64,000 nucleotides of DNA, from assembly GCA_010015805.1 (NCBI GenBank), contig ML978134.1, forward strand, positions 248,001-312,000, given 5' to 3'. Both the position numbers and the translations under genes were made by a program. The notes under the pieces were generated by a model. It did no database searches. It was not told the origin of the DNA and saw only the letters and a list, made by a program, of their open reading frames with translations. Shown in pieces: positions 1-64,000 of this stretch (its first letter is position 1; the number at the start of each line of letters is the position of its first letter). This DNA comes from Rhizodiscina lignyota (lineage: Eukaryota > Ascomycota > Dothideomycetes > Aulographales > Rhizodiscinaceae).

Positions 1-1
1 C

Positions 2-442
2 GGCAAGCACAGCAACGACTTTCTTCTCGTTGAGTATGGCTTCGTATTGCCACAGAACAAGTGGGACACCATCAAATTGGACGACTATATCCTACCCAAA
101 TTGACAGCTTCCCAGAAAGATGTCCTGCAAGAATTTAGCTTATTTGGTGATTACACTCTTGACTCATCTCAGATCTGCTATCGCTCCCAAGCTACCCTCC
201 TTGGTCTTGTCCTTCCAAAGGCGAAATGGCGCCGGTTTCTCAATGGCGAGTATGATAGCGAACACGAGCAGCCAGCAATGGACAAGAAGTGCCTCACGAT
301 TCTCCTTCAATACCAAGACGATATTGGAAAGAATTTGCGCGCAATCGAACAACTACAGAAATGTCCGGAGAAAGATGCGCTAGCCGAGCGGTGGAAGCAA
401 ATCGAGACCATGGTCCACAACACCGTTCAGCGGTTGCGATAA
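2..442 (+). CDS. SET-domain lysine methyltransferase, C-terminal part (5' end outside window)
   Basis: The frame is open from the first bases, so the gene starts upstream of the window. The first residues read GKHSNDFLLVEYGFVLPQN. This matches the post-SET stretch of SETD3/RKM-type protein lysine methyltransferases, where the conserved Tyr (here in VEYGF) helps form the active site and the G-x-HSN segment contacts the cofactor. The remaining ~125 residues are helical and resemble the Rubisco-LSMT substrate-binding domain that follows SET in this class, including a run ending in an Arg/Gln-rich helix and a stop at 440-442. In this family the targets are ribosomal or other cytosolic proteins; which one applies here cannot be read from a fragment. 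The catalytic core is not in the window, so activity cannot be judged. The class assignment is fairly secure, the exact member is not. Confidence 0.7.
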   Translation, partial: GKHSNDFLLVEYGFVLPQNKWDTIKLDDYILPKLTASQKDVLQEFSLFGDYTLDSSQICYRSQATLLGLVLPKAKWRRFLNGEYDSEHEQPAMDKKCLTILLQYQDDIGKNLRAIEQLQKCPEKDALAERWKQIETMVHNTVQRLR

Positions 443-733
443 CCGGACCTCCCGATAACGATCAAGTTCGTTAGCTGACCACGCCATTAAGCCAATCAAC
501 CAAAATGAGACGATTGCGACAAAGGCGCAGTATCGATGCTGAGCCGAGCCATTGTGAGCTTCGGGCACCTTACTCTACCCGTGCCACAGATACCCCGCGT
601 GTGTAAGGATTGTCTCCAGCCGCTATTCCGAGGAATGGCCACAACAACATTGAAAAGGAGTTGATTGAAGAAACAAAATTGTTCTTACCGGACGTTCTTG
701 CAGCTATAACCTTGAGACGTGAAACGGTGAAAA

Positions 734-2642
734 ATGGGCTCCATTCAGGATAGCGTGACAAATGGCCACTCGCAGCCTCCAGACAGCGAGGAAGGCGGCA
801 CGTATGGCTTCGACGCACCAAACGGCATTCCACCTGCGAGCGCGAGAGCCAATCCTGCCTACGTGGAACAGATTACGATACCGCTGAACAATGTTCCAGC
901 TTTCACGCCAAGGAGAAAGTTGCGTGTCGTTACTATCGGGGCTGGTTATAGCGGCCTTACCTTGGCTCATAGATTGCAACACATATACAACAAAGAGATG
1001 GACCAATTGATCGATCATGTCATATATGAAGCAAAAGACCAACCTGGTGTGAGTCAGGCACTCCCCCTCCACCCCGAGTCTTCACGGATCAGTTCCTGAC
1101 GATAATATCCAGGGTACTTGGGTAGCCAATACTTACCCTGGTGTACAATGTGATGTACCATCATGCATTTATGCTTTCCCGTTCGATCCGAATCCAAACT
1201 GGTCTCATTTCTATTCGGTGGGTTCTGAAATTCTCGAATACATACAAAAGACTGTCAAAAAATGGAATCTGGACAAGCATGTCGTATACAACACTCGCGT
1301 CACTGGTTGCTACTGGCAAGAAGACCGCTCTCAATGGAAACTCACGATTGAGCACGACGGTGAAACTCGCGAGGAATACAGCGACGTTGTCATATCTGCA
1401 CGAGGCTTTCTCAGCCATTGGCACTGGCCAAAGATCGATGGACTCGAGACATTCAAGGGCAAGCGTGTGCATTCCGCTGGCTGGGATCACGACTTTGATT
1501 ATTCGCACAAGCGGATTGCCGTTATTGGGAATGGCAGCTCGGGTATTCAAATCCTGCCACAAATGGCAAAGCTAGAAGGAACCGATGTGACGAGCTTTCA
1601 ACGAGGCCCCACGTGGGTGTTCAGCCGTATGACGCCAGCTCAACTTGTTGGCAGCGACGATCCGAGCTTCAATCCCGAGTACAGGCAACAGGACAAGGAA
1701 AAGTTTCAAGATCCGGAGGAGTTGAAGAAGTATCGTAAGGTAGTTCAAGGCGGTATTAATAGTGCATTTCATATGGTAAGTATTGAGCTCTCGTGGCCCT
1801 TGAACAAATCATTGACGAAGCCGCAGTTCGTGAAAGATTCTGAGCAAAACAAGTCCTCGACAGAATTTGCGATTAATCAAATGTCTGCCAAACTCAATCA
1901 CGACCCTGAGCTTTGTGAGAAGCTGATTCCCAAATGGGAACTTGGGTGTCGAAGAGTAACGCCAGGAGACGGCTATCTCGAATCATTCCTGCTTCCAAAC
2001 GTCCACCTTACAAATAGCTCCATAGTTAAAGTCGACGAGACCGGCATCGTTACAGAGGACGGTAAACACCACGACCTCGATGTTATTGTCTGCGCCACCG
2101 GCTTTGATATTTCGCACGTTCCTCCTTACCCCGTCGTCGGTCGCGGCGGCGTGACCCTGACCGAGAAGTGGAAGGACGAACCAGAGTCATATTTGAGTCT
2201 CGCATGTCCAGACATGCCTAACTACTTCCTCTTTACCGGCCCCAATGCTACCGTGGGCCATGGCAGTCTCATTCAGAGTCTTGTTTGGACCTCCGAGTGG
2301 GTAATCAAGTGGCTCCGAAAGATGGCGCGGGAAGACATCGCCAGCGTCGTGCCGAAGCAGGAGGTCGTGGACGAGTTTGTGCGATACGGCGACCAGATTC
2401 ACAAGACATTGACGTGGACTGGCGGATGTAGGAGTTGGTACAAGGCGAATCGGGTGGACGGCAGGGTGACAGCGACATTTGCAGGTAGCGCGATTCTGTT
2501 CCACACGCTATTGAGCGAGATTAGAGGAGAAGACTTCGATATCCGCTATAGAAGTCGGAATCGGTTTAGATTTCTGGGGAACGGTTTTACACCTTTTGAG
2601 TTGCAAGAGGGTGCGGATTTGGCTTTTTACGTTACCACTTAA
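734..2642 (+). CDS. Flavin-containing (Baeyer-Villiger-type) monooxygenase
   Basis: Exons 734-1048, 1113-1775 and 1827-2642 give 597 aa. An FAD-binding Rossmann motif GAGYSG lies at about residues 69-74, and the junction of exons 1 and 2 recreates the family motif PGGTW. A second Rossmann motif GNGSSG (NADPH) follows. Between the two Rossmann motifs sits FKGKRVHSAGWD, matching the F-x-G-x-x-x-H-x-x-x-W(P/D) fingerprint of class B Baeyer-Villiger monooxygenases. ATGFD marks the C-terminal FAD segment. Such enzymes insert oxygen next to a ketone or oxidise heteroatoms using NADPH; the substrate is unknown. The 1776-1826 intron (GTAAGT...CCGCAG, 51 nt) is in frame and stop-free; removing it restores AFHM-FVKDSEQ. 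The neighbours are unrelated, so no pathway can be inferred. The start is the first ATG of the open frame. There is no recognisable targeting signal. Confidence 0.88.
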
Positions 2643-2994
2643 TAGTTGTTTGGAATGTTGCAGTCTCACTCATTCGTGCTTCGTTTGTATGTAGGCTCTG
2701 GGCACTTTAATATGCGCTGATCAATGCAAATATCAACTCAATATTAGAATGGAACGGCGGATGGTGTATGACACTAGTGGTATTTGTCGGCCTTCAATAC
2801 GCGTGGAAATGAAACCAGCGCAGAATTAACGCTCTTTTCCTTATGCTATAGACGTTTCGAATGGATAGTTTTTAAATATCCAAAATACGTATTGAAATCT
2901 ATACGACCCGCTACCAGCGCCGTTGCAATGCTGATGCCGTGTATACAACCCTAAAAATAAGGCCATTGCCGGAACTCCAACCAGCTAGTAAATG
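2643..2994. other. Intergenic, convergent gene ends
   Basis: The 352 bp lie between two convergent stop codons. The stretch is AT-richer than its flanks and presumably holds both 3' UTRs and polyadenylation signals. No open frame or RNA gene is seen. Confidence 0.6.
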
Positions 2995-5451
2995 CTACCG
3001 TAACATGAATTGAAAGTCTGGAACGTTTTCCAGAAATAGCCTAACTAGATCATCATCTTCATCTTGCGTAGATTTCGTCGACTGCTGCAACGGGGCAGGG
3101 AGGGGTGAAAGTTTCGGTTGGTCAACAGCGGTGATAGGTGGAGCCGACGCGGCAAATGCATTCAGAGGCGTCGATTGAACACGGGTGTGCTTTGCCGGCA
3201 CACCGCCCGAGAGTTTTTCGAAGATGGACCATTCATCAGTGTTGTCATTATTCGGAGTTTGCTGGGAGACTACCGGAAAAGACAACGATTGTGTCTTTCC
3301 GTGGGACGGGGTGCTGTGGACAGGACTGGCCAGAGTGTCTAAGAATGAGAAATTCGTACTAGAAGTTTTGACCATTTCCCCTGCAATACTTGGGTCTGGC
3401 CCAGGAGGCATGGCAGTGATACTCTCGGATGCTCTTGTCGTCGCAGGTTCGAGGGATGGCGATGTAACAGTAGGTGAGGAGACCATCTCGCCCCAGTCGT
3501 CATCAAAGTCATCGTCATTTCCTGTCGCGTTCTCGACTGAAATACTTGCAGGTGTCTCTAAGCCCTGCATGGTTCCTGCTTTCAATTTATCTGGCTGAGG
3601 CTCTGGCGCACTGTTTCTTTCCGCCTCGGTCAAGTTGATACCTGCTGACGTTGACGTCGAGAGAACTTCCGCCTCGGGGGGGCTATGCGATAGCGAGCCC
3701 TCCCGTTCTCTGCTAGTGCTCGGCATTCTACTCTTCGCATTCTTGCTGGGATTTCCAAACGAGTGAATGCGTTTCTGCATCCTCTCGCGAATGGGCGGAA
3801 ACTTGGACGGAGCGGGGTTCAGGGCTGCATCGAGTGTGGCATCATCAGTGTGAGATGGTGGATATCCCTTAGGTACAAGTACAGGGGGATTCTCCAGAAC
3901 CTTAGAAAATTCGGGCTTCGCAGATTTAGGTTCTCCACTCGGAATATCTGCAGCCCCTGATTCGGTTGGAGGAGAGCTCCACCCAAACTGTACTGTAGGC
4001 GCCTTTGCTGCTGGCGTGCTGGACCGATTACCATCATCTTCAGCTATATTATTACGAACTTTGACATCTTTCGGCGATATCGTCTCCTTTGGGGGTAGAG
4101 CTGCAGGAGTTGGGTCCAGAGGCGAGGAACTCCAATTGAACTGTGCAAGAGGACTTGAAGCCGACGTGACAGTGTTGTGTCGTCTAGGTTGCTTCTCAAC
4201 AATGCTCGACTTCCTCGTCTGCAGCCTCGGCGAGTCCGATGCCCCTCGTTGATGCCACGGCGAAACCGGTTGCTGTGAGGTCGGCGACTCTGTCCATCCA
4301 AACATCGGTCCGGCCCTCGCGCCAAAGACTACCCGGCCGCGTGCTCTGTCTTCTGTAGCCCAACGTGTCATGATCTTGTTCATTTCCTTTTGAATTTCCG
4401 AGCCGCGAAATTGAATGCGGACATAACCCTCAGTGGCACCACTGTTGTACTCTCGCATAGTCTGCGAACGGGTGATGCGATACCAGGTTTTGCGAGATAA
4501 TGTGGTTGAGATGGTCTCTGGATCGGCTTCAAATGAGCTCTCAGCTGAAGCTGCGGTCTTGGAAGGGAAGATTTTGTTGACAAGACTCAAGTCAATGGAA
4601 ATTTTTGGACTCTGGCTTGAAGACTCAGGTTCAGCCGGTTGTGACTTGGCAGCCAATGGGGCTTCTTCCAACGCTTCTGAGGCTACAGGAGCATCTGAGG
4701 CTTTGGCTCCTGCGCCAGGTGTAGCCACGATGGTATCAGTTGATGCCTCTTCCTCTTCTGCAAAATCACCGAAATCATCGCTTTCATCTGTCGCAGTATC
4801 TAACTGCGTTACTGTATCCGTCTCAACGCCAATAGCCTGCTTATATTCTGCGCCAGGTTCTCGGACTTCGTCATCAAATGACGTCCTTGGAGACTCTTTG
4901 CCATGTTCAGTGTGATCCGAAGTCGAAGGAGGAGAGATGGACGCTCGAGTCGACGTGTCATCATCGGTCGCTGGCGTTTCGTGCTCATGGGGTTTCGATG
5001 TGTCCTTCGTAATCACTGCCGTGTCAGTGTCTGATGGTTCTGGCTCCGAAATGTCCGACCTCTGATTCTCTGGTACGTGGGCAAAATCATTCGCTTTTGT
5101 CTCAATGTCCCAGACATTGTTTTCCTCCTGCTGCGCTTCAGCCGAGCTACCCTTTTGCCAATCTGGACTGTGCAGGCCATCTGTGAGAATTTCCGGACTG
5201 TCGGCAGGTTCCAAGTGAGTGACAGGGCCATGTCCTTCCTCTCGCTCTGAAGCCCAACCACCCTCCTCTTTCTTCGTCTCTTCCGCATTCCTGTTCCCTT
5301 CTACCGACCCCGCAGTCTCTTGCGCTCCCCAACCCGCATCATCCTCAATGCCAAACAGCACGCCTGTTGTCCTCGGACCCGCGGCTACCGGCTGCTCATG
5401 GTTATGTTTCTTATTCTCGTCGTCGGCCCACGGATCGCCCCAGCCATCCAT
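2995..5451 (-). CDS. Large disordered conserved fungal protein of unknown function
   Basis: A single exon encodes 818 aa. Most of the protein is low-complexity and rich in Ser, Pro, Glu, Asp and Thr, with acidic patches such as DDFGDFAEEEE and DDDFDDDWGEM, so it is probably disordered. One compact segment near residues 310-385 looks folded and conserved: TWYRITRSQTMREYNSG, then GYVRIQFRGSEIQKEMNK, then RGRVVFGARAGPMFGW. A short acidic-hydrophobic C-terminus (DDDLVRLFLENVPDFQFMLR) is probably a second conserved motif. The N-terminus starts MDGWGDPWAD, with Trp-Gly-Asp repeats of the kind used in short linear binding motifs. I do not recognise an enzymatic domain. Similar fungal proteins are sometimes labelled glucan 1,4-alpha-glucosidase, but nothing here supports that. 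It is transcribed divergently from the acyl-CoA ligase gene. Confidence 0.75.
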   Translation of the reverse strand: MDGWGDPWADDENKKHNHEQPVAAGPRTTGVLFGIEDDAGWGAQETAGSVEGNRNAEETKKEEGGWASEREEGHGPVTHLEPADSPEILTDGLHSPDWQKGSSAEAQQEENNVWDIETKANDFAHVPENQRSDISEPEPSDTDTAVITKDTSKPHEHETPATDDDTSTRASISPPSTSDHTEHGKESPRTSFDDEVREPGAEYKQAIGVETDTVTQLDTATDESDDFGDFAEEEEASTDTIVATPGAGAKASDAPVASEALEEAPLAAKSQPAEPESSSQSPKISIDLSLVNKIFPSKTAASAESSFEADPETISTTLSRKTWYRITRSQTMREYNSGATEGYVRIQFRGSEIQKEMNKIMTRWATEDRARGRVVFGARAGPMFGWTESPTSQQPVSPWHQRGASDSPRLQTRKSSIVEKQPRRHNTVTSASSPLAQFNWSSSPLDPTPAALPPKETISPKDVKVRNNIAEDDGNRSSTPAAKAPTVQFGWSSPPTESGAADIPSGEPKSAKPEFSKVLENPPVLVPKGYPPSHTDDATLDAALNPAPSKFPPIRERMQKRIHSFGNPSKNAKSRMPSTSREREGSLSHSPPEAEVLSTSTSAGINLTEAERNSAPEPQPDKLKAGTMQGLETPASISVENATGNDDDFDDDWGEMVSSPTVTSPSLEPATTRASESITAMPPGPDPSIAGEMVKTSSTNFSFLDTLASPVHSTPSHGKTQSLSFPVVSQQTPNNDNTDEWSIFEKLSGGVPAKHTRVQSTPLNAFAASAPPITAVDQPKLSPLPAPLQQSTKSTQDEDDDLVRLFLENVPDFQFMLR

Positions 5452-6056
5452 ACTTCGTCCATTGTGCTAGCCTGTCTGCATCGATGCTTCGTGCGACTCC
5501 GAGTTTTCGGTGGAATTCTATGAGGTGAGAAGGTGGCCGGTTTCGAGGTGCGGCTTCAGCCCTGCGACGTAATGTCACTGAAGCTTGCACGAGTCAGCAA
5601 GCAAAGCTCACAACTTCGGGCACTTTCACCGACCTTACCTTATCAAGATGAAAAATACCGATTGTTCAACACAGAAAAGGCAATTTCCTATGTCTATACA
5701 CAATTTCATCGTCAATGTATCCAAATTTCAAAGATCACGCGACTCTCGACTCCTCTCGACTCCAGCAAACCCGCTGCAACTTCGCTGAGATTCCTAAGAA
5801 CCGCCCGGATCTGCACCAATCGGCCCGGATCACGAGGGATGCATGCGCCACACTTTGGTGTAACCGGCGGGGAAGAGAACGATCCGAAGATGAGAGCAGA
5901 GACGAGGGCCACCGTCAAAAGCCGAGCTATCGGACTCATGGAGCTATTATTCATACAGTTTCTTTCTTTCTATACCCTCTTTGCTGCAATTGACGCTCTT
6001 TTGCATGCTTTGCGGCCTCCCTGAGTTGTACACTTCTGTCGAGAACGGAGGAGAAG
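5452..6056. promoter_or_regulatory. Divergent promoter region
   Basis: The 605 bp separate the start codons of the disordered-protein gene (minus) and the acyl-CoA ligase gene (plus), so both promoters must lie here. No clear TATA box or binding-site cluster was found. A possible small coding frame occupies part of it. Confidence 0.5.
5712..5954 (-). CDS. Possible small secreted or membrane-anchored protein
   Basis: An ATG-initiated 80-aa frame lies in the divergent promoter region between two larger genes. It begins MNNSSMSPIARLLTVALVSA, then LIFGSFSSPPV: a short polar N-terminus and a hydrophobic stretch of ~15 residues ending in small residues, as in a signal peptide or mitochondrial inner-membrane anchor. 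The rest is basic and helical, with only two cysteines. A 54-nt in-frame segment starting GTTACACC and ending GTGCAG could be an intron. If spliced, it would remove both cysteines and join SSPP to IRAVLRNLSEV. I know no homologue. It may equally be a chance frame in a 5' UTR. Confidence 0.3.
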   Translation of the reverse strand: MNNSSMSPIARLLTVALVSALIFGSFSSPPVTPKCGACIPRDPGRLVQIRAVLRNLSEVAAGLLESRGVESRVIFEIWIH

Positions 6057-7858
6057 ATGCCGCAACAATCACCTTTTCAGATTGACATTCCCGCAACAGA
6101 TATCTTCTCGTTTGCATTTCCTCCAGATGAACCTCTGTCCGATAAACCGCTATACTTGGATGCGGCCGACACGTCGAAGTCGTTATCGCCCAGGCAAGTA
6201 GTACAATGGGTCAAAAGATTGGGCTTGGGGCTCCAAAGAGTCGGGTTGAAAGAAGGGGACGTTGCGATGGTATTCAGTAGCAGCCACATTTTCATGCCTG
6301 TCATGTACCTTGGTCTTTCAGCAGCTGGATACATCTTCACGGGCTGCAATCCTGCGTATGGTGTTGAAGGTACCATAAATGACATCCTGTCTCCCAACGA
6401 GCAGCCCGGACTGACTAGAATCAGAGGTTGTCTACCAAATCCAAAATACCAACTGCGCTGCAATCTTCGTCGAACCTGCCCTTCTTTCAGCCACCCTCGG
6501 CGCTGCCGCAAAACTGTCTTTCCCACATTCGCGCATTTTCCTCTTCTCCGACACCGAATGCAAGCCTATCCAAGGCCTTCGTGATTGGCGATCCATCCTC
6601 CCATCAGAACAAGAAGCATCATCGTGGCAATGGCGGCGTCTATCTGGCTCCCAGTCCGCCAATACAGTTGCCTGCCTCAATTACTCATCCGGGACGACAG
6701 GTCTGCCAAAGGGCGTCATGATATCTCACCAGAACGTTATTGCCAATGTCACGCAGTCTCTGTACATGCGACAACTCTCTAATCCACCCTATCCCCGTAA
6801 CATTACCCAATGGCACACCGTCGATGAGCGATGGCTTGGCTTCTTGCCCCTTTACCACGCCTACGGCCAGCTTTGGAGTATCGTCGCCGCCGCACGCACT
6901 CTGACCCAGACCTTTTTCATGCGCTCTTTCAACTTCGAAGTCTTCCTCCGCAACATCCAGAACCACCGAATCACACATATCCAAACTGCGCCGCCCGTGC
7001 TCGTGATGTTGGCGAAGAGGCCCGAGACCGCCAAGTATGACCTCAGTTCCATGAGGAATATATTGTGCGGCGCGGCGCCGCTGAGCAAGGAGCTGCAGAA
7101 CGAAGTCTCGGACAAGTACAACCTGAGCGTCGTACAGACGTGGGGCATGACAGAGCTGACGTGCTCGTCATGTCACGTTCCGGGTCTCTTGGACGACCGG
7201 AGCGGCAGTGTGGGCTTTGCGGATCCCAATGCTAGCATCAAGCTTGTGTCCGACGAGGGACAGGAAGTCACCAAGGCAGGCGAGCGGGGCGAGATTTTAG
7301 TCAAGGCGCCGAATGTCTGTCTTGGGTATTGGAAGAATGAACAGGCTACGAAAGATACGTTCGATGAGGATGGCTATTTGAGGACTGGTGACGTTGGCGT
7401 GAGAGACGAGAGTGGGTGGTATTGGATTGTGGATCGCAAAAAGGAGTTGATCAAAGTGAAGGGCTTTCAGGTGCCGCCGGCGGAACTGGAAGCTGCGCTG
7501 CTGGGCCATGAAGCAGTGGCCGATGCGGCGGTTTGCGCGGTGCATCTGTAAGTGCATTTTCTTCGTTTCGTCTCCTTCAATGTCGTACTTGAGAGTCGGT
7601 TCCATGGCTAACGTCTTGAATAGCGACCACGAAGAGCTTCCTCGTGCATACTGCTCGATCAAGGCGGAGCACAAAGGTAAAGTAACACCCAAGGAGATCC
7701 AGAAATGGATCGCAGAACGCGTGGCGAGGCATAAGCAATTGACCGGTGGCGTAATATTCATTGACGAGGTGCCGAAGAGCCCAAGTGGGAAGATTCAGCG
7801 GAAGATATTGCGCGAGTGGGCAGCAAAGGATGCGATGAAGCTCCAAGCACGGCTGTAG
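6057..7858 (+). CDS. 4-coumarate-CoA ligase-like acyl-CoA synthetase, peroxisomal
   Basis: Exons 6057-6369, 6425-7547 and 7624-7858 give 556 aa. It is an ANL-superfamily adenylating enzyme that activates a carboxylic acid to its CoA thioester through an acyl-adenylate. The P-loop YSSGTTGLPKG lies near residues 190-200. The A5 motif QTWGMTE, the A7 motif YLRTGDVG with the hinge DRKKELIKVKGFQVPP, and the C-terminal catalytic Lys in PSGKIQRKILR are all present. The protein ends in ARL, which fits the type-1 peroxisomal targeting consensus. Fungal 4CL-like enzymes with such ends activate aryl or medium-chain acids in peroxisomes; the substrate here is not known. Both introns are short (55 and 76 bp) with good consensus (CTGACT branch point before the first acceptor). 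Removing the first restores GCNPAYGVEEVVYQI. Confidence 0.9.
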
Positions 7859-8009
7859 TGTTATATGGAAAAGAGACTATAGAGGAATTGGCGCCTTAGA
7901 TGGTCGTCTCAAGATCGAGTTCTGTCAAGATACAGCAGAGAATCAAATGATATGGACATGCACGCTGTGCATGATGCAGATGCTAGTATAGACAGATATG
8001 ACACAATTC

Positions 8010-9008
8010 TCACCTTGCAAGCTCTTCTGGCCTCGTCCCCTCTTCGTCCGCAAACTCTCCATTTAATGTGAAGCCTGGTCCATGTGTAGAACTCAGCACC
8101 ACCTCATGGACGTCTTTGACAATCCGATCACTCAATGTATTCAAATCGCCCCGGACCTTGTCCATGAACGCTTTGATGTTGGCCTTCAACTGCTCCGGCG
8201 TCGCCGCCAGCGTCGCAATCGCCAGCCGCACCACGCCCTCCTTCTCCCTGTACTCGCTCGCGCCCACCATATCGCGCACAGCAGCACTGACATCACGCAC
8301 CACTGTTCCTGTCTTCGCAGACGGCATCAGACCTCGGGGTCCCAACGCTCGTGCGATACCAGCCTTTGCGAGTTTTGGCAGACTGGTATCGAGACATAGA
8401 CACCTGTCGAATTCTATCCGTCCTTCCTTAACCGCATCGAATATAGCGTCCTCGCCCACCAGCGATGCGCCGGCTGCTCGAGCGGCGTCAGCTTGCGGCG
8501 AGTCGGGTGGGCAGATGACGCAGATGCGCATGTCCGTCTTCACAGGGTGTGGGAGGTTCAGACGGCTGCGGACGAGAGGGCCGTTCTTGAGTGTGCGGAG
8601 TTTCATTGCGATTTCATATTTTGGTGAGTTGGAGGGATAGCCGACTTCGAAGGCGCGGATGTATCTATTGCATTGTCAGATATGGTTCAATTTGCTTGTT
8701 GAGAGGCGGAGATGGAAAGCAAGAGCGGTTCAATGGTGTGAAAGTGAAAAGGAAATGATATACCGCATGGCCTCGACAAGGGAGTACTTGTCTGCATTTT
8801 TCAAGTCTTCCGTCTTGAAATGTTTGCGCTCTTTCTTCTTTTTCGTGGGAGCATTGGCGTCACCGCGCCGATACTTTGCTGTAGTTGCGGCGGACGCGTA
8901 GCGGCTTTGGCAGGCGAGGCAGATTCGCGATAGAGCGTCTGGCTTGTTCCTGGATTGAGAAAGGAGTGAATGGCCCCATTGAGCTAGTGGAGTGCGAGCT
9001 GCTGCCAT
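8010..9008 (-). CDS. MRPL1: Mitochondrial large-subunit ribosomal protein uL1m
   Basis: Exons 9008-8764 and 8664-8010 give 299 aa. The N-terminus MAAARTPLAQWGHSLLSQSR is basic, without acidic residues, as in a mitochondrial presequence. A lysine-rich KKKKERKH segment follows. The body is the L1 fold: SLVEAMRYIRAFEVG, VKTDMRICVICP, LARAGIARALGPRGLMP-type core (here KAGIARALGPRGLMPSAKTG) and the distal GASEYREKEGVVRLAI. uL1 forms the mobile L1 stalk that guides exit of deacylated tRNA. The single 99-bp intron (GTATAT donor, CAATAG acceptor on the minus strand) is phase 2 and joins EAMR to YIRAF. The start is the first ATG of the targeting sequence. Confidence 0.9.
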
Positions 9009-9265
9009 GGTAAGTGTATGATGATGGTGGAAGTGCTCGCAAAAGTTTCATGGAGGTTGCAATGAGCTCGCGAGGCTTGGCATTTCATCCCATAGCGAAT
9101 AGAAAATGCTATGCTAAAAGCAGTTAGCATATGCAAGGTAGTGCGTACTCCATACAAGGGTCGCAGACGACAACTTCTTCACCGCGGTACAAGGACGAAA
9201 CACTGGCTCGAAACGCAGTCGTCAATGTATATGGCATATTAGACAGTCTATGCAGTGTATGTCAA
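9009..9265. other. Upstream region of uL1m gene
   Basis: This is presumably the uL1m promoter and 5' UTR. No other feature is seen before the satellite begins. Confidence 0.4.
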
Positions 9266-9738
9266 TGGAGGCAAGACTAGAGTATCTCTGGAAGCTCAAT
9301 CCTACGTTCTTTACAGTGTTGATAGGCAGAGCGAGACTATTACTGAAGATTTGGTTTTACGTTCTTTGTAGCATTCATCGGGGGGTGAGATTATCTTTGA
9401 AAGCTTAGTTCTATGTTCTTTGCAGTGTTGGTCAAGGAAGTGGGACTATCTCTGAAAGTTCAGTTGTCTATTCTTTGATGTGTTCATCAACGGAGCAAGG
9501 CTATCGCTAAAGGTTTGGTTCTACGTCCTTTATATGCTCATGGAAGGAGCGAGACTATCTCTAAAGGTTAAGTTTTACGCTCTTTATAGTTTAATTCGAG
9601 GAGGTGAGACTATCTCTAAAAGTTTAATCCTACATTCATTATAGTGTATATCGAGGCAGCGAGACTATCTTTAGAGGTTTCTTCCTCCATTATTTACAGT
9701 ATTCATCAGGGAGGTTAGGCTATCTCTGAAAGCACTGT
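9266..9738 (+). repeat. 55-bp tandem satellite, about nine diverged copies
   Basis: Successive copies carry the core GCGAGACTATCTCTGAAAG followed by a T-rich half ending near TTCTTTATAGTGTTCATC. The TATCT (or its variant) starts at about 9283, 9338, 9392, 9447, 9502, 9556, 9611, 9666 and 9721, a period of 54-55 bp throughout. Copies differ at many positions, so the array is old. The same core occurs reverse-complemented at 45767, 63391, 63811, 63866 and 63960. Confidence 0.85.
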
Positions 9739-10526
9739 TAGATCGGATAGAGAGTTACGCGCTCATAAGGGATCCGACGGTGTGAACCCGAACGACGGGG
9801 GCTACGCGAACGGCGTGCCGATGTTCGGTTTTGAATCTCGGAGAGTCGTCGGACGGTGTCATCGAGCAGATCTTCGACGCGATCGTCCGGATGACGAGGG
9901 TCGCGCGAGCGGCGTGGGCCTTGCGGCCGGGCGCGAATCTCGGAGAGTTGTCGAACGGCTCGAGCAAGTGCGGCGTCAACGCGATCGTCAACTATCTGCT
10001 CAACTTCGTATAGCGTGACGAGTTGTTGCGTATCCCACAGTTCTATATATTCTTTAGAGCATCCAAAACTGTGACACGCTGTAATAGATACCTTTGCGTT
10101 CAGACAATTCTGGTTGTACAACATGTGATTCTTTTAGATCTGAGTTTAAGATCTTTGTTTGGACAGGTGTTGAGAATGTATCGGGATTGTGGTTCAACGC
10201 GTGCTCGTGACACCGCTCGATGAGCCCGGCGAGACGAGAATCCCGTGTGCTCATATTTGAAAGGGCGCGAGTTCGCGAATGAGCTTCATCGGAGATGTAA
10301 TTGGGTTCGTCTTCAACAACCAATAAAGCTCGAAAGTAAACATTACGAGCGTGCTCGTTCTGATTTCCGTTCCGTAGCAACACAAGTCCCTCGAAGAAAG
10401 CCTTGATGAAACCGTCATGGCCGGGGCAAGCTTTTGAAGCAGCGCTCACACAAAGGAAATAAAATCCGCGCGTATCGGAGATCTGATCGATATCTAAATG
10501 CACGAATGTATCCCATTCAGGAATTC
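9738..10526 (-). CDS. Uncharacterised protein with internal 33-aa duplication (5' end undefined)
   Basis: Two open segments, 10526-10092 and 10042-9738, join across a plausible 49-bp intron (GTATCT donor, ATATAG acceptor, phase 1). The upstream part reads RGFYFLCVSAASKACPG and continues for ~130 residues without recognised domains. The downstream part holds two diverged repeats, DDRVDAALARAVRQLSEIRA and DDRVEDLLDDTVRRLSEIQN, each followed by an Arg/Ser-Arg-rich tail (RRSRDPR, RRSRSPRR). The combination of an amphipathic helix and an RS-like tail suggests an RNA- or protein-binding region, but this is inference. The frame is closed upstream by a TGA just before 10526, so the true start must be in a further exon or the gene is broken. 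It abuts the satellite array directly. Confidence 0.35.
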
Positions 10527-11360
10527 TTCAGTCCGCCTGAAATAGATCGGGAGGCTCTGTGCGTTCGGGGGGAATGATCTCCACCTTCATGAAAGACCCG
10601 CGAAGGTCGAGGAATCCGCCACAGATCTGCCCAGTTCGATCCGGCGAGGCTGAGAAACGGAAGTTGAGACGGTATAAAGCCTATGATTCCGCGTTGCAGC
10701 GAGATACTCGGATAGAAGTGAAACGCATCGGGCCCAAAAATCTTCAAGCGATACGCCAAAGACCCGGTAAACTACGGAAAGACGAGTCTGAGAGTGTACG
10801 GCATCAGAGTCCCATGGGACAACAATTGCCTGGTGCAAGTTGGGGAGGTTATATTGATGAGGCTGTCCAATATTGATAGTGCACGCGAGCAAAATTCTCT
10901 GAGCATGTTACAGAAAGGTGAAATCATATCAATAAGTTCCCACGAGGCTGAGTTGCAGCTGGACAGGTTGGGGGCTGTCGACGGATTCACAGCTTGTGAA
11001 TTCCGTATGATAAATAATACCTTCGCGCCCCATGTTAGCTTGAAAGCGTCCATTGTGCTGTACATGTGCGGAGGATTGTTGTCAGCATGATGCACTGCGA
11101 AGATCCTCAGTGCGACTGCTCTAGCCAGATTTGGCCTCCGGGCGTCTCGTGCGGCCGCCAGCTGAAGATCTCCTTAATCCCATGAATACGCCACAAGTGT
11201 CGCTGTTCATTTCTCCACAGTGTGCATATCTGAAGTAATTTCAGGCGCCAGAGTCGAAGCTGCGATCTGATCATACTGTCATTACCATTTCTTTCTCGTC
11301 GCGACAAGACAAGAGTGTATCGTGCGGCGCTCGGGGGTTTATTACCCAACTGAGCTCGCC
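10527..11360. other. Unresolved region with fragmentary open frames
   Basis: Several short frames on the minus strand look protein-like, for example IFGPDAFHFYPSISLQRG and VEIIPPERTEPPDLFQ, but lie in different phases. They could be further exons of the gene ending at 9738 or a decayed copy. A plus-strand frame at 10794-11090 is probably antisense. I cannot derive one consistent gene model. Confidence 0.3.
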
Positions 11361-13117
11361 ATGATCGGGGCGGCCCGCGACTCTGAGCTGGACAGCTGCA
11401 AGTGGGCCAACCCAGCCAACGCAAGAGCTGATTACATCGAAGCTTTCAAATACGCGAATGTACGGTTCTCACGTCTAATAGTGGGAGCGTTTCTAACAAT
11501 CTGTAGGAAGCTGAAGTCAACGACACCAACTTTCGCTACGGTCACCTCCGAGATGGCGAGATTGGCGACTGGCTGGAACAGAGTGGACGATTCGCGAGGC
11601 CAGCGCCAGGAGATGCAGCTGGTGACCTGAGAGGAATAATTCGCATTCTGATATGTGAGAGGCATCAATACTCTCCATTGGACTTTCCGGTGACGCGCGA
11701 GACTTACGAGGCGCTTGAGACGGCGTTTAATCTTCCTGCCGCGACGCTTCCCTCGTTCGATAGCGATGCTGGAGCGCACTCAAGGTATTTCGAGTATGGC
11801 GATACACCGGACTCGCCATTGGAGCGTATCGGTATTTCTTCATGGGGCCTTCCCACTCGCAATTTGACTGCGGCCAGGGTAGCGCTAATATACCATCTAG
11901 GCATCGTCATCAAAGCTTCTCAAAAGCGCGAAATCGGAAACTTTGGAATCAGCATGAGTTACGATCCCCTAACGTGCACCACAACCGCCCTCCTATATGG
12001 CACAAATGTCTGTGTATGCGATAACGTCTCGGTCGACCACGCCGATGGCACCGCCCTGAACCGCGCCGATACATCGCAATTCATCCTCTCCCCGCAGGCG
12101 GACACAGCGCCGATCCGCAATCCCGAGATCCTCAATATCCTCAAGCGAGCCATTAGAGCTTGGGATCATCCCTTAATACTTCCCTGCGCTTTTGTCTCCT
12201 ACCACATGCGCCGCGCAAAGTGGTTCGCTGAGCACGGCAAGGTGCAGAACGAGACGCACAATATAGAAAATAGGTTGGGGGTACGAGGTGACGACAGGCC
12301 GCAGGATGAATTCTGGCGGGCTGCGCTCAATATTCAGACGACGATGTCGAAAGACGGGCAGAAAGGACGCAAGATTGCGGAGGAGCTGACCCTCAGGATG
12401 AACAGACAAGGCCTGCGGATACTCTTTACGGAGCGTTCGCCACAGTGGAACAAGGAGTGCTCAGAGTTTCTGAAGGATCTGCTGGATGAGATGAAAGACC
12501 TGCTGCCAGCGCAAACCATGAACTTCAAGACGAGTAGCAAATTAAGGGAGGGGCTTGAGTACAACATTGTCGCCGCGACAGCGGTATCAACTCATTTGGC
12601 CAATATGAAAGAGCGGATGATGTTTGAACTCGACGTTCTCAACTCGATCGTCGCACAGATGGAGAGCCAGCTCTCCGCTCGCCTAGCTGCCTCTGCTGGC
12701 CGCGACAGTACAAGCATGAAGATCCTAGCTGTAATCACGGCATTTTTTCTCCCTGCCACCTTTGTCGCGACGCTCTTCAGCATGAGCATGTTCGACTGGC
12801 AGTGGTCTGATAATAGCGACGACAACAGTGAACCAGGCGTCGTTAGCAACCGTTTTTGGATATACTGGGCCACCGCCATACCATTGACAACGCTGACGCT
12901 GATCGGATGGGGCACGTGGTGGCTCTGGGAGATCTATACGTTCGATAAGACGTTCTCGAAAGCGGCAGGAGAGACGACCGAAGTCATGAATGGTGTGGAA
13001 GAGTTCAAGAGGGTTAGATCTTGGCTAGGAATTAAACATCGAAACCGTCATGGGAGTGTGACATCAGCTGATGGGCCTTTCGCGATGTTGACGAAGAATG
13101 GCACTGCGGGAGTCTGA
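11361..13117 (+). CDS. CorA-like divalent-cation-transporter-type membrane protein
   Basis: Exons 11361-11459 and 11507-13117 give 569 aa, with a 47-bp phase-0 intron. A long soluble N-terminal region of alpha/beta and coiled character is followed by the helix before the pore (EGLEYNIVAATAVSTHLANM, then VAQMESQLSARLAA). Two C-terminal transmembrane segments close the protein: SMKILAVITAFFLPATFVAT and YWATAIPLTTLTLIGWGTWW. This two-helix end is the CorA arrangement. The canonical pore loop Gly-Met-Asn is absent; the first helix instead ends LFSMSMFDWQW, as in many fungal CorA-like proteins whose transport ability is unproven. The ATG at 11361 is the first in the open frame; an additional upstream exon cannot be excluded. 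Confidence 0.75.
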
Positions 13118-13411
13118 GCGGTCGTACCAATTTAGCGTAGCGTAGTCGATTTGCGTGCATAGCGTATTGATGATAGTACACATTCCTCAAACAATTCGCC
13201 CTCATCCCTTGCTCCCATGCCCCTCCACGACATGCACGCCTAGCGCCAGCCAGAAAGACAATGATGCCAAGCTTGTTCACAGCGAACATCATGTACAATC
13301 CACTAGAATGGCATTGTGCAGCGATTTGCATGCATAACGTGTTGGTATCGCTTACATACTCGAGTACAATTAGCCTCCAGCTCCAAACTCTCACCGATAT
13401 GCAACGTCGAT

Positions 13412-14282
13412 TTAGTAAATGTACGGAAAGAGCTTGTACGTCGTCTTGCGCTTGTAGTCGTTCCACATGTCACCATACTATGGACAAGTCAGCCATCGTC
13501 TGAATCGAACATTCCAGCCGAACATCACTCACCCTGTATGTGCAGTATTCATCCAATGCAGGTACAGACCTTGTTATGAAATCATACGTCTGCCACCCCG
13601 CCATAATGCTCGCCCAAATCCATCCTCCGGCAGCGAGTGCGTATCCAAAACGCCATACCGCGTAGGCGCCGTAATTGGGGTGTCTGACCAAGCTCCACAA
13701 TCCCGTCGTGCATGGCTTGCCCTTGTTCGCCGGGTCCTTCTTGAATTGTGCGCGCTGGAACTCTGCGAGTGCCTCGGTCGAGATCCCGACGAGATACAAA
13801 GCGCCGCCGATGAGGAGCGGGTACTGCGGGAAGTTCGCGCCACTGTCAAGGCTCGCGGAGCCAATCGAGGTGGTGAAAAGGAGCGAGTTGATGACGTTAA
13901 CAAGCAAGTTGTACGTAGAAACCGTTATGGCGCTCGCCAGAGGGAATTCCTCTTGGCTCGTCACTGTGAGCCAGAATATTTGCTTGATCACCGTGCCTGT
14001 CGCCATCCCGAGCAGTATCAGTCTGTACGGAGACAAGCCCAACCCATCGATCAGACGGATGCCCGTGTGGGCTGCGAGACCAGGAGGAAGGGTCTCAATG
14101 CCCAGCTTGTGGACGAGCGAGGAACCCCAGCCGTTCGCGAGGATGCCATATTGCATTAATGGGTCGAGAGCACGGAAACCGACGAAGGCAATTGTGCCGG
14201 GGAGGTTGGGCTTTTTGACGCCGCGTTTGATCAAGTCGTGGTGGGCGCCTTTGAAGGGCTCGCCCTCGGAGTTGGATGCCAT
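13412..14282 (-). CDS. DUF1295 (steroid-reductase-like) membrane protein
   Basis: Exons 14282-13533 and 13477-13412 give 271 aa. The second exon adds only 21 residues (YGDMWNDYKRKTTYKLFPYI plus Y). The C-terminal half carries the isoprenylcysteine-methyltransferase/steroid 5-alpha-reductase-like signature: LWSLVRHPNYGAYAVWRFGY, with the R-H-P-N-Y core, and ALDEYCTYRYGDMWNDYKR, with the conserved E and YG. Five or so hydrophobic segments precede it, so it is an integral membrane protein, probably of the ER. In DUF1295 relatives the R-H-P-N-Y region lies near a nucleotide-cofactor site. No substrate can be assigned. The intron donor GTGAGT and acceptor CCATAG are both canonical. A 5' UTR intron may lie upstream. 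Confidence 0.85.
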
Positions 14283-14929
14283 TGCGGCAACGGAGCTGTG
14301 AGAGCTGGGTCAGCGTCTAGTACATATAGTCGTTTGACGGTCGGCACTTACCGTGGACAATGCAATTGATACGATATGGAGCTTTCTTCACAAGGGGAAG
14401 GACACACTAATCACAGCTACACCTGATCTAGAATCCGCCTAATAAGGCGCACTCATGACGTCCGCATATGCCAAGAACTCCTTCGACCCCTCTTGGGAAA
14501 GGCCCAAAACTGGGAGCCAGCCATCTCCACTTGTAGATGACTTGAGAGTGGGTATTGAAATTGTAAAGTCTGTCAAGATGTATCCTAGTTGGCGTCCGGC
14601 GAAACTTCACAAGAGCATTTTCAGGTAATGATAAAGCTTACTTGGCAGAGAAGGGCAGTTCTCTGGGTCATCAACCCCAACCCTAGGGAAATGTAATATT
14701 AAGAGGGGTTCCAAAATCTCACACGAAGAACATATACTTTGATTGCGGTGAGAAGAACGGAGAAATCCAGTTGAATAATGCTGATTAAAAACTACTGTGC
14801 TTAAGTAGTGACCATCGACCGGAATCTGCCTACTTAAACATTTTCCGCAAGTATCCGCATCTTCTCAAAGCAAATTGACTTGCACATCAGCAAAGAAGAC
14901 GTCTCCGGAACACCATGCTATGCCGGCAA
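14283..14929. other. Intergenic region
   Basis: The 647 bp hold the DUF1295 promoter (minus strand) and the 3' UTR of the MTHFR gene. No convincing coding frame or RNA gene is seen. Confidence 0.5.
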
Positions 14930-17055
14930 TCACGAGCTCAAAACATCCCAAAGTGCACTCCCTTCCACATACCGATGATGAATCACATTGACCAGCCAGC
15001 AATCCTCGCCAACTTCTTTTAGCAGCTTGGCCGTCTCACTCTGAGGCGGGTATATTCGCTGCCATTCCGTCCAGATGCCGAACGCCTCCTCAAGCCATGC
15101 GCGGAACGATACTGCCTCGATGATCGTTGGTGTCACAATCTCCTTGCCCGCAAATGTGCCCCATGTCACGGGGTTAACGGATTGTTCGTCGGATGCGGCG
15201 AAGTCGCCATGTCGGTTGCCAGCGAAGTACGTCACTTCCTCGAGCTCGTCGAGCTTCTGTTGGAGGGTCTTCCAATCCGAAGATGGGAGGAAGAACTCGA
15301 CGAACGGCTATACCGCTGTTAATGGCTTTATTCGATAGCTGAGGCCAAAATTACTTCACTGACCTTCTGGAACACAAAGCCGTTCTTCGGACCCCAACCG
15401 AACACCTTGTCTGTGCTCTTAAGGCCATTCACGGCAGGCTGACTTGCCACGCTCCACCAGCCCTTAGCATTTAGCTTTCGTAACTCCTGTGTGATGGTGC
15501 CCGTCTCCGCATTAAGGCCTTCTTCACTCCAAGGTATGGCATCCAGTTCTCCCATTATATAACGTTTGAAGATGTCCGATATGTCGTCTCTACTTTTCGG
15601 ATATGCCCACAACTTGACTGCTTGCGGGATGGAAACGTGCAGCGACACGCCGTAACCATCAATCTCTCCATATGCGGGGGATCTCGCGTCACCCCATCTG
15701 CCGTTGGGATAGTCGTCCCATGTCGCTTCTCTTCCAAGATCTCCCTGTCCTTCAGAGATTGCAAGCGTATTTGCGCGAGAGTTGATCATATCTCTCGGGA
15801 TTCCCGCCTCATCGTCCGGAGCTTCATAACTCCTGCTCTTGCTCCTACTGCTCGATGAATTTTTCTCCACCACAACTCTATTCTGAGGAGCAGCGTTTTG
15901 AATTGATGAAAGACGTCTGCGATTTTTACTCACCGCAGGTTGTGGCGGGCTAAGTGTATCCTGCGAGTCATCGATTGTGATTGCGATACTATCTTCACCA
16001 TTAGTCTCCTCTTCTGGCGGGGTCTCGGGCGGAATAAGATTGCTGCGCTCAACAATCTGCGTCACGACCTTCTCCAAGTTGAGAGTATAGAAATGGAAGC
16101 CGCGCGGGCCGGGGGTGGTGTCTATCTCTCGCATTGACGAGACCATTTCACAGAGGATGTCCACGCCCACGCGCTTCACAGCCTCATCGTCACCTTTAAC
16201 GACGTCTAAGCGGTCAAGCATTGCTGGCGGTAGTTTTGCATGACTGAGCTTTGTTGTTCGATTGAGAATTTGATAGCTCTGGATCGGCATGAGTCCTGGT
16301 ATTATTGGAATCGTCTTGAAGACTCCCGACTCATGCCCTCGGAGTAGCGCAACAAACTTCTTGTATGCTTCCAGGTCATAGAACAGCTGCGTCATGATAA
16401 AGTCGGCTCCAGCCTTTGTCTTCTCAACTAGATATGGCAAGTCGAACTCGCGCGACTGATCATCCGGATGTGCCGAATCCCAATGGCCCTCCGGATACGC
16501 TGCAACACCAATGCAGAAGTAGTCTCCGTGCTCTTTCCGTATGTACGTCACCAGATCGATAGCCCATGTGAATGCCCATTCTGACCCTTCACCTTGAGCT
16601 GTGTCCCCACGTCTGTATTCGTCGTGGCGTGGCGGGTCTCCGCGCAACGCCAAAATGTTCCGAATGCCCAGAGCTTTGGCTTGCGAGAGCGCATCGTCGA
16701 CGAGCGCGCGGCTCATGTTTGTGCAGGTGAGGTGAAGACATGTTGTAAGCCCCAATTGCAGTTGGCAGAGTTCGGCGAGCTCGAGAGACTTGGAGGAAGT
16801 GCTGCCGCCGGCTCCCCAAGTGACGTTGACAAAGAGAGGTCGAAGGGCGCGAGACATGCGCTCGAGACGAGCTTGGAGATTTGCTGCTCCCTAACGGCTT
16901 TCTAATTAGCTTGAATGTAGTGCTTCATATTGAAAACAATTCCAGATCTCGAACGCGGTGGGACCAACCATCTGAGTCTTCGGAGGAAAGAACTCAAGGG
17001 AGAAGTACGAGCCATTCTCAGGAAGGGCTGCGATCTTATCCGTGATCTTTTCCAT
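14930..17055 (-). CDS. MET13: Methylenetetrahydrofolate reductase
   Basis: Exons 17055-16969, 16890-15364 and 15307-14930 give 663 aa. It reduces 5,10-methylene-THF to 5-methyl-THF, the methyl donor for methionine synthesis, with FAD and a nicotinamide cofactor. The first exon supplies FSLEFFPPKTQM with the catalytic Glu of the EFFPPK motif; splicing joins it to GAANLQARLERM. The TIM barrel continues with VTWGAGGSTS, NILALRGDPPR, GADFIMTQLFYD, IPGLMPIQSYQ and RGFHFYTLNLEK. A Ser-rich linker (about residues 325-385) separates it from the C-terminal regulatory domain typical of eukaryotic MTHFR, ending ...GWGPKNGFVFQKPFVEFFLP and beyond. Length is normal for the family. Fungi usually have two paralogues (MET12, MET13); calling this MET13 is inference. 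Confidence 0.92.
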
Positions 17056-19516
17056 AGTTGAGGCTGATCTCCCTTTCTGCTCGAGGAGATGTCAATTGGC
17101 GTCGTATCAGAAGATTTGGCATGCTGTATAGAGGAGAGGAGGAGAGAAGGAGCGACGGTTTGATCGCGGGGCACCGAGATGCAAAATTGGTGTGAACACC
17201 ATCTGCCGGGGCACGCGACTGCAGGGTTCAGCAGATGACAGGGTTGATTACATGAGATGATGCAACGCCTTAGATATTGCTCGTTACAGGCATGGCATCC
17301 GTGGAGCAATTGCAGACGGCTCAGATAAATAGCCACGATTATTCGGTCTGATTGCGCGAGGATGGGTTCACAGCGAGTGCCACTAGCTCATAGCATGGCG
17401 AAAGACAATGCCCGGTGCTCTGGGACATTAGGCTCATGGCAATGAACATCACTAGCAACGACGTGAATAAAGTTTGACATTCAAATAATTGGTGCTACAG
17501 AGAATGGTGCAGCCTTGTAGCTTCGACGGTAGAAGTCCTGCCGAATTTCGAAGAGTCACGGCAATAGCGGGCCCGGGAGTAGCTTGAGAGCTTCGTCACT
17601 CCAGGTAAATTGGATTGTCTGGCGGGTTTCGCGGGCAATGGTGTAGCTCTCCGTACATCGACAAAGCTACAATTTGTTCAGCACCGGGGATAGGCGGATC
17701 AGATCAGAAATGGAATTTGGTTTCGGGACGGTCCGTTGGTCCAAGCAGTGAGCATGGACAAATTGGATCGCTATCTGCTCCGCTGCATATATATGTGGCG
17801 GAATGCGTAGTGCACGACAGCCGTAGCTACATTCCTAGCTTAGTAATTAAGAGATCCGTGTAAGGCGATGGACTTTAAGAAGTGCGCTTGGGACTCAGAC
17901 TCATGATTGAAACAAGTTCATAGACAGCAAAGACATTTCCAAAGACGGACTACCTATGACAGAGACAATCAATCGAACAGAATGTGTAACGGGAGAAGGA
18001 ACAGCGGTGTAGGTGCACAGAAAGAGCCATATCAATTGCATACCAACTCGAGATGGCGACTCATACATTTGAAGAGTAAAAGCATACATCCGAATTTTAG
18101 ATATGTAAGAGTTGGAAAGGAAAGAGATGGCATTCCATGTCAGGAGACGTCTAAAAGGGTCGCGGTCGATGAAGAGGCTCGGTCGGGGAAAAGTTTGGTC
18201 CGACATACCGAGCCAATTGACGACATCATCACCAGATAACGACATCGAAAGGGTCGATCGAGGCCCGTATAAGCGTTTACGAATATCAAATCTCCGCCCC
18301 CGCTACATTAAGCTGTTTCGATATTCACCGCCAGTCAGGTGTCGACACGCCAAGCCTGCGAGGCTGCTGAAGGGATTTTGATAGATCGCCAGGGACGCAG
18401 GGACAGCGGCTCGAGCTAAGATTAGCTGCATGACGGCGCTTCGTACGCGAGACGAGACGGAACACAGTGCTGAGAAAATTGCCGACAGCTTTCTAGCGCT
18501 CTCCTGACGCCTATACAACTTTGATGGACAAGAGGTGTGATCGGGAGATCAGCGTTGCAAACCTCCGTGTAGCAGAGCTGGCGGACTTCTCCACACTTCA
18601 TGCAAATGTCCGAAAAACAGCTCATCGGCATGACGGAGGGGAGCATCCTCAAGGAGCAGCTGAGCAACCTTCTGAGGGGTTTGAAACTTGGAGCGGCACC
18701 TCTCGACAGTGGATTTGACTGGTGTCGGACGTGTGTAGCATGAAACATAAATTCCTTGGACGCGTCCCGGACAACGCGAAATAGTCACGAAACGGCGTGA
18801 ACCCTTGAGCCTTCGGGCTCTATACAACCTCCGACATGGCCAGCGAGCTGCTAAATAGAGCAACTCCTCCTGATCAACTTAGCTGAACTCCAAGCCAAAG
18901 CCACACTATACTCTGCCTCTCTCAAATCAGGCAGACATGATCCTCATGAATCGAAGCCAACGCCCGGCTCTCCAAGGTCCGCCTGAACAAACGTACCACA
19001 CTCTTTCTCAAGGCAGGCAAATCGGCATGACTGATTTCACCCGTTTTGTCAACTTTCCTGATATGCCTTGTCACCGAGCCATCCACGGCCCAAAGCCACT
19101 CGCCGAAAAGACGACGCAAGCGGCATGTTGCAGTATCTGGGCGGCCCACGTTCACCACGGCCGCACAGTGCAAGTCACGCATGTTGCAGTGCGTCGATTG
19201 CCTGCTCAAACGCTGTCTTCGCCCGTCTCACGCCCAATGGCATTGTCTCGATCTTGAATAGTGGAGCTGAGCACGGGGTCCATATGGACGAAAGCGACAT
19301 AGTGCATAGTTGACCGCCTAGTACAGCTACCTAGCTCGTGCGCTGGGCTCTGGCATTAGGATGGAGCGAAACGTGTCGAGCCTGGAGCTGGTCGTGGATA
19401 TTTAAGAGGCTCCGGATTCCTCTGATGGACTGGTTCTTTTTTCTCCTCACCTCCATCTCAAATCAAAAAGCCTTCTCGTACAAGCTTCACTTCACAGTAC
19501 ATACCAAATCTTCACA
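17056..19516. other. Long intergenic region, 2.46 kb
   Basis: Divergent start codons flank this region (MTHFR on minus, thioredoxin-like on plus). Only short frames in conflicting phases occur. The most protein-like is a 41-aa minus-strand frame starting at 19300 (MSLSSIWTPCSAPLFKIETM...), followed in another phase by ~85 open codons to 18922. A frameshift or missed intron would be needed to join them, so I do not call a gene. Confidence 0.45.
19390..19410 (+). promoter_or_regulatory. TATA-like element upstream of thioredoxin-like gene
   Basis: The sequence GGATATTTAAGAGG lies about 110-120 bp before the ATG at 19517, a usual distance for a fungal TATA element. A pyrimidine-rich stretch follows before the start codon. 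Confidence 0.4.
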
Positions 19517-20078
19517 ATGGCCCACAAGGATCTCACCAGGTACGATGCTTCCAGCTGCCCCACCATAGCTTGAACAACTCAGCTACTCCACAACGTCGCT
19601 GTTTGCTAACAATTGAACAGCAAGGCTGACTTCGACGCTGCCCTCGCCACCCAGGGCAAGTATGTCCTGATCTACGCCTACGCTGGAGATGTTTCTCCCA
19701 AGGCCGAGGAGTATGTTCTCATCCTCATCTCAAACCCACGTTCTATGATCTGCCCCTCCATCAGGTCCCTGCCCCGCACCCTCACCCACGCCCCGCCATT
19801 TCCCCCTGAATTTGTACCACCTACAAAACAGCCAATTGCATTACAATCAAAGTTTTTCGAATGAATACTCACGGATATTTTCTAGGGCTGCCCAGAAGCA
19901 CGCCGCCACCACTGAGGCCTTCAAGGTTGACGTCGACAAGTACGAGACCGCCAAGGCCTTCTTCGGCATCACCAAGACCCCCACTGTCGTCGTCTACAAG
20001 GACGGCAAGGAGGTCAAGAAGGTTGAGGGTATGGATGAGGCCGGCATGTCCGAGATTGCCTCCATTGTCTCCGCATAA
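19517..20078 (+). CDS. Small thioredoxin-fold protein lacking the CxxC active site
   Basis: Exons 19517-19539, 19621-19710 and 19886-20078 give 101 aa. The fold is thioredoxin: a beta strand KYVLIYAYAGDVSPKAEEAA where the active-site helix should begin, VDVDKYETAKAFFGI, then KTPTVVVYKDGKEVKKVEG with the cis-Pro in TPT, and a final helix. The residues that should be WCGPC read AGDVSP, so no redox dithiol is present and the whole protein has no Cys. It therefore cannot be a classical disulphide reductase; a binding or chaperone role is inference. Codon use is strongly biased to C-ending codons, with an alanine/lysine-rich composition, which suggests high expression. Intron 2 is long for this window (175 bp). 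Introns 1 and 2 are both phase 2. Confidence 0.88.
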
Positions 20079-20480
20079 GCGGCTCGCTCTTGCTTGAAGA
20101 AGACATTCACGGGGGCCGCGTTGCTTGCGGACGGCGTCTAAAAGCAATTGGATGGCAATTGGAAGACAGATTTGATATAGAAATTAATCAAAGACCGTTT
20201 CCAAAGTTTCCCAAGTACATTCGTTTTTCCTATTGTACTTTGCCTATTGTACACAATCCAGAAGGAGCTTTTGCTGCAGCTCCGAGAATTTTTTCGCCAC
20301 TACTTATGCAGTGTGGCGAACCCATGTAGTGACCTGCAGCTTTTGAACCGAAGAAACAAGCTGCATACCGAGCCCCCAAATCGCCTACGCAATGCACATG
20401 CACCATCAAGCTTAAAGCCACACCGCAATTCCTGACGCCGTCCAGTCAGAATGAACCGAAATTCAGCACGAATCGCCCAA
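20079..20480. other. Intergenic, convergent gene ends
   Basis: About 400 bp hold the two 3' UTRs of the thioredoxin-like and Prp9 genes. Nothing else is seen. Confidence 0.5.
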
Positions 20481-22015
20481 TCAGAGCAGACCCTGCCTCT
20501 TCAGGTCCTCATAGACCTTCAAGGGCATGACATTGCCTTGGCTGTCCTCCATCTGGACGATGTTGTCGTTTGCCTTCTTCTCGGCCTTCTCATCCTCCTG
20601 GATCTTCGCCCACAGTTCCTTCGCATCGTCCATACTCGCGATCTCTTTGAAGAGCGTGGTATTCGTGATACCGAGTGCGTGGAGGCCGTGCACGTGGCGA
20701 GTCTCGTGGAAGTGCTTCTCGTACGCGCGACGGCCCATGTACACGTAGTTGCCGCAGATCTCACATGGGAACTCGTTGCCCAAGCCATGCAGCTTGTACA
20801 GCCAGTAGGGGATCGGCTTGCCGTCCCAGGCATTCGGAAGCTTCAGCGGGTTGTAGATCTTCGCCTCGCCATCATCGACCTCTCCTTCATGGCCGTCGGT
20901 GTTGGCAGGCACATGTTCTTCGGAGAGCAGGTCCAGCTCGGCTTGGCGCTCCTTTGGCGTCATGCCCATCTTGCGCTCGGCGTACATCATGGTCTCGGAA
21001 CGTTCAGTCTGCATGGTACCAGCGAGCTTTCCAATGCGGAACTCGAGCGCGGCGATGGCTCGCTCCTTCTCCATGCGCGACTTTTGGCTGCCCTGGCTGA
21101 CGTTCTTCTTGTGAATCTTGCCGTCGAAGTGGTGGCGGTAGACGTTCTCATTGGCATATGTCTTGTCGCAGTCTGCACAATAGTTCGTCGGATTAAGCTC
21201 CCAAGCAGGAACCTCGCGCTTCTCCCACTTCTCGCCAAACTCCTTGTCAAAGATCTCCAGGGTCGTGTTATTTTCCTCGAGCGGCTTGGTCAGACGCAGA
21301 AAGTTCTCGAGGTACGCGGACAACTCCATGAGGTACTTGTAGTACGCCCGGTTCATCTTGTCCTTCTTCGTGAGAGGAAATGCCGGCTGAGTGAACTTGT
21401 CGAATAGGCGCAAGTAATCCTGGTATGGAACGCGCAAGGCGACGGTCACTCCAGGCAGGTTCATGTATTCCTCGTGGAATCTGACCAAGTCGAAGAAGCT
21501 GCCAAAGCCCTCCTCGCTGTTGAACTTTTGTTCGAAATTGACTTCGCGCGCAATGAGGTTTTGCTTCGGGTCTGTATCGTACTTGTAGGTATTCTCGAGA
21601 TTCTCAACTGGCTGATCGGGGTATTTGTCGAAGTGCTTGTTGATCTCGGCCAACTCGTCGTAGAACGCCTTAAGCGGGTCACCAGTTGTCAGGCGCTCCT
21701 TCTCGCGCTCCAATAGGCCGTTTTCATCAATGTCGATGTCCAAGAGCCGCATGGAATTTTCTAGCTGTCGTTCCTTGCACCAGGCAATCTCGTGCTGGAT
21801 CTTCAAGATGTTCTTTCTCTGCCGCGGGAGGACTGTCGGATTTAACTCTTTCTAAAAGAAGCCTGGCTAGTAGATATCCAGCAACAGGCATGAAAGGGTG
21901 AACTCACGGATCTTGCGGACTTAGGGTCTCTCAAGGCCTTATAGCGTTCTACCATGGCCACCTCGAGGCGCTCGTTGTCCTCCATGAGCATGCGCTGCTC
22001 CTCCAACACCGACAT
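20481..22015 (-). CDS. PRP9: Splicing factor 3a subunit 3 (SF3a60 / Prp9)
   Basis: Exons 22015-21908 and 21851-20481 give 492 aa. It is a subunit of SF3a, needed to assemble the mature U2 snRNP at the branch point. The N-terminus MSVLEEQRMLMEDNERLEVA, then RYKALRDPKSARSKELNPT, is the characteristic SF3a60 start; splicing is required to form it. The middle contains GVTVALRVPYQDYLRLFDKF and the PNPTNYC region with zinc finger CADC...HHFDGKIH. The C-terminus carries IPYWLYKLHGLGNEFPCEIC, then the C2H2-type ...YEKHFHETRHVHGLHALGI, ending in MPLKVYEDLKRQGLL. Length matches the family. The single 56-bp intron lies after residue 36 in phase 0. It is a housekeeping gene without functional ties to its neighbours. 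Confidence 0.95.
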
Positions 22016-22584
22016 TTTGACTCGTTTTCGAAGGTTCTCAAGCTATCAGAAGAAGTTTGGGAGTTTCCGAAGAATGAAGTGGTGTTGGGTGGGTTGTTGG
22101 AGGAAGAAGAGGGAGAAGTGGTATGGGAGGTGTTTATTTTCGAAGCTTCGCGCCAAGACTTTTTTTCCCCCGCGGTTCGCGGTGCTGTGACGCCACAACG
22201 CCTACGCTTGTGTACCACTCCATGTTCTCAGCTTCACACGCCCTTGACGCGTAAAACTTTCTCCATCGACCTTAGCCTTCCACATATATATGAAACCTTT
22301 CAGCATTTTCAATTGAGCTCATCTCCAAGTAGAGATATTCTTTGCTAATGTTGAGCTGCCTTTGGACAGTGATCGCTGTTCTGTTCGACTAAGTCCTCCA
22401 CGATATTGGCGGTTGTAGAGGAGATTGTTCGACTTGCGCGTGATAACAGAGTGCAAGTGCCCGGAATGGCTCTACTGTATGTCCTGTCGGAAGGCCTGCA
22501 TAGTCCATTACAAGGCAGCGCGAGTCATCAGGAGATACGACATCAAGTGCACATGAAAACAGGACAGAGAGGTGGCAATTTCAT
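22016..22584. other. Intergenic region upstream of PRP9
   Basis: This is the PRP9 promoter plus the 3' UTR of the enolase-superfamily gene, both read on the minus strand. A CACATATATATG stretch near 22279 is a possible TATA but is ~260 bp from the PRP9 start. No gene is seen. Confidence 0.45.
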
Positions 22585-23763
22585 TTATTGGTCAACGACA
22601 AACCCATCTCTATGTGGCCTCATCTTGATTGGCTGTACCAGAGGTGGTCGGATTGATTGTGCATTCTCAAGCAAGTTGACTCCCAAGCCTGGTCCATCAG
22701 GTATATCCACAAATCCATCGACAACTCGAGGACAATGGTCAACAATGTTGCTACCGAGATGTTCAATCGTGGAGTGAAAGACTCCGGCTTCAAAACCAGT
22801 GGAATACTCTTGAATTGCAAAGTTTGGTATGGCAGCAGCAACTTGTAAGCAGGCTGCCAGTCCAAGAGGCGACAGAGGATTGTGAGGGACGACCTGGACG
22901 TTATGAGCCTCTGCCATTGCGGCGACCTTTTTCGCTCCTGTGATTCCTCCGCAGACTGCTACATCCACTCGAGCATATTCAAGAGCATCTCGTGAGAGGA
23001 GTGCCTGAAATTCATAGATCGTGCAGAAGCGCTCCCCGGTCGCTATTGGGACGGCCAATCTATCAGCTACGCGTGCCATTGCGTCGGCACTCTCTGGGCG
23101 GATAGGATCCTCGACGAACATTGGGCAGGTATCCTTGATGTTGTTGCAGAATGTGATCGCTTCAGCCGGTGTCAGGCGGCGGTGAAGTTCAATCAGAAGA
23201 TCTACCTTGTCGCCCACGACAGCTCGCATTCTTCTGACATTTTCCTCCGCCTCTTTCATTTTCTTGACGTGGGTCTTGAAGTACACCTGGTCTGTGCCTT
23301 CGTCAAGAAATGGATTGATGTGCCCGAATGCTGTAAAGCCAAGATCCATTTTTCGTTTACATTCAGACAGGACATCTTCAATAGTTTTCTCGTAAATATG
23401 GCCGTACACACGTGCTTTTGTTCGGCAGGCTCCTCCCAGGAGTTGATAGATGGGGACGTTGAGCGCTTTGCCCTTGATATCCCATAGCGCAATATCAATG
23501 GCTGAGATGGCCGCATTGATCGCCAGCCCCTGGAAGTAACTAAAACGGTGCATCACATTCCAGTGATATTCAATGTCGAAAGCCCTTTTGCCAACGAGAT
23601 ACTCGGCAAATCTTGATATCGCAGTGGCCGCAGTGGTGATGTGTCCCCAAATACCTGCTTCGCCATAACCCGAGATGCCCTGGTCTGTAATGACGCGGAC
23701 AAACATGAACTGTCCAACATGGAGAGGCTCAACAGATTTGATGAGCTGATCGGATGGAGCCAT
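22585..23763 (-). CDS. Enolase-superfamily sugar-acid dehydratase, mannonate-dehydratase-like
   Basis: A single exon encodes 392 aa, starting at ATG 23763 (MAPSDQLIKSVEPLHVGQF); the open frame extends a little further upstream without an ATG. It has the mandelate racemase/muconate-lactonizing fold: capping domain with GYGEAGIWGH and INAAISAIDIALWDIKGKAL, then the barrel with DLLIELHRRLTPAEA, MFVEDPI, ATGERF and VAVCGGITGAKKVAAM, and HNPLSPLG. The H-x-R-L-T-P segment resembles ManD/RspA-type D-mannonate dehydratases. At the first metal ligand position an E (IELH) stands where ManD usually has D. The enzyme would dehydrate an aldonic acid to a 2-keto-3-deoxy acid. No aldolase or sugar dehydrogenase lies nearby, so the substrate is open. 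Confidence 0.85.
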   Translation of the reverse strand: MAPSDQLIKSVEPLHVGQFMFVRVITDQGISGYGEAGIWGHITTAATAISRFAEYLVGKRAFDIEYHWNVMHRFSYFQGLAINAAISAIDIALWDIKGKALNVPIYQLLGGACRTKARVYGHIYEKTIEDVLSECKRKMDLGFTAFGHINPFLDEGTDQVYFKTHVKKMKEAEENVRRMRAVVGDKVDLLIELHRRLTPAEAITFCNNIKDTCPMFVEDPIRPESADAMARVADRLAVPIATGERFCTIYEFQALLSRDALEYARVDVAVCGGITGAKKVAAMAEAHNVQVVPHNPLSPLGLAACLQVAAAIPNFAIQEYSTGFEAGVFHSTIEHLGSNIVDHCPRVVDGFVDIPDGPGLGVNLLENAQSIRPPLVQPIKMRPHRDGFVVDQ

Positions 23764-24174
23764 TTCGGAAGAGACTGCTAATCGTCCGTACTTAGTGTTG
23801 CACTTCAAAATACCTGCCCTTGCGTCTGCTTTGAAGTGGGGTGGAATCCTCTGCTGCCGAGCCTGCTGTCAAGTGTGGCTCTCCGCCAGCCAGTCGTCAA
23901 GCATAAAAGATCTATTGTTGATGGCTCAATAATGTGAACTTCTTACAGCAGCGAAGAGGCAACTTCAGCATCAGCGGGGGTGAAGTTATCAGCTAGTGAA
24001 GAGGGAAGAGCATGCTCCGCTCAGGTCTCGGGGTGTAGTCCACCGGCAACCCCTCAAGCTAGGGCAACGTCAACTTGGTGGAGTTTACGATCTCGGTAAC
24101 AGATTTCAACCAGTCAGTGCCGGGAATTGCATACATCCCGAATATTCATAATACATATGCTAATTATGAATTCT
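23764..24174. other. Intergenic region
   Basis: The 411 bp between two minus-strand genes hold the promoter of the dehydratase gene and the 3' UTR of the LCCL gene. No other feature is seen. Confidence 0.45.
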
Positions 24175-26227
24175 TCAGAGACTCGGCCCTGGCTTCGGAT
24201 GGGTCCAGCCACCATCCACACTCCACACACCAGCCTTGCTGTAGTCACCAGCACTACTTCCGCTCATAAATCCAAATCTAAAGTACTCAGGCATACTCAC
24301 ATTGCGCCTCACCCATGTGAAGCTCCCAACGCCTTCGTCATTCTCACTGCCGTAAATCCCGCCCTCGTAGGCACGGAACCGCTCGACATCATTGACCAGG
24401 ACGCTGATGCCATCAAAGCCCTTATCTCGCGGTATCACTGTGCGCGAGAAATCGAATGTGACGTTACCCGGCATACTAGTGCCAAAGTTATTATGGATGA
24501 TGGGTGGGATACCCAGACCTGGTAGCTCAGTGCCTAGTGGTGCATCGCCTCGCAACTCCCCAGGTGTCTGGAGAATAGAGTCGAAACCCCATCTTGCGAT
24601 GCCATTGATGAAAAGACCAAATAGCAGGCCTTGATAGAGCAAGCTCGGACGGTTCTGCATTGCGGTTCCGAAGATGAGCAGCATGCCAAGGATGTAGTGG
24701 TGGATGCGGACGTTCATCCTCGGTATCGCGACGAGGATTAGGATGACCGCTACAAATATGCCGTAAACTGCGAGATACTTCCGCATTCTACCTTCCCGAC
24801 GAATTGCCCAAGCCTGGCCGAGCGCGATGGAGAAGATGATAAGGACAATACTGATCAATGCAGGCACCGCACCCGGCTGGGCCTTGATGTCAGAGGGCGT
24901 AAGGCGTTGGATCGGGATGCGATCGAATGTATAATTGTTAAGACACCCAACCCAGCAAGCTCCGAGCCAGAGAATGGTCTTCTCGACCTGTGCGGTGAGG
25001 CCTGTAAGGGAGCGGATGACGCAGAAGCGGTAGACGACATATGCGCAGAAGGATGCAGGCAAGAAGCGGCCTAGTGCTAGGGAGACGAGGGAATAGTAAT
25101 CTGCGAGAGATGGCGGGTCGGACACGAGCGCGACATGGAAGAAAAGGCCGACGTAGAGGCTCCAGAAGAAGATTCCTGGTGAGGTGGTGAAGAGAGAGAG
25201 CAAGATGGTGAATGTGAGGGAGACGCCGAGGAGCGGCCAGCGCAGATCGGCGCATCTGGATGCAGTAGAGGCAATAAAGCTGAAGGAGCGGGGGAAGTAG
25301 GAGTCGAAGCCGATGCTGCCAATGCCGTTTGCCTTGGTAGACGGGTAATTGGATTGCTCCCCCACGAGGCGGAGCACACCGCAGCCGCCTTCAGTGTCGG
25401 AGAAGAAACCAGAGTGGATGGCCGAGCCGCAGATGAAAGAATCTCCACGATATATAGAACTGGAGATTGGATCGGAAGGGTCCGTCGGTCCTCCGACAAC
25501 AAGGGGTTTATAAACAACCTCTTGATCCCCCACGGCATGCGGATTAATAACTTCGACGCGCTTGCAGTTCGCTGGACATCTGAACGTCAATGTGCTATTT
25601 GAGAAGGGACGACACTGGTCACCATTCAAACCGCAGCCATTGCCATTTGCCCTAAAGCGCAATTAGAAGGTAATACAGAGGCCGGAATAGGCAACCATAC
25701 CAATAGCTTGCGCCGCAGCTAAGACGCACTGGAGAGCCATAACCGGGAACATCGCTCGAAAAAGCAGACTTATGCAACACCAACGAAAAGCAGAGCAGCC
25801 ACAAGAAATAGAATGCAATCAACAACAAGAACTTGTGTCTCTTTTTCGGCAAATATCTATCCAGAAGCTTAATAGGCGCCTCTTGCACTTGTGGAAATAT
25901 CGGCTTGATCTTGTATATTCTCGGCGGGTTGGGTCCCTTCGTCCACCTAGCTACAGCTTTTCCTGCCTTCCGTATCCGTGGTGGTATATATCTTAATACG
26001 GAGTGTTTCAATTGCTCTGGCGAAAGATCATCTTCAGACGATTCGCCTAGTTCGTCGTCACTTGGTCGCAGGAAGGCCGCGGACTCGTCGGCATCGGCCA
26101 TCACAGTATCGTCCTCGCTATTCGTGTTTTCATCGTCATGGTAGCGAGGGAAGGTGGTAGCTCCGTTGTGAGCCTCGTCAGGCATCGTATTCAACGAGTG
26201 CTGCGAACGCGAGGGAGACGTAGGCAT
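24175..26227 (-). CDS. LCCL-domain multi-pass membrane protein
   Basis: Exons 26227-25701 and 25651-24175 give 667 aa. The N-terminus (~110 aa) is acidic, Ser-rich and probably cytosolic. A first membrane helix follows (KFLLLIAFYFLWLLCFSLVL). Next is an LCCL module: SCGASYWANGNGCGLNGDQC, FRCPANC, SFICGSAIHSGFF and the closing GCGVL. The C-terminal half has about seven further hydrophobic segments (such as LLGVSLTFTILLSLF and ALISIVLIIFSIALGQAW). It ends in a soluble region with DFSRTVIPRDKGFDGISVLV. LCCL domains bind lipopolysaccharide-like or carbohydrate ligands in animals; in fungi this architecture is widespread but functionally uncharacterised. The intron (49 bp, phase 2) interrupts the LCCL core, and both halves are needed to complete the cysteine pattern. 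Confidence 0.88.
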
Positions 26228-28101
26228 GAGGTGAGCGTGCGGAGGAGAAAGTGAGCAACGAGAGACTCGGGAGAGATGTGCGGCAGCACTACTCTATATC
26301 GTAAGATGCGGAAATGGCGGAGACTAAATACAAGACATACAATCTACAGGAATGTACAAGAAACAGTAGAGACTGACGATGTTTGAGCGTCAGCGAGCTG
26401 TCGCAAGCTCAAGCGGGATCGGCTGGCGCACCGCCACGTCGGGTGCGCCACGAGTGCCATGAGTGCCACGTGATGACCGCGTGGTTAGCGTTACGCGCCG
26501 ATTGGCGGTCGAGGAGAGGAGAGGCAAGCTCGTTCTCATTCTCAACCACCTCTTTGCCAACCTGTCGATACCTGCGTGACTTTTACCGATGCAGTAAAGC
26601 TGGCACTATTCTCCCTACTTTCAAGACCTTTACACATTCTCACCTTGACACGCCTCAATGGGAGAGAGGCTTCATTAAGCATTCCGTACGCTTGCGCCCG
26701 GCTGTCGTCTAGGCAAAGCATCGTGGGTGATTGTGCTGTTTAGTCCTTGCAGTTTGAAGATCCTTACCTTCAGGAACTCATACCAGGGCTCTCCAGCCAG
26801 ATGATCCACGATATGGCGAGCAATCTTGAAACCGATGTTGTGTGGGAACTGATGGTGCAGAAACCTGACTGCTTTCTGATTGTTGAAGGACTTCCTACTA
26901 TTCTGCAACAAAACGCCATCCTCTTATCGTCGAATGGTGTTGCAGACAGCAATGTCTCGGCTTGAGTCGGCCGACTTCTCCTCGTATCCGTTCTCAACAA
27001 TCCAGAACGAAAGTGATTACATTGCGCTTGCGAAGCTCAGTGCCAGGACCCCAATGCTAGATGACCAAAGAGCAAAGGTGATGTTGAACAAGACCGTACC
27101 CCAGGTCCCCAAATACTTCTCAGAGAGCGCCTTCGTCTTATATTAGCGAGTCCTACGACAAACTGAAAACTTCCACCTTCAGACTCGTCTGGAGGGTAAG
27201 GAGCTGGAGCTCTATTTCCGAGGACCAAGACTATTGGTATTCCATGGAGCATTACGGAAATGATGCCTTCACTTCACTTTGGTTTGATGAGTGATGAAGA
27301 CGCGCATCGAAGCAGACATTCAACCATTTAGCGAGCCTTCTGCAAGATCAAGTTTCAGTCAGAACCAGCTAGGACTATCCGAGGCCTTTGTGCGAACGCG
27401 GCGACGCTTGGTGGCAGGAGAGACATTCCAACGACTGAGTTTGAAGACTGAAGAGAAGTTTTGGGAAGTGCTGACGCAAGACCATGTTCGAGTCTTCATA
27501 ATCACGGTTCCACGGGTTACACAACATGTCAACAGCAATTATTCAACAACGACTCCATATGTAACAGAATTTTGTAATTCAAAGACAGGGAAATTGACGA
27601 CAGCGTTGCTTGAGGCCGAAAACCCCGACATTTGGAAGATTACCGAGTCACGTGTAAATATGTCGGCACCCGTGGGCGAAGGCAGTACCTGTACCTCCCG
27701 TCAGTTGAACGAAGAAAGTGGAATGATTTTCGTGCTTTCCAACTGCCAATCTCGTAGTGTCAATAGATAACTTACGGAATAATGCAGTTCGGTACGACCA
27801 TTTCAACGCTTCTAGGCTAATCATTATCCATCTGGCATCCTTTCCTGGACAATGAGGAGAAGAGTCGCTGGTCACTACGACCAGACGAGCACTCAACTGT
27901 AACATTTGCACGATGCTGCGCATAGATTTCTCCGGTAATTCTGATCTCATGAACCGATTTGAGATGGAGTTGCTGGAATTTACGCGTTCCAAGGGGTGGT
28001 TGTCGTGAAAGGGGCACATTCCAGTGCCTGAGGACTACTTGACGCGAATTTCAAGAGCAATCGTTTGCACGCTCTGCACAACTCAACTTTTCAATTTTGC
28101 C
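26228..28101. other. Intergenic region with possible gene remnants
   Basis: The 1.87 kb lie between divergent genes. A minus-strand stretch 27017-27136 encodes a membrane-like segment (LFNITFALWSSSIGVLALSF) ending in a stop. A plus-strand frame 27294-27770 (158 aa) and an overlapping minus-strand frame 28019-27648 are open but match nothing I know. Phases do not connect into one model, so decayed coding sequence is the likeliest reading. Confidence 0.35.
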
Positions 28102-29696
28102 ATGTCTTCGTCTTTCAGTGACTCTGACGAGAGCGCTCCTTTCTTAGAGCATGAGAAGGAGTCTGTATCGCCCTCATATTTTTCTCAATTGGCATTTCTC
28201 TCTTGGGCAGCAGCCCGCATTCGACGCGTCTGCGAAGCACTAAAGCGTTGCCGCAACCTCACCCTTCCACATCTATACAGGACAGCATGTCCTCCTCGCG
28301 AGACATCGTCTGAGAACATATCTCCGCCTTCAACCTCTACAGCATGGCTCGATGGAATGAGAGGCTTCGCCTCGTTCTTTGTGTACATACGACACTTCGC
28401 CTCTGCAACGCACACCCACATAGAGTTCGGATATGGCCAGGACGAGGAGAACCATTTTCTGATTCAGCTCCCCTTCCTGCGACTTGTCGTAGGTGGTCCA
28501 GCGATGGTGGCCCTGTTCTTCATTATATCAGGATACGCTCTATCTTGGGCACCGCTCAGGTCTATGCATTATGAGTCAGCTTCGAAGGGATTGGAACGCC
28601 TGGCGTCCGGTGTGTTCAGGAGAGCCATTCGGTTGTTCATGCCGGGTATTGTGTCAACATTCCTGGTGATGCTTTGCATCAGCATGGGCCTTTACGACAC
28701 CGGAAAAGCGGCTGTTAACGACGTCGATATGCCTGGTTTCCAGGAACCAGGGCCTCCTATGTTGCGCAAAGACCCATTCGTCGTACAGTTCAGAGACTGG
28801 GTTCAGTGCACGTGGAAATGGTTAAATGTATGGAAGCTGACTAGTCATCCGTACGATGTTCACACCTGGACACTACCGGTGGAGTTTAGTTCTTCAATGG
28901 CTCTATTTCTTGTGTTAGTGGCATTCTCAAAATGTGCTCCAACAATCCGTCTATGCCTACTAGCGTCCTCCGTTATATACTGCCACCTCAAGGACAATTG
29001 GACCTGCTGGCTGTTCTTCGCAGGATCTTTTTTGGCACAACTGAAGATCATCCAAGACAGCAAACACGCGGCTCTATCCGATTGCCATCTTCCAACGACA
29101 GAAACTCATGCCAATTCAATGAAGATGAGTAGGCGTATCTGGGCGATCAAAGGGGATATTGCCCGCGTGTGTCTTTTCATCGCCGGCCTCTATCTACTTT
29201 CTGCGCCAGACTTCGGCGCCGGTGAGTTTCGTACTTTAGTCGTATATTTCGAAGCATCACTGACGGGACGACAGCAAATGATACCCCTGGCTACATCACA
29301 CTCAGCCGATTCATTCCTTCAACATGGCCCGAGAGTTACCGCTTCCTTCACTGTATCGGTGCCTTGCTCGCAGTCTACGCCACCTCATCCACTTCCACAT
29401 CGAGCCTCCGTTGCCTCTTCGACAACGCATTCTCCACATACTTGGGCAAACTCAGCTACGCAATATACCTAGTTCACGGCCCAGTCGTCCACATGCTTGG
29501 ATTTTGGCTTGTACCATGGTGTTGGTCGCTCACCGGAAAGGAAACTATGTGGGATAAGGAATTCGGCTTCATGATTGCGTTTATCATAGTCACAATTGTT
29601 GTCCTGAGGGTTGCTGATTGGTTTTGGAGATACGTCGATGCTAAATGCGTTCTATTTGCTCGGTGGGTTGAGAAAATCTTCACTGGATTGGGGTAG
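28102..29696 (+). CDS. Acyltransferase-3 family membrane protein
   Basis: Exons 28102-29221 and 29275-29696 give 513 aa. The family signature is LDGMRGFASFFVYIRHFASA near residue 80, followed by a series of about ten membrane helices (for example GPAMVALFFIISGYALSWAP with the F-x-x-S-G-Y/F motif, and DVHTWTLPVEF). The second exon supplies LGKLSYAIYLVHGPVVHM, the late conserved S-x-x-x-Y-L-x-H element. Acyltransferase-3 proteins transfer acyl groups to carbohydrates, lipids or peptides at membranes; fungal members are often uncharacterised or tied to secondary metabolism, and nothing in the neighbourhood specifies the acceptor. The 53-bp intron is phase 1 (GTGAGT, CGACAG). The start is the first ATG in the frame; a longer upstream open stretch has no ATG. 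Confidence 0.88.
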
Positions 29697-30703
29697 CATA
29701 TTGCTGAGCAGTTGGCATACCTTTGAATTCTGTGGCACGAAATATATGTAGCATGCGCTAAATTTGTTCCGCTTGTTTCAGTCGTTTGGCCGGCGCCCGG
29801 GGACAACTATTCTTGTCTGCTTAAAGTAGAAAGTACAAGAAAGCAATTTTGCACAGTTTTCTAGACTCTTTTCAGAAAGCGGAGTTATTAGCAGAAACCA
29901 TGACTGGGAGTTCGAAGGACAAGTAGTCGTAGACTCAGGGTTGTTCCACACACACGACAGAGCACCAGACTGCTCTTGCGAAGGTTAAGAATACAGCAAT
30001 ATGACGACAGAGAAATACCTACGTTTTGCGACCCGCATCAATTACCTGCATTATGGGTTTCAAGGATCATCAGGAAGGCCATATATTTTCCCTGTCTGCG
30101 TGTAATTACAAAGTTAAGCATGAGGAAACCGGGCCTTGGACTCCTCCAAGGCGGAGAGACCACCTGCGATGGCGGCCCCTGTAGAGTGAACTATGATTCG
30201 CCGGTCGTAGTCGTGCTCGTGATCCACTCCACTTCCCCTATCTGACTGGGGCTTTTCGTAAGGCTATAACCTCGCTCGTGCCAGAATGCCTTGCTGTTTA
30301 AATACGAGCTGGTTATGCCTTGCACTAAAGGGACGTCCTGCTCTATGCCTTGCACACTTCGCGAGTGAGTTAATGATCGGTGATAAGGCGTTATGTGCTC
30401 AACCGTACAGAAGTCGGAGGAAATGCTGCACCGATTTGCATCTCAATGCATCACAGCTCGAAACAAGTTGCGCGCCCATTGGGGGGATGGAAATGCAGAC
30501 TTTGATTAAGGTCACCACTACGTGCGATAGAGAAGAGCGCCAGGTTCGCCCTGCGTATCACATTGTATGGGATAGTACTTCTCCTTTATATCAGACTTGC
30601 AACGAAGAGTAAAGTCTGCACTTTCAGCCTGTCTATCATCTTCCAATCTTCTACCATTATTCAACGGTCAAATCCATATCCGGTCTATTGACTTCTAGAA
30701 ATC
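29697..30703. other. Intergenic region, 1.0 kb
   Basis: No credible coding frame is seen. A TTTATA element near 30585-30590, about 115 bp before the flavodoxin ATG, followed by a pyrimidine-rich leader, probably marks its core promoter. Confidence 0.4.
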
Positions 30704-31237
30704 ATGTCCATTCTCGTCACCTATGCAACTTCCAAGGGCTCTACTATAGGTGTCGCTGAGCGTCTCGCCGAGCACCTCAAGCTCTACGCTTCATCAGTCG
30801 ATTGCTTGCCTGTCCGCAAAGTTTCCGCCACCTCGCTAACCAAGTACTCGGCCATCATCGTTGGCAGCGCCGTCCAGATGTACGAATGGCTCACTCCTGC
30901 GCGGAACTTCATCCACGACAACGAAGCCGTCTTGAAGACCAAGCCCGTATGGGCCTTCAGCGTAGGCTTCCCGGCCGAAGACGCAGAGCGTGTGCAGCAA
31001 GAAGGCTCGCTGGCGGAGAAGATCCGCAAGTACGTGCCGGATCTTAAGGCACATAAGTTCTTCTACGGTCGTTTGCGGCGACGGGATCTGGGAGTGTACT
31101 GGCGCTTGGTCCTTCAGTGCTTCGCTCCACAGTATGTGCAGAGATGGGGCGACGAAAGGAATTGGGAGGAGATTGAAGCATGGGCGGATATGGTGGGGAA
31201 AGAGATTAGGGATGGACGAAGCTCGACAGCGATTTGA
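30704..31237 (+). CDS. Flavodoxin-domain protein (HemG/flavodoxin-5 type)
   Basis: A single exon encodes 177 aa. The N-terminal strand and phosphate loop MSILVTYATSKGSTIGVAER has the T-x-x-x-S/T-G-S/T-T FMN phosphate-binding pattern. The strand YSAIIVGSAVQMYEWLTPAR is typical of the flavodoxin-5 (protoporphyrinogen oxidase HemG-like) group. KPVWAFSVGFP follows as the third strand before the second FMN loop, and DLGVYWRLVLQCF ends the fold. It would bind FMN non-covalently and act in one- or two-electron transfer. HemG activity is known from bacteria; fungi use the unrelated HEM14 enzyme, so a haem role should not be assumed. There is no targeting sequence or membrane helix. The sequence may be of bacterial ancestry, but composition here looks like its neighbours. 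Confidence 0.82.
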   Translation: MSILVTYATSKGSTIGVAERLAEHLKLYASSVDCLPVRKVSATSLTKYSAIIVGSAVQMYEWLTPARNFIHDNEAVLKTKPVWAFSVGFPAEDAERVQQEGSLAEKIRKYVPDLKAHKFFYGRLRRRDLGVYWRLVLQCFAPQYVQRWGDERNWEEIEAWADMVGKEIRDGRSSTAI

Positions 31238-32121
31238 TGTCGTGGATGGCTTTCCTTTTTAGCATCTGATATGATACTTGAAAGGGGACTAAGGAATGGC
31301 TGTATGGGAAGGGAAAGGGAAGATATCAAATGTATGGTGGACGATTGATTCTACTTGGCTCCTTTAAATACGTTCTTTGATGAGGGCTGAAAGGGTACGG
31401 CATGAACGAGATTTGCTCCTCGGCCCAGATGAGATTATGTCTCAAAGCTCAGTGCGATATATTTCGGATAGAGTTTATCGACATTGTAGCTTTACTAAGT
31501 ATAAATAATCTTAATCGAAGAGACTTTAATCTTCGCGTCTCTATGCGTCGAGGCTGTAGAACTATCATCTTCTTTCTCTTCCTTGCGTTCTTAAGTTTAT
31601 TTCACTCCGTGTGCTTACATCTCAAGGCCCCATTCCGTATTCCTTGAAGTTCTTTCAATTCCCTATCAGACGTCCACCCTCCTTTATCGGCCGAGCTGGT
31701 GAAATTACGACTACGTGTTCTCACATAATGCATAGTACAGCATTCAAATCTCTCATGTCAATTCTCTTCGAAGCATATGTACATACGCCTTAAACCATGC
31801 TTCTATCTCGCCCCTTCCTTTCCCCTCAGACTCGTACACGCGGTCGCAATGATGCAGAATCGCTCATTCCGATATATCCTCAGACCCATCAAAATGACGC
31901 GGAAAGTGGTATCCTAATTTTACTTTGAACACTGAAAGACCAAAAACACAGTATAAGGTATAAAACACGCCATTGGAATGCCCGCCCGCTTGTCGCTGAT
32001 GCCAGAGAAATACAAAGATGCAAAGCAGATAGATATGGAGACGGAATGACACAAGTCCACAAAGGTGCCTGAGCGCTGGATGGGTATCTAAGAAGTCTTG
32101 CCGTAGCAGGAGACGCTCATG
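31238..32121. other. Intergenic, convergent gene ends
   Basis: The 884 bp are AT-rich and without a convincing frame. They hold the 3' UTRs of the flavodoxin gene and the glycosyltransferase-like gene. Confidence 0.45.
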
Positions 32122-33742
32122 CTATCGGCGTTGGACGCAGATATTCTCCTCTGCAAACGAACGATATCTGTCGAGCACATCAGTCTTCGCCATGCCCTCG
32201 CTCTGCGGCGCAAACGAATAATGTGCTGCTATTGCACGACCGTCAACGATCGCATCTGTTTCTGGTCAGCGGACAACTATCCACGCATAAAGTATAGTGA
32301 ATGCTTACGTCTTTTCAGCTTCGCCGGCATTGTCTCGCTGAAATACGCTTCATCATCCTGCTCCAGCGGCTTCGCAAGATTGATATCTCGCCCCATAATC
32401 GCAATGAACTGGATACCCAGCCGCTTGTAGTAGTAATCCCACTTGTGGAACTTGTACCGCCAGAGCTCATTCTGTTCAAGGTGTTCCAAGAAGCTGTAGT
32501 GCTCTTGCGCCGCGATGGTCCAATGGTACAGCGCTGGTGTGAAGGCTCCGTACTCGGTTTCCATAATAGGCGTGGTGTCTAGTACGCTGCCCTCAGAAAG
32601 AGGCAGCCAGCGATGTGGGATGGTGGTGGGCTGGAAGTCGGCGGCTGCGGTAAAGTTATCGGGGCCTTCCCATGTTGGGAGGAGAGAGGCTCGCCAGTCG
32701 GTCGGATGTTTGGTGAAGAGTGGAGTGGGTGCGGAACTCGTAGCTGATGAAGATGTGACGGACGCAGCCGGGGGCTTTTCCTCTGAGACGGCTTTCGTAG
32801 TAGGGTGTTGTGGAGCTTTATCCGAGGGTGGAGGGCGTGGAGGATCCTTCTTCTCATCTCGCGAGTGTAGCTCGGCTTTTGGTTCTGTCCCTAGAGTTGC
32901 AGGATGTGGGAGGTATTCTGGAAGGTACGGCTTGATGACGCCCAGGTGATGATGAACCCAACTGAGCGACGGTTGGTTCATGATGTTCGCAGAAACGAGG
33001 AAGTATTCCGGATGCTCCCATCTTGTGCGCACAATGGTTGGTATGGTGGTGTCTTCAAAGAAAACCTAAAGTTCGTAAGGCTCTCGCATAGAGTTTGGTA
33101 GTGCCATGACCTACAATGTCGTCGTCAATCTTCACATACATGACATCATCCTCGCAAATGTCATATGCTGAAGCGTAACTCTTCCCAAATGTTCTCACAT
33201 CCACCCTCTTGTAGCTCGGCTCCCCCTTTACCAGCCCATCAAGCCACTCCAGATCAGCCTCTTTTTCTGTGCGTGCAAGAAAGACGACTTCATCGAGCAT
33301 GCCTCCATTGGAGACGAGATTCCGCTGCATGCATCATAAGCAAATTGGCCAAGTCTCCAGGTCTACGAGCTCAGCTTGACGGATGTGTATGTACCTTCAA
33401 GTAACAGTCCAATATGCTCACACTCGCCGGCCGCCCATAGAAGACCAACCCAACCACCTTCCTTAATTGTGGCGGCCTCTTCCATTCTCTTGAACCTTGA
33501 CTCTCTGCGTCACCTCTTTGTGTAAGACTCCAATTGTTTGGTAGCACCTTTGTCCCAGCTACGGAAGTCGCCAATGCTGCAGCAGCAGCACTCGACGACC
33601 TCACGTACGGCCCAAAGAAATGCCAGCATATCACCGCAATCGTGAGGAGCGCGAACAGTGAAAGTGCGACCTGGTGGTTGAGCGTGATCTGGTGCTTTCC
33701 GACTCGGAGGGGGGTGTAGCCTCGTAGCTGTGGGAATAACAT
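32122..33742 (-). CDS. Type II membrane glycosyltransferase-like protein with DDD motif
   Basis: Exons 33742-33395, 33324-33115, 33065-32309 and 32255-32122 give 482 aa. A short cytosolic tail (MLFPQLRGYTPLRVGKHQ) precedes one signal-anchor helix (ALSLFALLTIAVICWHFFG), as in Golgi enzymes. The catalytic-type region holds VVGLVFYGRPASVSILDCYL, EVVFLARTEKEADLEWL and YVKIDDDIVFFEDTTIP, a D-x-D-like metal/nucleotide-sugar motif preserved only when intron 2 is removed. A Pro/Ser/Lys-rich insert of ~70 residues interrupts the fold. The C-terminus DGRAIAAHYSFAPQSEGMAK, then TDVLDRYRSFAEENIC, is strongly patterned and comes from the last exon. I infer a Golgi glycosyltransferase-like enzyme; donor and acceptor are unknown. 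All four exons are joined by consensus GT-AG sites in consistent phases (0, 0, 1). Confidence 0.82.
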
Positions 33743-35837
33743 TGCGGAAGCTGTGGCAGGGCTCCGCCGAGAGATAGATAGAAGACGTATCGATCGGAGG
33801 CTTTGGAAGCAGCAGAAGAATGTCACGATGATCTTGGGATCGCCATGGAGGAGGAGAAGACGAGACTACGAACGCGGACTACCGCAGACTCAGGTTCGAG
33901 GTGGTGGTGAAGTCGCGCCTGCCCAGGCGGAGCAGAAGGTAGCGGTCGACCAAGACGTGCGCCAATGCCAAGCGCAGTCTCACAGGAAGCAAAGAGTTTC
34001 GGGTTCGGCGCTGCTTGTGGACTATTTGTTCTGCCAAGCGTGATGGAGTCTCAAAGTTGCTTGTTGTGCCTGTCAGAGACGTCGGCTGTGCGGCGAGTCA
34101 GCGAGTCGCGCTCAAAGGACACTGCCTTCATTTGCCCAGGTTCAGTGCGGACGCGTCAAAGCTGGAGAACCAAAGCTGTCGCTGTGCAACCTTATGTTCA
34201 CTTTTATCTGGCAAGCAAGATCTGATGAGATTTTGTGCCAATAGCGCTGCATAATTTCCAACTTGTCCGAGCCTTGGAATCGTATCATGAGGGCGTCACA
34301 GGCGTCGCGAAACAGGATCCCAGCGCTGATCATACTGACGTCGGGGGTCGCTGTGATCGCTCCAGCTATGACTTCGACCTCTCCTACATGGCATGTCGGA
34401 CTTCAGCCTTATTTATCGTGGTGCTATAGAGGCTTCTCATTCGTCACAAAGTATTCGTTTTAGACGCTTGACTATGAACTGGTTCATATTCTCACTCTAC
34501 CGCAATAATGCAGTTAATCTCGTAATCACTGCAAAACCTCGGATGAGTCGTGCTGTCCTTTCCGAAGGCGTCGTATGTGTCCTACTTATCGATGAAATGA
34601 TTCCTCGATTAAGTTCAAGGAGGTCTCTTTGAATGTCTGCGCAGTTGCGCCTTCAAGCTCCCTGTTAAGTCGCATTTCGGAATTCAATCCAACGACTACT
34701 TCGAGATGTCAGGCAGCTTCTGATCTTTTCCAAAGCTCTCCCCAGAGCCTTTCTACTCCTCCATCAGATCTTTCCTTGGACATTGTTTCGAGAATTTAGT
34801 GCACCTTGACTCCTCTTCCCATTTCAGTGCCCGGAAGCTCCGTCCCACTATCTTCAAAAGCTGACGCCAGATGCGCCCATGCCCATAGTGTTTGCTCAAG
34901 TCCTTGTACTATACCTATAGACAACTACGTGATCGTAAGGGCATGGTAGTTGTATGCCGATACTCGGGAGCATGCGTGGGGTTTGATCTTTACAAATGTC
35001 CATGCAGATTGCAACCAGCTTCCGCCGCGTATCTGGAAGCCTCACTTGATTCGTTTTCTTCAGTGCAGAGGTAATTTCAGAGTTCGATCTCATCGAAGAC
35101 GATGAATATTCGTCCTTCCTTGGGAATGTCGCACAAACAATCTCTTTACTGCCGTTCGACCCGTTCGACGTTGTTGCTGAACACTTGTGCACAGCAATAG
35201 TGATAGAGTCACATGCTCACCACGACCAGATAATCTCGCTCTTCACTTCAAACACTCTTTTTCATTCACTTCAATTGAACACGAGTCTCATACATATGAC
35301 GTACTTCCCTAAGCTAGTTTCTCGTGAGTGAATAAGACCTACAACGACGTCCTTTCCGGGATGATAAGAAGCGAATCTTCCAAGGCAGGCCTAGCAAGCT
35401 ACTCCCTGATGACCTTAAACGTAAACGGCCTACTATATGAAAGCTTCTGAGAAGTACTGAAGGCGTCTGTAATAGACTGGCTCTGTGAACATTTCGCTCG
35501 CGATAAACTACTCCGTGATAACCTTAAATATAAACTTACTAATATATAGAGGCTTCGTAGAGGTATAAAAGGCGACTGCAAGAGAGTGGCTATATGGACT
35601 GTTCGCTCGCGGGAAGCTAGATCCTTGGTATACAGCACACTGTAGTCAGCTCGATCAGACGCAGTTGTTCTATCACCTTCGAGGATTTACTTCGACCACT
35701 CATCAAGCAACAGGACGACACCAGCTTGACCAGATTCAACTAGATTCGATTCAGGGTATATCAGCCAATCTAGACCCCAACGCTCTCGCATAAATGCAGA
35801 AGTCGACGAAATCCAAATGCCAGGGAATGCACGCCTC
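33743..35837. other. Intergenic region, 2.1 kb
   Basis: It lies between the start of the glycosyltransferase-like gene and the stop of MCH1. Only short conflicting frames are seen. A 109-bp tandem duplication lies at its right end. Confidence 0.45.
35396..35614. repeat. 109-bp imperfect tandem duplication
   Basis: The first unit begins AAGCTACTCCCTGATGACC at 35396, the second AAACTACTCCGTGATAACC at 35505, and both end in TTCGCTCGCG. The units align over their whole length, with many of the differences C-to-T or G-to-A, the kind left by repeat-induced point mutation. In the same frame both encode a similar peptide interrupted by stops at the same place. Confidence 0.7.
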
Positions 35838-37769
35838 TCACACAGCGATCCCTCTACTCCTCCACCCACCCTTCCCTCTCCAAGCCCAAAACCAAAGTCC
35901 ACAAGCAACCCACACACTCGCTGCCATGGCCCAAAACGTCGGCGCATAGCACGCCGTCCCATAGCAAAGTCTATCTCCATCTCCTCCGCCATCGCCCTCT
36001 CGCCGCGCCGCGCTCTCATACACAGCGCTGTAAATCGCGCCCCAGACAGCCGCGCCGCCGGCCGGCATCATCGCCACGATGCCCCAGTTCGTGCCGATAT
36101 TCTCGACGCCCCACACTACTGAAACGACGATAGGAACGAGGGAGAAGGCTGCGCCGTACCCGGCGCCTACAAGGGCGGACACGGCAGCGAAGCGGGTGCC
36201 ATGGTTTTGGATGAGGCCGGAGGCAAGCAGGATTTGCCCCAACGAGAGAAGGATGGCGAACGCGAGGAGGAAGACCATGCGGCTGAGAGTGAAGCGTTTA
36301 GGTCGCGGTTCGAGGGAGGCCAAGCTTGAGGCGAGGGAGTTTGGGCCACGAAGGTGGGAGGGTATTTCTTCGGCTTTGGGGGCGAGGAGGTCGGAGAGGG
36401 TGCCGGTGAGGAGGCGAGCAATGGTCGAGGTGATGGCAACAATAGATACATGCGTTGCTGGTGTGGTGGGTATCTCATCCATGGCTACGTCTGGAGGGTA
36501 TAATGTGCCGATGATGGTGCCCATGTTGTTAATGAATGCTTCTCCAGGACCGGTAACGAGGAAGAAGCCGGCGGCGAGCCACCACATGGTGTGGTCTTTG
36601 AGGAAGCGGCGCGTCTCTGCGTTGAGAAGTAGGGTCTTCCGTCGGCGGTCTTCCTCAGCTTTAGCTTTCATCATCTCTGCTTCGGAGCGGAGGAAGTCCA
36701 CAGTCGACTCGGAAAGATCTGCCGGCTCCATTGTGCCATAGCCATGGGTCACCGTGGCACGACGGAAGTATTCGTCGTCTTCAGCCAGCAGGCCGGACTG
36801 CTCGAGATGGTCGATTGCAGTGTCTATCATGAGGTCTTCATCTACGACTTGAAGCGTGATTGTTCCGATGGTGCCGACTGCAAGGAGGAGCAGGCCCAGA
36901 AAGAGGAAGAAGTGGTAGACACTGACGTCTCCATTGCGACCATCCGGCCTCCGCTCAGAGAAGAAGTGACTTCCAACTTGGCTTAGCCACATGCCACTGA
37001 GGCCAAAGGCTGCAATAGGCGCAGCCAGCGCCAACCCTTTGTAGTTGCCGCGCCCAAAGTTCTTCGCGCACGTGGTGACGGCGGATAGGTACATGCAGCT
37101 TGTACCCATTCCGACACCAATGAACGACACCACCATGACCCAAAACGGCCATCCATCGCCTTTCGCCGAAGGCGGTGGTCCGCTGTGATATGTGAATGCT
37201 GCAAGGATATATCCGATTCCAAAGAAACAACCAGAGAGTAAGGAACACCATCCGGGGCCGATACGATCGCACAGATAACCGAACGCCGGGACGGGAAGGT
37301 ACATAGCGAGCTCCGCGGTGATGGAAACGAGGTTCACCTGCAGTTGGGTATATTTGAGATGCGACAAGAAGAGCGGGCCGTAGAGAGAAAACGCGGTAAT
37401 GGAACTGTGGTGACACTATCAGCGGGAGCTCGCATATTGGGAAGGAGCAGATATCGGTCGCACTCACCCAGCACACAAGCAGTTCACGATGGCCCAGCAG
37501 AAGCCGCCGTACCTCACCACCTCCCTGCCAATCCTCCGCCTGTCCTGCTCCTGGATGCCCTCCGCAACCTGCTCGAAGAAGCTCCCAGCGACGCTCGTGT
37601 CCCTGCTCCGACTCCGCCGATCGCCGTCTCCATCTCTTCCATCTCCTCCCAGCAGCGGTCGTCGTGCGTCTGCATCCGGCGGCTTGTACTCGAGCCTCTC
37701 AATGCCGTTCGCTGTAGTACTTGCTGCTGCGCCGGCTCGAGATCGACTTGAGCTCGCGGGACGAGACAT
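35838..37769 (-). CDS. MCH1: MFS transporter, MCH1-like
   Basis: Exons 37769-37468 and 37404-35838 give 622 aa. Membrane segments begin in exon 1 (VRYGGFCWAIVNCLCAG) and continue into exon 2 as SITAFSLYGPLFLSHLKYTQ. Twelve helices are expected: six before and six after a long cytosolic loop of about 150 residues containing VTHGYGTMEPADLSESTVDF and KAKAEEDRRRKTLLLN. The pattern LVSITAELAMYLPVPAFGYL, then CDRIGPGW, is the family A-motif region. The order and loop match the yeast MCH1 group (monocarboxylate-transporter-like, vacuolar membrane), for which no substrate has been established. The N-terminus is long, Ser/Arg/Asp-rich and includes PLLGG, a plausible dileucine vacuolar sorting motif. 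The intron (63 bp, phase 2) is canonical. A second frame overlaps the 5' end. Confidence 0.85.
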
Positions 37770-37974
37770 TCTTCGTGGGCGGGGCGAAAGGATTGCCTAC
37801 GACCTCGAAGACATCGCTGACCATCCGGTTGAGGAACTGGCCGAACGTCTGCGGTCGGTTCGATGAGGAAGAATAGGTGCGAGAGGTCCTGTGGGAGCTG
37901 CGAGTAGAACCGTAGGAATCTCGGTAGCTGGAAGAGTGGTAGGAGTGCCTTCGGTTCGGGCCGTTGGAGGGCAT
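37699..37974 (-). CDS. Small overlapping frame upstream of MCH1 (uORF or separate gene)
   Basis: An ATG at 37974 opens a 91-aa frame ending at 37699, 71 bp inside the MCH1 coding region in another phase. It is Ser/Tyr/Arg-rich at first (RRHSYHSSSYRDSYGSTRSS) and then has a helix-like segment TFGQFLNRMVSDVFEVVGNP, then FAPPTKN. The latter looks like real protein rather than chance. Either it is a long uORF that would limit MCH1 translation, an independent gene, or a sign that the MCH1 start is placed wrongly. Confidence 0.4.
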   Translation of the reverse strand: MPSNGPNRRHSYHSSSYRDSYGSTRSSHRTSRTYSSSSNRPQTFGQFLNRMVSDVFEVVGNPFAPPTKNVSSRELKSISSRRSSKYYSERH

Positions 37975-38567
37975 AGTTGCGGTTACGAGCGTGGCTGTGC
38001 TGGCACGGCAGCGCAAGGATAAGTGGGTAAATGACCGGCGACGCAAAAGGTCTGCAGATAAGACGGGAAATGTACGATCGATGAAGTACTGTGCAGGTAG
38101 AAAGGTCAGCTCGTGAGCTCGGTGTCACAGGCAACTTTATCTATGTGGATACGGCGCAAGCTGCGACGACGAGAGGAGGGGTGCTCGACGACTATACATA
38201 GATGACAGCTCCGTGACGAATGGCCTCGCTAATCCTATCGACGCCAGTCCTTCGTCCACGCCGCCGCGCACTTCCGCGTCACAGTCAGCCCTCCTCCATC
38301 GCGTGTGCCGGCCTGTGCCGCGCTATCGATACACCTGAAATACTCCTGAGATCCTTCCAGACACCTCAGGCGCTGTTTTTGGAGCGTCGCTTACCCTTTC
38401 CGACGCGAAACGCGCCCCGCGTTCCACGCCCATAAGTCAGGTCTTCCATGTCCGAAGGCGCTCTCCGCCCCCAGCGCATCCCAAAACACGCCGCGGACGC
38501 CGTCTGAGACGGTAATCGCTGAGTCCAAGCCGTTCCTTCAAATTCCAGGCAGCACTACAAGAGCTTC
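37975..38567. other. Intergenic region
   Basis: It holds the MCH1 promoter region and the 3' UTR of the RING gene, both on minus. No further gene is recognised. Confidence 0.4.
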
Positions 38568-40281
38568 TTACAGCTTAGTCTCTTGCCCCGACATCCTTCG
38601 AACGGGGCCGAGGCCAGTCACTCCCAGTCCTCCACCACCACTACCCCCTGCCGCACCACCCCCGGGTCCTCCGCTCGGGCCTGCGGGAGGGGTACCCACT
38701 CGACCCCTCTGTGCCTGCGTCTGCTGCAGCCTTGCGCTCATCAGCCAGTGCAACTGAGCGCGCATGCTGTTGATCGCGGCATTTGCATGTGCCATTTCCT
38801 CCCTGTTGCGCTGACTCTCGTTTATGATCATCATGGACGAGCGCGCGTCGAGCTCCGTAAGCGCTGTCTCGATGCGAGTCAGCTCCTCCCGGAGTGACTC
38901 GTGGAGCGACAGCAGATGCTGCGTAGGGGTGTCGAACGGGGCTTCTGACGCCGCTGATAGAGCTTCGTTCGGAGACACAGGATTCGATGTGGATATATCC
39001 AGATGTGGCGGTGCGCTTGTTGCTGAGGTAGACGACGGGTTGGTGTAGAGAATATTCTGCATAGCTGTAATGCCACCTTCCAAGATTTGAACTTTTCGCT
39101 GTAGTTTTTCGTGTGCGGAGCGTTGCTCGTCCTGTTCGGTTTTCTGCTTTGCCAGAAATGGTGCCATAGTCGCAATGGGGCAGTTGAGCACGTGGTCGTT
39201 GACTGCACTCCGCTTGCCAAAGAAGTGACACCCATACGGTTGGCCGGCACAGACAGCTGAAAACTCCAGACATGTCTGCGCATGCCTAGCACGATCGTGC
39301 ATACGAACCTCTTGCTTGCAGAAGCAACATGGTGCAGCGGCCTTTGTGCAAACGTTGGTCAAGTGATTCTGTCACACGTTAGATATGTGGCTCTGAAAAT
39401 AAAATTCAATGGGAATGACAAACATCAAGGTCCCTCTTCATCAGTGTATCGTCGCAGAACTCGCATTTCACTTCCACATGAAGGCATTCGTTGTCCGCGT
39501 CCTTGCGCCAAATTGTCTGCTGGCAGCCGTCATGCCTGCAAGGCACTTCAGTCATGCTGCAATAAGAATCCACATGATTTTGTACTTCGCCTCTCTTGAC
39601 ATCAACACCACAGTGGTTTGGACATTTGACCACAAGCTCGTCGAGCATTCTTGTGACGTATCTGGGGGCCGGACGTTCCACCACCTTGCTGTGTGGTCTG
39701 CGACACGTAGGACAAGGCCTTGCTACAGCATTGCGCATCTCATAGCTCTTTTGCAGGCAGTCTTCGCAGAAGGAGTGGTCGCATTCGAGCTGTATCGGCT
39801 TGAGGAAGGCACATTGGCAAATTGGACAGACGAGATTGGTGTCCACATTGGATATGTAGTCGAGTGCTCGAATGTCGACTTTGCCAGCTTCCTCAACTTC
39901 AGGTTCCGACGACCGTGGACGTTCATCATCGAGCAATGTATCCAACTCATGCTCATAGTCTCTTGACCACCAACGTGCCTCATTCTCGCGTACTCGGCGA
40001 TCCATACGATCAATCAACCCGTTGTAGCCCTCGTAGTCGAAATCCGGGTCCGCCTCGTCCATAAACGTTTGTTCCTCCCTTTGCCTAGGAACTGGAATCT
40101 CCCAGTCAGAAAAGATGCGATCGATACGAGGAACATCGTCGGAATCGAGGCGATAGGTGCGTTCCGAAATCGGGCGGTGGAATAGAGGACCTCGTCCGCT
40201 CGCCCTACGGCTGCTACGTATAGATGTCCGACGCGGTTGCGCCGGCCGCTGGGCTGCTCCGTTGGCATCAAGGTCAGACAT
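38568..40281 (-). CDS. RING and TRAF-type zinc-finger protein (putative E3 ubiquitin ligase)
   Basis: Exons 40281-39424 and 39368-38568 give 552 aa. A C3HC4 RING finger spans residues 152-193 (CPICQCAFLKPIQLECDHSF, CEDC ... CPTC), with H169 as the histidine ligand. It is followed by TRAF-type zinc fingers: CPNHCGVDVKRGEVQNHVDS, CSMTEVPCRHDGC, CEFCDD, then across the intron CCFCKQEVRMHDRARHAQTC and CAGQPYGCHF. A predicted coiled coil (EQDEQRSAHEKLQRKVQILE), a low-complexity Ser/Thr linker and a Gly/Pro-rich tail close the protein. This is the TRAF/RNF41-like order RING, zinc fingers, coiled coil, but there is no MATH domain. RING domains recruit E2 enzymes for ubiquitin transfer; the substrate is unknown. 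The intron is 55 bp, phase 0 with a GTTTGT donor. Confidence 0.88.
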
Positions 40282-40583
40282 GATGGTTCGGAGTTCGAAT
40301 CAGTGATGGAGCCTTGATTTCGACACGAAGGTCAATTGAAGGAAGGGTGGAGTGAGAGCATGACGATTCCGCCGAGGGACATGTAGACCCGGCTCGGCCC
40401 TTGATCCATGCCAGCCACACCAGTGTGGCGCCCGCGCCGTAACGTCAGCTCTCTTCATGTTCTCCAGGCACTCGTAATCCTCCTTCCACTGTACAATCTT
40501 TGAATTTGACGATCTGAAGACAACTTGGGGCCTCTCTAGCATTTACTCTCCTTCACTGTCACAATCTCCTTGCGTCTGGCACA
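40282..40583. promoter_or_regulatory. Divergent promoter of RING gene and SNARE gene
   Basis: Only 302 bp separate the two start codons, so regulatory sites are shared or closely packed. No clear TATA is seen. Confidence 0.45.
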
Positions 40584-41436
40584 ATGTCGACTCCTAATCC
40601 ATCCCAACTCTTCCTCCTCGCCGACCACATCAAACTCTCGCTTCTCGAGCGGCAACGCGCAATCTCCCTGAATCTCGAGCCTAGTGCTCATGACGGACAA
40701 ATATCTCGCTCGCTAGACTCGCTACATACCGGTGTGCAAGCATTAGAATCACAGCTCTCGCGCTCAGAAGATGCGTAGGTCTACTATCATGTTCACTAGG
40801 CGTCCGTTTCCAAGCAATTGACTCTCGAGCAGGACCCTCCGCGATCAGTATGAGCGGATAAAATCACAATTCGACGACCTCTCCTCTCAATTCAACGCAC
40901 CAACGATAACGACAACAACTCCCTCGCAACAGCCCACGTCCCCCACACTCACGACTCCAAACGATCCGTCCCTAGCCTCCGACTTCAGCGCCGCCCGCTC
41001 CAAACGCTCCCCTGCCCCCAACAAATCCGTCCGCTTCACCGACGACCCCACCGGCACACCCGCCGACCCCTCCGCCGCAGGTCTCTTCCCCTACCGTGAC
41101 GAGCCCGATGGCGCGCCCGACCAGTCCGAGCTGTCGAACCAGCAGATCCACGAGTACCACTCGGGGGTGCTGCGGGAGCAGGACGAGCAGCTGGACAGGC
41201 TGGGCGAGAGCATCGGGCGGCAGCGGGACCTGTCCATCCAGATTGGCGACGAGCTGGACGACCATGCGATGATGCTGGACGAGGTGGACGAGCGGGTGGA
41301 TCGGCATCAGGGCCAGCTGGATCGCGCGAGGAGTCGCTTGGGGCGAGTGGCGAGGAAAGCGAAGGACAATTGGAGCATGACGACGATTATCGTATTGATT
41401 GTGATATTGGTGCTTTTGATTGTGATTACGAAGTAG
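40584..41436 (+). CDS. Qc-SNARE, syntaxin-8/Syn8-like
   Basis: Exons 40584-40774 and 40833-41436 give 264 aa. The N-terminus is helical (LADHIKLSLLERQRAISLNL). The middle is a Thr/Pro/Ser-rich linker. The C-terminal 65 residues before the anchor form a SNARE helix: REQDEQLDRLGESIGRQRDL, SIQIGDELDDHAMMLDEVDE, RVDRHQGQLDRARSRL. The central Gln in SIQIGDEL is the likely zero-layer residue, so it is a Q-SNARE. A single C-terminal membrane anchor (MTTIIVLIVILVLLIVI) ends two residues before the stop, as in tail-anchored proteins. Syntaxin-8-type proteins act in endosome and vacuole fusion. The 58-bp intron is phase 2 and restores SEDATLRDQYERI. Confidence 0.85.
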
Positions 41437-41820
41437 ATGAGCAATGTGGGATGATAGATATTCATGGGCGGCTGGGGCTCTATATATGATTGGCGCTTGC
41501 TGTGGTACGGCGGCGGATATGGAGATTCGTCATTGTCAGAGTGTCAACAGGCACTTGGGGCGCAGTTTCAATGGATGCATGGTCAAAGCTTATTGCAAGA
41601 GCAGTGCCAAGGCTACGCCGTGTGTGAACAACACAGTGTTGGTGGTATCAGTGAAATAGAACAGATACATTCACCTCCGTGAGGAGATCCATGCTTTGTA
41701 AAACACCAGTTGAGTATTTAGTGCTCGCTCTCACTTGCGTCTACCATCTTCAAACAACTTCTTTTCTCATCAAGTTGCCTTTCTCACAAACCCAAGTATC
41801 AAATCAGTTGTCTTACAGCT
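41437..41820. other. Intergenic region
   Basis: It holds the 3' UTR of the SNARE gene and the promoter of the first BTB gene. A glycine/tryptophan-coding-like frame at 41464-41682 is judged chance. Confidence 0.4.
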
Positions 41821-42754
41821 ATGGGAGACTACTCCTCTATCACCACAGCCCTCGACTTGAGTTCGAACTTCGACGATGCCAAATACTCGGACTTGACGAT
41901 TCGATGCGGGGAGAAGACTTTCAAAGTGCACAAGATGATCTTATGCACCCAGTCCGAGTTCTTCGTCAATGCGTGTGAACGTGGGTTCAAGGTATCTAAT
42001 ATCCCACCAATTCTGCTCTTTATTGGAAGTACAACTGACAGCCATTTAGGAATCCAAGACCAACGAGATCGACCTTAGCGATAACGATGTCATCCTTATC
42101 GAAGCATTCCTGAGGTTCATGTACAAGGGCACTTACGAGGTGCCTCAGCCGGAAGGATACAAGGTGTCTGAGATCTGTTTTCACCTGGCGATGATCATCA
42201 TCGGCGACAAATACCTCCTGCAAACGTTAAAAGGCCACGCCGCGAAGAGAGTTCGACTAGCTCTTAGGACACGAGACTTCTCAATGAACGACCTCCTCGA
42301 CAAGGCACCAGCAGTATTCCAGAGCTTGCCCAAGCAAGATTTGGGAGCCCGAGAATCGGTGGCATATGCCGCGGCCTGGGAATATGCGATTTGCTTGTTG
42401 GGCGAGAAGCGCGGACTCGCGAATGCGGACAAGTCCACTGCCAAACTAAAGGCCGCTGTCATGAAGGATGCAGCCTTTGCTGGAGAAGTTGTGCAAAGCC
42501 TGTGCGACATGATAAGAGATGGCAACATGAATGATGCTGAGATCTTCGCCAACAAAGTTAAATGTCCACGCTGCAAGCGCACAGAGCGAAAACACATACT
42601 CGATAACAGGCCCGAAGATGTCGCCGAGTGGAAGTGCGTGAATTGCACACGGCGCTTGTATCAGAAGGAGTGGAGTGCCATAAAGCCAGCCGATCAAGGC
42701 TCTGGCAAGGCGCAGAATGCTGGGGAGGACCATGAGACACTGGCTGAAGAGTAA
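41821..42754 (+). CDS. BTB/POZ protein with CxxC...CxxC element (copy 1)
   Basis: Exons 41821-41991 and 42050-42754 give 291 aa. A BTB fold occupies residues ~1-125: FDDAKYSDLTIRCGEKTFKV, HKMILCTQSEFFVNACERGF, the exon junction FK-ESKTNEIDLSD, then FLRFMYKGTYEVP and HLAMIIIGDKYLLQTLKGHA. BTB domains dimerise and can bind Cullin-3, making this a possible substrate adaptor. The middle is helical and degenerate. Near the C-terminus CPRC (229-232) and CVNC (253-256) are spaced like a zinc ribbon and followed by LYQKEW. The 58-bp intron is phase 0, in the same place as in copies 2, 3 and 5. It lacks the first intron of its relatives and the C-terminal PFYYG motif, and ends in an acidic tail (GEDHETLAEE). 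Confidence 0.85.
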
Positions 42755-43436
42755 GTTGGGTGTGCAGGAACCGAGGGAGACGCCCTACCATTCTACTACC
42801 TCAAGTAGCGGAGTATGGCAGGCAGGCAGACTTAGATGCTCTTCTATATTACGATTCCGGTTGGATCCAAGAATGGCATTAGAGGGCACACAGTGGTGTC
42901 CTATCATAGATGGAGTCTTCCGGGCTCCCGTCGTGGTGTTCATGTATCGATCAATAGGCGTTTTGCGTGCAGAAGAAATTTAGCATTTGAATTCCAAGCT
43001 TATGTTTCAAGCATTTCTGCTGTTCATCAAAACTATATTGATGTACTGGCGAGGTCTTTTTTGATGTAATATTGCATGCTGAGTTCGGGTTTTGGTGCAA
43101 GCACGTACCTTCGCGTTTTCCACCAGTCCGAAGTGGTTAGCGCATGGCGCCGTGGCGCGTTCTCCTGACGCGATTGAGTATCCCCTTCATTTTGCTTCCT
43201 CTTAGTGAACTTCTTCCTTAGCTCCTTCATGTGCCGGATATGCATTCTGACATCCTCAGCAACAGATTCACACCGTTCACGCTCTAGGTTGTTAGGGAGT
43301 AGCTTGCTAAGCCTGTCTTAGAAGACGTTATCAAGGAAAAGAGACGCAGCAGGCCTCATACGCTCATGAGAAACCAGCTCCTTCGTACCACAGCTTCTAC
43401 AGACTCTTGTGGGAGCGACTTCAGTAGTATCTAACA
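42755..43436. other. Intergenic region
   Basis: The 682 bp lie between a BTB gene and an F-box gene on the same strand. No other gene is seen. Confidence 0.4.
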
Positions 43437-44960
43437 ATGGCAACCCAAACCCCCGCAACAAACCATAACAAGGAAGCTTCGTTCTTAGAGCAACTACCTA
43501 CAGAGCTCCTTCAAGAAATCGCCATTGAAGCTTGGCGGCCTAGCGAGCGCTTTAAGGGCAGGATGCCAACCGGTCCCGACGAGCTTGCAGTTGGAGATTG
43601 TTCTCGGTTAACCGCTTTACGACTCTGTTGCAAAACCATTTGTTGCAAGATCGAGCCTTTGTTCGTGTCCCTTTTCAAATTTCCCTGGCTATCCGCGACC
43701 ACGCAAAACCTCTCACATCTGCAGAAGATCTCGTTGCATCCAAGGTACAGACTAGCAGTTGAGGAGATCACAGATTTTACTACGTTGAAAGAGGTAGATG
43801 AGGATAAATACCGTCACTACAAACGCAAGGTTCGCGAAGAACTCGAGGCAGGACGACCAGACTCTGCCATCGCTCGCATCTGCAGATTATTTTTGAGAGA
43901 GCAACCTAATGATGTCTTAAAGGATCTCAGCTACCTAGAGAGATCAGGTTTGAGCACCGCAATGTTGACACTCGCTTTTCGGGACCTGCCAAATCTACAG
44001 GCACTACACATACTTCAGTCTGTCTCGCCTCTTCAATTTCGCCGGTTCACCACAAAGTATGGCCGCCCTTCCCTGTCTCATACCGTATCGACGTATCTTG
44101 CAGCCGCAGGCCTGGCTGGAAAGGAATTGAGACGACTCAGAGTGGGGTTTGGTGAATTAGAGGAATGGAGTATTCGGTCGGGGGTTGCTGTGCAGAATCT
44201 GCCTAAACCCTATTTCTCTCAGTACTCGAAAATGGAACATCTTGAGATCTTACTGAGTACACAAGACAACTTTCATCGAGGTATGTTGAGGAAACACGCT
44301 AGATTCATGTTTAGTCTCAATCTCATGGCTCTGCTAGGCCCAGATGACTGGATTCACTATACCGCTGAATTTCTCTCGGCAATGCCCGGACTCAATACAC
44401 TAAAACTTGGGTTTGATGACTGGATATACACGAAAACAATCTTTTCTAAGGTAGCAGATGTTCATTTGCCGTCTTTGACAATCCTCTGTCTCCATGGCCT
44501 TGAAATGCAAACAGAAGATTTCATCCGCTTTATCTGTCGCCAACCGGCACTTGAGCATCTGGAATTGTGCAACTGTAACTTCACTGGAGAGAGCTGGAAG
44601 GCGGTGCTCGAAACTTTACACCAATTCTCGAGTCTGCAGTTTCTTCGCATCTACCAAGTCGCAGAGAATGGCCTTCGTACGAGCTTCCCTGAAACGGGAG
44701 ATGTCATTGCCGAATCTGATTCAGACTTTCCTGATGTAGCGGAACACGAATTAGACCCATATCCTTATCGTATCACTGTGTGGCCGTCGGAAGCAAAGCG
44801 TGTCCGATTAGCTCAGTTCATTGATGACTACACTCTGACGATACTTTCGGCCCAATCTGATGAGGAAGATTATTATGTGTGGTTGGTGGTCATGAACGTG
44901 AAGCGTCGAATCTTGTACAGTTGGGCTGGAGAGTTGATTGAAACTGAAGGACCATTTTAA
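43437..44960 (+). CDS. F-box protein (copy 1, intact)
   Basis: Exons 43437-44280 and 44338-44960 give 488 aa. The F-box is near the N-terminus: ASFLEQLPTELLQEIAIEAW, then CSRLTALRLCCKTICCKIEP. F-box proteins link substrates to Skp1/Cullin-1 ubiquitin ligases. The remainder has leucine-rich-repeat-like spacing (LPNLQALHILQSV, MEHLEILLST, MPGLNTLKLGFDDW, LPSLTILCLHGLEM, QPALEHLELCNCNFTGESW, SLQFLRIYQV). I infer a 57-nt intron at 44281-44337 (GTATGT, CTGCTAG) that is in frame and stop-free. The related gene at 45877 has an obvious intron at exactly this point and phase, and removing it here gives gap-free alignment of the two proteins (STQDNFHRGPDDW against STKNPTYLGSTDW). If read through, the protein is 507 aa. 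Confidence 0.8.
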   Translation: MATQTPATNHNKEASFLEQLPTELLQEIAIEAWRPSERFKGRMPTGPDELAVGDCSRLTALRLCCKTICCKIEPLFVSLFKFPWLSATTQNLSHLQKISLHPRYRLAVEEITDFTTLKEVDEDKYRHYKRKVREELEAGRPDSAIARICRLFLREQPNDVLKDLSYLERSGLSTAMLTLAFRDLPNLQALHILQSVSPLQFRRFTTKYGRPSLSHTVSTYLAAAGLAGKELRRLRVGFGELEEWSIRSGVAVQNLPKPYFSQYSKMEHLEILLSTQDNFHRGMLRKHARFMFSLNLMALLGPDDWIHYTAEFLSAMPGLNTLKLGFDDWIYTKTIFSKVADVHLPSLTILCLHGLEMQTEDFIRFICRQPALEHLELCNCNFTGESWKAVLETLHQFSSLQFLRIYQVAENGLRTSFPETGDVIAESDSDFPDVAEHELDPYPYRITVWPSEAKRVRLAQFIDDYTLTILSAQSDEEDYYVWLVVMNVKRRILYSWAGELIETEGPF

Positions 44961-45876
44961 AAAAGGATTGCTGCCAATCACAGCAGGGTCAGTTTATGTT
45001 CAATGAGAAACACTTAATCTTGTGTCTAATCTAAATCCTGGCAATGGTGACCTGTGGGTTGATTGGTCACGAAACACCACACGTCTTCTCCAAAGTACTG
45101 AAAGATGATATATACTCATACCAAACGTGCTTCATAACCATCATCCCCAAAGCCGCTGAGGCTGGCATTCTTTATAAAACTATGAGGTGAATGCCCTATT
45201 TATGGGGTACAATATTGAGCTGAGGGGAGTAAACGGCCCCTAAGCATCTTTGCCCACTCCTAACCAGATTGACCTGGCTGCCCCGGCGGCGAACTCCTTA
45301 ATTTCGCTACGGGATGAGAATGGACGCCCATATTCCGGAAGAGCGATTGCGGCTCAATAAGTAATGGAGACGTAACCTTGATGCAGGTAGTCTTGATCCA
45401 GCCTTGGATGTCGAGATCTGCTCCCGATCTTAACTCCAAGCACGTGACTTCGCGTCTTGGATGGGAGTTTCCAAGTACTGGCGCGTTTTGCTAGCGCGAC
45501 GGTTCAGCTCCTCAGAGGATGAGAGCATTTCTTCTTCAACAGCTGCCATCTTGCGTTCACTCCCTTGCCCTTATTTCCATTGCTCCCATTTTGATTCTAT
45601 TCATCTATCCGCATCGGAGAATAACAAAAAGTCGGCCCCAGCTTGCGAAATAGAGTACCGCATAGCCAAGGTATCTGGCCTCCCTAACCTCTACGTCAGA
45701 CCTATAGATTTTCGACGGTACGCGATTGTGATGTACGCTCCAAAGCACCCAGAATTGACTTTTCAGAGATAGTCTCGTCTACCCTGAATTGCAAGAGCTG
45801 CTCGCGCTTTGGCATTAGAGTACAGTTTGGTCGGCGATAACGAACCTCTTCTCTCAACACCCTCGAGTCCACCGGG
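44961..45876. other. Intergenic region with one satellite copy
   Basis: The 916 bp lie between the two F-box genes. A 103-codon open frame at 45461-45772 runs into the satellite copy and is not judged a gene. Confidence 0.4.
45710..45820 (-). repeat. Dispersed copy of the 55-bp satellite
   Basis: The core TTTTCAGAGATAGTCTCG at 45761-45778 is the reverse complement of the array core at 9.3-9.7 kb. The flanks also align with the copies at 63.4 and 63.85 kb: GCTCCAAAG lies 28 bp before the AGATA in both places, and the following CTGCTC...TTGGCATTA is shared with the copy at 63.39 kb. Confidence 0.65.
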
Positions 45877-47355
45877 ATGCCGAGCCGTGCGTCAGGTCGT
45901 TCAAGACCAGCAAAGCGGCGTAAGAAGTCGCGAACGGATCAGCCGCGGCAGGCGTCTCTGTTGGAACAATTGCCCACAGAAATTCTTCAAGAAATCGCCT
46001 CGCTTGTCTCGCTTGAGGACGCCAGCAGATTGCACCCTCTGCGCCTCACATGTCGCAACGTACATTATAAAATTGAGGATGTGTTTTCGCAAGCATTCAA
46101 GGGGTGGCGTGCAGCTCTTTCCCCCGCTAAACTTCGGATCTGCAAGATATCTCAACACATTCACAGTATCGATTCAAGGTCGAGACAATCATTGACGTAA
46201 CCAATACGAAGCGGGAGTCTGATGAAGAGTATCGCAACAACAGACACATCTTTGTCCGCAGACTAGAACGAGACCGAAATGAACCCTGGGCCCCGGTTAT
46301 CCAGAAAATAATTGATGACATGGACGCTTGTCAAGAAGGCTTCAGGCGTCTAGAACGATCAGGGCTGGGCACCACAATGTTGACGTCTGCATTTCGATCC
46401 TTGTCCAACCTCAAAACTCTCATCATCATTGCGCAGCAGAAAGTTAGGCCTTCTGCACCAGCCGAATATTATGGGCCCGGATCGATCTCACACGTCGTTT
46501 CCTCTTATCTTGCCGCGGCAGGGATGGCTGGAATAAAGCTGAAGTCCCTCCTGGTGGGCACTGGAGCGATAACCCACTGGAACATCAAGCCTGGCGTCGC
46601 CGTAATGGATCTCCCCATGTCATTTCTCCCACTCTATGCGAACATAACATCGCTGCAGATCAAACTCAGCACAAAAAACCCGACGTACCTAGGTGAGTAA
46701 TCAATATTATGACACACTCAAAGCGGAAGACTTAATGTATTGTTTAGGTTCCACGGATTGGATTCGCCACACGTCTCTTTTTCTTTCCGCGATGCCCCTG
46801 TTGGAAGAGTTGTACCTCTCTTTCGATGATCGAATCCACACAGAAGCTATCTTCTCGGAAATTGTTAATAAGACCACATGCAGATGGCCCAATTTAAAGA
46901 GACTCCAGTTGATCGGCTTCCAGTTGAAAACAGCAGATTTACTCTCCCTCCTTGGGCGTCATCAGGAGAATCTGGAGAGATTCGCGGTGCATTACTGCGA
47001 CTTCACGGGAGAAAGCTGGCGCAGTATTCTAGAATGCCTTAGAGAGTTTCCAAGTCTTCAGGATCTGCGCATCATCTACATCGCACAAGACGGATGGCGA
47101 ACTTCATTCCAGAACAGCGGCCATGTTGCGGAAATCGATGAGCAGCTCAATACCGTCGATATTTTTTTGGGTGAATTGAAGTTTGATGGGTGCCCCTGGG
47201 CGCTAGTCCAGGACTTGAACAAGTACTGCGTGGTGGCGGAACATTGGGAGAATATACCGGCACGGATCGACCAGTTCTTGACTGACTTTACTGTAACTGG
47301 TCTTGCCGCTGAATCCGATGTCGATATCGAATTGGGCGACCTGTGGTTGGATTGA
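45877..47355 (+). pseudogene. F-box protein (copy 2), disrupted by a frameshift
   Basis: It is paralogous to the F-box gene at 43437. The frame opens at ATG 45877 with a basic leader and F-box (ASLLEQLPTEILQEIASLVS, then ASRLHPLRLTCRNVHYKIED). Near 46133-46137 it must shift: AALSPAKLR is in one phase and DLQDISTHSQYRFKVETIID in another, with one base missing between them. Comparison with WLSATTQNLSHLQKISLHPR of copy 1 shows both parts align without a gap, so this is a one-base loss, not an intron. The rest is intact to the stop, with an intron 46693-46747 (GTGAGT, TTTAG, phase 1). It ends in an acidic tail. A sequencing error would look the same; otherwise it is a young pseudogene, since no other defect is seen. 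Confidence 0.75.
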
Positions 47356-48017
47356 GCCCCAATTTGCCAGATTCACTAAACTGCTAGGATGTACAGCGCC
47401 TTCAATTACGATGGACTACATTCAATACAGATGTACGACCTCAATAAACACTGGCTGAAGTGTATTATATTGGGCACCCAAGTATGCTGAAACTCTCCTT
47501 GAAGACAAATTCGACTTGCCGCAATCTATTACAAGGCATTGAGCTGCTAAGGTATGTGAGCCTTTTATAAATCTGAATTTAAAATATGCCAACAACGTAG
47601 CCCCAGCGAAGCGTGTGCAGCGAAGCAGCGTCCCAGCAAAGCAGCGTCCCAGGCATACTGCATGAAAGCTGCAGGGATGCTCTCGCTTTGCTAAATCCGG
47701 CATTTCCTGCCCCCTTTCCACCTTCATCGAGGTCAACCTTCATCCTTGAGAGAACAAACCTCGTCGGGCAAATTGGTCGAATCACATAATTGAAGATCGC
47801 AATTTCAATTTCTGACGGGCACCTACGACAAAATGTACACACTCTTCGGTCACACCGATTCTATCTTGCGCAATGTGCATTGGTAAATTCTCATTCCATA
47901 TGCATGCACACCTCTATACTTTTGTACTTCGCCTTGAAACAGACTCCCTGTGGAAGTGCTCCAGCAATCCATAAGTTTCTTGTAAACAGCATGCAAGCAA
48001 CTCGATCCTTTAACCAT
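47356..48017. other. Intergenic, convergent gene ends
   Basis: It holds the 3' ends of F-box copy 2 and BTB copy 2. It contains a 16-bp direct repeat, CGAAGCAGCGTCCCAG at 47621 and CAAAGCAGCGTCCCAG at 47637. Nothing else is seen. Confidence 0.45.
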
Positions 48018-49521
48018 TCATTCCCAAGCTGAACCTTCTGGAGCCCCCCAATCGTCGTCGTTATACTTCCTGCCAGCTTCACAGTTAAAGAATCTACCGT
48101 AATAGAAAGGGATAGCGCCTTCGACAATCGGTGGATCCTCTTTCATTGGTTCATACAGGAAATCCTGAATCCAGCTCGTCCGTTTTCGCTCCCAGTCCCT
48201 GAAGCGACCATGACAACTCTCACAGCCGCAACAACCGCGGGGGCACCACCTGGGGCTTCTTCTGTATTCTCGGCGGCATCTCCTGATTCCACGGTCGTTT
48301 CGTGGAGTATTCTCAGAGTTAATTATTTTGAACCCATGGGGTTGTACCACCGGCAAATAGTCTGGCCAACTGTCGAAGAGAGGAAGACCGTCGTCAACCA
48401 CCTTCGATGCTTCATATTCCTCGTCGCGCAGCTTGACATATTCATCCCAATCCTCATACTGTGGAAGTTTGTTGTTTTCGAGTGTATCAAGGCCCATGGC
48501 TCTTTTCATGTTTTCGAAGAACACATCCCAATCATCCAACGCAGCACCCTTCGCAAAGCCATGGCGGCAATTGTGACAGTATGTCTCTTCATATGCCTCT
48601 TTAAATTCCTTTGAGCCATTCTTGTTTTCCTTGGAAGAGTTTTTACACCTCATACAGCGCCCTTTTCCGTCTTCGTCGTTATCCCGTGAGTAATAGACAG
48701 GCCACATCTCGGATATCCGGTGGCTGGAGGCAAGGCCGAAAGCGACGGCGGATTCGGGACAAGCATCTAATATCTCTTTGAGAGTGAACTGAGCGCAGTC
48801 GAGTTGCATCTTGAAGTTGGTATGTTGAAATATCTCGAACACGATGGGGAATTCTTCGGCAATCTGCTCAGCCAAGGGGTCGCGGAGCGAGCTGTCCTGG
48901 GGCAGAAGGAGTCCACAAATAGATGGCACTATGCAAAGGAGCTCGCCCACGTTAAAGCAATGCCGCTGTATCATATCGGTATACTGTCGGAGTGCAAAGT
49001 GTCGCAATGTATCGATTCCGTACTCGTCTCCCAAGGCGTACATTGCCGCATGGAACCCGATGTGTGACACGTCGTTCGGCAGCTTATATGAACCGCAGTA
49101 CATGAATCGCATCAGGCTGAAGACGATGGCAGGGTCCTTGTGAGTCAGATCAATTTCGCCGTGATTCGCTTCCTGTGTCGAGTCAGTTTGTTTCGATCGA
49201 AGAATTCTTCATATTGCTTCGCTGGAAATTCAATAACGAATCCACACATCGACGACGCACCTTGAAGGGACCCTTGAGTGCATTGCGAAAGAAGATGGAG
49301 CCACAGCACATGACAATTTTATGCGCTTTATATGCTTTAGTTCGACTGCGAATGATAAGGTCGGAGAGTCTTTCATCGTCGAAGTACCTGTGGTTTCCCT
49401 CAGTGTCCTTGGCTCTTGTGGTTTTCTCATTCGAGGCAAGTACTCACTCCGAAAGGCCCATGTGCAGTACGAGTACTGAGTTGCCATCTTTGTCTAGAGT
49501 ACTCCATTTGGATGATGACAT
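48018..49521 (-). CDS. BTB/POZ protein with zinc-ribbon-like element and PFYYG motif (copy 2)
   Basis: Exons 49521-49448, 49387-49261 and 49172-48018 give 451 aa. Exon 1 (MSSSKWSTLDKDGNSVLVLH) is variable between copies. Exon 2, exactly 127 nt, encodes the BTB core YFDDERLSDLIIRSRTKAYK, AHKIVMCCGSIFFRNALKGP, FK. Exon 3 continues EANHGEIDLTHKDP, LMRFMYCGSYKLP, HIGFHAAMYALGDEYGIDTL and a helical middle. CMRC (240-243) and CHNC (266-269) form a likely zinc site and are followed by DDWDVFF. Near the end lies a Cys/Arg-rich stretch (SPRWCPRGCCGCESC), then IPFYYGRFFNCEAG. A TATA-like ATATATAGG at 49675-49683 lies ~155 bp upstream. Intron phases are 2 and 0. A Cullin-3 adaptor role is inferred from the BTB domain only. 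Confidence 0.85.
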
Positions 49522-50025
49522 TGTTTCTGTGGGCTCTTCCCTCGTGGAATAAGGGCGATGATTAAGCTGGCTGGTAACGCTGGTTTGAGGAGGAGCAGCA
49601 ACTCCGGGACCGAAGACAGAAGTCGTTTTGAAAGAAAGTTGGAAGAAGACAACCTTTGAAGTATGAGGAGTGAAATATATAGGCGCTTGTGCGCGCTAAA
49701 CTGTGTTTCATCACCAACCAAGTGCCATGAACTGTTACTTTTGCATTATGTGAGGCAGTGTACGTCGTCAGTGACAGAAGTTTGAACACAGCATTTCGTG
49801 AAGATAAACCATGATTGCTTGAAGCCTAATAATACTGAATGAATCTGAAGCACCAGCCCTCCTCCAGTGCCGAGAGCTGCATTGTGACAAGTTTGACAAT
49901 TTAGGGACGTCCTCATGAATTACACGGCCCAAGTGACATCCGTCACAGAGTTTGCTGGTTCGAATCCAGCGGCTATTTCTCTCATTTGCCCCCGCCCTCC
50001 TTCCACATACCTCAGCTGCTTGCAT
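49522..50025. other. Intergenic region
   Basis: It holds the promoter of BTB copy 2 (TATA-like element near 49675) and the 3' UTR of BTB copy 3, both on minus. A tRNA T-arm-like palindrome near 49955 is discussed under rejected items. Confidence 0.45.
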
Positions 50026-51572
50026 TTACCCACGCATTCTCGCAGACCACGCTCCAGCACGTGTTTGTCCACACGGCTTACGGAGTCTGCCTCCCTGGTG
50101 ATTCTGGAACATGCCGTAGTAGAATGGCACGTTCCCGTCAACGGTCGGCAGGTCTTCTTGAGCTAGTCCGTATAGCATATCGTGAATCCAGCTTGTTCCC
50201 GTTTTCTTTGTCGTGGAGCTTGCAGATTGACCTCTGCCTTCTTCATGTCCACGTCCACTTCCTCGAGGAGGTCCTGCGGTATCGTCGCCACTGCGGACCG
50301 AGAGTTTGTGATCGCTGGTCGAGGAGGAGGAGCCGGCCCAGGTGAAAACAGATTGATGATCCTGCCGAGTGTTGAAGAACGGAAGGCTATCGTCGGCTAG
50401 TTTGACCTTGCCGTTGACTAGTTTGACCTTGTCGTTGACTAGTTTGAGCTTCTCGTCGACTAGTTTGATCTTGTCGTCGGCTAACTTGGCCTCCTCGTAA
50501 GCTAATTTGAACTCGTCGTAAGCTTCATCCTGAGTTTTGGAGTACTCCAGCCAATCTTCAAACGGGGGAAGATCATCATCGTCGACATCTTCCAAGTTCA
50601 GAGCCTTCTTTTTCGATTTCAAGAACTCGTCCCAGTCTTCTTGCACGAGATTGACGAGACACTCGACGCACTCTGCGCCAGCTTCGATAGCTCTACTCTC
50701 CTGCCGAGTCTCGTCAGCAGACCAACCGCACACCCCGCAGGGAGCCTCTCCGCCTCGATGAAGCATAATCCGAACCGTATAGAAGCGTCGGTTGGCAAAG
50801 AGAGCAACGTCAGACGCAAATTCCGGACAGATATCCAATGTTTGCTTGAACATGAACTCAGCACAAGCGATTGTGTCGATCGTCAAACTGTGAACGAAAG
50901 ACATGTCTTGGGCGACGCGCTGCACAAGAGGTTTGCGGAGGGCAGTCTTTTCGATCGGGAGAAGTTCGCAAATGCTCGGAACGATACCAAGCAGCTCGCC
51001 CATATTGAACCTCCTCCTTAGCAAAGCACCCTCGTAATGCGTCAAGGCAAGGTCTTGGAGTGTTTGGATGTCATATTCGTCGCCGAGCGCATACATGGCC
51101 GCGTGATACCCGACGTGTGACACCTGGGGCCTCGAAGGGAGTTCGTAATTTCCGACGTACATGAATCGCAGCATCTGATTCATGAGGAGGGGATCGTGAT
51201 GGCTGAGGTCAATCTCATTCGCATGGGACTCCTGTTCGACACGCGTAAAGTATTCCCCCGTCTCGGAAGCATACACCTCACAGTAAACATACTTTGAACG
51301 GACCCTCCAATGCCTTCTGAAAGAACTTTGATCCGCTGCATAGCACTATTTTATGTAGCTTGAAAACTTTCCACTGGCAACGAATAACGACATCTGAGTG
51401 TTTGCCGTTGTCGAAGTAACTGAGACACGTTAGTGTGCTTGAGTGGGCATTTCAGAATTCAGGTACGCGGTTTGGAATACCTTTCCATGCCCCTCTTCGC
51501 CATCAGAACCGAAAACTCGGGCAGCACGGCAAATGACATGTTGCATGGTGCAATTTCTCTGAACGACGCCAT
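50026..51572 (-). CDS. BTB/POZ protein with zinc-ribbon-like element, heptad repeats and PFYYG motif (copy 3)
   Basis: Exons 51572-51481, 51419-51293 and 51231-50026 give 474 aa. The 127-nt middle exon encodes YFDNGKHSDVVIRCQWKVFK and LHKIVLCSGSKFFQKALEGP, FK. Exon 3 has ESHANEIDLSHHDPLLMNQM, LRFMYVGNYELP, HVGYHAAMYALGDEYDIQTL. CGVC (238-241) and CVEC (261-264) precede QEDW (270-273). Residues 314-355 are six tandem heptads of pattern x-K-L-x-x-x-x (for example IKLVDEK, LKLVNDK, VKLVNGK), absent in the other copies and probably forming a charged coiled coil. The C-terminus has VPFYYGMFQNHQGGRLRKP. Start choice: ATG 51572; a second in-frame ATG lies 11 codons on. Regulation is not evident. Confidence 0.85.
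50386..50511 (-). repeat. 21-bp tandem repeat, six copies, inside BTB copy 3
   Basis: On the plus strand the units read like TTTGACCTTGTCGTTGACTAG, repeated with small changes. They keep the reading frame and encode the x-K-L heptads. Confidence 0.8.
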
Positions 51573-51918
51573 TGGAATCCTCGGAGTTTGATCTTGTGTC
51601 TCGCTCGGTTTGCCGACGGAGTCAAGAAAGGATGAGTTGTGAGGTCAGATTGGAGGTGCACGACAAAGGAAGTGGGAGAGGTTGGGAGCAAGCTTGGTGT
51701 TTAAGCAAAACAAAAAAATCGAGGCTTGGCGTTCTGAGTCAAAACAACCTCATGACGTAGAAAATCTGTGACAATGAGAGATGCACGTGACTACTCTAAT
51801 GTCTCGAGGTTGATCCGATGTTTTTAACAGCCAACTTCAATAATTCTAGCGCCATGGAGCGCACAATTTTGATCTCGGTATGACAACCAAACTGAGTGAG
51901 AACCACCCTCTGAGGCCA
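51573..51918. other. Intergenic region
   Basis: The 346 bp between two minus-strand BTB genes hold the promoter of copy 3. No further feature is seen. Confidence 0.45.
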
Positions 51919-53287
51919 TCAGCCATGTGTGAATTTCCAAGGGAACCTCTCTTTCTCGGCCAGGTAGTCCTCGTACCGCATATCGCCAGGCTTCGGCCGC
52001 CGCGGGGCCTCGTGATTATGGAAATCGCCATAGTAGAACGGCAGTTGGATCTGCTCCGGGGTCTCGACTGCGTTGCTGCCTCCAGATACGCATGTAGTTG
52101 ACAGATCAATGCTGGCTGAGTCCCCAGGAGCATTTCCCATGCCTGCAATTTCTCTTTGATCTCGGGCACTAGCAGTCGAGAAACTTGCGGGTGTATCCTC
52201 GATGTCCAGCATCGTATCTGAAGTATCATTCGCAAACGGTAACTCAGCATTGGCGTCGATGTTCTCCCTTTCATGCCTCCGCCGAATCTCGGGCCATTCG
52301 TGCAAATTAGATAGAAGTTCACCATCTGGTATACCTTCCACACCGGCATCTCTCTTCTCGTCGAGGTAGAACTGTTCCCAATCTTCCTGCATGAGGTTTG
52401 TTCTGCAGTTGGGGCAGAAACTTGGAGACCAACGATAGGGTCTTTCATGGTGGTAAGGGTGCATGGTATAACAGCGGAGGCACATATAATCGTAAGGCTC
52501 TGCGTGGTCTTGGCCTGGTGAAGAGAGGACCATTATGTTCTTCGAGAGACGGGTGGTAATTGCCGCAGCAAAGTCAGAATTCGATCGGACAGCCCGTTCG
52601 AGGGTGTCGCTGGCCAGCTGAGTTAGGCCGCACCTCAACTCGGCCCCTGAAGAAAGGACGGACGGAGTATCCCAGCAGATTGTCAATACAAGCGGTTCGA
52701 TAAGGAGGTGGTTCCTTGGCGATGGCAGGAGCTCGCTGATGGCAGGAGCAATTGAGATGAGCTCGCCCATGTTGAAGCCGGCTTGGTTAAGCAATTCCCG
52801 GTATTGTCGCCTTGCAAAGTCCATTAATGTGCGGATGTCGTATTTGTCTCCGAGAGCGACCATCGCAGCATGAAATCCAACATGCGAAACATTGACTTCG
52901 TCCGCTCTCTCTCCCCGTGGCAGGCCATAGCGTCCTCGATACAGAAAGTCCATCATCCGATCAACGAGCAATGGATCATCATCACTTAAGTTGACCTCGT
53001 TGGTTTGCGCTTCTCTGAAAGGCCCCTCGCATAGATTCCTGAAATATTCTGAAGCGCTGCATAAAATCACTTTATGAGCTTTATAGGTCTTCGAGCGACA
53101 ATGTACGAGAAAGTCGGAATGGACGCCGCTTTTAAGGTACCTTGAAATAGTCAGATTATCACACAATCTGTACAGAATTAAACACTAGGTTCACTCACGC
53201 TGCCAGTCCACTATCAAGCATGCTACATGCCATTGCTTCGCCTCTAGACGGAACTTTCTCATCATCAAGGTAGTGGAACTCAATCAT
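51919..53287 (-). CDS. BTB/POZ protein with zinc-ribbon-like element and PFYYG motif (copy 4)
   Basis: Exons 53287-53199 and 53140-51919 give 436 aa. Exon 1 is variable (MIEFHYLDDEKVPSRGEAMA). The BTB core reads YLKSGVHSDFLVHCRSKTYK and AHKVILCSASEYFRNLCEGP, FREAQTNEVNLSDDDP; here the second intron present in copies 2, 3 and 5 is missing. FLYRGRYGLP and HVGFHAAMVALGDKYDIRTL follow. CLRC (250-253) and CPNC (272-275) precede QEDWEQFY. An acidic, Ser-rich linker leads to QLPFYYGDFHNHEAPRRPKP and a Lys/Glu-rich end. The 58-bp intron has donor GTGAGT, a CTGAC branch point and an AAG acceptor, phase 2 as in the relatives. A TATATATAG-type element (plus-strand CTAATATATAG near 53353) lies ~65 bp upstream of the ATG. 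Confidence 0.85.
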
Positions 53288-53651
53288 TTTCTGTGGCACC
53301 CAAGATGGATAAGGTAAAAGTTTGAAGAGAGAAAGAATGAGGTTAGAATGCGCTAATATATAGATGCAGCCGTGTTTGAGGCGGTGTCTGATGCAAGCGT
53401 GAATGGTAGCCAAGTCGCGCAATGACACGCTGTGAAAACGGGGCACAAGACATCTGTCACCACGAGACTCAAGGAAACAAGCTTTTCGATCGATAGGTTA
53501 TACGGATAGGGCGCCTCGGCTTGATACGCATCATCGATCCAATATATACACACAAACTTCGCCAAATACCGCAGGAGTTGTACAGTCAAGATCTATTGAT
53601 ATAGGGTATCTCGGTTATCGTTAGAACAGGAGGCCCATGGCCGCCTATTTA
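53288..53651. other. Intergenic region
   Basis: It holds the promoter of BTB copy 4 and the 3' UTR of the carrier gene. Nothing else is seen. Confidence 0.4.
53348..53366 (-). promoter_or_regulatory. TATA box of BTB copy 4
   Basis: On the minus strand the sequence is CATCTATATATTAGCGC, about 65 bp before the start codon at 53287. It supports starting translation at MIEFHYL rather than further upstream. Confidence 0.5.
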
Positions 53652-55999
53652 TCAAGGAAGCTCCAGCGCCTTCTTTGTGTTTTCGTAAACGACGTATGTC
53701 TGCCAATCGTAAGCAATTCGCACAAGCAATGACAATCACGCACGCCAGGATGCAATGTCTGTGCCGACAAACATGGCACGCAAGCGCAGACGGAAAGCAA
53801 AAACTCACAATCGACATAGCGGGGACGACCTTCATCAAATTCGGCGTCAGCCCTTTAAACAAGCCCCTCACTCCCTCGCCTTCCACAGTCTTCCTTGCGA
53901 CATCCCATAGGCCCGTATACGTCCTCGGATGCAGCGCAGTGCCCTGCGCCTGCAACCTCGTTCGCAGAAGATTGAGCGGGTACACCAGACTTGCGCCCAA
54001 CGCACCCGAGAAGCCTCCAATAGCCGCTGTTGCGAAGCCGCCCGGCGCAGCATCGTCCTCATGACACCCGAGCCTGCGCGCATTTCGGCGCGATATGGCG
54101 GATTTGAGGAACTCGAACGTGCCGAGGTCGATGGCGGCATAGGGAAACATCCCCGCCAGGCCTGCTGGGAGGCCACGATAGAAAGCCCGATGGCCGGATT
54201 CGCGCCACATCTTGCGGGCGGTTGTGACTATGAGAGCGTTGCCGTGTGCGCCTCCAGCGACTGTCTCGGTCTGGACGCGGCTGGGAAGTCTCCATGAGCA
54301 CATGGAGTCCCGACGTAGCAAGGGAGAAAAACTTACAATTTCAGCGTGTCAAGTGGGTATACTGCGAACCTGCGCCTTATTAGATACTATGTCATACTCC
54401 TCAGCTTAGATCATACGTACTGTGCTGTCATTCCAGCCAAGCCGCCAGTGACGAATTTTGACCAGCTCGAAATGTTCCTAGGATTGTCGTGGCCCTCTAA
54501 CCTCGCAAACATACGTTTACAGGCCTACTCAGGCGTTTAGGGACTGCGATACTATATTGTGTGAAGTAAACGTACCTCGTAGGAGCCGAATTTGATAGCC
54601 TTTCAACTTATCAGCTAATGTAAGGGAATATGGCATAAATAGCATGAAAAACGAACCGACTCGGGCATAATTTTTACCACCTAGAGAGGCTATCAGTGAG
54701 AACCATGAAGCCGGATACAATGACAGTACATACGTTCAAACCATTGCCTGTCAAGATAAGTGATGAGTATGTTGCCTAAGACCCAAGGGAGAGTCCACTC
54801 ACCTGCGAACAAACTCCGTACGCCACCCGCCGCCCACAGATCCTTCAACGCATTCACAAGCGTCGACCCAGCGTGCTTCAATGCCGTGGCAGGAGCCCCA
54901 GCCTTTGCAGCCTGAACCGTAGCCTGCGCCGTGCCTATCTGAGCGATGAGGTAGACCCGTAGGCGGTCGAGCGGAGCGGTGCAAGTGCGTGACACAGCGC
55001 CAGAGACGGCCCCTGCCACGAAGTAGCCTGGATTTGGCAAGAAAGGAGTCAGCGCCGTGGTTACACTCTCCGATAGCGTCAACTCGGTGTCCAAATCAAT
55101 AGTCTCGCGCTCCTGCGGCGGACCGTCGACCATCACGTTGCTGTCGTGCTCGGGCGGGGAGAGGTACTGAGCGTCGAACGGTATCCGGGGGTCTTCGTAT
55201 TCCGCCTGCTCGTAGACGGCGTCCCAAGCGGCCTGCGGCGGCGGGCGGTGCGGCTTTGCAATGTCGACGATCGCGCCAAAGAAGAGTCTAAGAAATTTTG
55301 TACCTATGCTCTGGATTGTCTCGTCGCTGAGGACGACGTCTCCTTCTGGGTTCAGCATCACGGTGGAGGAGTAGTAGGAGAGGACGGATCGGAGGTTGGG
55401 CGCGGTCGCGGGGATGAAGAGTAGGAAGTTTCTGCAACGCGTCAGGATGTTTGATATCGGGGCGCAAGATGTACAGACCGCCATTCGTCGAAGCTGATGA
55501 CGCCGTCGTGGTTCGAGTCAACTTCGTCAAAGAAGTTGTCAAGCTTGGAGGAGGGGACGGCCAGGCCCGCTCGTTGCAGAGCTTCCTTCAACTCGCCCTT
55601 CTCCATCTTGCCGTCGTCATTGCGATCTATACTTTTGAACAGTATCCATAGTTGTTGTTCCGTCTGTTTCACAAAGTTCTCGAATTCTTCACCCAATGTC
55701 AGCATTGTCTCGCGATTGCTTGTGTGATGTCATCGGGAGTGTCGCTAACCATGATATGATATTCGCCCATCGTGGTTTTCGTCCATAGCGTCGAGCACGT
55801 CTTTGAGGAGGTTATCCGCATTTTTCAAAGCTATAATACTATGAGCCATGTGAAACAAATCATTGGGTCCAAGCAACATACGGTGATCCATCTTCCTCAA
55901 CCCTCTCTTTAGGTTCGCGAGATCGAGGTAGCCTCGCCTGCGGTAATCGAGCTTGTGCCATAGTGCCTCCAGTCTGGCGTCCTGGCTACGAGCGTCCAT
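53652..55999 (-). CDS. Calcium-regulated mitochondrial carrier (SCaMC / Sal1-like ATP-Mg/Pi carrier)
   Basis: Ten exons (55999-55750, 55686-55479, 55431-54803, 54747-54734, 54680-54657, 54599-54576, 54524-54421, 54369-54337, 54280-53809, 53699-53652) give 601 aa. The N-terminus has EF-hand loops at residues 73-84 (DENHDGRISYHE), 104-115 (DRNDDGKMEKGE) and 140-151 (DSNHDGVISFDE), preceded by a degenerate one. Three mitochondrial-carrier repeats follow, with signatures TAPLDRLR, VYPLDTLKFR and VYPLNLLRTR. This order defines the short calcium-binding carriers that exchange ATP-Mg for phosphate across the inner membrane in response to cytosolic calcium. The four microexons (14, 24, 24 and 33 nt) supply GNGLNVVKIMPESAIKFGSY, E and later QFAVYPLDTLKF, all invariant carrier sequence, which confirms them. 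All sites are GT-AG with consistent phases. Confidence 0.9.
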
Positions 56000-56570
56000 G
56001 TTGAAGGTCGCTGGAGCCGCCGTCACCTGTTGATTGTCATGGTTTGGCTATGAGCGGCCCCAGATATAAGTCCGACTCGTTGGAATGCACTTTCGAGGCG
56101 CATCCAGCACCTGCAAAGCTCAATTGCTGGAGAGCACGGGATGGTAAAGGCAAAAGAAAACGATGTCGGACGTTCACGGCGGGTAGTTGTGGGGTTGGGG
56201 AAGCTTACTTTTCGAGCCGTTTCCTGTAGAGCGTTGGGAATGACGTTGCTTTGGCGGTGAATGGCGGCAGAACATGGGGTTGGCCCATCAACGACGATAC
56301 GATATAGGCACCCTTTCGTCTCGTCTCTGGATGCAAGTTGCTTGCCATGATCATGATTTTATGACCTGAAGGCCCTCTTGATGGGTGTTTTTAAGCAAGC
56401 TGACAGTCTCATAGCTTCTATATCATGATCGCTGGAGCGTCCGAGTGGATATGATCACGCGTTTCCACGCGCCTCTTACTGCGATGTACTTGAAGAAATT
56501 CAAGTATTACTTCTATTCGTACGATTTTGGTGCCTCTGTGGCTCGTCACTAGGCACTGTAGCTCATCACC
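56000..56570. promoter_or_regulatory. Divergent promoter of carrier and cyclin C genes
   Basis: The 571 bp separate two divergent start codons. No coding frame or clear TATA is seen. Confidence 0.45.
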
Positions 56571-57576
56571 ATGGCCGCCAGCTACTGGGAGTCATCCCAG
56601 CGGCAGTTCTGGACATTCTCGAAGCCAAAGCTGATAGCAATGCGCTCGAAGCTCGAGGAAAGCGAACGATCTGTGGTCCAGCAGTTTCCGCTGCCAGAGC
56701 GACGGCTCCTGAACATATATTTCATGCAACGTGCGATATTTCCTCTGACGTATATATGTATGCCACTAACGAAGCACAGAGATCCAGCGACTGGGTAAGA
56801 AACTCGGCAACCTGCGGCAGCAAGCCATGGCGACGGCGCAAGTCTACGTTCGAAGATATTACCTCACGGTCGAATTGAGGCGAACAAATCCATACCTCGT
56901 CCTTTCTGCAGCACTGTACATTGCTTGCAAGATGGAGGAGTGTCCGCAGCACATCCGCATAATAGTAGTGGAGGCTCACAACCTCTGGCCAGGTGAGCGA
57001 TTACGGGTTTGTCTGATCAGAGGAATAGGCAAAGCTGACATGTAGAAAGACGCTGTAATGGCAGACATCTCAAAGCTCGGCGAATGCGAATTTGCCATCA
57101 TCGCAGAACTGAGCTCGCAGCTTATTGTTCATCACCCTTACCGTAGTCTAGGAGAGCTACAACCGACATTCGGGCTTGAAACAGAGGAGACGACACTTGC
57201 CTGGTCCATTATCAATGACCACTACCTGACCGACCTACCTTTGATGTATCCTCCGTTTATCATCGCAATCACCGCGGCGTTCCTAGCTGTTGTGCTGAGA
57301 CCATCGCAAAGCGGGACTCAAGGGCAGATACAAGCAGCCGGCTTGGCGAAGGCGTTGGATAGTGTGACGAATGCACAAAGCTCTCCTGGATCTGGTCCGA
57401 ATCCACGTGTGCAGAAGATGGTCAACTGGCTGGCCGAGAGCAGTGTTGATATGGAGCAGATCGTGGACTGCACCCAGGAACTGATATCGCTATACGAGGT
57501 CTGGGAGCAGTACAATGAGAAGACATGCAAAGACCAGATAAGCCGATTTGTCAAGTCAAGAAGCCTTGAGAAGTAG
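56571..57576 (+). CDS. SSN8: Cyclin C (RNA polymerase II Mediator kinase-module cyclin)
   Basis: Exons 56571-56730, 56780-56992 and 57050-57576 give 299 aa. The N-terminus [20 protein letters not shown] is the cyclin C hallmark (A-x-Y-W-x-S-S-Q). The first cyclin box contains [30 protein letters not shown] and [20 protein letters not shown]. Exon 3 gives [20 protein letters not shown], the conserved S-K-L-G-E-C-E-F, then the second box with [14 protein letters not shown] and [20 protein letters not shown]. Cyclin C pairs with CDK8 (Ssn3) in the Mediator kinase module. Intron 1 is 49 bp, phase 1; intron 2 is 57 bp, phase 1, with an AAG acceptor at 57047-57049. Choosing this acceptor rather than the TAG four bases earlier is what keeps the frame and family spacing. 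Length is normal. Confidence 0.92.
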
Positions 57577-58920
57577 TTTTAGGGCCTGGAGACGTCCAAT
57601 TGAGCCCTCAAGCGCTCAGTATTCTGCTCGATGAATACGTAGACGCCTGTCAATTTGACAATGACGTACTTTCGGCACAATTCAAAGCGATTGAGCTTCA
57701 TATAGGCATCTGCCCCATAAGCTGGACGCATGAGCGGTTTCAAAGCGTTCCAAAGCATGCAGGAGTGAGATAGCAGCCGATTGCGACGAACTAAAAATGC
57801 CACTACAGCGAGTCAGGGCCAGGTACAAGCGCTTCGCAGAGAGGGTCTGACGACACTTGCTTCCATCGAGGCTCAGTCGGGCGACCATTTCTTCGGGCTC
57901 GCCCAAAATTGGGGTGGGAGTTGAGGGTAGCGCTTCAAGCGGAGGCTGTGCCCGGCTCGGGCTGCCGGTGTTGGTGTGAGAGTCGCGAGCACGTCAGCCA
58001 TTCGCAGTGGAGTGAGCACGTTGAAACGGCAAGGACAGCAGCGTCGCGCAGGGCGGGGGATCACGTCAGCGAGTGTGCGAGTGCGAAGCCGGAGGAGGGT
58101 GGCGACTTGCGTGAGTAGCGCGGGCGGCACCATGTCGGCAGCGCCGGGAGCAAGATGAGCGGTTCGTTTAAGCCAGACACGCACCTTTGGGACTGGTGTG
58201 GCCGAAGCGCGACAAGCGAGGCATGCAGAGTAGAGGTGAACGCTTCCTCGAATAGAAAAATTTTACTTTCCCATCTTCGACAGCGAGCCAGTTGCAGCTA
58301 GACCGTGAAGCGTGTGGAGAGCCGGCGCCTACGGCACGCCAAGTCATCGAGCGGGCTAGCGTATCGCGACAATGGAGAGGTGTTGGGCGCGTGGGGACGA
58401 TCAGAGAGTGGCAGCAGTGCCTGGAGCGTGGAATTGGCGAGTCGGCGGCGACGAAGTTGTGGTGCATTGCAGTGATGCTGGCGGCCAGACTGCGCGATCG
58501 ACTGTTGTGCGGCGCGGAATGGCAAGGCTGGGCGGGCGCAGCGCTGTTCCTTGAATGCTGGCCCTTCCAAGTGTCTGCTGATCCATGGCCGCCGGGGCCC
58601 GTGCGCCGCTGGCTCAGGGCCACTGGCCTACCTATCATTCCCTACCCACCCTCTCCCAGGCCTCTCGTCTCTCCTCTCCACCCACTTCACACCGCCTCCA
58701 CCAACAGCCTCCTCCATATCGTCGCCCATAACTTACTTCTATACTCAACCGCTTCGCACCACAGCATCTTCCGCTCTCTTTGCCCTCTCTGCCGCTCGCA
58801 CGCCACCCACGACCCCCTTTGTTGTGCTTCGGAAGGCACCGGGCAACGTCCAGTCAACAGCGCGCCGCTCGCAACGTCACTCATCACAACATTGGTATCC
58901 CCAGCAGCGCATCCGTCAAC
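57577..58920. other. Long upstream region, 1.3 kb
   Basis: It lies between cyclin C and the small conserved protein gene. The first part is GC-rich with long overlapping open frames on both strands (for example 58168-58638 minus and 58292-58966 plus) that look like compositional artefacts. From about 58600 it is strongly pyrimidine-rich (CTCCC/TCTCC), as in fungal promoters and 5' leaders of well-expressed genes. Confidence 0.5.
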
Positions 58921-59711
58921 ATGTCAAACTTTTACTACAGAGGGCAGAATCACATCTCGCACATAAACAACCACCAGCACCAGCATCAACACCATGGTGG
59001 TCGCTCGCGCCGGGCGCACAGACAAGTCAAGGCCGTGCGGACAAAGGAGGTCGTCGAGACCGTCCAAGTCACAAACTTCCGTCGCGACTTTGAAGCAGCC
59101 CGGTCCTTTGAGATCGAGGATGACGAGATCTTCTGCCCTTTCAACCTCTTGACCGAGGACGATGTAAGTCACATTCTTATTGCGGGACAAGCAAAACACT
59201 CGCACGCACCACATCCCGCGTATGCACAACGTCAACCTCAAAAACAACAATGCAACGCTGGGATCAGACGAAAGCGTCATTCACAACAGTGCAACGCTCG
59301 TCACGGTCAATCTTCTCCCCCAACCCCTCCAAGCCCTCAATCTGATCAATCCATCAACGAGCACCCAATCTCCCCGACTTGCAGTGATCATACTTATGGT
59401 CCTCATAGCTCCAATCAATTAGTTCCTCCGGCTCGGATCGAAGCAGTTTGTCGAGTGGTTCACCCGAACATTCTCCCTTGCAACATCAACTGCAACCCAC
59501 GCCGTCATTCGTCTTGTCCTCGGCAGCGACCTTTACCCCCTCTTCATACCAAGGGACCCAGTCGACAACAAAGATCCACCAGCCACTCGCGCAGCGTCAA
59601 CTAAAGGCAATCCCAATCGTCGACCCAAGCACCCGCGCCGTCGCTAGTCCGCCGCCGTCTGTCTCGCCTGCAAGGCAGATGCAGCAGCAGTTGATGAACC
59701 GCCGGTGGTAG
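58921..59711 (+). CDS. Conserved fungal protein of unknown function, His/Gln/Ser-rich
   Basis: Exons 58921-59163 and 59409-59711 give 181 aa. The N-terminus has a Tyr start and a His/Gln run (MSNFYYRGQNHISHINNHQH, then QHQHHGG), followed by basic residues. A conserved core follows: VTNFRRDFEAARSFEIEDDE, IFCPFNLLTEDDLQSISSSG, then SDRSSLSSGSPEHSPLQHQL. The end is Pro/Ser/Gln-rich (AIPIVDPSTRAV ... QQQLMNRRW). The F-x-x-x-F-E-A-x-R-S-F and L-L-T-E-D-D-L-x-S-I blocks are, from memory, a recurring fungal signature without known function; the S/P-rich part suggests phosphorylation. The intron is unusually long for this window (245 bp) and phase 0. The CATAG acceptor at 59408 was chosen because it alone keeps the frame open. 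Confidence 0.78.
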
Positions 59712-61059
59712 ACCGGGCAACTGCGGTGCGGGATAATGCTTGCTTCTATTTTGGGTTTGTAACGCTCTTCGTGGCTAGGCTGGTGGACCACCGTTATCTT
59801 CTTGGGCGACACGTCATCGACCTCTTCAACGACTACGACCTTGTTTCGACGACGCGATCGATTATTTTACGACTTTAACCCTGTACAAACATTACGAAAA
59901 ATACGTTCTGCTCTTGTTTGGCTTGTTCGACATCGGTGATACCACTTTGAACGGTCTGGGTCCACGGCGTTGCAATACCCACCTTTTTTACGAACGTCAA
60001 CTATCGGATAGACAGCATCTAATTTCCCCCTGCATCGCACGAGCTTTGTGTTTACGTCGCATACTAAGCGGGCTTTTGCACATAACTGGTGTTGTTTTCA
60101 TGGGTTTCCGGCCGGGTTTTTCCAAACGTCATCGCAACGAAAATAAATCTTCTCAAGAGACGGCTTCTTTTGCATTGGTGCGGGCGATATCCCAGCGGAC
60201 ACGATCGGGTACATAGTTGAATCTGAGCATGGTGTTGCATGGGTGAATGGAGATGGGTTTCTTTTTGTATATCTCGAACCGGTTTCAACTTGGAAGCCTG
60301 TGTCCTTTGTATGCTGGGATGATCGCAGGTCATGTCCGTTTTCTTGTCAGGTTTCAATTCCCCTCGCTGTGTTTTTCTCTGGTCTCTTTTTGCAAACGCC
60401 GAACGCTTCTGTACTCATGGCTGGAAGGGCAAAGGCGTCGGGAATGGTATGGCGGGCGCTGCGTTGAGCGACGCCTGTTTGGATCGTGTAGTCTCTTGAT
60501 TCCTAGTGATTGTTCGAATATCACAACTTACTCAATAACTCGGCTCTCACCAATTGCTTGCGTCCAAGTGCAGTGACCTCGCTAGTGGCTCTTAGCATCG
60601 TCAGCTATGCTCTAGTCCCTCAAATCTGGAGTTTCATGGCTGGTCTGGACCCTTAGCCCGTGACGTTTTGACACAAAGCATTGGTTATCCTGTTTGACAG
60701 AACAGGCCATGTCACCAGATCCAGAATATGCGTTCGGCTAAAGCTCGCTGACTGTCTCCATATCTCCGACTCGTTGATCCCCTTAAGTCAGACTGAGCGC
60801 AAATGACGTAACCGTGCCGAGGGCTGGAGTAGACTCCTGACCTACGACAACGAAAGCTTCGCACCGTCAAGCAACCAGGCTACATTTCAGGGGTCTCCAA
60901 CGCAGAAAACCATTGATGTAATAATTTGTACCCATCAATTGAGGCTAAAGAAAAGTCTGGAACTCCCCAATTGATTCGAGCACTAAGCTTTCAGAGCTCG
61001 CGAAGCAAGCCTCGACCTCGACTCGCCTTTGTCGTGCGACCAATCCTGATAACATCACA
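59712..61059. other. Intergenic region, 1.35 kb
   Basis: It includes a probably long 3' UTR of the preceding gene (T-rich, with several TTTT runs to about 60.2 kb) and the promoter of the next. Only short frames are seen. Confidence 0.45.
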
Positions 61060-61563
61060 ATGTCTGCTCTTCGCGCCTTTGCAAGGGGAGCTCCCCGCGT
61101 CTCGAACACATATGCTATCCCTCGACTTCAGACTGCGTCCTTCCGGACATCGGCGGTTAGACTGGCGGGCAAGGAGGATAAGCTGCGTACGTGTACACCA
61201 CATGCATGATCGAAGGCCTTATCATCAAGCATCATTCACACACTGCACGCGATATTGAAGGGCCATGGCTAACAGATTGTGACCATGCAGATCACGAAGG
61301 CCGTGCCGAGGAAATCGAAGTCCACAAGCAAGAGTCGCTGAAGAAGTCAAAGGAGGGCAAGGGTGAATGGACAGAGGAACTTGGAAGCAGCAGCGAGAGT
61401 ATCGTATGTCGCCCAGCTCCCTATCTATACCAATCGCATTTGCCGTAGAGAACAGAGGCTAACAAACCATCTTTCACAGATCAAGGCCGAGCGCGGCGAG
61501 ATGAAGACGACGGCGGAAACGATAGAGAAGCTGCAGGAGGAAACAAAGAAGGTCAAGTCTTAG
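61060..61563 (+). CDS. Small mitochondrial protein of unknown function
   Basis: Exons 61060-61186, 61291-61403 and 61480-61563 give 107 aa. The N-terminus (MSALRAFARGAPRVSNTYAI, then PRLQTASFRTSAVRLAGKED) is rich in Arg, Ala and Ser without acids, a classical mitochondrial presequence with a likely cleavage near SFRTSAVR. The mature part is very hydrophilic and helical: HHEGRAEEIEVHKQESLKKS, KEGKGEWTEELGSSSESIIK, AERGEMKTTAETIEKLQEET, KKVKS. This resembles LEA-like or stress-type hydrophilic mitochondrial proteins found in many ascomycetes, but I cannot name a function. Intron 1 (104 bp) is phase 1, intron 2 (76 bp) phase 0. The tiny exons and compact gene are typical of this type. Confidence 0.8.
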
Positions 61564-61991
61564 GCGGTTGTTGATTTGGCATAATCCAGGATGGGAGAGA
61601 TGATACGATAATGATGAGAGGTGTACATACCAATAAGTTGGCACGGCTTCTCTTATATTCGGTGATGAATGCATTCATGATACACGAGGTCGGCCATCGA
61701 TCCACTATTTTGAAAGCCATCGCCCATTGCCTTTGGAGTTATCTCAACTAATGACCTTTCATGAATACAATAAGCCCGGTATTGCATCCCGAGTTCGCTG
61801 TTTGGGCTACTACGGGGATGCTCGATGGCTCCTGCCATTTCGCGCGCCTGAAGTATAAGTTTAAGAACGCACGTCATCTCTTGCACTTGAACACTTCCAC
61901 GAACTTTCAACTCCCTTCAAATCACAATCATCGCGGCTTACTTTGCGATTCACCTTAAATCACTCTACACTCCTTCTCGCTGCTACTACAA
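61564..61991. other. Intergenic region
   Basis: It holds the 3' UTR of the small mitochondrial protein gene and the promoter of BTB copy 5. Nothing else is seen. Confidence 0.4.
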
Positions 61992-63066
61992 ATGAAGCGC
62001 ACAGCGGCAGAGGCGCTTTTGGATGCTCCTTCCGCCTCAACTGTAGTACCGACGGGAATGGAGCAATCGGATAGCAAAGCCGTGGGCCTCAAGGCGTGAG
62101 TTACTGAGACTTATTGCAAGCAGCTCATTTCAAGCGCTGATGCGGGCTAGCTACTTCGATAATGACAAGTTCTCTGACTTTACCATCATCTGCCGAGAGA
62201 GGCGCTTCAAGACGCACAAGATCATCATCAGCAGTCACTCCAACTTCTTCTCCAATGCATGCGAGGGAGGTTTCAAGGTCCATATTGAAGCCCACATTTA
62301 GTTCGGATTGGTTCTAACCCTTTTTTTTTTTTGGCAGGAGGGAAAGACCAACGAAATCGAACTTAGTGAAGACTACCCGGAAGTCATTGCGGAAATGCTT
62401 CGCTATATGTATGAAAGCGACTACGATGAACCCGCGGAAGCGTGCGCTACCAGTTTCCACGCAGCCATGGTTGGCATCAGCGACAAATACGGAGTCACAG
62501 CTTTGTACGAACCAGCCTTGAAGAAGTTCAAGTACGCATTGCGTGAGTGTCGGGGCCTAGAGGGCTATTGCAACATGAGGCACCTCTTGGAGAACGTGTC
62601 TCACATCTTCCAACTGCTACCTGACACCAATCGGGACCTTCGAGACCCTCTTGTTATAGAGGTCACGAGAGAATTTAACCTCTATCGAAGGGACAAAGCC
62701 GCTCTCGATCCCACTCTATACAAAACTGCATTAGACTGCTTGTCTGAAGCCGTGAGATCGAACTCCGACTTCGCGGCTGACCTTATCAACGCTATACATG
62801 TCCGCGAGTTCGATTTACATTCACCCGTGGATAGAACACGAACGGAGAGCTCCCACCTCCTGTGCAACGGGTGCTGGGAAAAATTCAGCCTCCGTGATGG
62901 GCATATCACTCTGGAGAATGAGATCTATTGGAACCGGAGCTGCAAGTACTCGGGAGGGTTCATATGCGATCACTGTCTCGTGAACTTGAGTCTGCAAGAC
63001 TTCACCGGCTATGGTATCACGCGTCCACCAATGGAGGAAAGGGCTCCCTTCTTCTTGTCTTATTAA
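61992..63066 (+). CDS. BTB/POZ protein with zinc-ribbon-like element (copy 5)
   Basis: Exons 61992-62095, 62151-62277 and 62338-63066 give 319 aa. Exon 1 encodes a variable leader (MKRTAAEALLDAPSASTVVP). Exon 2, again exactly 127 nt, encodes YFDNDKFSDFTIICRERRFK and THKIIISSHSNFFSNACEGG, FK. Exon 3 continues EGKTNEIELSEDYPEVIAEM, LRYMYESDYDEP, SFHAAMVGISDKYGVTALYE and ALDCLSEAVRSNSDFAADLI, a block shared with copy 4. CNGC (253-256) and CDHC (287-290) precede SLQDF, where relatives have E/D-D-W. The protein stops after APFFLSY, which may be a truncated form of the PFYYG end. Intron 2 has a run of 12 T before its CAG acceptor. It lies ~8.7 kb from the other BTB genes, beyond carrier, cyclin C and two small genes. 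Confidence 0.85.
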
Positions 63067-64000
63067 GCTGGATCGTCATTTGCCCTAGAGCTAGCCAAGT
63101 ATGGATGCAATGGCTTTAGACGAGGAGAGGACAGGTTTGCTACATATGGGAAACACATGGCACGCTCGGACGCGTTTGCTCGTGCTAATCAAACAGCAAT
63201 ATCATGCAAATTGCCTTTGGCTGGACTTGCTAACTGATCTCAAGAGTGGGCAAGATGAAGTTGAGCGATAGCTACGGTATATAGATCTACGGGAATACAA
63301 ACACTCCTCACTCAATGCATCTTGTGTTCATCATCGATGTTGTACAATCTCAATAAATACATTCTCAAGCATATTCAATCAAACTTTCAGAGATAATCCC
63401 GCTTACTTCGAGGTTCAAGAACTGCTCAGACTTGGGCATTACAGCATGCCTGGCGGCCACATGTAGTAATGTACGCATACTCTCGCATCCCTCTATCACT
63501 TTGTCGCCCTCGTCTCCTCTTGTTATCATTGTCGTGACGCTACCCGCTTCCTCCAATCCTCGTTATGAGCATGTCGGACTACTGCTCCTCCTCCGATGAG
63601 TTCGACAATCCGCACACTCTCACCGAAACTGCGTCTCAGACTAAGTTTGCCTGCGGATTTCTCAGAAACATTAACGAAGAGACCGAGAACGAAGTGTGAA
63701 TATCGAGAACTACCACTTGGGAACGGTTGTGCCTCTCACCGAAGTTCACACAAGCGCTGGGTGGAACTGGTGAACATAAGGTACCGAAGAATCTAGAACC
63801 AAAGTTTCGGAGACAGTTTTGCTACCTTGATATACACTCCAAAGAAGACATAGTTGAACTTTCAGAGATAGTCTCGCTTACTCTGAGGCATTACAACTGC
63901 ACAGCATGCCCGGCAGCCACATTGTACACATACCAATGAACCTCGAACTAAACTTTCAGAGATAGTCTTGCTTGCCTTGATGTATATTCTGGAGATGACA
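63067..64000. other. Right-hand end: repeats and short frames
   Basis: A TATA-like GGTATATAG lies near 63278. A 44-codon frame 63565-63699 (MSMSDYCSSSDEFDNPHTLT...) could be a first exon of a gene continuing rightward, but it ends in a stop and shows no donor I trust. Satellite copies fill much of the rest. Confidence 0.4.
63380..64000 (-). repeat. Copies of the 55-bp satellite, inverted relative to the 9.3 kb array
   Basis: The core AACTTTCAGAGATAGTCTCG and variants have their AGATA/AGACA at 63391, 63811, 63866 and 63960. The 63811-63866 spacing is exactly 55 bp. The 63391 and 63866 copies are followed by similar flanks (GGCATTACA..., CATGCC(T/C)GGC(G/A)GCCACAT). The window ends inside the family. 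Confidence 0.75.

Follow-up and report, generated by a model that had tools for sequence, protein, structure and literature searches.

We consider it probable, at roughly 0.6, that the genes described here form a tandem, anciently diverged BTB family whose members act as substrate adaptors of Cullin-3 and carry a small C-terminal module that binds zinc. Five of the genes (g1 to g5) lie in the window, by which we mean the whole 64 000-base stretch analysed (contig C14, bases 248001-312000, in a genome of 33.4 Mb in 29 contigs). A sequence-only reading of this DNA had proposed five genes that each combine a BTB domain with two CxxC pairs, the second pair mostly having an acidic residue after it and then Trp or Phe. 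When all frames were read and the genes were spliced, the five genes were recovered at the proposed places with the proposed motifs, including the acidic and aromatic residues (listed by gene below). For g5, the motifs stood but the start at 61992 did not: the ATG there is in another frame, and an upstream exon is thus likely.

Four of the models carry an intron in the BTB domain, between ..FK and E.. (58 nt in g1, 88 nt in g2, 61 nt in g3 and 60 nt in g5). At this position g4 reads FRE uninterrupted, with no intron. Because many GT/GC..AG candidates were available and we selected the splice sites by eye using g4 as the guide, the common intron position arises partly by construction. Positions below are those of the window; module coordinates were derived from the spliced models (for g4, from its unspliced model).

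41821-42754, plus strand: g1, CPRC/CVNC followed by KEW
41821-41991, plus strand: g1 exon 1, encoding the start and the BTB domain's first half, donor GTATCTAA, Pfam BTB match at C14:289866-289985
42050-42754, plus strand: g1 exon 2, remaining BTB, helical region, CPRC/CVNC, KEW and stop
42563-42646, plus strand: g1 paired CxxC module, CPRC..CVNC
48018-49410, minus strand: g2, CMRC/CHNC followed by DDW
49261-49410, minus strand: g2 exon with the first half of the BTB domain; start codon probably upstream
48018-49172, minus strand: g2 exon 2, remaining BTB, CMRC/CHNC, DDW and C-terminal IPFYYG
48567-48656, minus strand: g2 paired CxxC module
50026-51451, minus strand: g3, CGVC/CVEC followed by EDW
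51293-51451, minus strand: g3 exon with the first half of the BTB domain, Pfam BTB match at C14:299299-299418; start codon probably upstream
50026-51231, minus strand: g3 exon 2, remaining BTB, CGVC/CVEC, EDW and C-terminal VPFYYG
50659-50739, minus strand: g3 paired CxxC module
51919-53166, minus strand: g4, one open frame without the common intron, BTB domain (Pfam E 1.5e-13), CLRC/CPNC, EDW and LPFYYG C-terminus; start codon provisional
52405-52482, minus strand: g4 paired CxxC module
62092-63066, plus strand: g5, CNGC/CDHC followed by QDF
62092-62277, plus strand: g5 exon with the first half of the BTB domain; further exon upstream likely
62338-63066, plus strand: g5 exon 2, remaining BTB, CNGC/CDHC, QDF and stop
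62863-62976, plus strand: g5 paired CxxC module

The family is larger than the five genes first proposed, so that the suggestion of a local expansion held and was extended. A profile built from the five proteins was run against the open stretches (40 codons or longer) of 47 loci, and g4 and g5 served as queries in a genome search. Two further copies follow on the same contig: g6, just outside the window (about C14:312393-313270; CHEC/CDGC, KDW), and g7, also outside it (about C14:324680-325584; CKSC/CDDC). The cluster therefore comprises seven copies in about 36 kb and reaches to about C14:325600. There are also dispersed relatives: one on contig C3 (CLIC/CRAC, DDW), one on contig C13 (C13:550300-551400; CQSC/CDHC) and one at C16:600189, the last from the search with g4 and g5. 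For the other distant matches of that search, the CxxC pattern was covered through the profile run and the genome-wide control described below. The C13 copy is probably broken, since it has an in-frame TAA and no clear BTB start. Separately, a remote BTB protein on contig C1 (locus L040, 1506-2375, minus strand) has four CxxC pairs at its end, where the sequence bears a weak, sub-threshold likeness to a double zinc ribbon (E 0.13). Searching prokaryote and viral contigs with the BTB-CxxC family gave 18 and 82 pattern matches, none of which was confirmed.

A tree of ten rows (g1-g7, the C3 and C13 copies and the remote C1 protein) was weak, with no inner branch starred and five of seven counted as open. 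The better-supported forks join g2 with g3 (91/83), and g2, g3 and g4 with the C13 copy (93/93).

The BTB domain of the family is well supported. The g4 domain scores 51.3 bits against a Pfam cut-off of 20.5, and in the genome search the cut-off was also exceeded by g5, g6 and g7 and by one exon each of g1 and g3; exon 2 of g3 gave a match below cut-off. The g2 protein produced no Pfam BTB match and is absent from the genome-wide places described below, and is counted as BTB because it aligns to its paralogues. The C-termini of g2, g3 and g4 share the letters [IVL]PFYYG. Related letters close g5 (PFFLSY), are present in the C13 copy (LLPFYMKD) and, in the g1 frame beyond its stop (42755-42810, plus strand), appear as ..LPFYYLK.

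This fungus is rich in BTB domains: a whole-genome Pfam search gave 50 BTB places, a number that is counted per exon and is a lower bound. Six of these fall inside the cluster (g1 exon 1, g3 exon 1, g4, g5, g6 and g7). As counted in the available part of PMC1257465, S. cerevisiae has five BTB proteins and S. pombe six. Another local BTB group was seen at C4:1734022-1748358, with seven places in about 14 kb; it has no paired CxxC at a comparable distance.

The genes have a fungal look, which we infer from the short introns, the F-box and BTB families and the three cullins. The interval separating g1 from g2 holds a related pair of F-box/LRR-like genes (43437-44960 and 45877 to about 47355, plus strand) that are 40% identical over 198 aligned positions; the first has LRR matches and the second an F-box match, all below cut-off. 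Upstream of g1, next to the BTB/F-box cluster, is a gene with RING and TRAF-type zinc-finger matches over cut-off (39406-40281, minus strand). For positions 1-41800, 17 ORFs of at least 220 aa are listed, nine of which (1218-37367) were scanned with Pfam. Eight of the nine matched ordinary families: FMO-like, CorA, MTHFR (15328-16857), SF3a60/Prp9 (20481-21806), MR_MLE, LCCL, acyltransferase and MFS. The remaining ORF (2995-5451) had no Pfam match.

The sequence-only reading also raised the recruitment of Cullin-3 (Cul3) by the BTB domain. In KLHL3 and SPOP, a phi-x-E motif in the BTB domain contacts Cul3 (PMC3616122, in the portion available). The corresponding place in our proteins, matched by eye, reads F[KRH]E in g1-g7 and C3, all eight copies. 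A single frame covers it in g4, whereas the other seven have it across the inferred splice; the motif is therefore read directly in g4 alone, and its presence elsewhere, like the common intron, relies in part on splice sites that were inferred. The genome has a partner to match. It encodes three full cullins, with best solved matches to Cullin-1, Cullin-3 and Cullin-4A, as well as a partial cullin match on contig C5; three is also the number of cullins given for fungi in the accessible text of PMC2785787. The CUL3 gene is at C3:2587788-2589895. Its exon reads SYEELYRFAYRLVL / SYEELYRFAYRLVLKKQGEKLY, in which the residues are spaced like F54, Y58, Y62 and L66 in the Cul3 contact helix. Y58, Y62 and L66 are kept and F54 is replaced by Y, so the contact helix is conserved.

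We also looked at the motif elsewhere in the genome. A simple regular expression caught 14 BTB segments. Five are from the CxxC family (g4 with phi-x-E; g2, g3, g6 and g7 interrupted at the intron), and nine are from other genes. A phi-x-E-like motif was present in seven of the nine others, with one (locus L026) at a doubtful position. The motif is thus not special to the BTB-CxxC family, and we dropped it as a family-specific sign. Judged by the motif, it is plausible that many BTB proteins of this genome bind Cul3. Recruitment of Cul3 by the CxxC family is consistent with its phi-x-E-like motif and with the presence of CUL3, but the motif does not discriminate this family from other BTB proteins.

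We also considered whether the proteins might instead be BTB-dimer scaffolds or transcriptional regulators that act without Cul3, with the zinc module binding nucleic acid or another protein. Transcription factors do occur among BTB-ZF proteins, as far as the portions of the sources at hand describe them, and among the weak profile matches are transcription factor S and a transposase zinc ribbon, both far below cut-off. However, the phi-x-E-like motif is found in every one of the eight aligned copies (given the inferred splices), the contact helix of CUL3 is conserved, and the five partial proteins scanned contain no DNA-binding domain over cut-off. We regard this explanation as unlikely, though as the likeliest of the alternatives to the Cullin-3 adaptor reading.

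Eight copies (g1-g7 and C3) entered the alignment, to which neither the broken C13 copy nor the remote C1 protein contributed. These copies are 25-40% identical over aligned positions. An alignment of g1-g5 has 20 invariant columns, with all four cysteines among them; with eight copies, 18 columns remain invariant, including the F and E of phi-x-E and again the four cysteines. Fourteen of these columns run through to a Leu at column 165, followed by the four cysteines. Past column 130, only that Leu and the four cysteines are invariant, i.e. 5 of 123 gap-free columns. The strong conservation claimed for the cysteines, which supply four of those five, is therefore upheld. Both CxxC pairs are kept in 8/8 aligned copies and in the broken C13 copy, all of them paralogues from one genome. 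In the models of g1-g5 the first CxxC falls at residues 218-238, and the pairs are separated by 20 (g1), 22 (g2), 19 (g3), 18 (g4) and 30 (g5) residues. Across the family the spacing forms a short group (18-22; g1-g4, C3 and, by eye, C13) and a long one (29-30; g5-g7). Seven of the eight copies (g1-g6 and C3) have the acidic-aromatic motif behind their second pair; it is absent in g7.

Two controls were used to judge whether such a pattern could arise by chance. In the first, the residues after the BTB domain were shuffled (5000 trials per protein, eight proteins) and pairs 15-35 apart were scored. Two CxxC pairs resulted in between 4 and 88 of the 5000 trials, the highest number being for g2, which has 16 cysteines in this region. 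In the second, we searched for two CxxC pairs 12-45 apart within 1800 bases of each Pfam BTB place, a search in which intron-split pairs would be missed. All six places in the cluster had two pairs, at offsets of 219-239. Among the other 44 places, two had them at 189 and 222, one at 44 (a short ORF) and three solely at 440-473, leaving 38 with none. On the basis of both controls, a chance origin of the cysteine pattern was rejected.

The same alignment bears on whether this is an ordinary birth-and-death gene family with little current function, in which the cysteines are kept by simple inheritance of a fold. The C13 relative, with its in-frame stop and no recognisable BTB start, would fit such turnover, as would the tandem F-box/LRR-like genes in the same region. 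Against it, the seven clustered copies remain open past the intron and keep all four cysteines at only 25-40% identity. We think this explanation very unlikely.

We think it likely that the four-cysteine module binds zinc. The usual zinc-ribbon arrangement has its two CxxC pairs separated by about 18-30 residues. No zinc-ribbon profile exceeded its cut-off in the proteins scanned. Below cut-off there were matches to NMD3 (g4, E 0.0097), Zn_ribbon_4 (g7, E 0.02) and, for g1, Zn_ribbon_IS1595 (the transposase zinc ribbon; E 0.022), NCBIfam ECs_2282_CxxC (E 0.0022) and transcription factor S. Unrelated families gave similarly weak matches, namely Csm1 (g2), Borna virus P24 and YceM (g3) and APC repeat (g4), so the sub-threshold zinc scores are near noise. 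When the family profile was compared with solved structures, four of the eight matches at E ≤ 1 were zinc-finger or LIM proteins aligned over the CxxC part, the best being Aart (E 0.0012); the others were SPOP (E 0.31 and 0.41), MamA and an ATPase subunit. The recurrence of weak zinc-profile matches over the CxxC part would fit a metal site.

Structure prediction gave models with confidence too low to place the cysteines, both for g4 (AlphaFold2 with nine window rows; mean pLDDT 55.8, pTM 0.45) and for the C-terminal part of g1 (five rows; pLDDT 48.4, pTM 0.24). In the low-confidence g4 model, a couple of short strands lie next to the first CxxC. Foldseek with this model returned nothing at E ≤ 0.001, the best match being SPOP at a non-significant E of 0.17. 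In a Pfam scan of the five window proteins at E ≤ 1, in which the C-termini were complete and the first exon was missing except in g4, there was no TAZ or C2H2 match. Kelch, MATH and ankyrin modules likewise gave no Pfam match there, and all five module types were rejected for these proteins.

Least likely of the explanations considered is that the cysteines are a redox or electrophile sensor, comparable to the cysteines of KEAP1, and not a structural zinc site: paired CxxC motifs can form disulfides, and the BTB adaptor KEAP1 is responsive to both oxidative and electrophilic stress according to the source text available, but the spacing here is that usual for zinc ribbons and the weak profile matches are to zinc-binding families.

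If the proteins are indeed Cullin-3 adaptors, the BTB domain would most likely dimerise and would dock on the fungus's Cullin-3 through the phi-x-E loop and the helices behind it. The four-cysteine module, situated at or some way before the end of the protein, would be held by zinc and, together with the variable helical region that precedes it, may form or brace a surface that recognises substrates. Presumably these would then be ubiquitinated, and the copies may have diverged towards different substrates.

A more ambitious version of the adaptor reading takes in the neighbouring genes. Here the cluster would be a dedicated and strongly diverged array of Cullin-3 receptors, with a compact zinc module replacing Kelch or MATH as the reader, which together with the adjacent F-box/LRR-like pair and RING-TRAF gene would make up a local reservoir of ubiquitin-ligase specificity. 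We offer this only as a speculative and rather doubtful extension.

To our knowledge, the targets of most fungal BTB proteins are not known. Were the four-cysteine module a substrate reader, it would represent a compact type of receptor that small proteins would suffice to test, and naturally diverged versions for comparison are supplied by the tandem array. C-terminal CxxC pairs are found in many fungal BTB proteins, and this could make the g1-g7 family an ordinary one. Among the matches listed from the open-access literature, no paper naming a fungal BTB plus paired-CxxC family appeared, which speaks only weakly for its absence. The available portion of PMC11412873 lists, for psychrophilic Dothideomycetes, an expanded BTB orthogroup (52 members) that may or may not be the g1-g7 family, and in the part of PMC3828140 at hand BTB/POZ occurs solely in a table of expressed families.

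The TAZ domain binds zinc, and is a larger domain with a different pattern of cysteines and histidines. The idea that the architecture is without precedent has to be weakened, because BTB proteins with a C-terminal zinc module are already known as BTB-ZF (PMC1257465) and as the plant BTB-TAZ subfamily (PMC13075204), both as described in the accessible parts of these papers. A BTB domain with a zinc module is thus a known kind of protein, and the paired-CxxC pairing itself matched no curated model over cut-off. Plant BTB-TAZ proteins are alike in having a BTB domain and then a C-terminal zinc module; they differ in that the Pfam scans of our five proteins gave no TAZ match. Animal BTB-ZF proteins share the order of an N-terminal BTB domain, a linker and a C-terminal zinc-binding module, but theirs consists of Kruppel C2H2 fingers whereas here there are two CxxC pairs.

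With SPOP, KLHL3 and other Cul3 adaptors the likeness is in the BTB phi-x-E at the Cul3-contact region and the helices that follow; SPOP was both the best fold match, although not a significant one, and a weak sequence match. In place of the MATH or Kelch domain of these adaptors, for which the five proteins gave no Pfam match, there is the four-cysteine module. Finally, S. pombe offers fungal examples in Btb1-Btb3, BTB proteins whose interaction partner is Pcu3, a homologue of Cul3 (PMC1257465). As far as the available part of that paper describes them, they differ from the family reported here in being BTB-ankyrin proteins, and Btb3 needs both of its two BTB domains.
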